Of a DNA stretch of 64,000 bases, positions 1-64,000 are shown one piece after another; the stretch's first letter is position 1; each line of letters begins with the position of its first letter. This DNA comes from Xestospongia bergquistia (Eukaryota > Porifera > Demospongiae > Haplosclerida > Petrosiidae), in contig OZ014412.1 of NCBI GenBank assembly GCA_963965975.1, forward strand, positions 3,040,501 through 3,104,500, written 5' to 3'. The notes under the pieces are model-generated. The model was not told where the DNA came from and made no database searches. It was given only the letters and a program-made list of their open reading frames with translations. Made by a program: the position numbers and the translations under genes.

Positions 1-210
1 AAAACCACCAATCATGTTTGAAAGATATGTCAGAAATACAACCACCTTTATTATTATTTCTATACAAACACTCCTTAAGAAGCAGTTAGTAATAATAAAG
101 AGGACAATAGTAACATTATAAAGAAACAATCCAATTACTTCACTGTATATACCTTGTGGATCTGTTGGACAATTTGCTGTCACATCACATATGTAAACAG
201 TAATAGTTAG
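1..210 (-). CDS. possible receptor exon(s), partial at left edge
   Basis: A minus-strand frame runs without a stop from about 176 to the left edge, reading NCPTDPQG, then a hydrophobic stretch (VIGLFLYNVTIVLFIITNCF) that could be a membrane helix. Two readings are possible. Either this is one exon encoding a stalk plus TM, or it ends at CAAG|gtatat near 165 as the stalk exon of an SRCR-type receptor (compare CQNSDNPG before the donor at 7165) and the rest is intron. The gene would continue beyond the window. Not recognised by name. Confidence 0.3.
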
Positions 211-1620
211 AAAAAGAACATTTTATTAAGACACTTTATAAGAATACTGTGCTGTGATTTCAGACACTAAATGTCTCTTCAAATAGACTGCAATTGGAGT
301 ACCAGATCATCATTTTATCTACTTACTCATACTCTTACATGCTCAGTAATGATATGATAGTAAACAAACCATATCTAGATACTATAAACATATAGTATCT
401 ATTCTTAGATGTAGTAGATAGCATTATCTAATCAATTGAAAAACAAATGTTCATTGATATGTCAGTTCTCTGTTGTTCAGTATTATTGGAACTGACTTAT
501 CATTAATAGTCATATCAACTAAATAGTCAATGACTGTTAATTGTAACAAAATTTTGTCTCTTTAAATTTGAAGTAGTTATCACCTTTCTAATTATATCAA
601 ATTATTTCACTAATAGATCCTCTGTGATAATTTGATGTATTAAGGTAGGATTAAAAACACCAATACCTTTCCACTATATAATACACAAATTATTAATATC
701 ATTGTTATTATTTTTCAGCAGTACCATGGTATTTTTCCATGGGAAGCCATTTGTATCAAAATTGAATGTATTCAACAGTATAGTTACAAGTTATGATTTA
801 CTTTTTAATGCTCATTATTATTTAAATTAACTTATGATTTATTAAATAAATAAGAAGTAAATCAAAGTAAATAAAAAAATCAAAATAAATAATCAAAGTA
901 AAGTAGATATTTAATAAATAATGATTTATTTAATATATCGAGATAATTTTCCAATTTTGATACAAACGGCGTCCTATATCTTTTTATTCAGTAATACTGT
1001 CTCAAATATTGAATGTAGAGTATTGGGCATAATTTATGTTGTCTCCAAAGTATTCAAGATCTACTTGTAGAGTATTTGCTCCATTTGGTATAAGACAATG
1101 TACTTTACTCAAACTTAATCAAAATTCTCTACTAAGTTTATCAAAACCTTCCTCATAGAATTAAAAACTATTTCTTATCAATAATTAACAATAATAAAAC
1201 AATATATTATTATTGTGTACTATGACTGATTTTATTATCATTGTTGATCTTTTATTGATAAAATATGTGAGTACTTAGTCAACAAGTTTATTGTGATACT
1301 GGTGAAGACAACAGATCTATTGTAGTAGTTAAGTTTAGTAATGTTGACATTGTTTCAATTAATTTAAAACAATAATTTAAAAATTGAAAACTTTATTATT
1401 ATTACAAATCAATTAACTTAATTAAAGTTATCATTTATTAATACTCATTATTAATAATATTAAAATATTTAATATTAAAACTAATATTATGTGTTGTTAT
1501 GTAATGATAAAGAAAAATGTATGAAATCAATTGACTACAATTTACTATTATTGATTATATTAATGAGCAATGTCATATTTTGTGATGATTTATTAACAAA
1601 ACATTAACAAATGTATTAAG
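210..1620. other. AT-rich intergenic DNA
   Basis: No supported gene. Mostly A/T runs and short TTAA/ATTA repeats; the only structure I can see is the inverted-repeat element at 739-977. Confidence 0.6.
739..977. mobile_element. MITE-like element with terminal inverted repeats
   Basis: The left end (739-764, containing GCCATTTGTATCAAAATTG) and the right end (952-977) are inverted copies of each other with about three mismatches over 26 bases. The 190-base interior is A/T-only and non-coding. The size and symmetry fit a small non-autonomous DNA transposon. No clear target duplication was identified, so the superfamily is left open. Confidence 0.55.
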
Positions 1621-1801
1621 TTATGAACAAGAACTAGGTCTTGTAGATGGACAAAAAATAAACCTAGTTAGAGCATTTTCTTTTAAATGAAATCTTTTTC
1701 CAGTGTTTTCAACTTGACAGCAATATTGTTTATAAAGAGAGGGTCCATGTTGTTCCATATTACAGTCAGCCATACAATGAGAGAATCCCTGTCTTATACT
1801 A
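1621..1801 (-). CDS. terminal exon, Cys-rich, unknown family
   Basis: A minus-strand frame follows a good acceptor (ctcctag) near 1802 and ends at TAA at 1621. It encodes about 59 residues with spaced cysteines: FSHCMADCN, KQYCCQV, RFIFCPSTRPSSCS. Six cysteines in about 50 residues suggest a small disulfide-bonded extracellular domain. It could be the last exon of the minus-strand gene starting near 5 kb or of a separate gene. I do not recognise the family. Confidence 0.35.
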
Positions 1802-2306
1802 GGAGTTGGTAACACTAACAAAAGAAAAGAACTGCAATTATAACTAACCACTGTAAGTAATGTATATGTTATGTTGTCATAGTGATGATAAAATATGATT
1901 GTTTGATATAGTATCTTTGTACCACATCACAGTAATGATATTATGTTAATATAATATGAAGTATTTTAATGTATTATATTGTATTATTAGATAATTAATA
2001 TGTTATAATTAAATTAATGGCTTACTTACTAGGGTCTATTGCTTGTTAATTGGTAAGGTAATCCTTTAAAAATAATCTAATACTATTTTCCAATTAAAAT
2101 TTATTGATCATGTCAAGATAAGTCAAGATAATCATGTATACATACCAGACTATGTTATTAATTAACCAATTAAATTTTTACTCTAATTATTAAAACTATC
2201 CTTTTATAGAATAAGAGGTGATTGATTTATTGGTAGTTAGCTCCTCCTAACATTTACCAAATCATTCATACTACTTGTTTCAGTAGGTTAATACTAGTCA
2301 AACTGA

Positions 2307-5063
<2,757 letters not shown>

Positions 5064-5529
5064 CTATATAATAAAACTAAATAAAATAGCACATTAATTT
5101 TGGTACAGCACCAAAAACCTGTCAAAGAAATATAAAATATAAATACATAATACATTTGAGGAAAATTAGTCAATTTAGAATACTACTTGACAAATTTTTT
5201 AATAAATGTATACATCTACTCAGTTGAGAAACATTTAGTTTCAGTAATTACAAAGTATAGAAAACTATACCATCACTTCTAACTGATGTTTATATTAGTA
5301 AATACCATTTATTTACAGGTGTTTTATATATTAGTTGTTAGTCTGATAAATTTTACAGTGATGCAACTAAAATTTGTTTATTTACACAATTCTATAATAA
5401 ATAACAAACCATTAATTTATGATTGTAATATTGATGACATTATGAGTCATCTCATGAATGTACTAATAAAATTAATGAGCAATATAATTTCAATATAATT
5501 GTGTTTATTGATACTATATAATTATTGTC

Positions 5530-5625
5530 AAGTCACGTGTGAATGTTAAAACTAAATTCATAATTTGTTAATTTCCTGTACTTCCAATATCAATGACACC
5601 TGCCATGTAGTATACATATTCATAC
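5530..5625 (-). pseudogene. SRCR exon fragment
   Basis: On the minus strand this reads YATWQVSLI-like text that matches the end of the better SRCR exon at 6600-6776, flanked by the same non-coding bases (actaaattcataat). It is a truncated second copy of that exon end; the front half of the domain is missing. Confidence 0.45.
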
Positions 5626-5703
5626 ATTATTTGTTATTTGATCATCAAACACTATAATAATAATTAGTTCCACCAAATTGAGAACAAAAGGTATGATACA
5701 AAT

Positions 5704-6029
5704 TCAGAGTCTTAACTGAATAAAAGGTAAGTAAAGAATTGAGTTTTGATATTTCTTTGCCATCCACACACTGTTGTTGGTCAATAATATATCATACCTT
5801 ATATAATACATATGTTCATCTCTAATTTGATGGTAATTAGTAATATTCTCATATTGAGATATACCAGTTATCACTTGATGTTGTACAGTATCTAGTAGTG
5901 ACTTATATAAGAGAGTGTGTATATAAAATGTACCTTGTCTTAGTGACTTAGCTCTTCTTATCCTATATATCATTATAAGTACTAGTACAATACATACCAG
6001 TATTAGAACTGACACACCCATCAGACTAT
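5704..6029 (-). pseudogene. type C receptor TM plus tail, intron read through
   Basis: Minus strand. The TM segment (SLMGVSVLILVCIVLVLIMI) and basic stop-transfer RIRRAKSLRQ match the array's TM exon. The sequence then reads straight on, without the usual intron, into a tail with DTVQHQVITGISQYENI and ends at TAA at 5704. The standard tail ending CAAYGVI is replaced by unrelated residues. It could be the 3' end of a minus-strand gene with the module at 6228-6470, but no Ig/FN3 exons lie upstream, so I treat it as a fragment. Confidence 0.5.
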
Positions 6030-6227
6030 CTATAATATGATACACACATGTAATTAATCAGCATTTGGTTGTTTAAAGTACAAACAATTTAATGTCCAAA
6101 CAATTCCATAACAATTGTTGTAAACACCTTACCTCCTAATATACAAAACCTTTAATTACTTGTGTATCATCTATATAACATACATAGAGATATAATAATG
6201 ATAACAAATGTACTAATGATTACTTAC

Positions 6228-6470
6228 TGGTGAAACAGTCACAATTCCTGGAGTAACTGTAACCATAGAAACAACATACAGGACAATTTGTTTTAAGAGA
6301 TGGGTAAATTATTTTTCAATCCAGTAATAGTGATATTAGTAGATGATATTGCCCAGTCATCTGATAATCTATCCTCCTCTTCAATATCGTATACATACAT
6401 ATTATATATACCAGTAGGTAGGTCATATGTACATCAAATTATTGTACTAGTACATACTGGAGAACAGAAT
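6228..6470 (-). pseudogene. type C ectodomain module fragment
   Basis: Minus strand. Reads YDLPTGIYNMYVYDIEEEDR and STNITITGL, the conserved end of the type C module, followed by CPVC and NCDCF before a donor at 6228 (gtaagta). The start of the module (YDITEATLYNDL, CYSCHF) is missing. Together with 5704-6029 it makes a partial 3' half of a receptor. Confidence 0.5.
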
Positions 6471-6599
6471 AGTTTTGATATAATTGCTAACACATTGTGT
6501 TTATTGATACTATATAATTATGGTCAATTCTTATGAATTATATTAATGTGTGAGGTATTTATTTAAAACTAAATTCATAATCACTGTTAATTTCACTGT

Positions 6600-6776
6600 A
6601 CTCCTATTATCAATGACATATTCCATGTAGCATACCAACTGGAGACACCATTAAAGGCCATTTGATGACACATCACATTAGCTACACTACAGTTAAAAGG
6701 ACCATCATCACAAACGTTACTCCAAGTACTAAGATAGTAAATTTCTACTATACCAGAATTGTTAGATTGGGTTATT
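6600..6776 (-). CDS. SRCR domain exon, N-terminal half
   Basis: Minus-strand frame SGIVEIYYLSTWSNVCDDGP followed by FNCSVANVMCHQMAFNGVSS. This matches the SRCR pattern G-x-V-E-[IV]...W-x-x-V-C-D-D...A-x-V-x-C-x-Q-x-x-F-x-G. A possible donor follows GVSS. Its phase fits the C-half exon at 7423-7281, but that exon lies upstream on this strand, so the two cannot belong to one gene in the present order. It is probably a leftover of a duplicated SRCR receptor. Confidence 0.55.
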
Positions 6777-6975
6777 GAGTTAAATTATAACATCATTTTC
6801 TATTAAAATAGATAATTTTTTATGATACCTATATTTTAATTTAACTAAAAAAATAAGAGCTACAAAAAAATAACTGCCAAAAAAAGTTTTCAATTTAAAA
6901 ACACACATTCTAACTAGTAGTTAGCTATGAGCTCACACCTTAAGTCCACCTGCATGTGTATGTATGGGCTTTGGT

Positions 6976-7423
6976 TTATTTTTCTTTACAGACAAAATAC
7001 CAGTAAAAGACCACAATAATGCATACAAAAATAATTACAAAAAGTGTGCCAAAAACACTTCCTACACTAGTTTCAATAGCAACATCTGAGTTATCACCAC
7101 CTGTACAAAAAAATTATAGTTAATCCATATGATATAATTCAAATTGCTCTTTTTACACAATTACCTGGATTATCACTGTTCTGGCAAGTAGCTAGTGTAG
7201 TATATGGGCCACTGGTACGAGTTAGAGAGAACTCTATGAACAAAGAGGAACATGTGCATTGTTGTTGTTTAGTTACATACCACACTCCAAAGAGACATCT
7301 TCACTATGATCACAGTTATGATATTCAGAAGATGGACAGCTTTCACAAGTAGAAAGACATTTAGTTGATGAACTAGTACATCCAACATTGTCCAACCAAA
7401 TAGTTTGAGAAATGGAGCCAGCA
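6976..7423 (-). CDS. SRCR (C-terminal half) single-pass receptor, 3' part
   Basis: Three minus-strand exons join in frame: 7423-7281, 7233-7165 and 7100-6976. The first gives AGSISQTIWLDNVGCTSSST, CLSTCESC and CDHSEDVSLEC, the classic SRCR second half (G-x-I-x-L-D-N-V-x-C ... C-x-H-x-E-D-V-x-[LV]-x-C). The second is a stalk (SGPYTTLATCQNSDNP). The third has a TM helix (SVFGTLFVIIFVCIIVVFYW) and a five-residue tail ending at TAA at 6976. SRCR receptors are common in sponges and usually bind ligands at the cell surface. Upstream exons were not found before 7.6 kb, so it may be a 5'-truncated copy. Confidence 0.6.
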
Positions 7424-7644
7424 CTATAATAACAAGTACACAGTTCGGACTTTATGTTATAACTATTATTGATGTTATAGAAGTTTATTGATTTTTTAAA
7501 CCAATTATTCTATCATTAACTACTCATTTATGCAGACATGTCTCTAAATTTTATGACAGTACTGATAGCTACTCTTGAGTAATATCAGTGACAATATTAT
7601 TATAATTATGTCTTTAATATTCATAATAATTGAGCAAGCTCTTA

Positions 7645-7790
7645 TTATATCACACCATATGCAGCACATGTGTTTATCTCTAGTTCAGTAGTAGGTAGTG
7701 TATTAGTGATCATATCAACATTCTCATATTGAGGTATATCTTGATGAGGGACAGTATCTGTTAGTGGATTAACAGGAGATGGTACAGTAC
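7645..7790 (-). CDS. orphan type C tail exon
   Basis: Minus strand: acceptor at 7791 then GTVPSPVNPLTDTVPHQD, IPQYENVDMITNTLPTTELE and INTCAAYGVI, then TAA. This is a full intact copy of the array's cytoplasmic tail exon, with YENV (a YxN-type SH2-binding pattern) and the terminal AAYGVI. No TM exon with matching spacing precedes it; the next TM exon upstream (8062-8157) has its own tail copy between. Confidence 0.6.
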
Positions 7791-7850
7791 CTACAATGTA
7801 ATAATATATTATATTCAAGTGAGATCATTACTCAATGCTATGTATATAAA

Positions 7851-7854
<4 letters not shown>

Positions 7855-7881
<27 letters not shown>
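7855..7881. repeat. (CA)n microsatellite
   Basis: About 13 CA dinucleotides, between two copies of the receptor tail exon. Confidence 0.85.
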
Positions 7882-7883
<2 letters not shown>

Positions 7884-7904
7884 TTATTGGTCAATATTAT
7901 ATCA

Positions 7905-8648
7905 TACCATATGCAGCACATGTGGTCATCTCTAGTTCAGTAGTATGATGGTAATTAGTAATATTCTCATATTGAGGTATACCAGTCATCACTTGATGTT
8001 GTACAGTATCTAGTAGTGACTTATATAAGAGAGTGTGTATATAAAATGTAGTTAACTGTACCTTGTCTCAGTGACTTAGTTCTTCTTATCCTATATATCA
8101 TTATAAGTACTAGTACAGTACATACCAGTATTAGAACTGACACACCCACTAGACTACCAGTAATACTACCTACAATATGTAGTAATATATTTAGTTAACT
8201 AGACTAGAAGTTATCATACTAATATCATTTATTATTAGACCTGTTTGAACATTCCTCACTGTAGTAGCTGTAATAATATGAACTCAATTGTTATGATATT
8301 AATGATAACTTGCTATTATCACAATTTGTACATATTGTACTAGGTGATGGAGATGACAATGTAATAATAATAGTTACACTTGATATAGTAGTTAGTGTAG
8401 GAGTAAGAGGAGGAGATAGTCCAGTAATTAATTGATTAATCGGTTTTACAGCATACTTCACACATTTACTAGCAGTACTGATATCTACTGATGTTCTCAC
8501 TATGGTAATACTACCACTGTAGTAGTCTGTTATAAGTGAGTTATATTCAATATAACATCCTTGTGATTGACTACCCTCAAGAAAATAACAAGTAAAACAA
8601 ATTTGTCCAGACTCCTCTTCTAAACTGCCTCTTTGTACATCAAATATA
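7905..8648 (-). pseudogene. hybrid receptor remnant: type D module with type C TM and tail
   Basis: Minus-strand pieces in order: type D module exon 8648-8314 (CFTCYFLEGSQSQGCYIEYN ... RTSVDISTASKCV, then a jump to KYAVKPINQLITG, about 25 residues missing inside the module); a short exon near 8273-8206 like the first TM exon of the 13.8 kb gene; the type C TM exon 8157-8062 (GVSVLILVCTVLVLIMI); and a tail copy ending CAAYGMI near 7905. The module donor is GC (A|gcaagt) rather than GT. The TM exon ends in phase 1 but the tail copy reads in phase 0 after the only visible acceptor, so the full chain does not join in frame. No Ig/FN3 exons precede it. Confidence 0.5.
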
Positions 8649-8649
8649 C

Positions 8650-9440
8650 TTAATGTAGAATGAAGGATTCACTCATGGATTTTTGTTTCAATTAGTACTA
8701 ATAATTGAGCTGATGTTGTTGGTCAACATACATTGTTATTCTTTGTCTTTACTCTAGCAAATTGTACAATTTGATTAGGTATCTATTATGATATGAGATT
8801 TACTGAACTAACACCACTATATGTACAAAGAGGAAGTTAATGATATTATATGTAACCACAGTGAGAGGTAGTGATGGTACTAATGTTACTCAACTTAAAA
8901 TAGACATTTACTTTTGACTTCATTCTTATCATAGCATTGATGTGACTGTCATCTAAACAATCTACCATTTATTGTTATTTCAATGTTATGCTAATATCAC
9001 AACTATCTTTCCTCAATATATTAAGCTGTAAACTACTGGTCTCTTTAGGTGTTTATAACATGACAATAGGTTAGTCAGTGGCCTAAAGACACCAATAATA
9101 CTTCTTATTACAAGTACATCTGTATTATGTACATATTAGGTATACATGAGTACATGACTAATGATAAGATGAATGTGGTTATCTCTCATATTGACCTCTG
9201 ATTGTAAAATTGTTTATTGGATTAAAAAATTATTAAAAATTGATTCACACATATTAACATATAGCAATGTCACACAAGATGTGCATTTGTACTAACTGTC
9301 ACAGGATTGACAAGGACAATATAAATGTAATCACTGTTACACACTTTATCATATGTACACATAGATATTAAATACACATATAAATGCTAACATATAACAC
9401 ACATTAGTATAATAATACATTTGATATAGTTATTAAGCAT
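8650..9440. other. gene-poor stretch
   Basis: No supported coding exon, RNA gene or repeat with clear ends. AT-rich. Confidence 0.5.
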
Positions 9441-9445
9441 GCTGT

Positions 9446-9675
9446 ACCTTGAATTGTTCAGCAAGTTCAACTTCATTTACAGCTGGTGACTTCAATATCA
9501 TTAACAATGTGTCTCTTAGTCTGATACCAGAGTTGGAACACACCAGTGATACCTTGATGGTTCTCTTAAATGTCATCTAGTTCAGGTGGAGTTAGTACTA
9601 GGGCAGTATCTATCTCTCGTAGTTTTGTAGTTACATGTGGAGCAACATAAGTAACTAGATCTTTATGAGTTAACT
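9446..9675 (-). pseudogene. death-domain exon, broken
   Basis: Minus strand after acceptor ctctaatat/AG at 9676: ELTHKDLVTYVAPHVTTKLR, EIDTALVLTPPELDDI, then a TAA where other copies have E, then ENHQGITGVFQLWYQTKR, and a deletion removing the TWDTLL segment. The pattern matches the death-domain fold (helix, I-x-x-A-L-x-L, L-x-x-I-E, L-W, L-A-[DE]-Q-L). The in-frame stop and the deletion make it a pseudo-exon. It lies downstream of the tail exon 10108-9727 and shares its orientation. Confidence 0.65.
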
Positions 9676-9726
9676 CTAATATAATAAATATAATATAATA
9701 TCTACTATATAGTAAAGTTTACTGAC

Positions 9727-10108
9727 CTGTTGTCTTCTTAATAGTTAATTTATCACTTGTTTTATTAGACAAAGTAGAGTACTGACTGTCAGGTGATGAT
9801 ATGTGACTTGTCATGTTACCATTAGTAGGTAGTGTAGAATACATAGGTGGAATAGGTGTTGAAATATGAGAATGAGGATGTTGAGTATGATCCATAAAGT
9901 TGGGTACTAGCATGTGCACTATGACTAAGTCTGGCATATTCTTCATTAGATAGTCCACTTACTAAATATGAAGACTGATATTGTTGTACTAAACTATATT
10001 GTTCCATTATTGATGTCTCATGTACTACTGTACTATATGGTACTGTAGAATGGAGAGTAGGAGAAGCAATAGGGCCATTTAGTGACAGAGTCACATCAGT
10101 ATAGTTAT
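9727..10108 (-). pseudogene. ITIM-like tail exon of a type D receptor
   Basis: Minus strand. Acceptor at 10109, then NYTDVTLSLNGPIASP, STVPYSTVVHETSIMEQYSL, SGLSNEEYARLSHS, and in another frame PPMYSTLPTNGNMTSH, SPDSQYSTLSNKTSDKLTIK and a donor (CAACAG|gtcagt) at 9727. Text matches the last exon of the 13.8 kb gene and the tail at 16.6-16.87 kb. VPYSTV fits the ITIM consensus. The two parts lie in different frames, so the copy is shifted; with the death-domain exon it forms a dead cytoplasmic region. Confidence 0.55.
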
Positions 10109-10164
10109 CTAGTTAAGTGTAGAATTTGTTGATATCATTAATACAGATAAGAAGGATTACAGTT

Positions 10165-10288
10165 ACAGTGTTCATCCCTAGTTCAGTAGTAGGTAGTGTA
10201 TTAGTGATCACATCAACATTCTCATATTGAGGTAGAACTTGATGAGGGACAGTATCTGTTAGTGGATTAACAGGAGATGGTACAGTAC
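10165..10288 (-). pseudogene. type C tail exon copy
   Basis: Minus strand: acceptor at 10289, GTVPSPVNPLTDTVPHQVLP, QYENVDVITNTLPTTEL; the homology ends before CAAYGVI. A 3'-truncated duplicate of the tail exon. Confidence 0.5.
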
Positions 10289-10430
10289 CTACAATAGATA
10301 ATATTATAAATAAAATATGACAAATAAATATGACAAATTATTATAAATAAATAAAATCACTTGGATTAAAAAATGTTTTAGTATAACAGTTACCAAGTAA
10401 ACACACACACTTATAGTGTTTAATATTATA

Positions 10431-10521
10431 TCATACCATATGCAGTACATGTGTTCATCTCTAGTTCAGTAGTAGGTAGTGTATTAGTGATCATATCAAC
10501 ATTCTCATATTGAGGTATATC
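10431..10521 (-). pseudogene. type C tail exon 3' fragment
   Basis: Minus strand: IPQYENVDMITNTLPTTELE, MNTCTAYGMI-like end. The front half of the exon is absent. Third tail copy within 2.9 kb. Confidence 0.45.
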
Positions 10522-10524
10522 TTA

Positions 10525-11300
10525 ATCTAACATGGTAAGTAATGTATGATATAAAAATTATGTGATTTTAAAGTGAGTTATAATATTATACAAGATTATA
10601 TATTAAGGTCTCAATTATAGGTTTTATTTAATTGTTACTGTAATTGCTACTAAAGTATATTCTGTTCTTTTACAATTATTACTACATATTATTATTACTA
10701 CATATTATTTATTATTAGTTAGCTACTACTGATATTAAGACAATAATATAATAGTTCAATATACTAACTTGTATTGTGTGTATAGTAGAAGTATTGATAG
10801 TACTAACTTAACAACCTATTGACCTAATTAATGGAGAGTATAGACTTAATATTACTACAATCAATGGAGCAGGGACTGGAATATGGAACAGTAATACAGC
10901 ATACTAATATTAGGATATTAATAATATTCACATGATTTGTCACATGACTTATTAAATATCTACAAAACAATAAGTCAATCATAAAACTATAAAACATAGA
11001 ATGACTTGTAAGTACTAAATATTATATATTATTAGTTGACAAAAATAAATTTGTTGTCAATTCTAATAATAGTTGTGTTTATCTTCTCCTACAAATTATC
11101 ATTTTTTGGGCATACATGGTGGTTTATTTGTCAGTTGTTAGTTGGAAAATGCTTCTTAACTTTTTAAACTATATTTACTAATGTTATAAGTATCTTCATC
11201 ATTGTGTACTGACTACTCTTATCATAATGATTAATAAACTTTATCAAATGATGTTAGTATCATTAGGCTATTTCTGTCCAAAGTTTAAATATACTTCACT
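10525..11300. other. AT-rich spacer without visible genes
   Basis: Nothing supported on either strand. Confidence 0.5.
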
Positions 11301-12528
11301 TATCTATTGATGTTCAAATCAGTCACCAATTATATCACATTAATTATCATTAGCAAGTAAGTACTGTTATTACAATATATGGACAGTTTTATTGGTATTA
11401 TATACATGATATAAATCATACAGTATAGTGTCAGTAATTATATAGACAATGTGAGGAATTATATCAAAATGTAGATCATGTAAAATTGTAAACACTATCT
11501 ACCATTATCTATGATGGAGTGATACTTGTCATACTTTTGATTTGTTGTTATGGTAAGTTAATTGGTAAGATATTATTACAGTAACAAATAACAATTTAAT
11601 TAAAAATTGTTTAAAAATAATATTACTACATAAAATGATATTACAAAACTCATATGATGTGATCACCTTATATGAAGATATATCTATTAGGTATATGTAC
11701 AAGGTAAAGGTGAAGTACATTACCTATTAAATAAATGTAGTAGACCAAATGTATTAACCACTCCTAATCAGAAGTTCCCAATGTACTGTTCTACTTGTCA
11801 TATATAAAGCTCCCGGATAGACCAGTAGTTTATAGCCTAATGTATAGGGGGAAAGAGAAGTCAGAAATCTCCAGGAGTAGTTTCATAATACATGTATACA
11901 TGTACTAGTAGAGTGTGCCCTTGCCAACAAGGAAACTTATGTGTTAACCCCTACCCTACTCTTAACCAGAAGTTTACAATATACTTGTCCACTTGTTATA
12001 TTGAAAGCTCCTTGATAGACCATTAATTGACACCCTAATTGTATGAAGAAGGAGAGATAAACATATGATCCTTTATTACATATAAACAGTATATAACATT
12101 TTAAGATAATATTGAAATGAAATGAAGTAAGGATTTCATTTCCTATCAAAATTATACCAGCTGCATATTAATGTTTATTTCCTTATCTCTATCCACCAAG
12201 AAGGAGAAGACTATGACCAAACTTAACCAGTGAAAGCTAAGTTCATAATGTTTGCATAAGTCAACAACACATGCTCTAAGACTGAAAACCCATGCAAACA
12301 TTTTTAAATCACTAAATGTGAATATACCAGATCCACAAGACCTAATTGTTACATCATAACAATAATAAGATATTGTACCTATATCAATGTGACCAAATAA
12401 TAGTACAATATTAATTATATAAAAGGACATCTTTGAAATTTTATACATGTATGTCAATATAGATATTAGATTGATTAATAGGAGGAGTTCATACTATTAT
12501 AATGAAATTAATAATGACTATGTAGTCA

Positions 12529-12559
<31 letters not shown>

Positions 12560-12960
12560 GCTCAACAAAGGCATAGAAAGTTATGAGTCTATTTCTACTA
12601 AGACCAATATGTCTTATCTTCCTTTCAATGCTTTTAAGTTTAATTTAAAAGTAAAAAAGAAAACATTCAAAATAGTTAATGTATGTCACTTGCTTGCACA
12701 TTGCCTTCCTTTTTTGACGAAGTTAAATGAATAATATACTTGAAGAACATTGATAACATAAACTAACTATATTATTTTTTGTAATGTCATCAGTTAATAA
12801 TGTTATTTTAATATAAGTAACTTCATTAGTATAATAATATATGCATATATAATATGGTATAGTAGTATTTGTAATAATGACATATTATTAGTGGGAGTAG
12901 TTCTAGATAAAGCTGAATATTTGATTATATTATGTATATAATATAATACACATTCCTTTA
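11300..12960. repeat. long intergenic duplication, copy 1
   Basis: Collinear with 20520-22390 over about 1.7 kb, with small indels: shared landmarks are TTGATGTTCAAATCAGTCAC, TAGTGTCAGTAATTATATAG, the twice-repeated GATAGACCAGTAG text near 11815 and 11995, an (AT)n run (12530-12560 here, longer in copy 2) and GTGGGAGT near 12890. The short open frames inside are not conserved between copies, so I see no gene. It may be a large non-autonomous element or an ordinary segmental duplication. Confidence 0.65.
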
Positions 12961-13159
12961 TTACATATAAACAGTATATAACATTATTATGAGGGGATAG
13001 ATAGATACTTATTATGGATTTTAGATCTTTTCATAATTTCACTCAATTCAATGATTGATGGTTTTGACAGACTGTGCTGTGTCACAAAAACAGCATAGCA
13101 TTTTAAGATTTAATAGTGGAAGCAATGAGAACTATGTATAATGAGTAGTAATTTATAAT

Positions 13160-13257
13160 TAGTACAATCACACCAGTATGATCCACTGAACATTGGTAAT
13201 GTGCTAGTTGATAGACTCCAATGTTAGGAGATAGAGTAAATATGAACTGAACAGCTA
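13160..13257 (-). pseudogene. Ig exon 5' fragment
   Basis: Minus strand: acceptor of the array type (attatatag) at 13258, then AVQFIFTLSPNIGVYQLAHY QCSVDH-like text, after which homology stops. An orphan piece of the Ig exon, about a third of its length. Confidence 0.55.
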
Positions 13258-13499
13258 TATAATAAAACTAAATAAAATAGTACATTAGTTATTAAGATAT
13301 TTTCACATTAAACTACTGAAATGATAATAATATGCATATAATAGAGACTTGAGTGGCTGGTAGAATCGATATATATATTACAAAATTTAACTTGTTTTTA
13401 ACAATTACTACCGCCTGAAGCTATGTGGTATATCTTAGTAACAAATTAATCCAAATTATGAAGTCATAAATAACCATACTTCTATAAATGTACTACAAT

Positions 13500-13790
13500 T
13501 TACTGATCATGTCTGAGTAAATGATATGTGATCTCTTTTTCAACTGCCTCAGCTACAACTTCATCTTGGAAATACTGATCATCACAATAATTATTGTGGT
13601 AAAGTATGTGGCTATCAAAACCAATTATGACAATTCTATAGTGGTGTTTTTTTGTTTTACGTATTTTGAAAAGTACATGGCAGTGTAGACTCCAAGGCTG
13701 AGAAGAACTGAACACTACGAAGGTGTGGCACTTGTAACGACTATACGTGCTATTTGTAGAGGTTCCCTGTAGGCTAATATTAGTAACAAT
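13500..13790 (-). CDS. unknown ORF, possible exon
   Basis: A minus-strand frame is open from about 13790 to a TGA at 13500. It includes RYKCHTFVVFSSSQPWSLHC, KTKKHHYRIVIIGFDSHILY and EVVAEAVEKEITYHLLRHD. Residue composition is balanced and charged, unlike the hydrophobic chance frames nearby, and it starts just upstream of the divergent receptor at 13812, which would allow a shared promoter. No homology recognised. Confidence 0.3.
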   Translation of the reverse strand: MVTNISLQGTSTNSTYSRYKCHTFVVFSSSQPWSLHCHVLFKIRKTKKHHYRIVIIGFDSHILYHNNYCDDQYFQDEVVAEAVEKEITYHLLRHDQ

Positions 13791-13811
13791 CTTAGTACGA
13801 TATTGTTATAG

Positions 13812-16616
13812 ATGCTGTTTCGTCTACTACTTGTTACGTTACTCCATACCGTTCCTCATGTTTCAGGTATGATAGATTTACACATAAAATTATAATATGC
13901 CAGTTTGGATACTATATAAGTCTATTATTAAATGTGTTTTAGACTCAAAGTTCATCATTATATTAGTAACAAAACAGCCACAGTTGCTAGGCACTTATAA
14001 TAATTTATTATATAGCTGTATATGTGGAGTTCATATTTACTCCATCTCCTAACATTGGAGCCAATCAACTAGCACATTATCAATGTTCAGTGAATTATAC
14101 TGGTGTGAGTATTATATGGAATATTAATAAGACAGTTTCTAATGATATTAGCAATATTCAACTTGACATTGTTACAATTGGAGCAGGATCAGCTAATTCC
14201 AGTCTTACCATACCTGGATATCCTCAATATAACAATACAATAGTGAGATGTTTTGCCTCAGGATTTATTGATGGTAATACCACTTACATTAACTTCAGTG
14301 AATCTACTCTGAGAATACAAGGTAACACACTCTCTGATATATTTCATTATATCTCTTCTCATTAGGTCAGCTAGCTGCTGTCAACAACTTGATATGTCAT
14401 GTACAAAGTCAATATATAAACTGTTCTTGGTCTCCTCCCTTCTCTCTGATATCCATACCTGGTTATATCATCAATGTTACTTATGGAGGAGAACTAGTTA
14501 CACAGAACACTACATCTTCTACAACATGGCAATACTGTCCCAGTAAATTTGGTAACTATACAATTAGTGTATCTGGTAGTAATTCAGCTGGAGAAGGAGA
14601 ACAAAAGATAAGAACAGAAGAAATACCAACAAGTATATAATAATTATAAACATTATTTATTTGTCAACTACTTGATACTCATAGATACAATTACTAACTG
14701 TGATATGACTCTTGAAAGATTGCTGAATGGTTCTTTTTTGGCCAATTATTTTGTAGAGGTAAATCTATTTATTTTATACCATTATTTTACATAACTATGA
14801 GTTCTCCCTAGACTATCTATTCTTTACTACCATCATCAGTACTAGTATCTATACAGTTAACTTCTTTTGATGGATATGTTTTTAATATTGACAGTAACAT
14901 ATTAAACGGGGCAATTAGTATTGATATACCCAGAAGACAAGAATGGACAGTTACTATGACCTTGAGATACTTTTGTTTATCTCTAGTAGTAAATTCACCG
15001 ACTAAAACAATTTGTAAGTCTATTTAATTCATGCTAATTTCATTAATAGTTTTAATTAGCTACATTTGATGTTCAAAATGGTGGTTTAACAATCATCAAT
15101 TCAACCATTGGAGAAGTTTGTTTTACTTGTTATTTTCTTGAGGGTAGTCAATCACAAGGATGTTATATTGAATATAACTCACTTATAACAGACTACTACA
15201 GTGGTAATATTACCATAGTGAGAACATCAGTAGATACTAGTACTGCTAGTAAATGTGTGACAGGAATATATACCAGTAGCTATAATGTGACATTTTATGA
15301 TATGGATTATAACAACGTACCATATACTACTGAGTATGCTGTAAAACTGACTAATCAATTAGTGACTGGACTATCTCCTTCTCCTTTGACATCCACTTCT
15401 ACGTCAACTATTACTGCAATACCATCATCATTATCTACATCTACAAACTCAACAAGTAGTAAGGATTATTGTTAATATATCTCATATATCTTATTACTAT
15501 TACAGTGGGAAATGTTAAAGAAGGTCTATTAGTAACAACTATTATTGGACTGTTTGTCTATAATATAATTATGTATTATTGTTATTAATTTAATTAATTT
15601 TTAAAAAAATAAATGACTGTAAAGTATGGTACATCTATTACTACTAGTAAATGTGTAAGCTTACTTGCTGGTGATTGTAATGTGACATTTTATGATATGG
15701 ATTATAACAATGTACCATATACTACTGAGTATGCTGTAAAACTGACTAATCAATTAATTACTGGACTATTTCCTTCTCCTGCTTCAAATACTATCCCAGC
15801 CTCTATATCAACTGTTGTCACATTACCATCTTCATCATGCATAGTCTGTACAAGTAGTAAGTCATTATATTATTGTTTATATAGTACATAGTTATGTTAC
15901 TACTACAGTGACTACTGTAGGAAGTGTTCAGAGAGGTCTGTTAGTAATAATAATTATTATTGGTATGTTACTCTATAATAATTATATCTTAATATTATTG
16001 GAAATTCTCTGTTATAGTTGGTGCAGTAATTGTATTTATCATTATTATTGTCATTGCTCTAATATTTATTGGTATAATCTTTCATAGAGTCAAGACAAAA
16101 AATTGTAAAAGTAATATAGCAATAATATTATGATTTCAGTGTTACATGTACCTAGGTAAGCAGATGTCATCACAGGACAATGAAGCTAATACGAATAACT
16201 CAGAACAATATAATAAGGTTAGAGTATTCAGGATTATTATATTATGTACTATGTGGAAAATATATAATGTCAGTTGTAGTATTATTGTGTTTACAATGGT
16301 ATTGTCAGCTGTCAAATTTAATGTTTGTTTTATGATATAACAAAATGTTCTAGTAATATCAAGTTATATTATTACTGATGTCTTTATTACTATTGAATGT
16401 TATTAAAGTAATTAATTGTATTGTTTGGTCTGGTTATTATAATAATTATTAACACTTCATGCTTCAATCTCCCCTTTGCATTAGATATCAACAACTGGTC
16501 AACTAAAGCAGCTTAACTATACTGATGTGACTCCATCATCTAATGGTCCTATTGCTCCTCCTAATCTCTATTCTACAGTACCTTATAGTACAGCAGTATA
16601 TGAGACTATTGTATAA
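13812..16616 (+). CDS. type D Ig-FN3 receptor with ITIM-like tail (545 aa)
   Basis: Exons 13812-13866, 14016-14321, 14366-14632, 14685-14758, 14812-15013, 15060-15458, 15909-15962, 16018-16104, 16156-16217, 16485-16616; phases agree throughout and no stop occurs before TAA. Signal peptide 1-18 (MLFRLLLVTLLHTVPHVS); Ig about 20-120 (HYQCSV...IIWNI...NSSLTIPGYP...VRCFAS); FN3 121-209 (NCSWSPPFSL, YTISVSGSNSAGEGE); type D module 210-434 (VCFTCYFLEGSQSQGCYIEY, NVTFYDMDYNN) with a Ser/Thr-rich stalk; TM about 440-475; tail 476-545 with LNYTDV, a true ITIM-pattern match, plus NLYSTV and AVYETI at the end. The path skips a second partial module (15613-15857). Reading on past 15458 instead gives a short form ending at 15588 with GLLVTTIIGLFVYNIIMYYC as a possible TM. 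Function inferred: surface recognition receptor with inhibitory-type signalling. Confidence 0.75.
15613..15857 (+). pseudogene. second, partial type D module exon
   Basis: Lies inside the 13.8 kb gene between its module and TM exons. Reads TVKYGTSITTSKCV, NVTFYDMDYNNVPYTTEYAV, LTNQLITGLF and a Ser/Thr stalk to the donor A|gtaagt at 15858. It lacks the CFTC half of the module and a convincing acceptor. An internal duplication that may be a cassette exon or junk. Confidence 0.5.
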
Positions 16617-16865
16617 CAATATCAGTCATCATATTAATAAATGGACAATCTAATGCCAGACTTAATCATAATGTACATGCTAGTACCTAACTTTATGATC
16701 ATACACAACATCCTCATTCTCATACTTCAACACCTATTCCACCTATGTATTCTACACTACCCACTAATAGTAACATGACAAGTCATATATTATCACCTGA
16801 CAGTCAGTACTTTACTTTGTCTAATAAAACAAGTGATAAATTAACTATTAAGAAGACAACTGGTC
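16617..16865 (+). pseudogene. remnant of the longer ITIM/death-domain tail exon
   Basis: Follows the TAA of the receptor's last exon. Reads IPPMYSTLPTNSNMTSHI, SPDSQYFTLSNKTSDKLTIK and ends KTTG at a donor (ACAACTG|gtcagt). The same text is in the tail exon at 9727-10108 and 32849-32974, so here a change near 16610 has cut the receptor short and left the rest of the exon outside the frame. Confidence 0.55.
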
Positions 16866-16908
16866 AGTAAACTTTACTATATAGTAGATATTATAATATA
16901 TTATTATG

Positions 16909-17189
16909 AGTTAACTCATAAAGATCTAGTTACTTATGTTGCTCCATATGTTACTACAAAACTACGAGAGATAGGTAATGCCCTAGCACTAACTCCACCT
17001 GAACTAGACGACATTGAAGAGAACAATCAAGGTATCATTGGTGTGTTCCAACTCTGGTATGAGACTAAGAGACGCCTGTATACCTGGGACACATTGTTAA
17101 TGATATTGAGATCACCAGCTATAAATGAAACTGAACTTGCTGACCAATTACTAAACAATACTAATGAAACTAATAAAACTAATGTGTGA
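16909..17189 (+). CDS. death-domain exon (best-preserved copy)
   Basis: Open to TGA at 17189: LTHKDLVTYVAPYVTTKLRE, IGNALALTPPELDDIEENNQ, GIIGVFQLWYETKRRLYTWD, TLLMILRSPAINETELADQL, then a short NETNKTNV end. About 93 residues match the death-domain pattern: hydrophobic helix 1, [W/L]-R-x-I-G-x-A-L-x-L, L-x-x-I-E, L-W, T-W-x-x-L-L-x-x-L, L-A-D-x-L. In known families death domains recruit adaptors or kinases through like-with-like binding. The usual AG acceptor (ataatag|AG in sister copies) is lost here (attatgAG), and the upstream receptor stops at 16616, so the exon is probably not used unless an alternative splice reaches it. Confidence 0.7.
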
Positions 17190-17772
17190 TGCTAAGACTA
17201 TCAATTATGAATGAATCTACTTTTTTTCCACTTTTTGCTCAGTGATAATGTTGTGCATATTATATACACAATATGACAAAATTGTATTTATTATGGACAT
17301 ATACATCCTGTATGTATACATATAATTTAATGATGTGTTTCTGTTGATTAAATTAATATGAACAAATTTGCAAAGTGCTTTGTATCTTTATATAATAGTT
17401 ATAATACTTTCAATAATAACTGCAATCAAAAATGTTTAAATGAAATGACTGACATTTGCTCGTAAGGTAAAAAAAGGTCAATACAAACATTAACTTTATA
17501 TGCCAAAATAAAACTCAGCATAGAACAATAAGTATTATGAATTATGATAAAGGATATGCCTAGTCACATAGGCCTTTTAAAAAATTAACTATATTATTAT
17601 CAACTAATATTAGTATCACTTTAATTTTGTGAGTGTAAAAGTGAACAATAATATCTTGTTATAATAGATAACAATTGATTTATTGATCTACTGGTATATA
17701 ATAAAGTTCATACAAAAGACAATTAGAGTTTCTTAACTAACACAAAAACAAAGATACATGCACTGTTATTGA
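17190..17772. other. spacer
   Basis: AT-rich; 17640-17770 is repeated almost unchanged at 23340-23480, before another tail exon. No gene seen. Confidence 0.5.
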
Positions 17773-19935
17773 TTAATACTTTATCACACCATATGCAGCA
17801 CATGTCTTCATTTCTAGTTCAGTAGTACATAGTTTATTAGTGATAATATCAACATCCTCATATTGAGGTATAACTTGATGAATGACAGTATCTATTAATG
17901 GATTAACAGGATATGGTATAGTACCTACAATGGATAATACCATTTACAAACTATTCCCACTGTTAATATTACCTTGTCTCAGTGACTTAGTTCTTCTTAT
18001 CCAACATATCACTATATGTACTAGTACAGTACATACCATTATTAGAACTGACACACCCACTAGACTACCTGTATGTATATGAAAAAAATCAGGCTACAGA
18101 AAAATTTCAAATGGATTAATATACAACAACTAAACTAAAAACTTATCAATAGAATTAATGTCTCAAACATGTAGTAGTATGACATACTACATACATACAT
18201 AGTATGTAGTATGTCATTATATGTAGTAGTTAATATGAAAAACCATTATTTACTTGCTAATGTAGTTGTCAGTCCAATGTTATTAATTTGTGCATCTGTA
18301 TAACATCAAATTTATGTTAATAATATTAGGAGTGTATTGTTGGTACTTACTGTCTAAACAGTGACTAGCTTCTGTGGTCACTATTGCTGTAACCATGGAA
18401 AAAGAACATAATATAGTACTAGTTACTTTAAGATATTGATAAGTTGGTTCCAATCCAGTAATAGTGATATTATTAGATGATGCTGCCCAGTCATCAGATA
18501 ATGTATCCTCCTCTTCAATATCATATACATACATATTATATATACCACTAGGTAGATCATATGTACATCCAATTACTGTACTACTACATACTGGAGAACA
18601 CATCAATGATATGTTAGTACTATAGGTAGAGGAAGTTAATGAAATAAGACAACCTTTAACAATAGCTGCTCTTATAAAATGACAGCTGTAACATATTCTA
18701 CCAATATTACTTAGGTCATTATATAGGGTAGCTTCTGTAATATCATATGTACCTAATCAATGAGAAAATATTTATAAATCATTTATAATCTACTTACTTA
18801 GTACAGTTGATTGTGTTACATCAATAACAACTCCATTTGGTAATGATAAAGTCATTCTTGTCTTCCATATTTTATTCTCAGTTATATTTACAATATAGAT
18901 GGTAACAATAATAACTCCTTCATCAGTTAGAATTATTGGATTATTTAGAAATATAGAAGAATTATCTTCATTATATATAACAACATTTAGTTGAGCTGAC
19001 TCCACTGTATGTGGACATTGTTGAAGTTCCTAATATCACAAACATGAGGTATCTAGAGATATCATAATGTAACTTACCAAATCATATATTGTTATATTTA
19101 GTATCCAACTATTAACTGATCTGATAAAGGTAGTTGTTAAATTACTTATATTAACTAAAATAAAAATAACAAATTATACATTAGTAACCATAGTGATAAT
19201 ACCTGGTGGTACATGTAGTGATGTAGTAGTTATCTCTCCTTCTCCAGCTGAGTTATTACCAGCTACACTAATTGTATATGTACCAAATTGATTGGGACAG
19301 TAGTTGTATTGCCATGTTGTAGAAGATGTAGTGTTCTGTGTAACTAGTTCTCCTCCATAAGTAACATTGATGATGTAACCAGATATGGATACCAGAGAGA
19401 AGGGAGGAGACCAGGAACAGTTTATATACTGAGTTTGTACATGACATATCAAGTTGTTGACAGCAACTAGTTCACCTAATTAGAAGAGATATAATGACAT
19501 ATATCAGAGAGTGTGTTACCTTGTATTTTCAGAGTAGATTCATTGAATTTAAAATAAGTATTACCATTAACAAATCCTGAGACAACACATCTCATTACAG
19601 TATTGTTATATTGAGGATATCCAGGTATGGTAAGACTGGAGTTAGGTGATCCTGCTCCAATTGTAATAATACCAAGTTGAATAATCTTATTGTTAGTAGA
19701 ACCTGTTCCATTAACATACCAAGTAACACCCACACCAGTATGATCCACTGAACATTGGTAATGTGCTAGTTGATAGACTTCAATGTTAGGAGATGGAGTA
19801 AATATGAACTGAACAGCTATATAATAAAACTAAATAAAATAATACATTAGTTATTAATATAATCATACCTGTACATTTTAATTTAATAGATATTAGCAAT
19901 ATTAGTAGTAGCCATGTTGTCTTCACTAGATCCAT
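17773..19935 (-). CDS. type C Ig-FN3 receptor (545 aa)
   Basis: Minus-strand exons 19935-19869, 19816-19520, 19475-19203, 19154-19078, 19029-18798, 18752-18351, 18295-18254, 18068-17973, 17924-17773; total 1638 bases, all phases agree, no internal stop. Signal peptide 1-22 (MDLVKTTWLLLILLISIKLK); Ig 24-121; FN3 122-212; type C module 213-449 (QQCPHTVESAQLNVVIYNED, RICYSCHFIRAAIVKGCLIS, GCTYDLPSGIYNMYVYDIEE); stalk 450-463; TM about 468-488 (GVSVLIMVCTVLVHIVICWI); basic RRTKSLRQ; tail 495-545 with IPQYEDVDII and CAAYGVIKY. Compared with its paralogues, its module end (YQYLKVTSTILCSFSMV) and stalk exon are different and its exon 6 is 33 bases longer. Likely a surface recognition receptor; ligand unknown. 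Confidence 0.8.
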
Positions 19936-20520
19936 ACTGAGTTTATCAGTACATCATTATTTCATCATTATATAACAGTTGATAATAGTAATGGCACATT
20001 CCATTAAAAACTGACGCAATAGTTTGTATATTATATGTTTGTCTTGATAATAAATTATATGATATGTTTTATTGTTTTTCTTGGCTTTGTTTTAAATAAT
20101 AGTCAAAAATAAAGTTCATTGCAAACACTATATAATTATAGCAAACAGATAAAAATCAACAGCTATAGTTTACTTTCACACACCACATAATCAAATCTTC
20201 ATTCTACATCATTCTAAACACAATTGTCATGTAGTTAAGTAGCAAAGTGAAGCATTAACATATGGTCTAAATGTCTTTACAAAGAAGAGATTTAGACCAA
20301 AAAGGACAGTTGATATACTCTAAATAAAACTATTGTGTATTAATATATTTTTAACTCAATTCTATCATTAAATATTACAGAATAAAGTACTAGTATTTGT
20401 CTTGTCTGGTTACTATAGTAACAACACAGTACATAATTATGTCTCTATTATACTAGTATGAAGTAGAATGATTGGAGTAGAATGAACATAACTGTTGTCC
20501 AATAAGTATAGAAGTATACT
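19936..20520. other. upstream region of the 17.8-19.9 kb receptor
   Basis: AT-rich, no coding exon recognised. It would hold the promoter of the minus-strand receptor; no TATA box or other element could be assigned with confidence. Confidence 0.4.
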
Positions 20521-21691
20521 GTGTTGTTGATGTTCAAATCAGTCACTAATTATTTTAATTTTGTAATATCATTAGTAAGTACTGTTATTACAATATATAG
20601 AGAGTCTTATTGGTATTATGTACATAATATAAGTTATACAGTATAGTGTCAGTAATTATATAGACGATGTGCTTTTACCAGGAATTATATCAAAATGTAG
20701 ATCATGTAAAAGTGTAAACACTATCTACCATTATCTATAATGGAGTGATACTTGTCATACCTTTGATTTGTTGTTATAGTAAGTTAATTGGTAAGATATT
20801 ATTACATATATTAATACAAAAGGTTATAATAACATAATACTATCAATTGTATATAAATTATTATCGACATTAACATGATTAACATAATTCAACCAATAAC
20901 CTTATCTTCTTTAACTAAGCGTAAAACAAACTGTTTGGTCAACAGAGACAACTAATTGCTAATACTATTCTGATTGTCATTGAATTAAATTAAAAAAATA
21001 TAACTACATAAAATGATATTACAAAACTCATATGATGTGATCACCTTATATGAAGATATATCTATTATGTATATGTACAAGGTAAAAATTAAGTACATTG
21101 CCTATCAAATAAATGAAGTAGACCAAATGTATTAATCACTCCTAATCAAAATGTACTGGTCTACTTGCCATATATAAAGCCCCTGGATAGACCAGTAGTT
21201 TACAGCCTAATGTACACGGGGAAAGATAAGTCAGAAAACCCCAGGAGTGGTGTCACAATACATGTATACATGTACTAAGTAGAGTGTACACTTGCCAATA
21301 AGGAACTTCTATGTTAACCACTACCCTACACTTAACCAGAAGTTTATAATGTATTGGTCCAATTGTTATATTGTAAGCTCCTGGATAGACCCAGTAATTT
21401 ACAGTCTAATAGTTGAAGGAGAGATAAATACAAGATTTGAACAGTACATAGTTTTAATAGTAATATTGTTTAAATAATACATTGGAATGTAGTAACTGAA
21501 ATCAACTTATTTTTGTATTCTTATTTCAGGACTCCATTTCCTATCAAAGTTATACCAGCTGCATATTAATGTTTATTTCCTTATCTCCCTCCACCAAAGG
21601 AAGAAGACTATGACCAAACTTAACCAGTGAAAGCTAACTTCATAATGTTTGTATAAGTCAAAATATATGTTTAAAAACAGGAAACACCATG

Positions 21692-21755
<64 letters not shown>

Positions 21756-22390
21756 AATACAGATATTAGATGGATTAATAGAAGTTGACACTATTATGAC
21801 TAACATTGATAATGACTATATGATCATATATGTACATGCTCAATAAAGGCATAGAAGGTTATGAGTCTATTGTTATAGGTTTAAACTCTATTTAAAACTA
21901 AAGAAGTTCTGAGATCAATATGTCTTATTATCCTTTTAGTTTAATTTCAAAGTAAATGTTTGCTTGACTATCAAAATAGTTAATGTATGTCACTTATACT
22001 TGCAAATTGCCTTCCTTTTTTTGAAGAAGTTAAATGAATAATATACTTGAGCAACATTTATAACAGTAAGTCATGTGTAGTGTTTGTAGATTTAGTGATA
22101 TGATTTTATTAACATATAAAACTATTGACCAAATATGTCTATTAGTAATATATTCTAGTCTGTTGATAATTTAAACTAATAAACTTAAATCAGTCCTTAT
22201 TATCTTATATTTGTAATAGATGTCATCATTTATATAGTAATGTTATTGTAATTAATATAATGATACACAATGTATTCATAATATATGGTATATTGGTATA
22301 TGTAATGATGACATAGTAATAGTGGGAGTTACTATACTCTAGACAGTTGATGTTCTGATATAATTGAAGAACATTGATAACATAAAGTTA
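20520..22390. repeat. long intergenic duplication, copy 2
   Basis: Second copy of the 11300-12960 block (same order of landmarks). It has a much longer (AT)n run and an extra insertion near 20820-20990. Flanked on the right by a type D module exon (22479) instead of the Ig fragment that flanks copy 1. Confidence 0.65.
21694..21752. repeat. (AT)n microsatellite
   Basis: About 58 bases of pure AT; it produces overlapping YIYIYI frames on both strands that are not genes. Confidence 0.9.
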
Positions 22391-22478
22391 TATGTAGTTG
22401 TAGATTTAGTGATATGACTTCATGAACATATGTAACTATTGTTTTTTATTCAAGTTACATTCATTAATAGTTTTCATT

Positions 22479-22897
22479 AGCTACATTCAATGTACAAAAG
22501 GTTGTTTAATGGTCATGGACACTACTACTGGAGAAGTTTGTTTTACTTGTTATTTTATTGAGGGTAGTCAATCACAAGGATGTTATATTGAATATAACTC
22601 ACTTATAACAGACTACTACAGTGGTAATATTGCCATAGTGAGAACATCAGTAGATATCAGTACTGCTAGTAAATGTGTGACAGGAATATATACCAGTAAC
22701 TATAATGTGACATTTTATGATATGGATTATAACAATGTACCATATACTACTGAGTATGCTGTAAAACTAACTAATCAATTAGTGACTGGACCATCTCCTC
22801 CTCTTACTCCTACACTAACTACTATATCAAGTGTAACAATTATTATTACATCATCATCTCCATCATCTACTTCACTATGTAGAGACTATAATAATAT
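22479..22897 (+). pseudogene. orphan type D module exon
   Basis: Acceptor tttcattag then text matching the module exon of the 13.8 kb gene: GEVCFTCYFIEGSQSQGCYI, RTSVDISTASKCVTGIYTSN, NVTFYDMDYNNVPYTTEYAV, LTNQLVTG and a Ser/Thr stalk. A base is missing near 22500 relative to sisters (CAAAAGG for CAAAATGG), so the start of the exon and the rest are in different frames. No Ig/FN3 exon upstream and no TM exon downstream. Confidence 0.6.
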
Positions 22898-22959
22898 CAT
22901 CGCATTGTCATCTGGTCTATCTCCTTTGATAACTAATGTATTATTAAATTGACTGTTTA

Positions 22960-23490
22960 TATAGCTAATATAGTCAGAGCTAATATATTATAATGTTCAA
23001 AAAATAAAGTGCTTCTTATTATGTATTCACTTCAATCTGCCATCATATTAATCTTAGAGGTATTGGTACTGGGATAAATAGTAATAATAATAGTTCATAT
23101 CCTCATAAGGTATAGAAGGATCAATCCAAGCACTATCTTTATATACCAAAATAAATTCAACATAGAACAATAAGAGTTCAGTAACAAATAAACAAATAAC
23201 AATATTTTAAAAACAAAATTTTCAGCTGGTGTTAGTATTAAAAGTATTATAAATTATGATAAGGAATATCCCTAGTCAAAAAGGTATTTAGATACTTCAT
23301 TTATATTATTATATCAATTAATATAACTATCAGTTTAAATTAATTTTGTGAGTGTAAAAAGTGAACAATAATATTTTGTTATAATAGATAACAATTGATT
23401 TATTGATCTACTGGTATATGATAAAGTTCATACAAAAGACAATTTGAGTTCTTTCACTAACACAAAAACAGAGATACATACATTGTTATT
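22960..23490. other. spacer, partly duplicated
   Basis: 23100-23480 repeats the spacer at 17470-17770 (shared TAGAACAATAAG, GATAACAATTGATTTATTGA). No gene. Confidence 0.5.
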
Positions 23491-23496
23491 GATCAA

Positions 23497-23790
23497 CGTT
23501 TTATCACACCATATGCAGCACATGTGTTCATCTCTAGTTCAGTAGTAGGTAGTGTATTAGTAATCATATTAACATTCTCATATTGAGATATAACTTGATG
23601 AGGGACTGTATCTGTTAGTGGATTAATAGGAGATGGCACAGTACCTATAATGGATAATACCATTCACAAACTATTCCCATTGTTAGTATTACCTTGTCTC
23701 AGTGACTTAGTTCTTCTTATCCAACATATCACTATATGTACTAGTACAGTACATACCAGTTATTAGAACTGACACACCCACTACTCTATT
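23497..23790 (-). pseudogene. orphan type C tail and TM exons
   Basis: Minus strand: part of the TM exon (GVSVLI, then VCTVLVHIVICWIRRTKSLR) near 23790-23693, then the tail exon 23646-23497 with GTVPSPINPLTDTVPHQVI, SQYENVNMITNTLPTTELEM and CAAYGVIK. The TM exon has an extra base at about 23760 (accagttattag against accagtattag) and its start is lost; the ectodomain is absent. Confidence 0.6.
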
Positions 23791-24083
23791 AGTTTTTACT
23801 TACATTGCATTATCACTTAGCATGATGTGTTAATCAAGTATAGTCAACACATTTCTTCCTATACTGATGTACTAGTATTATTACTTATTTGTCAAGGTGT
23901 TTCTAAGCTTCTTAATCCTTTGAGACATATCCTACACAGTCAGTTTATTTAGTACAAAAGAAAGCGAAATAACTACTACCTTATGTGTCCTGTGGTATAT
24001 ACTTCTTATGATACATATATAGTCAAAGCATTGATATATTTATACTAAAAGATAAGCTGAACTTATAGTTTTAAAAATCTCTG

Positions 24084-25956
24084 ATGGCAGCCTTACTAAC
24101 TTTCTTAATTCTGATCTTGTGTTCCAATGTAAAAGGTATGAGAACATAAGTATAACATATGTATGTAACAGTAGCTGTTCCACCTTTATTTAATGGCTAG
24201 TTAGGAGCTTACATACCTATTTCCCATACATGTAGTTATAAAATATACAAATGTTTATTCAAACTAACCAAAGCCTTTTATTTTATTATATAGCTGTTCA
24301 GTTTATATTTACTCCATCTCCTAACATTGGAGTCTATCAACTAGCACATTACCAATGTTCAGTGGATCATACTGGTGTGACTGTTACTTGGCTTGTTAAT
24401 GAAACAGCTTCTAATGATGATAATATTATCAAGCTTGGTATTGCTACAAGAGGAGCAGGATCATCTAACTCCAGTCTTACAATACCTGGATACCCTCAAT
24501 ATAACAATACAGTAGTAAGATGTAATGCATTTAGATATTTGGGTGATAATATGATTTATCACAACTTCAATGAATCTACTCTGAGAATACAAGGTAACAC
24601 ACTCTTTGATATATGTCATTATATCTCCTCTCATTAGGTCAACTAGCTGCTGTCAACAACTTGATATGTAATGTACAAAGTCAGTATATAAACTGTTCCT
24701 GGTCTCCTCCCTTCTCTCTGGTATCCATACCTGGTTATATCATCAATGTTACTTATGGAGGAGAACTAGTTACACAGAACACTACATCTTCTATAACATG
24801 GCAGTACAACTATTGTCCCAGTCAATTTGGTACATATACAATTAGTGTAGCTGGTAATAACTCAGCTGGAGAAGGAGAGATAACTACTACATCACTACGT
24901 GTACCAGGAGGTAAAATTTCCTATCAAACTGATTGAACATCTTATAATGACAGATATCATCATTTCTTGCCATTTGACAATTAAAAGATTAACAGATGCC
25001 ACATATTTTTTCACCTATATTGTAGAGGTATATCATCTCTCATAGTTTATTTATGGAATTCAATTTTTATTTAGACTAAGTATTCTCTATTGCCATCATC
25101 AACATCTATACATTTAACAAACAGTGCTGGAATTACATCTGCTTTTGATGGAAAAGCCGTTGTTGATGGAAATAAGCTTATAGGAAAGATACATATTAAA
25201 ATGACAAGAAGACAAAAGTGGAATGCCGTTTTGATGCTTGGAAATAACTGTAAATTAAGGACAAAAACATTCAGTAAGTTCATCTAATTATATATTTTAA
25301 GACTTCTATAAATGTCCATTAGCTACATTTGATGTTCAAAGTGGTAATCTTACCGTCAAGAACTCTACCACTGGAGAAGTTTGTTTTACTTGTCACTTTG
25401 TTGAAGGTGGTCAGGGAAAAGGATGTTATATTGAATATAACTCACTTATAACATACTATTATAGTGGTAATATTACCATAGTGAGAACATCAGCAGATAA
25501 CAGTACTGCTAGTAAATGTGTGACAGGAATATATACCAGTAACTATAATGTAACATTTTATGATATGGATTATAACAATGTACCATATACTACTGAGTAT
25601 GCTGTAAAACTCATTAATCAATTAGTGACTGGACTATCTCCTATTCCTACTCTAACTACTGCATCAAGTGTACCAGTTATTAATACATCCTCATTAATAA
25701 CTAATGTTATATCATCATCTCCATCACCTACTACAGTATGTACAGACTGTATTAATAGTAAGTTATTACTAATGTTTTCTTAATATAACTCATACTATTA
25801 CTACAGTAGATAATATCAAAGATTCATCAGTTAATGGTAAGTTTATTTATAAATGTAGTGCTCTTATTATACAAGTTCTTTGCAGTTGCCACTCCTGTTG
25901 TCGCTATTCTTGTTGTGTTAGCAGTATTGAGTAACATTGTAATATTGTACTTATAG
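24084..25956 (+). CDS. type D Ig-FN3 receptor, tailless (477 aa)
   Basis: Exons 24084-24135, 24294-24593, 24638-24910, 24954-25027, 25075-25273, 25323-25757, 25807-25836, 25886-25956; 1434 bases, all phases agree. Signal peptide 1-17 (MAALLTFLILILCSNVK); Ig 18-117; FN3 118-208; type D module 209-444 (QKWNAVLMLGNNC, VCFTCHFVEGGQGKGCYIEY, NVTFYDMDYNN) with stalk; TM 455-477 (VATPVVAILVVLAVLSNIVI) ending at TAG straight after LYL. The frame past the TAG stays open for 17 codons (KREKVVCVPNEKVHNKE). The product would be a receptor with no cytoplasmic tail, a decoy or a partner of a signalling chain, unless the stop is bypassed. Confidence 0.75.
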
Positions 25957-26089
25957 AAAAGAGAAAAAGTTGTCTGTGTGCCTAATGAAAAGGTTCACAA
26001 TAAAGAATAAACAAAGTGAAAGTGTAATAATGTGGATAATGTCTTGTTTATTATGTTATGTAATTACTTTTAAATATTGTGTATTTTAT

Positions 26090-26355
26090 TAAGTTATTAC
26101 ATAGTTGTTGCTTCTATTGTTGTATTAGTAGTATTGAGTAACATTATTATATCATGCATACAGAAAAGAGACATTCTCTGTGAACATCATGAGATTGGAA
26201 TAATTTGCTTGCTTAATATTATTGTTAGTGATTTTGCTGACCAATTAGACGTACACCTGCTCAATGATTGTATTAATATGTGTCAGTGTGTGTATTATTT
26301 ATATGTCACACTTTATATTATATATATTAATGTCATATTGTCACTGCTAGATTAA
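26090..26355 (+). pseudogene. TM exon duplicate joined to a death-domain end remnant
   Basis: First part repeats the TM exon of the 24.1 kb gene: VVASIVVLVVLSNIIISCIQ KRDILCEHHE, with CAG where that gene has TAG. It then runs into SDFADQLDVHLLNDCINMC, which resembles the last helix of the death-domain exon (LADQL) plus its downstream sequence seen at 30760, 37060 and 42170. A scrambled 3' end of a type D receptor. Confidence 0.45.
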
Positions 26356-26490
26356 AATGAAAACAGTTTAGTTATAAGTGTGTTATTATTATAATTAAAT
26401 AACATAGATGACTATATATGTAATATAGCACTTATTATAGCAGTCACATGTCATTGATGCCCATGTCAGTACTGACAACATGATGTCTCA

Positions 26491-27410
26491 CTATTTTATC
26501 ACACCATACGCAGCACATTTGTTCACCTCTAGTTTAGTAGTAAGTCAATGAGGAATAGTATATGTTAGTGGATTAACAGGAGATGGTACAGTATCTATAA
26601 TGGATAATATTATTTACAAACTATTCCCACTGTTAGTATTACCTTGTCTCAGTGACTTAGTTCTTCTTATCTGACATATCACTATATGTACTAGTACAGT
26701 ACATACCAGTATTAGAACTGACACACCCACTAGACTCTCTGTGTAACATAAATATTTTTGAACTAAAATAATAATTATTATATAAGATAAGTAAAATTAT
26801 TTATTATTTAAATAACAAAAGTTTTGTTTTTGTTTCAAAGTAATTATTAGAATAATTTGTTACCTCCTAATGTCAGTAGTAGACATCAGTAGCTGATTCA
26901 GAAGAGGATAGCCACCATGTCGTGGCCATGTTATGAAAGGAACGATCAGCTATGTCAAAACTCTTGCCTCCTAATGCAGCCATCATTACACTTTTAGTTT
27001 ATATCTTTATAAAATGTATTGACAATTAAAAAATAATATAATAATCACAAAATAACACTAACACTCACCTAAACAATTACTTGTAGTTAAACAAAGATTT
27101 GTTGTTTCTATTACAGTAATAGTGATATTAGTAGATGATATTGTCCAGTCATCTGATAATCTATCCTCCTCTTCAATATCATATACATACATATTATATA
27201 TACCACTAGGTAGATCATATGTACATCCAATTACTGTACTACTACATACTGGATAACACATCAATGATATGTTACTACTGTAGGTAGAGGAGGTTAATGA
27301 AATAAGACAACCTTTAACAATAGCTCCTCTTATAAAATGACAGCTGTAACATATTCTACCAATATTACTTAGGTCATTATATAGGGTAGCTTCACTAATA
27401 TTGAATGTAC
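26491..27410 (-). pseudogene. type C receptor remnant (module, TM, tail)
   Basis: Minus strand: module exon 27410-27069 (SLMCYPVCSSTVIGCTYDLP, YVYDIEEEDRLSDDW; its end is replaced by VIETTNLCLTTSNCL), an expanded pre-TM segment near 26990-26867, TM exon 26738-26643 (GVSVLILVCTVLVHIVIC) and tail 26594-26491. The tail has lost about 45 bases, giving a stop after PLTYTIPH and leaving CAAYGVIK out of frame. No Ig/FN3 exons upstream before 28 kb. Confidence 0.6.
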
Positions 27411-27414
27411 CTCA

Positions 27415-28440
27415 AACTTCCATATTACTTGTAATTTCATCAACTAATGTTATATCCATCAACTACAAGGGATAACTATTATTGATTATTATTATTGCAA
27501 GGGATTATTATTATTATTATTGTTATTATAATAGCAAGTTATTATCAACATCAACATAATATACACTATTGGTAGAGGAGGTTATTGAGTAACACCATAA
27601 TATCACACTTATAGAAAAGAGAAGCTGTCTGTTTACCTAATGAGAGGACTAACAATGAGTAAACATCTTACATATATTATGTATATGAAAGTGAAAGTTT
27701 ATTTTCCCATTTTTTATAACAGATTCAGTTTTTGTTATTTTATTGTTATTTTATTTTATGAAATCGTTGACAAAAATGTTATTTTATAATGTGTTGGTTA
27801 AACTATTTAAATGTACATGTGTATTTCATTAAATCTTTCCTTGCACATAAGATATCTATAATTGTTCAAATTTATTATTAAGATATGACTCCATTACTAT
27901 ATCAGTGGGACTACTACATTATAATATAATGTGTTTGTTATAATACTAAATTGATATAGTTTACTATCTATAATAGTTTGTTAATATTAATTGTTGTTAT
28001 TATGAGATATATTACATTATGTAATACTATTTATTTTAATTGTATTAATATCAAAAATATACTCATTTTGACATCATAGTATCATTGTAAATCAATCAAT
28101 TATTTTATGATCACTTTGTAGACTATATTAATGCATTAATATAAAATCTAATGTTCATATCAATTACTTACTGTGGTATGTTGTACTAATACAAACCAAG
28201 AAATTACACAATAAATAATTCACATTAAGTTTGAATTCCATAGTAATCTATAATTTAAATTTTTTACAGTAATTTATATGTCAACTTACGGTACTGATAA
28301 AGATCATCATAACACAGTTGCTGAAACAACAAAGTCAGATAATTAGAAGAAAGGATATCAATTCAGTCGGATAGCTCTAATATAGAGTACATAAGCTATT
28401 TGTCAAGTTTCAGTATAATACTATTGTCATAACTCAGACA
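27415..28440. other. AT-rich region with a short TM-tail scrap
   Basis: Includes a TTA-rich run (27480-27535) and at 27590-27660 a scrap matching the text after the TM stop of the 24.1 kb gene (ACTTATAGAAAAGAGAA). The part from about 28190 is probably the upstream region of the next receptor. No complete gene. Confidence 0.45.
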
Positions 28441-28448
28441 AACTTAGT

Positions 28449-30547
28449 ATGGATCTAGTGAAGACAACATGGCTACTACTGATATTGTTAGTATCTATTA
28501 TATTAAAATGTACAGGTATGATTATATTAATAACTAATGTACTATTTTATTTAGTTTTATTATATAGCTGTTCAGTTCATATTTACTCCATCTCCTAACA
28601 TTGGAGTTTATCAACTAGCACATTACCAATGTTCAGTAGATTATACTGGTGTGACTGTTACTTGGAATATTAATGGCACAGGTTCCACTAACAATGAAAT
28701 TATCCAACTTGGTATTGTTACAAATGGAGCAGGATCACCTAACTCCAGTCTTACCATACCTGGATACCCTCAATATAACAATACAGTAGTGAGATGTAAT
28801 GCTTTTGGGTCTGTAGATGGTAGTAATTATTTCAACTTTAGTGAATCTATTCTGAGAATACAAGGTAATACACTCTCTGATATATCTAATTATTTCTCCT
28901 CTCATTAGGTCAACTAGATGCTGTCAACAACTTGATATGTCATGTACAAAGTCAGTATATAAACTGTTCCTGGTCTCCTCCCTTCTCTCTGGTATCCATT
29001 CCTGGTTATATCATCAATGTTACTTATGAAGGAGAACTAGTTACACAGAACACTACATCTTCTACAACATGGCAGTACAACTATTGTCCTAGTCAATTTG
29101 GTAACTATACAATTAGTGTATCTGGTAATAACTCAGCTGGAGAAGGAGAGATAAATACTACATCACTACATGTACCAGGAGGTATTATCACTATGGTTAC
29201 TAATATATAATTTATTACTTTCATTTAGTAAATATAAGTAATTTAACAACTACCTTTATCAGATCAGTTAATAGTTGGATACTAAATATAACAATATATG
29301 ATTTGGTAAGTTACATTATGATATCTCTAGATACCTCATGTTTGTGATATTAGGAACTTCAACAATGTCCACATACAGTGGAGTCAGCTCAACTAAATGT
29401 TGTTATATACAATGAAGACAATTCTTCTATATTTCTAAATAATCCAATAATTCTAACTGATGAAGGAGTTATTGTTGTTACAATCTATATTGTAAATATT
29501 ACTGAGAATAAAATATGGAAGACAAGAATGACTTTATCATTACCAAGTGGAGCTGTTATTGATGTAACAGAATCAACTGTACTAAGTAAGTACATTATAA
29601 ATAACTTATAACTATTTTCTCATTCATTAGGTACATATGATATTACTGAAGCTACCCTATATAATGATCTAAGTAATATTGGTAGAATATGTTACAGCTG
29701 TCATTTTATAAGAGGAGCTATTGTTAAAGGTTGTCTTATTTCATTAACCTCCTCTACCTACAGTACTAACATATCATTGATGTGTTCTCCAGTATGTAGT
29801 AGTACAGTAATTGGATGTACATATGATCTACCTAGTGGTATATATAATATGTATGTATATGATATTGAAGAGGAGGGTAGATTATCAGATGAGTGTGCAA
29901 TATCATCTACTAATATCACTATTACTGGATTGGATCCATCCCCTCCAGTGACCTTTATATCATGTCTTCAAGTAACAGTTACTACTAGTACTTGTTTTGG
30001 TAAGAACTAACAGTATTTTTTTATTATATTATGTTTTATTTCTTTGTGATATGATATGTTTTATAGATATGCAAGTTTGTAAGGACACAAATAGTGTAAT
30101 GACAGCTGCATTAGGAGGTAATGAATAATTCCACTTGACATTTTGAAGCAATAACAAAATCTTTGTTATAGAAGTTAACATGATATTGAAAGATGAATAA
30201 TTTTTATTTACATATCTTAACTAAAATAATTGTAAAATTTATTTTGCATAGGAAGTCTAGTGGGTGTGTCAGTTCTAATACTGGTATGTACTGTATTAGT
30301 ACATATAGTGATATGTTGGATAAGAAGAACTAAGTCACTGAGACAAGGTAATACTAACAGTGGGAATAGTTTGTAAATGATATTATCCATTGTAGGTACT
30401 GTACCATCTCCTGTTAATCCACTAACAGATACTGTCCCTCATCAAGTTATACCTCAATATGAGGATGTTGATATTATAACAAATACACTATGTACTACTG
30501 AACTAGAGATGAACACATGTGCAGCGTATGGTGTGATAAAATATTAA
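28449..30547 (+). CDS. type C Ig-FN3 receptor (537 aa), reference copy
   Basis: Exons 28449-28515, 28568-28864, 28909-29181, 29229-29305, 29354-29585, 29631-29999, 30067-30117, 30252-30347, 30396-30547; 1614 bases, all phases agree. Signal peptide 1-22 (MDLVKTTWLLLILLVSIILK); Ig 23-121 (HYQCSVDYTGVTVTWNINGT, SSLTIPGYPQYNNTVVRC); FN3 122-212 (INCSWSPPFSLVSIPGYIIN, NNSAGEGEI); type C module 213-438 (ESAQLNVVIYNEDNSSIFLN; RICYSCHFIRGAIVKGCLIS; CTYDLPSGIYNMYVYDIEEE; STNITITGLDPSPP); stalk 439-455; TM about 460-480; RRTKSLRQ; tail 487-537 with PVNPLTDTVPHQVIPQYEDV and CAAYGVIKY. Nine short exons, introns 36-134 bases. ATG chosen because it gives a clean signal peptide and the same start is used by three paralogues. 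Confidence 0.82.
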
Positions 30548-31840
30548 TTGGTACTAAGATATTACAATATCAGTATTGACAATCATGATGTGTGAAAATT
30601 AATAAAAGTACTATTATTATTATATACATAGTTATCTTATTCTTAAAACATAACACATGGTATAATAATTTAGTATAATACATGATAATTCTAGTTGGTC
30701 AGTTAAACTGTTTTCATTTTAATCTACCACTGACAGTATGATATAATTATATATAATATAAAGTGTGACATATAAATAATACATACACTGGCATATATTA
30801 ATACAATCACTGAGCAGCTGTACTTCTAATTGATCAACAAATTCACTAACAGTAATAATAAACAGTCAAGTGATAACAATAAGCAACTAACTAAATATGT
30901 TCTATTATAGTTCTTGTTGGTCATTCACTGCACTCTGGGATGATCAAGATTATCCTGGATGTGAGGCCTCCTGTTGTACTTCTCCTAAGATGCCATGATT
31001 TGTCAAGAGACTAATTGAGATAGTTAATGATGATATTGAGTTGAGTACACATGGTTTTAATAGTCATTAGATTCATATTAATGGTACTCCTCTTGACCTT
31101 GTTGAACTTTATATATTATTAGTTATTGTTTATACTGAGTCATCATCTACTAAATGATACACAGTAACAGTACATATTAGCATTAACAATAAATGAGTTT
31201 AAGGCATTTGATATGATCAGAGATGTGTGATGATTTATCAACGGCATTGCAAAGAAACCTTTGTTCATGTTTGTGGTACTTCCAGGAAATGAACTATACT
31301 GCTACTTCCAGAAAGTGAACAAATAATGTAATATCTGGAATTTATATGAGAGTGATTATACACATTAAATTTATATGGAAGATTATAGACATTAATTTAT
31401 ATGATAGTGATTATACTACACATTAATTTATATGGTAGTGATTATACACATTAATTTATATGATAGTGACAACCCACATATTATATAGTCTAACAGTCCA
31501 AGTAAGCATTAACAGCTAATGAATTATATTAATTTGATATGATAAGAAGAGTGTTATTATTATATTGCATGGTCATCTACTTAAAGTACAACACAGCACA
31601 TTCTATAAAAACTTTATTTAGTATAATTGACAAATTTATTTATAGATGTTATTTCTTTATTAAGAGACCTTTCTGACTATTTGATTGTGTGTGGTACTGA
31701 AAAATGAGTGATACAATTATAATATGATTTATAAAACAGTTTATTAAATATAAACTAGAAAAGTAAATTGTACCTGATTTCTAAAAACATCACATTGTAA
31801 TACACAATAATTGAACTATTTCCACTTAAAACTAGGACAC
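30548..31840. other. spacer with death-domain end scraps
   Basis: On the minus strand 30870-30760 resembles the scrap at 26090-26355 (VSEFVDQLEVQLLSDCI). Around 31350-31470 a short text (ATTAATTTATATGATAGTGA) is repeated three to four times. No gene. Confidence 0.45.
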
Positions 31841-32530
31841 ACAAATATGGCATAATAATACATAATATATAGAGGACATATATATAATACACATACTAAC
31901 AATATGACATAATAATACATAATATAAAGAGGACATATATATAATGCACATACTATCAATATGGCATAATAATACATATTATATAGAGGACATATATATA
32001 ATACACATACTAACAATATGACATAATAATATATAATATATAGAGGACATATATATAATACACATACTAACAATATGACATAATAATACATAATATATAG
32101 AGGACATATATATAATACACATACTAACAATATGACATAATAATATATAATATATAGAGGACATATATATAATACACATACTAACAATATGACATAATAA
32201 TACATAATATATAGAGGACATATATATAATACACATACTAACAATATGACATAATAATACATAATATATAGAGGACATATATATAATACACATACTAACA
32301 ATATGACATAATAATACATAATATATAGAGGACATATATATAATACACATACTAACAATATGACATAATAATACATAATATATAGAGGACATATATATAA
32401 TACACATACTAACAATATGACATATAATACATAATATATAGAGGACATATATATATAATACACATACTAACAATATGACATAATAATATATAATATAAAG
32501 AGGACATATATATAATACACATACTAACAC
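31840..32530. repeat. 57-base tandem repeat (about 12 copies)
   Basis: The unit is exactly 57 bases (for example TAGAGGACAT recurs at 32041 and 32098) and reads ...ACATATATATAATACACATA CTAACAATATGACATAATAA. Copies differ at one or two sites. Because 57 is a multiple of three, two minus-strand frames stay open for about 200 codons with a 19-residue period; I regard them as by-products. Confidence 0.9.
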
Positions 32531-32578
32531 ACATAAATACAGTCACTGAGCAGTATTACCACTAATTAGTCAGCAACT

Positions 32579-32802
32579 TCATTGATTTACAGCTGGTAAC
32601 CTCAATATCATTAACAATGTGTCCCAGGTATATGGATGTCTATTAGTCTCGTACCATAGTTGGAACACACCAACGATACCTTGATGGTTCTCTTCAATGT
32701 CATCTAGTTCAGGTGGAGTTAGTACTAGGGCAGTACCTATCTCTCGTAGTTTCATAGTTACATGTGGAGCAACATAAGTAACTAGATCTTTATGAGTTAA
32801 CT
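32579..32802 (-). CDS. death-domain exon, intact frame
   Basis: Minus strand. Acceptor AG before 32802 gives phase 1; the frame ends at TGA at 32579. Reads LTHKDLVTYVAPHVTMKLRE, IGTALVLTPPELDDIEENHQ, GIVGVFQLWYETNRHPYTWD, TLLMILRLPAVNQ. It lacks the last helix (LADQL) of the 16.9 kb copy. It is paired with a tail exon 32974-32849, so tail plus death domain can be joined, but no TM or ectodomain exon follows upstream within 2 kb. Confidence 0.65.
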
Positions 32803-32848
32803 CTAATATAATAAATATAATATCTACTATATAGTAAAGTTTACTGAC

Positions 32849-32974
32849 CTGTTGTCTTCTTAATAGTTAATTTATCACTTGTTTTATTAGACAAAGTAGA
32901 GTACTGACTGTCAGATGATGATATAGAACTTGTCATGTTACTATTAGTAGGTAGTGTAGAATACATAGGTGGAT
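32849..32974 (-). pseudogene. ITIM/death-domain tail exon, 3' part
   Basis: Minus strand: PPMYSTLPTNSNMTSSI, SSDSQYSTLSNKTSDKLTIK, KTTG and donor (CAACAG|gtcagt). Homology stops at about 32974 where unrelated AT-rich DNA begins, so the front of the exon with its tyrosine motifs is missing. Confidence 0.55.
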
Positions 32975-34180
32975 TTTATATGGAGAATAGCTATTGAATT
33001 ACAAAAAATACACTTCAGTCATAACATGTTGAATATTAACATATATGTTATTAAGCTTGCCATATCCTGTTAGATAGTGTACTTTCACAATATAAAATCC
33101 ACCAATGTAACATTATAAGATATTGTATTAAACTATATTATCTTGTTATTGATGTCTCATATAATACTGTACTATGTAGTAATATGAAAAGTACAACAGT
33201 AATGTAATATAACTGACCATTCTCAGACCAGTACATCAAGAGGAGCAATAAGAAAAAAAATCGTTTGTGGTATATTTAAAATTAATTGTCTTCAATGATC
33301 AATCTCACTAACTAGATTTTGGAAAATGAATTTTTTGATCAAGTCTTAATATTAATAACAATTAATTTTAACAGCTATTATAGATGATATCAATTTAGTA
33401 TTATAACAAACACATTATATTATGATATAGTAGTTCCACTTATATAGTTACTTCTATCTCTCTCAACAGACTCTAGTACATTAATTAAAATTACTGTAAA
33501 TAATTCACATCTATAATCATAAGAGATTAGATTATCTTCCAATTAAATATAACAAAATATAACAATACTAATACACCATAATATAATAATATTGCTTAAT
33601 AGCATTAACATTAGTACTGTTATAACAATTAGAAGAGTTCTTTAAATTACAACTCATCATTGTTGTATTGATAATAGGTTGAGTACAGAGTTGAGTGGAC
33701 TACAAGAGAGTCAATAAACAATTATATTACATAATGTATTATATCTCAAAGTACTCTCTGATATAATATGATTATACAATATTAAATCACTATTATTAAG
33801 ATGGTGCTATTGGAAATACTGAGAAAAATTAATTGTAGTATATTTGAAATTTATTGTCTTCAATGATCAATGTTACTAACTAGATTTGTTTATTATAGAA
33901 AATGAATTGTTTTGATCAAGTCTTATTGAGTTACAACTCATCACTATTGGTATCTATTGTAAACATTATATACATGATCTAGACATGGATAATATACATG
34001 TGGAATAGATAAAATGAATAGATATACTTAAATGTTTATTGTTTGTCTCATATATTACATTGTTAGTTGTATCTTAATGTCTAATGTAATGATAAGCATG
34101 ATGTGTTAATGATGATCTGTTAAAACACAATAACTGACTCAACCATTTGACTTAATTTGAATTGAGTAATAAAAAATAAA

Positions 34181-34225
<45 letters not shown>

Positions 34226-34365
34226 CTGTGCACTGATTACATACATACATATATATGTGTGTGTGTGTGTGTGTGTCATAAGAAGTATATTAAAATTGAA
34301 TGTCTTAATTTTATAACATTGATTGTAAACTGCTAAGGCTAAGTAAACTGTTACTATAGGATATG
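32975..34365. repeat. spacer holding two copies of a dispersed repeat
   Basis: A sequence with AATTAATTGTCTTCAATGAT and TTTTTTGATCAAGTCTTA occurs at about 33270-33370 and 33835-33930, and again at 40105-40200 and 45215-45310. Simple repeats (TAAA/TAA at 34175-34225, TG at 34255-34277) lie at the right. No gene. Confidence 0.55.
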
Positions 34366-34399
34366 TCTAATGATAGTAATAGTTGATACATGTCCTAGA

Positions 34400-34485
34400 C
34401 AAGCATGTGACACTATAGTAGGTGTGTCAGTTTCAATACTGGTATGTACTTTACTAGTACATATAGTGATATGTTGGATAAGAAT
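34400..34485 (+). pseudogene. orphan type C TM exon fragment
   Basis: Reads VGVSVSILVCTLLVHIVICW IR, the TM exon of type C receptors, then loses homology (MEYFHISL). It sits 45 bases upstream of the next receptor's start codon, so it is probably a relic left at a duplication junction. Confidence 0.6.
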
Positions 34486-34530
34486 GGAATATTTCCATAT
34501 TAGCCTAAACTTTTTGAGATTTGATCCAAA

Positions 34531-36396
34531 ATGGCAGGACCTCAGATGGGAGTCACATGTTCTCTCTTCTTGATAATGTTTTCCTTCAATCTTACAAGTA
34601 TGGATTGTTCTGCTTTATTTAATTGTTACCTCCAGTGATAGACTTAAACAATGTAGGAGCCTTACTTATCATATATATAGTTATACAAATGTATCTTCAA
34701 ACTAACAAACTCTTTTTATTTTATTATATAGCTGTCCAGGTCACATTTGTTCCATCTCCTAACATTGGAGTCTATCAACTAGCACATTACCAATGTTTAG
34801 TGGATAGTACTAGTGTGAGTATTGCATGGCTTGTTAATGGAACAGGTTCTGGTCATAATGACATTATTCAACTTGGTATTATTACAAATGGAGCAGGATC
34901 ATCTAAGTCCAGTCTTATAATACCTGGATATCCTCAATTTAACAATACAGAAGTGAGATGTATTGCCTCAGAATCTGACAATATAAATAATTATATTAAC
35001 TTGGGGAACTCTATTCTGATTATACAAGGTAACACACTCTGATATATGTCATTATATCTCCTCTCATTAGGTGAACTAGCTGCTGTCAACAACTTGATAT
35101 GTCATATAGAAAGTCAGTATATAAACTGTTCCTGGTCTCCTCCTTTCTCTCTGGTATCCATACCTGGTTATATCATCAATGTTACTTATGGAGGAGAACT
35201 AGTTACACAGAACACTACATCTTTTACAACATGGCAGTACTGTCCCAGTCAATTTGGTACATATACAATCAGTATAGCTGGTAATAACTCAGCTGGAGAA
35301 GGAGAGATAAGTACTACATCAGTTGTAGTACCAGAAAGTAAATGATGTAGACATTTTGATTTATCAACTACTTGATATTAATAGATACAATTACTAACTA
35401 TAATGTGACTCCTAAAAGATTATTAAATGACACATATCTGATCAACTATATTGTAGAGGTATGATAACTTCTCTTATATAAATATCATATACTTTTACAT
35501 ATATTCTATTTAGACTGTATATTCACTACAGCCATCATTAGTATTTATCAATGTAACTAATAGTAATGGAACTACATTTATTTTTAATGGAAGTGTACAT
35601 GATATTGTTGGAAATAAGTTAATTGGAAATATAAGTATTGACATGACTGACAGACAAAAATGGAGTATTATTTTGACATTAAGATACAACTGTAGATTTC
35701 TTAATTCACCAGTTAAACTATTTTGTAAGTTTGTTTAATCATATTAATTGTATTAATATTTTTATTAGCTACATTTGATGTTCAAAATGGCAGCTTAATA
35801 GAGGAGTCTGGAGAAGTTTGTTTTACTTGTTATTTTCTTGAGGGTAGTCAATCACAAGGATGTTATATTGAATATAACTCACTTATAACAGATTACTACA
35901 GTGGTAATATTACCATAGTGAGAACATCAGTAGATACCAGTACTGCTAGTAAATGTGTAACAGGAATATATACCAGTAACTATAATGTGACATTTTATGA
36001 TATGGATTATAACAATAGTATTTACATGGAGGAGTATGCTGTAAAACTGACTAGTCAGTTAGTGACTGGATTATCCCCTACTTCTCCTACACTAACTACT
36101 ATACTTACTTCTACTCCAACGTCCATATCTGGTTTACCTTTATCAGCTAATGTTATATCAACATCTCCATCACCTACTACAGTATGTACAGACTGTATTA
36201 ATAGTAAGTTATTAATAATGTTTTCTTAATATAATTCATACTATTATTACTATAGGAGATAATTCATCTGTTAATGGTAAGTTTATTTATAAATGTAATG
36301 CTCTTATTATACAAGTTCTTTGTAGTTGCTGGTCCTGTTGTTGCTATTCTTGTTGTGTTAGCAGTATTGAGTAACATTGTAATATCATACTTATAG
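34531..36396 (+). CDS. type D Ig-FN3 receptor, tailless (480 aa)
   Basis: Exons 34531-34597, 34732-35028, 35071-35337, 35385-35458, 35514-35724, 35769-36203, 36256-36276, 36326-36396; 1443 bases, all phases agree. Signal peptide 1-22 (MAGPQMGVTCSLFLIMFSFN); Ig 23-121 (HYQCLVDSTSVSIAWLVNGT); FN3 122-210; type D module 211-450 (VCFTCYFLEGSQSQGCYIEY, DYNNSIYMEEYAVKL); stalk; TM 458-480 (VVAILVVLAVLSNIVISYL) then TAG. As at 25956 the frame stays open after the stop (KRENVVCEPNEKVHNKKV). A remnant tail exon end and a death-domain exon follow at 36768 and 36841, suggesting that the ancestor carried them. Confidence 0.76.
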
Positions 36397-36767
36397 AAAA
36401 GAGAAAACGTTGTCTGTGAACCTAATGAGAAGGTTCACAACAAAAAAGTGTAGCAGCCAGATCACACATTCATTAACTTTGACACTGCTCTCTCTAGACA
36501 CTAATGATCCTGTCTTTGTTAATAAAAGGAGAAGTCACTCAATGACTATATTAACTGTATTGTTATAAGTCTTATGTATGTATACATATGGTATGGTATA
36601 CCATACCATATATGGTATTATGGTATTGTATGTGTATATTTTATATGTGTATGTAAGTTAAGTTATAAACATATTAACATATTATGATAATATGAGATTT
36701 ATAGATATCAAGAACAATTTAGTTTTATGTTTAATAAAGTTTTATGAATATAATTAAGTCATAACAC

Positions 36768-37105
36768 TTAACTATTAAGAAGACAACAGGTCAGTAAACT
36801 TTACTATATAGTAGATATTATATTATATTTATTATAATAGAGTTAACTCATAAAGATCTAGTTACTTGTGTTGCTCCACATGTTACTACAAAATTACAAG
36901 AGATAGGTACTGCCCTAGCACTAACTCCATCTGAACTACATGACATTGAAGAGAACCATCAAGGTATCACTGGTGTGTTCCAACTCTGGTATGAGTCCAA
37001 GAGACATCCATATATGTACACATTACAATGATATTGAGGTTACCAGCTGTGAATGAACTTGAGCTTGCTAATCAATTAGTGGTACCAGCTGCTCAATGAC
37101 TGTAT
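36768..37105 (+). pseudogene. tail end plus broken death-domain exon
   Basis: LTIKKTTG end and donor at 36768-36789, then a proper acceptor (ataatag) and the death-domain exon from 36841: LTHKDLVTCVAPHVTTKLQE, IGTALALTPSELHDIEENHQ, GITGVFQLWYESKRHPYMY. A short deletion in the TWDTLL segment shifts the frame to a TGA at 37029-37031; ELANQL follows out of frame near 37060. Confidence 0.62.
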
Positions 37106-37109
37106 TTAC

Positions 37110-37670
37110 ATGTGTGTATTTTTTATATGTCTATTTTATATTTGTATAGTTATGTCATGTTGTGTGTTATAGTTTTAAATGGAATAATTATTACCTTGCA
37201 TCTGATATTTGTAGAAATGAGATATAATTTATATTTTTTGTTTATATTTAATAAACTGCTTAAATTATAAATCATACCGAGTGGTTTCGATCATTTTTTT
37301 AGTACCACATGCAAGCAAACGACAAAACAATTAGAGAGCTCTCTTTAAAATGAAATAACTACTTATTAAAATAAAATTGTCAACTTTCAATTATACTAAA
37401 TGACTGTATAAAGTTTTTGTATTGTAATGTATTGTGCTTTAAATAGATAACCATACAACAATGAAACTCTTCTTATCTTCTTAATATAATCCATTAGCTG
37501 TTAGTTGTACTTGCTATTTGTATTGTTACTATATGACATATAGTCACATATAAATTAATGTGTATAGTCACTTATTGTCAACTATGCAATGCTACTGGTA
37601 TTATAGGAGATATAGTAATATAATAATAATTATATTATAATTAATTAATATAGTAATATAATATAATAAT
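37110..37670. other. spacer
   Basis: AT-rich; ends in a TAATATA-type run at the break point of the truncated receptor at 37674. No gene seen. Confidence 0.45.
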
Positions 37671-37673
37671 TAG

Positions 37674-38939
37674 CTCCTCTTATAAAATGACAGCTGTAAC
37701 ATATTCTACCATTATTACTTAGCTCATTATATAGGGTAGCTTCAGTAATATCATATGTACCTAATCAATTAGAAAATATTTATAAGTCATTTATAATGTA
37801 CTTACTTAGTACAGTTGATTGTGTTACATCAATAACAGCTCCACTTGGTAATGATAAACTCATTTTTGTCTTCCATATTTTATTCTCAGTTATATTTACA
37901 ATATAGATGGTAACAACAATAACTCCTTCATCAGTTAGAATTATTGGATTATTTAGAAATATAGAAGAATTATCTTCATTGTATATAACAACATTTAGTT
38001 GAGCTGACTCCACTATATGTGGACATTGTTGAAGCTCCTAATATCACAAACATGAGGTATCTAGAGATATCATAATGTAACTTACTAAATCATATATTGT
38101 TATATTTAGTATCCAACTATTAACTGATCTGATAAAGGTAGTTGTTAAATTACTTATATTAACTAAAATGAAATAATAAATATTACATTAGTAACCATAG
38201 TGATAATACCTCCTGGTACATGTAGTAATGTAGTACTTATTTCTCCTTCTCCATCTGAGTTATTACCAGCTACACTAATTGTATATGTACCAAATTGACT
38301 GGGACAGTACTGCCATGTTGTAGAAGATGTAGTGTTCTGTGTAACTAGTTCTCCTCCATAAGTAACATTGATGATATAACCAGGTATGGATACCATAGAA
38401 AAAGGAGGAGACCAGGAACAGTTTATATACTGACTTTGTACATGACATATCAAGTTGTTGACAGCAGCTAGTTGACCTAATGAGAGGGGATATAATGACA
38501 TATATCAGAGAGTGTGTTACCTTGTATTCTCAGAGTAGATTCACTGAAATTGAAATAACTATTACCATTCACAATTCCAAATGCACTACATCTCACTACT
38601 GTATTGTTATATTGAGGATATCCAGGTATGGTAAGACTGGAGTTAGGTGATCCTGCTCCATTTGTAACAATACCAAGTTGAATAATCTCATTATTATTAG
38701 AACCTGTTTTATTAACAAACCAAGTAATAATCACACCAGTATGATCCACCGAACATTGGTAATGTGCTAGTTGATAGAGTCCGATTTTTGGAGATGGAGT
38801 AAATATAAACTGAACAGCTATATAATAAAACTAAATAAAATAGTACATTAGTTATTAATATAATCATACCTGTACATTTTAATATAATAGATATTAACAA
38901 TATCAGTAGTAGCAGCGATGCTGTCTTCACTAGATCCAT
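37674..38939 (-). pseudogene. type C receptor truncated in its module
   Basis: Minus-strand exons 38939-38870, 38817-38521, 38476-38210, 38162-38086, 38037-37806 are complete and in frame: signal peptide (MDLVKTASLLLLILLISIIL), Ig (GVIITWFVNKTGSNNNEI), FN3 (INCSWSPPFSMVSIPGYIIN) and the first half of module C. Exon 6 begins at 37760 (YDITEATLYNELSNNGRICY) but homology ends abruptly at about 37674, so the rest of the module, TM and tail are missing. If expressed, only a secreted Ig-FN3 protein could result. It is the duplicate of the receptor at 42558-44653. Confidence 0.72.
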
Positions 38940-40390
38940 AGTGAGTTTGTCTTTACACCAACTTAGTGCTATAGTATATACTGAAACTTAACAAAAGTTT
39001 ATATTAGATATGATAATCTTTGATGATAAGTTGTGATTATCTTTATCTGTACTATACGTTCACATATAAATTACTGCAATAATTTTAAATTGTAGATTAC
39101 TGCGGATTTCAAACTTAATTTGAATTATTTACTGTATAATATGTTACTTTATATTAGTATAACATACCACATTAAGTAATTGACACGAACATTAGATTTC
39201 ATAATAATCCAATGATTTAAACTAAAATGGGATCATTAAAATAATTGATTAATTTACAATGATATATTATTCACATCACACAGACACAAGATTTAAATTT
39301 AATTTTATGAGGCAAAACTTAGTAAGATTTGTAACTTAAAAAAAGTCAAGTGTCATTCCTAACTTTACTAAAACTAATTGTTACAAATTAATTATAACAC
39401 TTAGAGGATGACACCAACTTTAGAATAATCATCTTAAGCTTCAATAAACCATCATTTGATTCAATTAATAAATAGAATTGGAACATCTACCCTCGTCTTC
39501 CATACTAACTATTCTGATCCATTATAACTTACAATTGCAACCACCAAAATAATTTTGGAATGATTTTCAGAGAGAAAACCTATACACCAAATTATGTGAG
39601 CATAAAATACAGAAATATATTGAATTATTATTTTGTCATTAGGGAAGTAATGAAGTGCTCTTTTGTAGAATATTATGATTATTACATTTCAACATCAAAA
39701 AATATGCTCCCATTTACAACAAGTTTAATCAAAATCTATAGCAGTTATGTTACATACATTTTTTCTGTATATTACAACATGTTATTTATTCATTTATTTA
39801 TATACAAACTGTTTGATTCCCCACTATATACACAATGGATTATTAAAATATAAACGATGACAAAGTGAGTATGTTTTATTATATATGATATTAACAAAAT
39901 TATAATAAATTATATTACATAATGTATTATATCTCATAGTACTACCAGTTATCTGTACATCTTTATACAATTATAAATCAATATTAAAGTGGTGGTATTG
40001 TGATTACTAAAAACACTGCATTATTATATGACATTGGTAGGAAAATATCTAATAGTTGTTAGTTGATTGGCTGTAAGTCATGTGACTATATTTGTCATTA
40101 GTATAGTATATTTAAAATTAATTGTCTTCAATGATCAATGTTACTAACTAGATTTTGTTTATTATATAAAATAAATTTTTTGATCAAGTCTTAATATTAA
40201 TAACAATTTAACAACTATTATAGATAGATAGTAAACTATATCAATTTAGTATTATAACAAACACATTATGTTATGATATAGTAGTTCCACTGATATAGTT
40301 ACTTCTATCTCTCTCAACAGACTCCAGTACTTTAAATAAATTTGCTGTAAATAATTCACATCTGTAATCATAAAAGATTAGATTATCTAA
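38940..40390. other. spacer, duplicated at 44655-45500
   Basis: Collinear with the DNA right of the 42.6-44.7 kb receptor: upstream regions (38940-39250 with 44655-44960) and 39960-40390 with 45060-45495 match closely. About 600 bases (39260-39850) are extra here. A 97-codon frame at 39560-39853 is AT-driven and not supported. Confidence 0.55.
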
Positions 40391-41335
40391 AAATCCACTA
40401 TAACAACACTAATACATTAATATAACAACACTAATACACTATAATATAGCAACACTAATACATTATAATATAACAACACTAATACACTATAATATAACAA
40501 CACTAATACATTGTAATATAACAACACTAATACACTATAATATAACAACACTAATACACTATAATATAACAACACTAATACACTATAACATAACAACACT
40601 AATACACTAAAACATAACAACACTAATACACTATAATATAACAACACTAATACACTATAATATAACAACACTAATAGATTATAATATAACAACACTAATA
40701 CACTACAATATAACAACACTAATACACTATAACATAACAACACTAATACTTTATAATATAACAACACTAATACACTATAATATAACAACACTAATACATT
40801 ATAATATAACATAACAACACCAATACATTATAATATAACAACACTAATAGATTATAATATAACAACACTAATACACTACAATATAACAACACTAATACAC
40901 TATAACATAACAACACTAATACTTTATAATATAACAACACTAATACACTATAATATAACAACACTAATAGATTATAATATAACAACACTAATACACTACA
41001 ATATAACAACACTAATACACTATAACATAACAACACTAATACTTTATAATATAACAACACTAATACACTATAATATAACAACACTAATACATTATAATAT
41101 AACATAACAACACCAATACATTATAATATAACAACACTAATAGATTATAATATAACAACACTAATACACTACAATATAACAACACTAATACACTATAACA
41201 TAACAACACTAATACTTTATAATATAACAACACTAATACACTATAATATAACAACACTAATACATTATAATATAACATAACAACACCAATACATTATAAT
41301 ATAACAACACTAATAGACTACAATACATAAATACA
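40390..41335. repeat. 24-base minisatellite with higher-order repeats
   Basis: The unit is about 24 bases (CACTAATACACTATAATATA ACAA) in about 38 copies. Blocks of about 170-300 bases, marked by the variant ACATAACAACACCAATACAT, repeat as larger units (near 40800, 41100 and 41275). The corresponding spot in the sister duplication (45500-45600) has only about four units, so the array expanded after duplication. Minus-strand frames with an 8-residue LLYYSVLV period are by-products. Confidence 0.88.
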
Positions 41336-41380
41336 TTCTATAACTCAATGTACATAACATTTATTACATTGACAGCTGAC

Positions 41381-41706
41381 TTACTTGATAGGCATATCCA
41401 AGGAATAAAATGGATTTTTAAGAACATAGTCTGAATAAAGTTCATAAGTTTTCTTTAATAATTCTGGAACCTTCTGTTGTTGTTTGTCGGCAACAACAAT
41501 AAATTTAACCCCTAAATGGATAGAGCAATGGATGAATAGATGATAAATGGATGCCATAAACAAATGAGGAATAGATGGATGGATAGATTGATAAACATCA
41601 AGACAGACATACTAACCTGTACGTGTCTGCATACAATGTAAATTAAATGTCTGTGCTTCTAGACATTGTATTCCTTTGGAGTGTTCTTCAGGTGACAGTC
41701 GTACTA
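41381..41706 (-). pseudogene. TRAPPC4 3'-end duplicate (last two exons)
   Basis: Minus strand: the final exon 41511-41381 ([43 protein letters not shown]) and most of the previous exon 41706-41617 ([20 protein letters not shown]). It is nearly identical to the real gene at 45674-46019 but lacks the first two exons; homology stops at 41706 inside exon 3. The start of the gene is absent, so it cannot make TRAPPC4. Confidence 0.85.
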
Positions 41707-42555
41707 ACATATTTCACTTCCTAGAGATAGTGATTTTGTTAAAAACAGACTTCCTCAGTTAATTGTTTGCTTGATTTATTGTGTGGTATTGGCACTTCCA
41801 GGAATTTGTTAACCATGCAATTATACTAAATAACTATACCAATTTAATGTAAAATGTATTGCGCTTTAAGATAAGATGGCAATACAGGTGATAAAATCAT
41901 AATACTTCTCTTATTATATCATATGTATTAATCTATTGTTTGTTAGTACTAATATATACTGTAATTACTGTATGACATGTAGTAGATAGATGATGTCACA
42001 ACATAAACACACAAACAACAGCTGCTGTGTATACACTATTTTATCACACACTATATCTATTCATCTCTAGTGCCATAAATGAAACTAACCTGATGACCAA
42101 CTAGAACTAGAATAGAACAAATTCACTTGATTACTTATTATTATCACTTGACTATTTATTATTAGTGTTAGTGAATTTGCTGACCAATTAAGTACAGCTG
42201 CTCGGTGACTGTATTTATATGTTTTAGTAAGTGTATTAATTATATGTGACCTGAATTGTTAAAAGGGACCACTGCTAAAACATCTCAAAAACAGTTTTGG
42301 ATACATGGAGTTGCTATATTTACTAACAGTGGTCTAGTCTCTTTAAGAAACAGATCACAAATGTTTTGACTGAAGTGGTCCCTTATTGCAAATCAGGTCA
42401 CTTGTCTTTATTATTATATATAATTATATCATGTTTAAATGGTAGATTAAAATAGAAACAGTTTAGCTGACCAATAAAAATTATATATTATACTAAATTA
42501 TTATACATGTAGTATGTGTTATGTTTTAAGAATAAAATAACTATGTATAACAACC
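41707..42555. other. spacer with death-domain scraps
   Basis: 42165-42240 carries the same VSEFADQL-like scrap as 26220 and 30820. 42245-42400 holds a loose inverted repeat (GTGACCTGAATTG / GCAAATCAGGTCAC and ACCACTGCTAA / TTAGTAACAGTGGT-type arms), possibly a small foldback element. No gene. Confidence 0.4.
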
Positions 42556-42557
42556 AA

Positions 42558-44653
42558 TTAATATTTTATCACACCATATGCAGCACATGTGTGTATCTCT
42601 AGTTCAGTAGTAGGTAGTGTATTAGTAATCATATCAACATTCTCATATTGAGGTATAACTTGATGAGGGTCAGTATCTGTTAGTGGATTAACAGGAGATG
42701 GTACAGTACCTACAATGGATAATACCATTTACAAACTATTCCCATTGTTAGTATTACCTTGTCTCAGTGACTTAGTTCTTCTTATCCAACATATCACTAT
42801 ATGTACTAGTACAGTACATACCAGTATTAGAACTGACACACCCACTAGACTACCTATACAAAATAAATTTAACAATTATTTTAGTTTAGATAAGTAAATA
42901 AAAATTATTCATCTTTCAATATCATGTTAATTTTTATAACAAAGATTTTGTTATTGCTTCAAAATGTAGAGTAGAATAATTTATTACCTCCTAATGCAGC
43001 TGTCATTACACTAATTGTGTCCTTACAAACTTCCATATCTATAAAACATATCATATCACAAAGAAATAAAACATGATGTAATAAAAACAAAATACTGTTA
43101 GTTCTTACCCAAACAAGTACTAGTAGTAACTGTTACTTGAAGACACGATATAAAGGTCACTGGAGGAGATGGTTCTAATCCAGTAATAGTGATATTTGTA
43201 GATGATATTGCCCAGTCATCTGATAATGTATTCTCCTCTTCAATATCATATACATACATATTATATATACCACTAGGTAGATCATATGTACATCCAATTA
43301 CTGTTCTACTACATACTGGGGAACACATCAATGATATGTTAGTACTGTAGGTAGAGGAAGTTAATGAAATAAGACAACCTTTAACAATAGCTCCTCTTAT
43401 AAAATGACAGCTGTAACATGTCCTACCAATATTACTTAGGTCATTATATAGGGTAGCTTCACTAATATCATATGTACCTAATGAATGAGAAAATATTTGT
43501 AAGTCATTTATAATCTACTTACTTAGTACAGTTGATTGTGTTACATCAATAACAGCTCCACTTGCTAATGATAAAGTCATTCTTGTCTTCCATATTTTAT
43601 TCTCAGTTATATTAACAATATAGATGGTAACAACAATAACTCCTTCATCAGTTAGAATTATTGGATTATTTAGAAATATAGAAGAATTATCTTCATTGTA
43701 TATAACAACATTTAGTTGAGCTGACTCTACTGTATGTGGACATTGTTGAAGTTCCTAATATCACAAATATGAGGTATCTAGAGATATCATAATGTAACTT
43801 ACCAAATCATATATTGTTATATTTAGTATCCAACTATTAACTGATCTGATAAAGGTAGTTGTTAAATTACTTATATTAACTAAAATGAAATAATAAATAT
43901 TACATTAGTAACCATAGCGATAATACCTGGTAGTACATGTAGTGATGTAGTAGTTATCTCTCCTTCTCCAGCTGAGTTAATACCAGATACACTAATTGTG
44001 TAGTTACCAAATTGACTGGGACAGTACTGCCATGTTGTAGAAGATGTAGTGTTCTGTGTAACTAGTTCTCCTCCATAAGTAACATTGATGATATAACCAG
44101 GTATGGATACCAGAGAGAAGGGAAGAGACCAGGAACAGTTTATATACAGACTTTCTACATGACATATCAAGTTGTTGACAGCAGCTAGTTCACCTAATGA
44201 AAGCAGATATAATGAAATATATCAGAGAGTGTGTTACCTTGTATTCTCAGAGTTGATTCACTAAAATTAAAATAATTATTATTATTGACAAATCCTGCAG
44301 CAATACACTTCACTACTGTATTGTTATATTGAGGATATCCAGGTATAGTAAGATTTGATTGTTGTGGTCCTCCAGTTGTAAATATACCGAGTTTGATGAT
44401 CTCGTTATGACCATAACCTGTCCTATTAATATTCCAAGTGATACCCACACCAGTATGATCCACTGAACATTGGTAATGTGCTAGTTGATAGACTCCAATG
44501 TTAGGAGATGGAGTAAATATGAACTGAACAGCTATATAATAAAACTAAATAAAATAGTACATTAGTTATTAATATAATCATACCTGTACATTTTAATATA
44601 ATAGATACTAACAATATCAGTAGTAGTAGCCATGTTGTCTTCATTAGATCCAT
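42558..44653 (-). CDS. type C Ig-FN3 receptor (535 aa)
   Basis: Minus-strand exons 44653-44584, 44531-44238, 44193-43927, 43879-43803, 43754-43523, 43477-43109, 43038-42988, 42853-42758, 42709-42558; 1608 bases, all phases agree. Signal peptide 1-23 (MDLMKTTWLLLLILLVSIIL); Ig 24-121 (GVGITWNINRTGYGHNEIIK); FN3 122-210; type C module 211-436 (RTCYSCHFIRGAIVKGCLIS, SPVCSRTVIGCTYDLP); stalk 437-453; TM about 458-478; tail 485-535 with IPQYENVDMITNTLPTTELE and CAAYGVIKY. Its module and tail are nearly identical to the 28.4 kb receptor while parts of Ig differ (FTTGGPQQSNLTIPG lacks GAGS), suggesting exchange between copies or selection on Ig. Confidence 0.82.
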
Positions 44654-44654
44654 A

Positions 44655-45670
44655 CTGAGTTTGTCTTTATAACAACTTAGTGCTATAGCATATACTGAAA
44701 CTTGATAAACCTTTATGTACTATATATTAGAATTATCTGACTGATCTTTATCTGTACTAAAAGTTGTCATGTGAATTATTGTAAAAAAATTAAATTGTAG
44801 ATCACTATGGATTTTAAACTTAATTTGAATAATTTACTGTATAATATGTTGGTTTGTATTAGTACAACACACCACAGTATGTAATTGACATAAACTTTAG
44901 ATTCCACAATAATAATCCATTAATGTAAACTATAAAGTGATCATTAAAAATAACTGATTGATTTACAATGATGTCAAAATGAGTATATTTTTATTATATC
45001 CGATATTATAATAAATTATATTACATCATGTAATATATCTCATAGTACTACCAGTTATTTGTACATGAATTTACAATTATAAATCAATATTAAAGTGGTG
45101 GTATTGTGATTACTGAAAAGACTATATTATTATATGACATTGGTAGGAAAATATCTAATAGTTGTTAGTTGATTGGCTGTAAGTCATGTGACTATATTTG
45201 TCATTAGTATAGTATATTTAAAATTAATTACCTTCAATGATCAATGTTACTAACTAGATTTTGTTTATTATAAAAATGAATTTTTTGATCAAGTCTTATT
45301 ATTAACAACAATTAATATTAACAAACTATTATAGATAGTAAACTATATCAATTTAGTATTATAACAAACACATTATATTATGATGTAGTAGTTCCACCGA
45401 TATAGCTACTTCTATCTCTCTCTACAGACTCCAGTACTTTAATTAAATTTGCTGTAAATAATTCACATCTGTAATCATAAGAGATTAGATTATCTAAAAA
45501 TCTAATATAACAACATATAACAACACTAATACATTATAATATAACAACACTAATACACTATAATACAACAACACTAACAACACTGCTAGATTATAATACA
45601 TAAATACATTCTATAACTCAATGTACATAACATTTATTACTATCTGTTTATCTCTATAACATTGACAGCT
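44655..45670. other. spacer with dispersed repeat and short minisatellite
   Basis: 45215-45310 is the dispersed repeat (see 32975-34365); 45510-45590 has about four units of the minisatellite expanded at 40390-41335. No gene. Confidence 0.55.
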
Positions 45671-45673
45671 GAC

Positions 45674-46743
45674 TTACTTGATGGGCATGTCCAATGAATA
45701 AAATGGATTTTTAAGAACATAGTCTGAATAAAGCTCATAAATTTTCTTTAATAATTCCGGAACCTTCTGTTGTTGTTTGTCAGCAACAACAATAAATTTA
45801 ACCCCTAAATGGATAGACCAGTGGATGAATAGATGATAAATGGATGCCATAAACAAATGAGGAATAGGGAATAGATATATGATAGATTGATAAACATCAA
45901 GACAGACATACTAACCTGTACGTGTCTGCATACAATGTAAATTAAATGTCTGTGCTTCTAGACATTGTATTCCTTTGGAGTGTTCTTCAGGTGACAGTCG
46001 TACTGATATAGCATAAATCCTATGACAAAACAAGTGTTAAGTATATGAATACAATAAATATAGTCAAACTTACGAGTGGAACATACTCAATAACATAATC
46101 CTCTCATTGACAGAAGCTTTTAATCTCTTAAATTTTAATTTTAAAGGAAATGAACTAGGATCATTTATAACAGCTTGAGCAGTACGACCATCAGGAAGTG
46201 CTTTATTAACAACAAGTTCTCCATTAATAGCAACTAGTGAGTAACCAACTATCAATGAAGACATACTATAACAACAATGTAATACTCAATATCATTACAT
46301 AGTGGGTAACACTGATATGATAAGATTTCTATATTGTATGTAGCTATAATATTATGATACTGAATTTGATCTAATCACTAAAATATTCAGTGACTAGTGG
46401 TTACTGTTGTCCTTTTCAAGATATGTATATCTAACCACACCCATAAATATCAATATCATATATCCCAGTATATAGTATAGACATCCAGTTGGATTTGTTG
46501 TTAATATTAAAATATTACAGCTGTAGTTTAATTTATAATCTAACCTTGTATCAATGGTGCTCCATCGTGGGTCTTGACCTCACCATATTTGACAATAAGG
46601 TTTCTATCTACTTCTTCCAGGGTCAGTCCACTAACTGGATATTCTCTGAATTCTATCTCTCCCTCTCCAAGTTGAAAAGGCATGTCATGAGAGAAGATAA
46701 GTCCTCCTGCTTTGCTAATAATATAAACACTAAAGATACCCAT
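45674..46743 (-). CDS. TRAPPC4: trafficking protein particle complex subunit 4 (202 aa)
   Basis: Four minus-strand exons: 46743-46545, 46248-46074, 46019-45916, 45804-45674; 609 bases, in frame. N-terminus [20 protein letters not shown] matches the TRAPPC4/Trs23 start (MAIFSVYVVNKAGGLIY in human). Then [56 protein letters not shown] and [10 protein letters not shown]...[20 protein letters not shown]. It is a longin-like core subunit of the TRAPP tethering complexes, acting with TRAPPC1 on Rab1/Ypt1 exchange and ER-Golgi and endosomal vesicle tethering. Slightly shorter than human (219). It is a single-copy housekeeping gene inside the receptor cluster; its last two exons were copied to 41.4-41.7 kb. 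Confidence 0.92.
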
Positions 46744-46820
46744 ATCTATTGCCTGTCATATAAAATGGGCGGAGCTGCAACACCTTCTAACATGAGCCTG
46801 GGTGTGGCTCATATCTCAAG
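46744..46820. promoter_or_regulatory. bidirectional promoter between TRAPPC4 and ZNHIT2
   Basis: Only 77 bases separate the two divergent start codons. The interval holds a GC-box-like TGGGCGGAGC (about 46766) and a CACC/KLF-like GGGTGTGGCTC (about 46800), unusual in this AT-rich window; no TATA box. Part of both 5' UTRs must lie here, so the core promoter is inferred, not proven. Confidence 0.55.
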
Positions 46821-48562
46821 ATGGCTGTTAACTTAAAGATTGTTCAAGATATTGTTTCTGAAGAGCAGAGAAATAATTTACTAGAAGATAGAGATATTTG
46901 TGGATTGTAAGTTTATTAGAAAGATATTATTGACAATAGTTACCACTGTTTTTAATTAGATACTATATAAATAAAAGAATTAAATATTATATTTATTCTC
47001 TGTCTCCAGATGTTCTACTAAATTTGCCCAGTATACATGTCCAAAATGTAACATTCGTTATTGTTCATTATCATGTTATAAATCACAGGTACATGTACCA
47101 TTACATCATAATGACATCACTACATTCAACATAGAAACATGCCAATTGTTCTGAAGTATTTTATAAAGATTGGTTCATGGAAGAATTACAACAAAGAAGA
47201 GGAAGGTAAGAGATAAAATAAAGATATATCTGTTGTTATTGTTTGTGTATTAGTTCTAAAGAACGAGCAAAAATGATGGAGATATTGAAGCGATTAAAAG
47301 AGACAGAAGACAATCATCATGATGAGGGAGAGAGATATAGTGAAGAAAAGGAAAGTGAATCATTAGAACAAAGAATTGCTGATATTGATTTAGGTATGTA
47401 CCTATAATAACAAGACTAGTTCCCATTCCTTATAATAACAGACTCAGACCCAGACCAGTTATGGGAAAGATTGACTATGGAAGAGAAGCGTCAATTTCAG
47501 GACATGTTTCATTCTGGGACATTAGCAGAACTTGTTGTGAACACACCCCCTTGGTGGGAGGTATGAAATTTACTCATCATTACCTCAATTCATAATAGTC
47601 CCTCACATAGTCTATACCAGCAATAGAACCAGTGGACAGTGCTGTCACTAAAGCCACACCCACTACAAAGACCACACCCATTCTCCCTCCTTTACCTGGC
47701 AAAATCCCGTCATTAGCATCATTGTTAAAAGTATTATTAACACAGAGGTAACAATCATGGTGTCATTTCTTTTGTTAGGAGAAGTCAGTATCATCTTGTC
47801 TTTGTTATAATGTTCTTAATGTCTTGTATGCCTACATCTATACTGTAAGAATGTTTAATAGTTCACTATGTGATTTACCAGTACAAGTAGCACAGGTAAA
47901 ACTGGTTTTATCATCTAGTATAACCAGTTTCATTAATTAAACTCTACTTCCTTATAGACTGTATTAGATATCTCCAGTGTCTTATCAGATAATCTCTCTT
48001 TTACAACCACTCAAGACTCATTAGAACATGCCATAGCAATGGTAGAGTCAAAACCACACCTCTTTAACTCTCGCCAGTATTCTCTCTCCATATTACATGA
48101 CATAATGATACTAATTCAGAGAACCAGTATGACTGGTTTCCTGTTTGCTAGTCATGCATTAGCTGATGTCTATGAGATATTACATAAAGCAAAGAAAATA
48201 ATAAAATCTACTACTTCAAATGGTAAGAGGATAAATCACTTTATGTTACCATAACTACTTCCCTCGTAGATAATGATAATTCAATGCAGCTGTTTCTATC
48301 TAGTAAGAAGGTATTATTTCTCCTCTCCTGGTGTCAAGAGAGGGGACCACTAGATCTCCCTCCATTGATCTCTTTCCTACAGCTGTTACGACAACAAGGT
48401 AGACTACTCTAGATTCTCTTACATATAATTCCTCTTAATATTACTTCCCTCCCTTATTGTGTTGTAGACTTAGTAGATGAACCAAATGATAGACTACCAG
48501 CTGCTATGAGAGGACAAGATCATGTGAAAAGTTTCAATCCACTAATTAGAGAATTAAATTAA
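46821..48562 (+). CDS. ZNHIT2: zinc finger HIT domain-containing protein 2 (406 aa)
   Basis: Ten exons: 46821-46906, 47010-47088, 47135-47205, 47254-47393, 47442-47560, 47611-47730, 47779-47895, 47958-48222, 48270-48398, 48468-48562; 1221 bases, phases agree. The zf-HIT domain is at about 27-65: CGLC, YTCPKCNIRYCSLSCYKS, HANCSEVFY, with the expected Cys/His ligands. Then a charged region, LWERLTMEEKRQFQDMFHSG and NTPPWWE (family box), CYNVLNVLYAYIYTVRMFN, and a conserved helical C-terminus (FLLSWC, RGQDHVKSFNPLI). Length equals human ZNHIT2 (403). In known animals ZNHIT2 works with the R2TP chaperone complex in assembling U5 snRNP. The donor of exon 6 is placed at 47731 because it alone keeps frame. 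Confidence 0.9.
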
Positions 48563-48674
48563 AACTAATAAAGACCTATTTAAGTTAATTTATATATCAA
48601 ATTATATAATAGTTATATATAATTAATTTGTGAAATATCATAATACATTGTTCTTATTGTTACTATAGCAGCCA

Positions 48675-50841
48675 TTATCTACGATATCTCCATTTATGGT
48701 TAACAGTACCATATGCTGGACATTGTTCCATTTCTAAGTACTCAGGTATTGGAGGGGGCTCCTCATCATTAATAGCCATTGCATTGACAACTTCTACTCT
48801 TGGTAAAGTAGCATCACCTATAAGTAGTAACTGACACACCCACATGTTATTAATTAATTAGTTACCTCTATGTTGTACTGAGATACAACATATGTAGATT
48901 AGAACTAGAGATAGCAGTATTGATAATATCAGGAGAACAAAGACACACCCACCAACTGCAGTAGATAAATATCATGCTCTTAATTTAAGGACTAATGGTT
49001 GAACCATTGATATCAAAGTTTAATGGACAGTACATGATGTAAATGATATTTAGTTTATACAAGTATAGAGAAATTTTGAAAAGCAAGAGGTTATTACAGT
49101 ACATAGTTCTACCTGATATAATAATAATAGAGTTTACATTGATGGTTGTAGAGATTGTCACTGTAGTTGTGACAGATTGTGTCATAGTTGTTTCCATAGT
49201 AACTGCAAGAGTAGAGTAAGAGATAGTAAGGACATAAAAACTTGAAGACAAACAACAAAAGAGATTAGATTAAAGAAAACATTATAATAGTCTCTTATCT
49301 CTCTTACCTGGAACTACTGTTAATGTAGTAGATAGTACAGTATCCATTGGTTTGTTGGTAGTAGTAGGGATACTTCCAAGAACTTCTAGTGAAGTTAACA
49401 TTACGGCTGGTACTTTATTGTTTTTCATGACTGAACCAGATTGACTCTCTAAGTCATATATGTAGAGTGTATAATTCCCATTTAATAAACCAGTTAGACA
49501 GGTTTTTGATTCACAACACATTGACATATTCAGATAGATCTCCTTTGTAACATTAGTATCTGATTCATTATGTATTAGTATAATATAAGCTCCTATTGCT
49601 TTACTGTTATAACGATATGTTAGTAATATACACACCTTTCCTCTATCAATATCAGTGACTGAAATATTTTGTATATCATGTGTATCTGATTAATGAGAGA
49701 AGATTATAATAACATTCTGTTATGATAGATCTAGTATAGACTTACTTATTGTAAATAAACTTGATTCCATTTCTTGTCCATTACTGTACTCTATTACAAA
49801 ACTTAATGTTAGAAGTCTGTTCTCTGGTAATAATAATTTAGCTGTCATTATAACAGTAGAATATAGTGTTGTAGTATAGTTGATGTACTGAGTATTATTA
49901 AGAGATATTGTAGAACAGTTAGTGATACTTTCACAAATTTTAAACTGTGTATTATCAATTGAACTATTGATACAAAGACCCTGTTGTATGAAATGGAAAA
50001 TGAATAGGGCACATAAACAACTTACTGTTAAGTTAAAGACAAGTTCCCATTCCTCTCCATTCCAGTAGTAGTTTTGAATAATGGAATTATTTATATCTAA
50101 ATACAATAAGAAGTATGTAAGGCCCTATGGTATAGTTAGGTGATATACCTCTTGTGTAAGATACATTCAAAGATGTCCCAGTTCCTTCATCAACTTCATT
50201 TAGAGCTGATATTTCTATAGTATAAGTTTCACTAAGTACTAGTGGTACAAACTTATAATATGTTGTGTTAATAAATACAGACATTAATGGAACATCTCTT
50301 GTAGTAACAGTAATATTGTAACCTAAGATAGGTACCCCAGCAAGGGAATACGGAGACACCCATGACAGTGATATAGAACATGGGTCTTGTTTAGTAATAA
50401 TGAGATCTTCAACTTCAGCTAGAAGTCCTAAACAGATACACAAAGCAGTGATGATATAGAATGTTGCATCTAGACTATACCTTGAATCAGTAAGAGAACT
50501 TGTTCATATAACAATACTTTAAAATTAGTACCATTTAACAGATAGCATGTAAAAGTTGACTCATTATATTCTGGTACTACTGCCTTTACCAGTACTTTAG
50601 AAACAGACCCTCCTTCAACTAGTTGTTCATTGAGAACTGATGCAGCAATATTACTACTAAAAAACCATATGATATCTAAACTGGAGTCATTAGTACCACA
50701 GGAGAACATAACATCAGAACCAATTGATACATTTTGTGATCTTGGTACAACATTTAATAGTCCTGAAGAATTCTCTGATATAACTGGCTTTAGTAGACAA
50801 AGATACAAAACTATTAGATTGACTGGATGGGAATACTCCAT
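48675..50841 (-). CDS. diverged Ig-FN3 receptor with YxxM tail (548 aa)
   Basis: Minus-strand exons 50841-50481, 50427-50149, 50096-50026, 49980-49746, 49685-49308, 49202-49113, 48955-48866, 48817-48675; 1647 bases, all phases agree. Signal peptide and Ig share one exon (MEYSHPVNLIVLYLCLLKPV; VMFSCGTNDSSLDIIWFFSS; STFTCYLL). FN3 121-213 (PCSISLSWVSPYSLAGVPIL GYNITV, YTIEISALNEVDEGTG). Module 214-441 of the same plan as types C and D (RGKVCILLTYRYNSKAIGAY, CLTGLLNGNYTLYIYDLESQ). Thr-rich stalk 442-471, TM about 474-496 (VFVLLILSILLSLVLIYICC), tail 501-548: EEPPPIPEYLEMEQCPAYGT. YLEM fits the PI3K-SH2 pattern YxxM, PPPIP could bind SH3, and CPAYGTV parallels CAAYGVI of the array genes. Confidence 0.8.
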
Positions 50842-50939
50842 TCTGTCTTTAGTTGAAGAGATTGTTATTTTAATAAATCATCACAGTTATTACAAACAAA
50901 AATGATAAAACGACAATAATTAAACAAATTAAATTTAAA

Positions 50940-53161
50940 TTAAATTTGTGTTTCTTCCTGTATTCTATTAACAGCTTCATTTGGCTGTATAGATAGTGTA
51001 ATAATGTAATGAACAAAAGTAATTGAATACCTCAGCCCATGCTTGGATTTCTTCTCCATTGCTTTCTAAATAAAAATCAACAGTATTAGTAGACATGTCA
51101 TGTAATCATACCTGGGGCAACACTAGATTTCCTTTTAATACAATAACATACTGTAAATATTGTGAAAAAAATAGTTACTTAAGAATGAACTGTGTTTGAC
51201 TTACCAAAAGAAATAATAGGAGTAGCAATTATCACTACTACTACTACTACTGCTACTAAAACAATTACAGCAATAGTTTCTGATGGTATACCCCTAGAAA
51301 TTGGTGTCTCTGGTGGTATTGATGGGGTACCCTTAGAAGTTGGTGTATCTGATGGTATTGATGGTATATCCCTAGAACCTGGTGTCTCTGATGTTAAGTT
51401 AAAAGAAGTCATATAATAAATTAATACTTACCTGTTGGTCTTACGATAATAATAGATGAATCAATACTTGATATCTCTCCATATACAGTGATATCATGTA
51501 ACTGTACACCTGGACCAGATTTGTCTTCTATTAAATTCCCCACCTTGTCGTAGCCATTGAGAAGGCAATCATGAGATTTATCACCAAAAGATGGACTACA
51601 CCAAAATTTGAGAAAAAGCTTATTAAAACCTTCTATGTTAAACTCTCTAGGTTCTTCTGAATCACAAAATAACTTAATATGACTACCAGTAGCTACACTG
51701 CCTTTAGCATATTCTAGCAACAAGCAAACTTTTCCATTTTGATCTTTTCTGTCATATATCTTCTGAAGATCATAGGTACCTTATTAAAATATATAATATG
51801 TACATCATTACGTGTTTACACTCACTTAGAAGAACATATCCAGTAACAACTGTAAAATTGTCATAATCGTACACAACAGTGAAGTTATAAAATTGATCTT
51901 CAGGAAGAGGCATTAATGCTGTTAAAACTGTTATATTGCTAGCAGTATGACTGGAAACATTGCTAGTATTATAGCACGATCCATCTTGTTTGCAGACTTT
52001 AAAGATGATTTCTTGGTTACTTTTGTTTTTACATAAGATATCATTCTATATTATAAACAAGAGTATTAAAGAACTGACTAATAAACTACAAGAATATTTA
52101 CGCTAATGTGAGCTTGCACATTCCATTTGTTGCCTTCTCTTGAGACATCTACTTGACTGATATTGTAATCTATAAAAATAGATAAAAAGTTATTATGTTG
52201 TAAGAAAACATTCTCACTTTCATTAAAATCTGTTGAATTAATAAATATAATAGATTTGTTTCCTATTCCAGCACCATTAACAGCTGCAATAGAAATGTTA
52301 TAATCATAACCAAATGGTATTTGAATGCTAGCAGAATTTGCAGAGGTTGACAAACGTATTGTTGTGGATATATTAGTGATATTGATGTTATAGCCCAGTA
52401 TTGGAACTCCTTTTAATGTGAAGGGTGGGTTCCAATAGACTTCAATAGTACAGGGATCCTTCCGAGTAACATTTAGTTCAATTGAACTAAGAAGACCTAT
52501 AAATTGGACATGCAGTGATGTGCCAAGAATTTAATAATTATGGATACCTTGTATGAGTATTATACCTTCATTACTTGGATATACTTGATCATGTTGATCA
52601 GGATACATTGTAAAACATCGAATAGAAGTGTTATTGTACTCAATCTTATGAACACTACTTGTTAAAGTGACATTGATGTTGTTATTGTTGCTTGGTTTAT
52701 AATGAACTGGCAATAACTTTGTTTTCCACCTTGTGTTCATGGATATATCAGCTTTAATACATGTAAAAGTGACACTCCCTCCAAGATAAGTAGTAGACAC
52801 TTTTGGAATTAACACTGGATATAGACCTGTAATATGTCAAATAAAATAAATATAACTTATGTAGCAACTAATAAATTCTATGTTACAATATTTATTCAGG
52901 CTCCAAGTTTACATGAAAGTGAAAATCAAGAATAGAAAATGCACATACATGACAAGTATCCATGACAACTTTGGGTATAGTTTCTCATTAAAATAAGTAC
53001 AACCATTATCAGTTAGAGAGAACAGTTTACAGATACACTTACTTAAATTTTGAGCCATTGTTAGGTGTATTATACTTGCTAGCACAATAAAAACAATAGG
53101 AAGTAGTCTAATATAAAAGATATCATGTACAGTAGTATATTACAACTCACTGGGTATCCAT
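50940..53161 (-). CDS. diverged Ig-FN3 receptor without tyrosine tail motifs (523 aa)
   Basis: Minus-strand exons 53161-53151, 53107-53043, 52826-52548, 52496-52218, 52169-52102, 52045-51826, 51779-51432, 51387-51205, 51150-51112, 51065-51031, 50984-50940; 1572 bases, all phases agree. Signal peptide 1-22 (MDTQLLPIVFIVLASIIHLT); Ig 26-118 (SVTFTCIKADISMNTRWKTK); FN3 119-211 (PCTIEVYWNPPFTLKGVPIL, NISIAAVNGAGIGN); module 212-423 (NGKVCLLLEYAKGSVATGSH); a stalk of three repeats of about 14 residues (ETPGSRDIPSIPSD type) and TM about 466-485 (AVIVLVAVVVVVVIIATPII); short tail CYCIKRKSS...EEIQAWAE, PNEAVNRIQEETQI. The tail has no YxxI/V motif. Gene order and intron phases match the 48.7 kb gene, 99 bases downstream, so they are an old tandem pair. 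Confidence 0.8.
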
Positions 53162-53424
53162 TATGGTTTGCATGAGTTTTGGTATGTTCTAAGTAGTTCT
53201 GCTCAGTTATTTACTGACAACATATGTTAATATGTGTAATGACATAAACAGAACATAAGAATATGCATGGTACATGAATTTATGATATATAATATGAAGT
53301 AATTTTCTAAAAAAATCAATATTTTAAAAATATACGTTCATACTATGCCATTATAATTATAACTATAATTGCATAGTATGAACATATACCATATTATAAT
53401 TGTTAAAATATCAAATAAGTAATG

Positions 53425-53785
53425 ACCAGTGAATATATACTGGTAATATTACTGATATATCTAATATACTACCAGTGGACATATACTGGTAATATTACTG
53501 ATATATCTAATATACTACCAGTGGACATATACTGGTAATATTACTGATATATCTAATATACTACCAGTGGACATATACTGGTAATATTACTGATATATCT
53601 AATATACTACCAGTGGACATATACTGATAATATTACTGATATATCTAATATACTACCAGTGGACATATACTGGTAATATTACTGATATATCTAATATACT
53701 ACCAGTGGACATATATGGTAATATTACTGATATATCTAACAGTGGACATATACTGGTAATATTACTGATATATCTAATATACTGA
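53425..53785. repeat. 46-base tandem repeat (about 8 copies)
   Basis: Unit GGTAATATTACTGATATATC TAATATACTACCAGTGGACA TATACT, 46 bases (starts at 53488, 53534 and so on), with one or two variant copies. An inverted partial copy lies at 53880-53950 (GTATATTTCCACTGGCAGTA). No spacers, so not a CRISPR. Confidence 0.88.
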
Positions 53786-53799
53786 TTCATTCTTCCTAT

Positions 53800-54660
53800 G
53801 TTTCTTTCCTTCTTTGCATTGTCATCCCTCATTGTCTTTCATTTTTTCAAATTGATTTTTACTACTTGCTGGATATATCAGTAATATTACTAGTATATTT
53901 CCACTGGCAGTATATGTTAGATATATTAGTAATATTACCAATATATGTCCATGTACATCATTAGTTACAGGGCAACACAAACATTTTAAAGGCAAGAGAC
54001 AACTCAAACAAGCAATCACTGAATTTCTCACACAAACTTGTTTTGCACATGGCTTAAACTTAGCCATGTATGACTAAAAAGCTGATTTTTATTATCACTA
54101 AATAAAATTACACATTAATATGTAAGACTTGCTACTTTGTTGACATAGAAAAATTTTTGAGTGAAAAAATCTGAGTTATGAGCATACTATGTAGACTATT
54201 CACAAGCAAATTGAACTAGCCCTTCTCTTATCTTAAAACCACAGTGAGAGTGACACTCAAGCAATTTTGTGCTAGCCTGAAAAGACAAGAAAAAAAGATG
54301 GAACAATTTAACTACTTCCTAGTTTTAACTATTGAGATGTCTAACAAAGTTAGACATCTTACTAGTTGGAAAAAGACTTGATAGTGGCAAGTAGGTGCTC
54401 AAATATACCTACTAACTCTATCATAGAGTCATTAAGAAAGTATCAAAATTTATAGATTGATTGTAGTGGCAATTTTTTTCAGTGACATTCCTACATATTG
54501 AGGACTACTGCGCTCAATGATATGATATATGGGACTGCTATACTGTAGTTTTACTAATAAGCATATAATACTAAATGTAAGCATAAAGTAATACAAATGC
54601 TGGAAGCACTACAAACGTATATACACATATATTGTAATTATAAGGTTGATATATAGTCTC
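53800..54660. repeat. dispersed repeat DNA
   Basis: 54350-54530 and 56510-56665 are diverged copies of one sequence (AGTTGGAAAA..GA..TG...TGTCAACTGGGTGCTC; CCTACATATTGAGGACTACTG). An 81-codon minus-strand frame (53822-54067) overlaps the satellite's inverted copy and is not supported as a gene. Confidence 0.45.
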
Positions 54661-54680
54661 GCGAGCCAGACCCTTTGCTT

Positions 54681-55421
54681 AGAGAGGAAGGGTCTGGTCT
54701 ACCATTCATATTACAGTTGTCTCCTTCCCCAGCATTCCTGGGGAAACCACTGTTTGGGCAACAGGTATTTGAGTAAACCACAATAGAGTACATAGCAGTA
54801 TATATGTGTTAATTACTGCTAACTAAGCTTCATGTGATTCTCCTGAACATGCCCACTTACGGGGCCCCACCATTCCAGGTACGGCCCTGCTTCTGGACTT
54901 GAACCTGCAGTTGTCCAGTTCTTTGTTCTTAGGTCTTTTCATAACTTAGCACTTAATTTGCTATCATAAAGTCAGTGAGTAGTTTATCTTGCTTGCTGGT
55001 GTGTTGATGGAATATTACATAGATGTTAGTAGGAACAATTTCGTCATTGGGGGGGGGGGGGGGGGGGGGCACATGTGTAACATTTTAACATTGTTCAGTT
55101 TAACAATGAAGCATTTCAAAAACAACCAAAATAAAACCTTTTTCTGTCGTATACACTGACAAAAATTTTTGAAATGTTTTTGGATAAAATATGCATCTAC
55201 GAATGTAAATTGTATTATGAGGATAGGGATTGAAAGTGTCTAATCTAAATCAGTTGATCGTGAAACCATCTCACAATATACCAAAAATATTGGGGGGAGG
55301 GGAGCACGTGCCCCCTGTTCCTACACCTATGTATTATCGTGACTGTAGCGATGATTATTTCATTAACACATTATGATTGTAAACCACAGTTATATAATAG
55401 ATAGACCAGACCCTTCCTCTC
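54681..55421. mobile_element. inverted-repeat element, DNA-transposon-like
   Basis: AGAGAGGAAGGGTCTGGTCT A (54681-54701) returns as an exact 21-base inverted copy at 55401-55421. A second inverted piece (CCAGACCCTTT, 54666-54676) makes a small hairpin at the left end. The inside (about 700 bases) has no open frame of note and carries G21. Looks like a non-autonomous DNA element; family not assigned. Confidence 0.55.
55049..55069. repeat. G21 homopolymer
   Basis: Twenty-one consecutive G, striking in such AT-rich DNA; possible G-quadruplex former and a place where assembly length is unreliable. Confidence 0.9.
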
Positions 55422-55630
55422 TCTTTCACTTATCTTATAATTTGCTGTGTCTGAAGTGAAGTAGGATTGAAGGTATTTGACATGAAGATTCTCTTCAGTT
55501 TAAGGACAACTCAAAAGCTTTTGAAGATAAAACTTTAGGAGACAATTTAAGGAAAACTAACTTTGCGCGTAACCTGAACCTATTACGCATGCTCAATGAT
55601 ATCATAATTTAACAATAAGTAATAGTTGTT

Positions 55631-55970
55631 ACTTATCCGGTATTATAAGTGATTTAATTTAGCACGAGGGCGTGGCAATAAAGGTCGAGACGAGAAGACC
55701 TTTATTGCCACACTCAAGTGGTAAAATTAAATCACGAAAAACAACGGATAAGTGTCATATAAGTGTTTTATTTCTGGCTTAAGACCTAGAGATAAAAGAA
55801 CAAAACAAGCGCCAAAATTTTCTTTCTAGCTCATGAGCTAGAAAGAAAATTTTGGCGCTTGCAATAGGAATTGATCGATTCCTATGGCAACCTGTAGCGA
55901 GACGCACAGCAGTGAACGGCTGAACACTTTAGTTTTGAATCACGTGTGAGTGCGTCTCGCTTCGCAAAGC
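55631..55970. mobile_element. foldback element with nested inverted repeats
   Basis: Three hairpins follow each other: 55631-55756 (ACTTATCCG ... GTGGCAATAAAGGTC, returning as GACCTTTATTGCCAC ... CGGATAAGT), a 56-base perfect palindrome at 55806-55861, and 55897-55966 (GCGAGACGCACAG ... GTGCGTCTCGC). GC content is locally much higher than in the surrounding DNA. This is typical of short foldback/MITE sequences; no coding capacity. Confidence 0.6.
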
Positions 55971-55974
55971 CTGT

Positions 55975-56885
55975 AACACACAAAAAAACAAATAGAATTA
56001 TGTGACAATACTATTCCAAATAACACCGAGCTCGCTACTGAATGGGGATTGAGGTTATGGAAGGAGCCTCGAGCACAAACAACTTCCAAGGAAGCTGAGA
56101 TACTTCCACTTACAACGCCTTTAATAAATTTACCTCCAAAGACCTTGCATACTGGCTTATTAAAATTATTAATACCCATGGGCAGCAAATAGCTATATTA
56201 GTTAATGCACACTTTAATAACTTTAAGTTATTTAATGTTTCAAACGAACAAAAATGATTGGACTAATGTCATGTGACCAGAATTAATCTTTATTTAACAA
56301 TTTTATGATTAAAGATAACACAATTAATTCTTGAACTTCTTTTATTGGATAATCATTTAACCAATCATTTTGCAAAATTATTTACATTCTTCCTTCTACA
56401 GGAAACATTTATGGCTGATAGCAGACAGGGGGGACAATATTGACTGAAGGGAACAATACGCGGAACATTACTCACTCTCACACCAGTTGTATACTTTAGA
56501 AACACTTTATCACTAGATTAGATATCCCAATAGTTGGAAAACACCTGATAATGTCAACTGGGTGCTCAAAAATAAACCTATAACTCATTTTGAAAGCATC
56601 ATAATGTGACAGCCATTTTTAGGGGTCACCCTACATATTGAGCACTACTGTGCTTAATGACATTAGACAGATATATTATGGATATGTTATGTATGTCTGG
56701 CCAGAATATGATCATAATTTATTTATATAAGCTAGGGTGGAGTACTTTAAAGGAAATCAACCAGACAATAAAATAAATACGTTATCAAAGTCTTGTTTAG
56801 AGTGTAGTAGAATCCAGCAGCTGTTACAGAGCTGCATATTTGTAATAGAATAAATGCTTACTTTTCTATATTTTGCAGCTGTTTA
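55975..56885. other. spacer with dispersed repeat
   Basis: Contains the second copy of the repeat described at 53800-54660 (56510-56665). An 82-codon minus-strand frame at 55940-56188 starts beside the foldback element and has no supported product. The last 150 bases would be the upstream region of the kinase gene. Confidence 0.45.
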
Positions 56886-56890
56886 CTGGT

Positions 56891-59033
56891 ATGACTGAAC
56901 ACAGTCTGAGTATTGTATATCTTGTTTCCATCTTTCTCTGGTATATTACCTTTAAATGTTTATTACATGTACTTTTAATGATGTATTAGCTATGTCACAA
57001 CCTCCTCAAGAGAACAGTATTTTTAGAGTTTATTACATACAAGGTGTTATTAATTTTGATAGTTATGTGTACTTAAATTTTCCAAATGATGCTGATTTAT
57101 CTGGTAGTCCAATTAATAATAATTTTGGTATTAGTCTATCCTATAACTGGTAAGTTATATCATATATACTAAATTATTGTGATCTGTTATGTCATTAGAT
57201 GGAGCTTGTGTCAATAGTTCAATAAATGCTACAGTCATCAAGGAGAATGCTCTAATGACATATCAAGTTAGATAGGCAAGACAAAGAAGACAGTATATAT
57301 ATCCAGATCAAAACAGATCTACAGGAGACTTACCTAAACTTCAAATATGGCATAAAACTGGTTATAATAGGTACAATAAACAAGGATCTAGTTTATATAC
57401 TGCTAATATATCAATAGCTCCTAATGGTCTATAAGTATTATCCTGTGATACCACTGGAGTTCCAAGAGGGAGATATATTTGGTGTTCATATACCTGATGG
57501 TAATAATAGTCAACTATTGCTTGTGAACAAAGAGAGAGTGGACCACTTAATGTACATATTAGTAGTGAAGTAAATTCACCTGCTCCTTCAACAATAAATG
57601 AAATACTTATAACAGATGAGGCAAATAATTTTCTTCTAGTTATAATTATAATAAGTATGTTAATATAATATGTAATACTATTATCACTTCTTATAAATAT
57701 AGGTATTAACACAGAGATAGTATCAGTAACCATCTCTTCTACTATAGAAATATGTATAGTATGGCTACAACAGGTATGTGTCCAATATAATTACTATTGT
57801 CACTTTGTATAGAATAAACAGATTAGTATATTGTTAATATTTGCAATAAACAAGGTAAGGTTCTAATTTAGTTACTGCTATATCAATAGTTACTAATGTC
57901 TATGAGTATTATCCTGTGACTTCACTGGAATTCCGAGAGATAAATTTATATGGTATTCATATCCTACTAAATTCATTTAGTTAATTATGTTTATACAAAC
58001 AGGAGTGAGTGGACTAAGGAGTTTAAGTATAGATTTTAATGTAGATTCCTCTACTCCTTCAACAATAATGGTTACTTCAACCCTTATAACAAAGATATAT
58101 TACAATGTTCCATTTTAATAATACAGATAATGACAGTCTTAGAAATAATATGTATTTATGTCTTATATATATATTAGAGAATATATCATTGTCAACATTG
58201 TAGACCAGGAGAGACCATTCCTTCTGTTCTGCCCATAATTCTACTCAGTTTCTGTCATCAGATTGCCTCAGGTATGGAGTACCTGTCAGAGAAATGTTTT
58301 GTCCACAGAGACCTGGCAGCTATAGGAATGTACTAGTAACTGAGCAGGGTATTTGTAAGGTATGATATAATTGTAAATATAAGTAGAGTAGATTTATTGT
58401 TTTGTGTACAGATTGCAGACTTTGGTATGTCCAGAGTTTTGCAAGATGAGAGCTATTATATCTCACATTCTAAGAAAATTCCCATTAAATGGACAGCTCC
58501 TGAAGTCAGTAGATTACTAATGTTATGTATCAGTTATATTGTAAACTGTATAACTACAGGCCTTATATTTCAAATGATACTCCACTGCTAGTGATGTGTG
58601 GAGTTTTGGTGTAGTACTCTATGAGATAGGACAATACCAATCATTTGAGAATCACAGCAATCAAGAGGTAAGATATAAAGTATATAATGAGTAATGATGT
58701 GAGATGATTTTAGTGTGTGAGATTAATAGATTCTGGTTATCGTCTTCCTCCTCCTCCTGGTTGTCCTAGATCTATCTATAAGATGATGATACAATGTTGG
58801 TAAGAGTGTCTATATTGTAGTACTACTACTTGATAATATGTGTACATTAAGTCAGGCATCCAGAGACTTCTAGTCATCCTACATTTGTCAAGTTGGTATC
58901 ACATCTATCTCAAACTGATGTTGAACTTCTCACTAGTCCATTGTCTAATGAAGACAAGACCTGTAATCCAGAGAGTCCAGTACTCAGAGGTCCTGGACAT
59001 AATCTCTATATAGATTTACAGAGAATGTATTAA
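56891..59033 (+). pseudogene. receptor tyrosine kinase, decayed copy
   Basis: Signal peptide exon at 56891 (MTEHSLSIVYLVSIFLWYIT), then an ectodomain exon from about 56992 to 57150 (MSQPPQENSIFRVYYIQGVI) and further pieces to 57660 with several stops (YYPVIPLEFQEGDIFGVHIP in one frame). Kinase C-lobe exons follow: 58205-58359 (QIASGMEYLSEKCFVHRDLA), 58412-58505 (IADFGMSRVLQDESYYISHS, PIKWTAPEV), about 58579-58667 (STASDVWSFGVVLYEIGQYQ), 58713-58799 (GYRLPPPPGCPRSIYKMMIQ CW), 58857-59033 (HPTFVKLVSHLSQT, then TAA). HRDLAAR is broken by two extra bases (GCTATAGGAATG), and the N-lobe with its glycine loop and VAIK lysine was not found. It has the YY activation loop and PIKWTAPE of RTKs. Non-functional. 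Confidence 0.7.
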
Positions 59034-59319
59034 TGTTGACAACTTGACATTAAAACGTCAGCTATTCATTCTTAAGACAGATGTTCACAATGTTTTTATA
59101 ATTGTTAATTGTAGTTTTAATTATATATTATTTAGGAACTTTTTTGACACTTCAAAATACTCCACTGGTAATATTTAATATATGTAGGCTATGCTGAACT
59201 TGCTGTCTGTACAAAGATGTTCATAGAATTTAACTTGATTTTGTGTTTAAATCTGAAGTTCCTTTGAATCTATTTGATTTAATCGATGTGATCTTGTTCT
59301 AGACAGTAAAAATAGTAAA

Positions 59320-59530
59320 ATAAATTCACCTGCTCCTTTAATGATAAATGAAATACTTACAACAGATGTTGCAAATAATTTTCCTCTAGTCACAGTCATA
59401 ATAAGTATGTTAATGTTATATGTAATACTATGTAGTTAAGAAACTTCCAATAAAAATACCATTGGTTGTAATATTACCACTTATCATTTTTGCAGTAATT
59501 ATTTCCTTTATTATTATAATACAGGTGTGT
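59320..59530 (+). pseudogene. RTK juxtamembrane/TM fragment
   Basis: Repeats 57590-57665: text for NEILTTDVANNFPLVTVIIS, followed by PLIIFAVIISFIIIIQ, a likely TM helix, and a donor (CAG|gtgtgt). An extra copy of the stalk/TM exons of the kinase family. Confidence 0.5.
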
Positions 59531-59929
59531 ATCTGTTTACTGTTTATTAAATACAAATATATAATAATAATAATAATAATTATTATTATTATTATTATTA
59601 TTAATTTTACAATGTAAGGTACCTATATAAGGTAACTAGCTTGAGTTATATATAACAATTGTAGTTAATGTTATTTGAACTAATGTGTCTGACAATTGAT
59701 ATGAAAAGACATACCATCATTTTAATAGATCATAGGCAGTTGTTTATATAATACATCTCCATTCTTACAATCAATTTCACAGATCTTTCTACAATGCTCT
59801 AATTTTGTATTACTGTGTGCCCAAAAGACTATGACATTATAACAATATATGGTATAGTGTCATTGAAGTTAATAATGTATTATGTAGTAGACATATTGAT
59901 ATGATCATTATCTTTTATCACATCCTCCT

Positions 59930-60610
59930 CAAGAGGACGGTATTTCTAGAGTTTATTAAATACAAAGTGTTATTAATTTTGATAGTTATGAAGTCTCATT
60001 TGGTTTTATTTAGCCTCATTTATATTAATTAAATAATTATAATTATTTCATTAATATTTCTTTATTAGATATTAATGAATAAGCTATGTACCATGTATAT
60101 TGGTCATTTGTGGAAATGTTTTTAAATATTGCTAGCAGATGTCAAGGATGCGACTTTTAAGAGTTAGAAAAGGTAGTTAGTTGTCTGTCCATTTAAGGGA
60201 ACAAGTTCCAATTTCTGATTGCTCTATTGAAATAGAAGTGTCTAGTAGTGTTATGATTAGGAGTAAATAGATTTGTTTATTTAATCATGATGTTGAAAGT
60301 ATTTATTAATTAAGACAGATGTCCATAATGTTGTCAGTTATAGTTCTTTTAATTATGTTCATTATAACTAATAATAATAATAATAATAACTTAATAATAA
60401 TAATAACTTCATGTTAGTAGAAATTAAATGAACAAAGATATGATGGAATGCTGTAACAGTCACTTGGTCACTGATCTTTCTTTTACTGTTGTATACAATC
60501 AAGTCAGATGTTAATGTAGGCTGTCCTGAACCTGCTGTCTGTGTAGAGAGGTTCATGGAGTTTGACTTGATTAAATATAGAGCAAAGACAATAGGCATCA
60601 GTAAAAGGGA
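59930..60610. pseudogene. RTK ectodomain and 3' region scraps
   Basis: 59930-59995 (+) repeats the ectodomain start (PPQEDGISRVY, stop, IQSVINFDSYE). 60500-60600 repeats the sequence that follows the kinase stop at 59180-59250 (CTGAACCTGCTGTCTGT, TTCATGGAGTTTGACTTGA). Together with 59320-59530 they show a second, more decayed tandem copy of the kinase gene. Confidence 0.5.
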
Positions 60611-61220
60611 TATGATTTAAGTAATGAAATCAGACTCCTCACAGAATATCAATTTAACTGTTCATCAACAAATATTACCAGTGCTATTGTGAGAGGTGAC
60701 CTTAGGACACAACAATAATAATTGTCAGTTATTTCCTAGTGGTCAAATATGGACACATATACTAAGATCAAACAGAATGCTGTCACTGAACTTTTGACTG
60801 TTATTTCTTATAAATGATATGTAACTTGATGAAGAATACATGTTATCTCATTAAGAGTTTAGACACTAATTTTCAGTGTTAAGAGTTTAGCACATTAAAT
60901 ATATAATACTCATTTATTCTAACAGAATCAGATACATGGCTTAAATCACCATAATGTATTATCACATTAAGGACAAAGGATTGATTGTCAGGCAGATGAA
61001 GTGAAGCTTGAAGTGATGTTTGATAACTAGTAATATCACTTGTATTAGAATATATAACAGGACTTCTTTTTTTATAGAACTTGAATTAGAACTTTTGATC
61101 ATTTCAATTTTCATACAGCAACATGTCCTACATGATGAAAAATTAGCAGATAATTAAAATTCATCATAAAATATTTACCCTCAGTTGAACTATTAAATTC
61201 AAATTTTTCAACGGATCGTT
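60610..61220. other. spacer
   Basis: No recognisable gene; AT-rich. Confidence 0.45.
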
Positions 61221-61224
61221 GACA

Positions 61225-61535
61225 TTTCAACCTTGACAGAGAAGCCTTCTACACAGTCCTTCATATCTATTTCAAGTGGTACAGACACATCACCTTCTCC
61301 AGCTCCATTGACAGCTGCAATACTTATAATGAAGTTGTTTCCAAGAGGTTTAGAATATCAGATATCTGTAACATGTTCTCTGATTGTTTCACCAGTATCT
61401 TCAATGGTTATGTTAACATTATAACCTAATATAGGTACCCCCTCCAGAGTAAATAGTGCATCCCCATAAACCATAACAGTACATGATCCCTCTCTTGCAC
61501 TTTGAAGCATGACTGCTGAAAGTTTACCTACAATT
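61225..61535 (-). pseudogene. FN3 exon relic of the diverged receptor type
   Basis: Minus strand: GKLSAVMLQSAREGSCTVMV YGDALFTLEGVPILGYNVNI, then DTGETIREHVTDI, a stop, and GNNFIISIAAVNGAGEGDVS. This matches the FN3 exon of the 50.9-53.2 kb gene (PFTLKGVPILGYNINI, ISIAAVNGAGIGN). The stop and the lack of neighbours mark it as a relic; a short piece at 61575-61625 resembles the end of the Ig exon before it. Confidence 0.62.
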
Positions 61536-61629
61536 AATTTCAGAGAATTAATTGATTTATACTAAACAATAATATTATATTACCTTGTAATAGAATCTTT
61601 CCTTCATTACTGTAAGTAAAATTGTGGTG

Positions 61630-63070
61630 TTGATTTGAAAATTGTCAATGAAAAAATGAAAATGAAATGAAAATTGTCAATAACAAGTTCTTACTACCTT
61701 CTATAAAACCAGATATATGTTCTGAACATTTATCAACTGTCATGTTAAAAGCTCCTAGATTGACTAGTGGTTTAAAGCCAAAGTGTATGAAAATTTCTAT
61801 GGAAATAAATAAAATGTAGAAATGACTCAAAAAGCACCTGGAGATCATCACTACATCATATATTATCAACAAGGACTAACTAAAACATAAATAGTTCACT
61901 ATCCACACTAAATGGAGCATAGACTAGAGTACTTTTAGAAATATATTCAAATTGTAGTATCAATGATGAGTACATCAAAGCCTTTAAATTTTAGAAATAT
62001 CTTTCTGTCACTAATCAAATTAATAGTCATAATACTGTGATAATAGTTAATGTTGTATAGAATTACATACAATTGATAGTTATAGTATACAACAGTATAG
62101 ATATATTATATCACATTATAGCCATATAGCAATACTTTAAGTAATAGTATTATACTATGTGAGTCACTTGCACAAAACATTTATAGTATGAAATGTTATT
62201 ATCCAATCATAGCCTGTCTTCTGTAAGGACATAATCAGTGTACACAATATTATCATAATGTACATTCATCTTTCTTTAGGTTCTCTAAATATTTGTTTTT
62301 GGACAGCATCCTGTTACTAAGATAAAGAGGAGGTAGTTAGGATTTGTAACACCACAAGGATCACTCCCCAATGCCAGTGACTAATATTATGTTTACTCTT
62401 TACATCCTTAGAATGTCATATAGAATATGACTCTATATGACTCTTGTTCAATAATAGATATTGAACTAATACAAGATAAGGTGCTTAAGTAGTCACTAAA
62501 TTCCAATGGTGTAAACATTGCATTAGGGATTAGAACAATATTAGTATGAGTTTGCTAATGGCTGACAGTCTACACAGGAAACCTCTCCAAATAGGGGAGT
62601 AGGAAGAGTTTTTCAGACAAAACTATAATATATATCTATTGCTATTCTCTGATAGTATCACCAACAGTGACAGTGATCTGGGTAAATATGCCTTAGAAAT
62701 TTCTAACCACCACCCTAAATTGTTGTTCCATAGCCAAACCTTTTGATGTTGATATACCAGGGAAGATAAGGTTAAAGGAGTTTGATATCCTTAGCTCTGG
62801 TACTGAATTATAAACTGATAAAGACCCAAGCAATCATAGATGTAACTATTAATAAACACATGCTGTTAGTATACATTATAACAGTCATACACATGTAAGT
62901 ATGCTATATCTTTGCAGTATGAAGAAAATATTTAAAACTATGTAGTCCTATCAGTACATTAGAAGTACATGTAATCAAAATTTATTGTTCAAAGGTAGTA
63001 CACTAGAAAAAGATAGAGACAAGATATATAATACTTGTACTGTGTTCAATCCAACAAGTACATTATAATA
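61630..63070. other. gene-poor stretch
   Basis: Nothing supported on either strand. Confidence 0.45.
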
Positions 63071-63084
63071 ACTTACAAATATTT

Positions 63085-63750
63085 TATTATTTATGATATT
63101 AGTGAAACTACACTATATAATGACCTAAGTAATATTTGTAGAACATGTTACAGCTGTCATTTTAAAAAAGGAGCTATTGCTGAGGGTTGTTTTATTTCAT
63201 TAACCTCTTCTACCTACAATACTAACATATCATTGATGTGTTCTCCAGTATGTAGTAGTACAGTAATTGGATGTACATATTGTCTACCTAGTGGTATATA
63301 TAATATGTATGTATATGATATTGAAGAGGAGGATACATTATCAGATGAGTGGGCAATATCATCTACTAATATCACTATTACAGGATTGGAACCAACTTAC
63401 ACATCTTTTGAAGTGACTTGTCCTGTATGCTCTGTTTCCGTGGTTACAATATTACATACTACAGAAACATGTGACTGTATGACTAGTAAGTGAATGACTA
63501 GTACATATAATATAAATAGTAATACATCTACTAATATCACTATTACTGGATTAGAACCAAGAGACTGTCCTGTGTCATTGTCTGTCTCTATAGCTACAAT
63601 ATTAGTTACTACAGGTGTAAGTGAAACTTTAGGTATGTAGTCAATATTTTCTGTTATGTTTTTATTGTTACATGTGTAAATATTCTACAGATGGAAAAAT
63701 AAATAACTGTGAGACAGGTGGATTGGGATTAATGACAGCTGGATTGAGAG
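63085..63750 (+). CDS. type C receptor ectodomain exons, partial
   Basis: The module exon from about 63085 to 63485 reads YDISETTLYNDLSNICRTCY SCHFKKGAIAEGCFISLTSS, CTYCLPSGIYNMYVYDIEEE, STNITITGLEPTY and CPVCSVSVVTILHTTETCDC before a donor (A|gtaagt). 63530-63632 repeats the end of that exon (TNITITGLEPRDCPVSLSVS) with no in-frame acceptor. A stalk exon follows at 63691-63750 (NCETGGLGLMTAGLR). No TM exon is visible before the window ends, and no Ig/FN3 exons precede it, so it is a fragment or a gene with a distant start. Confidence 0.55.
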
Positions 63751-63754
63751 GTAT

Positions 63755-64000
63755 GAGTCAGTATTCAATATAATGTACATTACAAACTGACAAATGAATG
63801 TAAATATTACCTCATTAATAATATTAATTGACTAATAAAATAGTGTATATTAAAATTGATATTTTTATGGTTCATTATGTCATTAACAATATTCAAGAAG
63901 ACCTCTCAAAATAAGTGACAAGTATATTTAATGATGTGTGTATTTGTCAAAAACATTCCACCTCTACCACATCAAAAATTTGTAATAATTATAAGAAAAC
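63755..64000. other. right edge, no feature
   Basis: AT-rich DNA; the TM exon expected after the stalk exon is not seen here. Confidence 0.4.

Follow-up and report, generated by a model that had tools for sequence, protein, structure and literature searches.

Vertebrate paired receptors, among them KIR, LILR, PIR and SIRP, carry near-identical ectodomains on different signalling tails, and their activating partners have a short tail and a charged transmembrane (TM) segment. The UNC5 netrin receptors combine an Ig ectodomain with a C-terminal death domain and are not, to our knowledge, a diversified cluster. In sponges, the aggregation factors are secreted proteoglycan core proteins without an Ig-FN3-TM layout. 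They are candidate self/non-self molecules, termed highly polymorphic in a title cited in PMC5450542, and the same source describes self/nonself discrimination in sponges as being of remarkable specificity. Sponge Ig-TIR receptors, of which six genes are reported in Dysidea avara, join an Ig ectodomain to a TIR tail (PMC12909245), and the Alr family of Hydractinia is reported to have 41 members (PMC11999971). In the open-licence PMC literature, we found no clustered Ig-FN3 locus for self/nonself discrimination in sponges.

Here we describe a cluster on one chromosome of Xestospongia bergquistia that is predicted to hold well over a hundred genes for cell-surface receptors. Like Hydractinia Alr as reported in PMC11999971, it is a clustered, expanded set of Ig superfamily receptors in a non-bilaterian; unlike Alr, its receptors have one Ig domain followed by FN3 and two further modules, include death-domain tails, and are represented by about 119 open Ig exons. 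With the vertebrate paired receptors, it shares the placing of near-identical ectodomains on different tails, a gene cluster, ITIM-type motifs and the presence of SHP phosphatases in the genome, but the alternative tail has a death domain and the ectodomain is laid out differently. The Ig ectodomain is shared with the sponge Ig-TIR receptors, which differ in being few and in their TIR tail. The aggregation factors are likewise candidate recognition molecules, but the Ig-FN3-TM layout belongs to the receptors described here. UNC5 shares the combination of Ig and death domain with our A2 receptors, but the proteins scanned matched neither TSP1 nor ZU5. With the cluster mapped, its tails defined and an expansion of SHP-2-type phosphatases identified, the genetic basis of sponge recognition becomes directly testable.

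The window, a stretch of 64,000 nucleotides, contains nine receptors of a common layout within positions 13812-53161, seven of a main family and two divergent (Table 1). Ig, FN3 and stalk exons are common to all nine, with GT-AG introns in fixed phases. The modelled junctions are phase 1 (the Ig exon being 1-1) except for E4/E5, which is phase 0, and the conserved exon order and phases noted in the sequence-only reading hold. Of the eight full open frames claimed there, those of genes 2, 4 and 7 are intact from the ATG through the stop codon (527, 538 and 536 codons, stop included), whereas genes 1, 3 and 5 are interrupted by stops. In genes 1 and 5, the ectodomain is open; in gene 1, a stop lies within the Tyr-rich tail exon, ahead of the death-domain exon, and in gene 5, one directly follows the TM segment. 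Signal exons were located by search in genes 1, 2, 4, 6 and 7 only; those of genes 3 and 5 were searched for and not found. The same was true of the E4 exon of gene 3, and that reading frame, whose remaining exons are individually open, was for this reason left unjoined. The ninth, truncated copy described earlier is gene 6, and the more than fifteen orphan exons were borne out by a hand count of unattached exon matches, with 14 inside 13812-53161 and 16 outside it. Scanning the window for Rfam families and tRNAs gave no matches.

Table 1. Receptor genes and orphan exons in the window (minus-strand genes start at the higher coordinate; SP, signal exon)
Feature	Position	Strand	Description
Gene 1, type A	13812..17189	+	Tyr tail exon broken by stop
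Gene 1, ectodomain exons	SP 13812-13866, Ig 14016-14321, FN3 14366-14632, E4 14685-14758, E5 14812-15013, E6 15060-15470	+	
Gene 1, TM and tail	TM about 16020-16103; Tyr-rich tail pieces 16485-16613, 16697-16864; death-domain exon from 16908	+	
Gene 2, type B	17773..19935	-	Complete frame: SP, Ig, FN3, E4, E5, E6, TM, short Tyr tail
Gene 3, type A	24294..25957	+	TM from about 25885, then stop
Gene 3, exons	Ig 24294-24593, FN3 24638-24910, E5 25075-25273, E6 25323-25757	+	
Gene 4, type B	28449..30547	+	Complete frame, 537 aa
Gene 4, ectodomain exons	SP 28449-28515, Ig 28568-28864, FN3 28909-29181, E4 29229-29305, E5 29354-29585, E6 29631-29999	+	
Gene 4, 3' exons	E7 30067-30117, TM 30252-30347, tail 30396-30547	+	
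Gene 5, type A	34732..36394	+	TM from about 36322, then stop
Gene 5, exons	Ig 34732-35028, FN3 35071-35337, E4 35385-35458, E5 35514-35724, E6 35769-36203	+	
Gene 6, type B	37672..38939	-	Cut off in E6
Gene 7, type B	42558..44653	-	Complete frame
Gene 8, divergent	50940..53161	-	Read by eye; FN3 above Pfam cut-off
Gene 8, exons	Ig 52549-52827, FN3 52228-52497, E6 51424-51780, TM near 51205-51280	-	
Gene 9, divergent	49112..50841	-	Read by eye
Gene 9, exons	Ig 50482-50763, FN3 50153-50428, E6 about 49306-49689	-	Followed by Thr-rich exon
Orphan exons	4730..10600	-	Ig, TM, E6, tail and death-domain pieces, outside 13812-53161
Orphan exons	22413..23760	both	E6A (+), TM and tail (-)
Orphan exons	26494..27411	-	Tail, TM, E6B
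Orphan exons	32582..32975	-	Death-domain exon and Tyr-tail exon
Orphan exon	63092..63472	+	E6B, close to window end

These genes are a small part of one cluster, at about 2.74-4.36 Mb of contig C2. Across the genome, 150 Ig-exon matches were scored among 162 candidates (14 with stops, 17 short); by hand count, about 119 of the 150 are full-length and open, one on C14 and all others on C2. The sequence-only reading was correct in seeing a clustered, fast-copying Ig-FN3 family with tyrosine tails, whose size far exceeds what is visible in the window. A chance origin of the family is excluded because the best non-self match of an Ig exon within its own genome has an E value of 1.7e-53. Frames are complete in 8 of the 11 type B copies that have exon E5, within 264 kb, and another Ig-FN3 family is present elsewhere on C2. 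The lists of A copies (89) and B copies (42) were hand-picked from the genome search results.

The Ig exon has the disulphide cysteine pair and core tryptophan of the immunoglobulin superfamily and is predicted to encode such a domain: C22, W33 and C77 are invariant in nine of nine window copies and in 47-48 of 48 in a wider set. Ig-domain proteins by name made up 23 of 26 matches in a profile search, with weak E values from 8e-5, and Pfam Ig_3 was matched by one divergent gene only (0.014), with no match in the main family. The Pfam fn3 cut-off of 25 bits was exceeded in the two divergent genes (27.5 and 31.6), the three main-family proteins scanned fell below it, and a profile search returned FN3 chains including titin, ROS and FN3con (best 4.4e-9); these results point to an FN3 domain. 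Against Pfam Death (PF00531), one of two copies of the death-domain exon matched at 0.13 and the other had no match. Three of six genome relatives scanned pass the Pfam cut-off, one of these aligns at 36% over 74 residues, and the joint profile matches FADD at 1.4e-6; on these grounds the exon is taken as a death-domain homologue. One genome locus is open from Ig through to the death domain. The profile search with the E6 module returned only chance-level GTPase matches. Pfam gave no TIR, TSP1 or ZU5 match among the proteins scanned; the sybindin piece scanned was a sequence assembled from exon fragments of different copies.

The tails are of two kinds, a short tyrosine tail in B and A1 receptors and, in A2 receptors, a long tail with six Tyr motifs (two of them strict ITIMs) and a C-terminal death domain. 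Among full short tails, each of two tyrosines is kept in 28 of 29, and the strict ITIM [SIVL]xYxx[ILV] occurs in 9 of 29; the A2 tail of L037 has two matches. SHP-2-type phosphatases are expanded in the genome, with seven SH2-SH2-PTP sets, each one open frame as judged by equal frame length. The one such protein that was read matches PTPN11 at 1e-153, and an NCBIfam scan of it gave no match. The link between these phosphatases and the receptor tails is one of genomic co-occurrence only.

From the comparisons that follow, the Ig exon behaves as a cassette, apparently swapped among genes with different signalling tails. A nearest-neighbour test covered 45 Ig exons out of 48, after removal of one that lacked a partner FN3 and two whose type was unknown; labels for L039-L058 were assigned by hand. 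The closest Ig relative of a gene shares its downstream module in 23 of 45 cases, against 23.3 by chance (p = 0.59), and the closest FN3 relative shares its type in 43 of 45 (p = 0.0002). The labels A and B denote the E4-E6 module; for L044, L047 and some others, the type comes from this module and not from a reading of the tail. Mean FN3 distances within and between types are equal (0.123 each, p = 0.44), so that it is the nearest neighbours that carry the type signal in FN3. The three pairs with the closest Ig exons (97.7-99.0% identical) each consist of one A and one B receptor, and for two of these pairs, identity over the 30 nt preceding the Ig exon is 53-66%. In 13 B genes, pi is 0.023 in the 50 nt upstream versus 0.163 in Ig; in 13 A genes, the 50 nt upstream differ at 0.523. 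The upstream diversity of the mixed A and B set (0.376 in 40 copies) is uninformative because the A genes have unrelated upstream sequence. A within-exon recombination test gave no signal (p = 0.26). One defining feature of paired receptors, a near-identical binding domain on different tails in one cluster, is present, with A and B again read as the E4-E6 module. If the Ig exon is indeed exchanged between tail types, paired-receptor logic would extend outside vertebrates.

The dN/dS, omega, face, tail, recombination and neighbour analyses used an exon set that omitted exons with less than 85% coverage, rule-failing splices or stops; pi along the gene, mean divergence and the upstream comparison used separate rule-spliced subsets of 10, 42 and 26-28 copies. 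In type B genes (10 copies), Ig is the most diverse shared exon and exceeds its adjacent introns. The Ig-FN3 intron is also variable (0.076-0.104), and E7 with its introns (0.32-0.34) and the flanks (0.41-0.54) exceed Ig in variability. Omega between paralogues is 0.44 for Ig and 0.52 for FN3, the latter, like its M8 test, from 44 of 51 exons more than 70% identical to the reference. M8 versus M8a gives p = 0.0014 for Ig, with 5% of sites at omega 2.4, and, alike, p = 0.0011 for FN3. Pairwise dN/dS is 1.19 for the TM exon, 1.10 for the short-tail exon and near 1 for E6B. Within Ig, omega is 0.90 at outward C/F-strand sites, 0.30 at outward B/E sites and 0.05-0.30 in the core, suggesting that variation lies mainly on one face. 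Positive selection on the receptors is weak and not specific to Ig. Strong positive selection driving the Ig exon is unsupported: the FN3 p value is similar, the face value of 0.90 is not above 1, and Ig and FN3 hardly differ in pairwise dN/dS (0.76 and 0.75). A further proposal, that the copies are mostly dead, was rejected on the Ig omega of 0.44 and the roughly 119 of 150 Ig matches that are open.

The locus is probably, and on our best reading, part of a giant germline-encoded family of diversified paired recognition receptors. From the observed genes, Ig sharing across receptor types, tails and phosphatase array, the following mechanism can be proposed. A complete gene would yield a type I membrane protein with Ig, FN3, two stalk modules, one TM segment and a signalling tail, whose Ig domain would bind an extracellular ligand. 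The Ig exon would be copied between genes, possibly by gene conversion, and two kinds of receptor would thereby come to carry near-identical binding domains. When the variable Ig face meets a self/allo or microbial ligand, tail tyrosines could be phosphorylated and then dock SH2 proteins, the expanded SHP-2-type phosphatases among them; A2 receptors might recruit death-domain adaptors as well, and the two kinds of tail may give opposing outputs. The recognition role suggested in the sequence-only reading draws support from the Ig-focused diversity, the Ig exchange across tail types and the ITIM-type tails beside an SHP-2 expansion. Counting against the paired-receptor reading are the weak positive selection that FN3 shows as well, the variable Ig-FN3 intron, the still more variable E7 and flanks, the absent within-exon recombination signal, the strict ITIM in 9 of 29 short tails only, and the dN/dS above 1 in TM and short-tail exons. 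Overall, the cluster has the look of a large system for recognising self/non-self or microbes. A bolder version, which we think improbable, is that the first 4.4 Mb of C2 are an MHC/LRC-like recognition complex with at least two Ig-FN3 families, in which exon-bounded gene conversion would move Ig cassettes among receptors with opposing tails (SHP-2-recruiting versus death-domain), giving each individual private specificities wired to tolerance and killing. In that case, an animal that lacks adaptive immunity would possess a germline recognition system based on cassette exchange.

Several narrower or contrary readings have to be weighed against diversified paired recognition receptors. First, the receptors could be innate microbe or symbiont receptors, with Ig diversified against microbial surface molecules and one binding site placed on inhibitory-type and death-domain tails. 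The presence of the same Ig on A and B receptors is the paired-receptor pattern, and expansions of SRCR and NLR families are reported from sponges (PMC12909245); we regard this as a tentative possibility. Second, the Ig domains could have self or allo ligands, possibly including one another, with paired tails deciding between fusion and rejection. The cluster lies almost wholly on one contig and its Ig diversity is high, ITIM-type and death-domain tails would suit a reject decision, and Hydractinia Alr is described as a clustered Ig superfamily family serving allorecognition (PMC11999971, PMC13119343). However, in Amphimedon grafts, as reported in PMC5450542, genes for adhesion, apoptosis or aggregation factors were not significantly enriched. 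An allorecognition complex is a similarly tentative possibility. Third, a general adhesion or developmental receptor family, expanded through duplication and largely redundant or decaying, would account for the numerous orphan exons and broken copies, for dN/dS near 1 in the TM, tail and E6B exons, and for a near-neutral outward Ig face; it is nevertheless unlikely, given that about 119 of 150 Ig matches are full-length and open, that Ig omega is 0.44 with a nearly invariant core, and that Ig is shared across receptor types. Finally, inflation of copy number by duplicated haplotypes in the assembly, hinted at by equal-score matches at fixed spacing (death-domain matches about 65.4 kb apart at 4.07-4.16 Mb of C2, for example) and by one equal-score Ig pair 30.8 kb apart, is very improbable when no two of the 28 Ig exons compared encode the same protein and Ig divergence averages 17.5% across 42 loci.

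Apart from the receptors, a silicatein-like gene family is present in this genome, in line with a sponge origin. A C9 copy looks silicatein-like, yet without a clear active-site Ser, and the best matches to the silicatein query are two cathepsin L genes.

The receptor genes are built from repeated exon families in fixed order, as seen when the open frames of the window are compared with each other and in a tblastn exon map: a signal peptide, an Ig domain and an FN3 domain of one exon each, E4 and E5, E6, a transmembrane (TM) exon, and a tail. Among the modeled junctions, E4/E5 is phase 0, and all others are phase 1. Rule-based splicing (GT–AG, fixed phases) yields three type B receptors that are complete, with 527, 538, and 536 codons including the stop, and open ectodomains in genes 1 and 5. 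The sequence-only reading had held that exon order and phases are conserved, which the fixed-order map and the fixed-phase splicing bear out. It had also counted eight full open frames and a ninth, truncated copy; the former holds for the three complete type B genes but fails for genes 3 and 5 and for the tail of gene 1. Gene 6 is the truncated copy, the search found no E4 exon in gene 3, so that its frame is not joined, genes 3 and 5 have a stop immediately 3' of the TM, and the Tyr exon of gene 1 is interrupted.

The C–W–C core of the Ig exon is present in all nine window copies, two of which are only 21–22% identical to the first. A Pfam scan gives no Ig call for this exon in the main family; a profile search matches, weakly, 26 PDB sequences, of which 23 are named as Ig-domain proteins. 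FN3 is above the Pfam cut-off in both divergent genes and below it in all three main-family proteins scanned, and its profile search leads to FN3 chains. E4 plus E5 gives nothing above the Pfam cut-off, and a profile search with E6 gave no relative. The death-domain exon itself falls below the cut-off; ten relatives found elsewhere in the genome can be aligned to it, three of the six relatives scanned pass, and a joint profile matches FADD.

In the 146.46-Mb assembly (21 contigs), the Ig exon has at least 150 matches (150 scored of 162 candidates), of which 14 carry stops, 17 are short, and about 119, by hand count, are full-length and open. The matches lie at 2.74–4.36 Mb of C2, the contig whose positions 3,040,501–3,104,500 form the window, except that C9 holds five and C14 one. 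For exon E5 of type B, 56 candidates yield 54 matches; 42 are nearly full length with ≥76% identity, and 40 of these 42 lie on C2. Exon E6 of type A has at least 150 matches (150 scored of 367 candidates). For the death-domain exon, there are at least 104 (best 150 of 355 candidates scored), and at least 26 on C2, by hand count, cover ≥68 of 81 residues without a stop. Orientation is patterned: type B in the left half lies on the minus strand (28/29) and type A there (89 C2 matches of E6 in all, some partial) mainly on the plus strand (24/32), and the right half is mostly plus for both (type B, 12/13; type A, 55/57). At C2 4.07–4.16 Mb, death-domain matches with equal scores repeat about 65.4 kb apart, reflecting a duplication that is either a recent tandem event or a product of the assembly.

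The Ig exon acts like a cassette, common to receptors of different modules. In a comparison of 45 genes, labeled A or B by their E4–E6 module, the closest Ig relative carries the gene's own label in 23 cases (chance 23.3, p = 0.59) and the closest FN3 relative does so in 43 (p = 0.0002), the mean FN3 distance being equal within and between labels (0.123). The three closest Ig pairs each join one B and one A gene; they differ by 1.0, 2.0, and 2.0% in the codon alignment (97.7–99.0% identity in pairwise alignment), and their FN3 exons by 8–15%. The 30 nt upstream of the Ig exon are 53–66% identical in two of these pairs and shared in the third. In 13 type B genes, π is 0.163 in the Ig exon versus 0.023 in the 50 nt upstream; across 13 genes of type A, the corresponding upstream stretch differs at 0.523. 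No signal of recombination was seen inside the Ig exon.

Along 10 intact genes of type B, π is lowest in E4 (0.015), the TM exon (0.022), the intron after the signal exon (0.024), and the signal exon itself (0.033); it is higher in E5 (0.042), FN3 (0.071), E6 (0.080), the tail (0.091), and the Ig–FN3 intron (0.104), and reaches 0.165 in Ig; only the E7 segment with its introns (0.32–0.34) and the flanks (0.41–0.54) exceed Ig. Across 42 copies, π is 0.175 in Ig (bootstrap 0.165–0.186), 0.076 in its 3' intron, and 0.083 in FN3. Around W33 and C78, variable residues alternate along the Ig sequence, and we take these, by canonical Ig topology, to point outward on the GFCC' face. Overall, ω of the Ig exon is 0.44: 0.90 on the outward GFCC' face, 0.30 on outward B/E, 0.05–0.30 in the core, and intermediate in the C' region (0.60) and FG loop (0.80). 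M8 versus M8a gives p = 0.0014 for Ig, with 5% of sites at ω 2.4, and likewise p = 0.0011 for FN3. Thus, constraint on the Ig exon is plain and one face is at liberty to change, and strong positive selection is not demonstrated.

The tails differ by receptor kind. In the short type B tail exon (31 listed, two cut short), each of two tyrosines is present in 28 of 29 full tails, and a strict ITIM occurs in nine of these 29. Among type A genes, A1 copies employ a related TM exon joined to a Tyr tail, and A2 copies carry another TM, followed by a Tyr-rich exon and then a death domain. One such locus, L037, has six YxxL/I/V/M motifs in its tail, including two strict ITIMs; no signal exon was found within 560 bases upstream of its Ig exon. 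The genome also holds an expansion of SHP-2-type phosphatases, with seven SH2–SH2–PTP sets each in one open frame (SH2 and PTP searches, judged by equal frame length); the only set translated matches PTPN11 (SHP-2) at 1e-153.

Most likely, the cluster follows the working plan of paired receptors. Gene conversion could share Ig exons among genes, the variable Ig face would meet a ligand, perhaps a cell of the same species or a microbe, and the tails would become phosphorylated. SHP-2-type phosphatases and FADD-type proteins would then dock on the tails, with opposed outputs between receptor kinds. Vertebrate paired receptors have an activating arm, whereas here a death domain would take that place. 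The closest non-bilaterian case is that of the Hydractinia Alr genes, treated in a review and a preprint (PMC11999971, PMC13119343). Sponge reports cover SRCR and NLR expansions, Ig-TIR genes (PMC12909245), and Amphimedon grafts without significant enrichment of aggregation-factor or apoptosis genes (PMC5450542). No such Ig–FN3 cluster appeared among the titles and abstract openings of the open-licence papers searched.

A second Ig–FN3 receptor family lies on the same contig. Relatives of the gene 9 FN3 occur at C2 0.44–0.95 and 1.87–2.37 Mb, and the family also at 10.74–10.77 Mb; a fetched member (L073) has an Ig-like and an FN3 frame. Its FN3 has at least 103 matches (best 150 of 268 candidates scored), and at least 63 on C2, by hand count, are near full length at 77–100% identity, one with a stop.

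Several minor features accompany the cluster (table). The kinase pieces are either fragmentary or form the end of a kinase gene. The TRAPPC4/sybindin-like pieces, identified by a PF04099 match to a composite of several of them, were perhaps copied together with the cluster. A silicatein-like family on C9 fits a demosponge.

Locations of individual genes, phosphatase sets, and neighboring features
Feature	Location	Strand	Remark
Divergent gene 8	window, from 53161	-	read by eye
Divergent gene 9	window, from 50841	-	read by eye
A2 locus L037	C2:3,522,560-3,525,176		uninterrupted reading from Ig exon to death domain and stop
SH2–SH2–PTP array (L072)	C3 1.265-1.283 Mb		five one-frame sets and one further interrupted set
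SH2–SH2–PTP set	C3 0.916 Mb		one open frame
SH2–SH2–PTP set	C7 8.318 Mb		one open frame
SH2–SH2–PTP set	C6 0.200 Mb		split across frames
Tyrosine phosphatase domain, more clustered matches	C9 2.0-2.15, C10 0.97-1.25, C5 0.44-0.78, C2 6.83-6.93 Mb		
Tyrosine kinase C-lobe pieces	window, about 58208-59030	+	one piece PF07714, rest by eye
TRAPPC4/sybindin-like repeated pieces	window, 33423-33542, 40274-40408, 41384-41611, 45381-45533, 45677-45910	-	
Two related open frames	window, 3009-3863, 4206-4712	-	first: weak match to a Reelin subrepeat (0.0036, under the cut-off)
Long low-complexity repeat array	window, 40413-41277	+	with open frames
Long low-complexity repeat array	window, 31816-32542	-	with open frames
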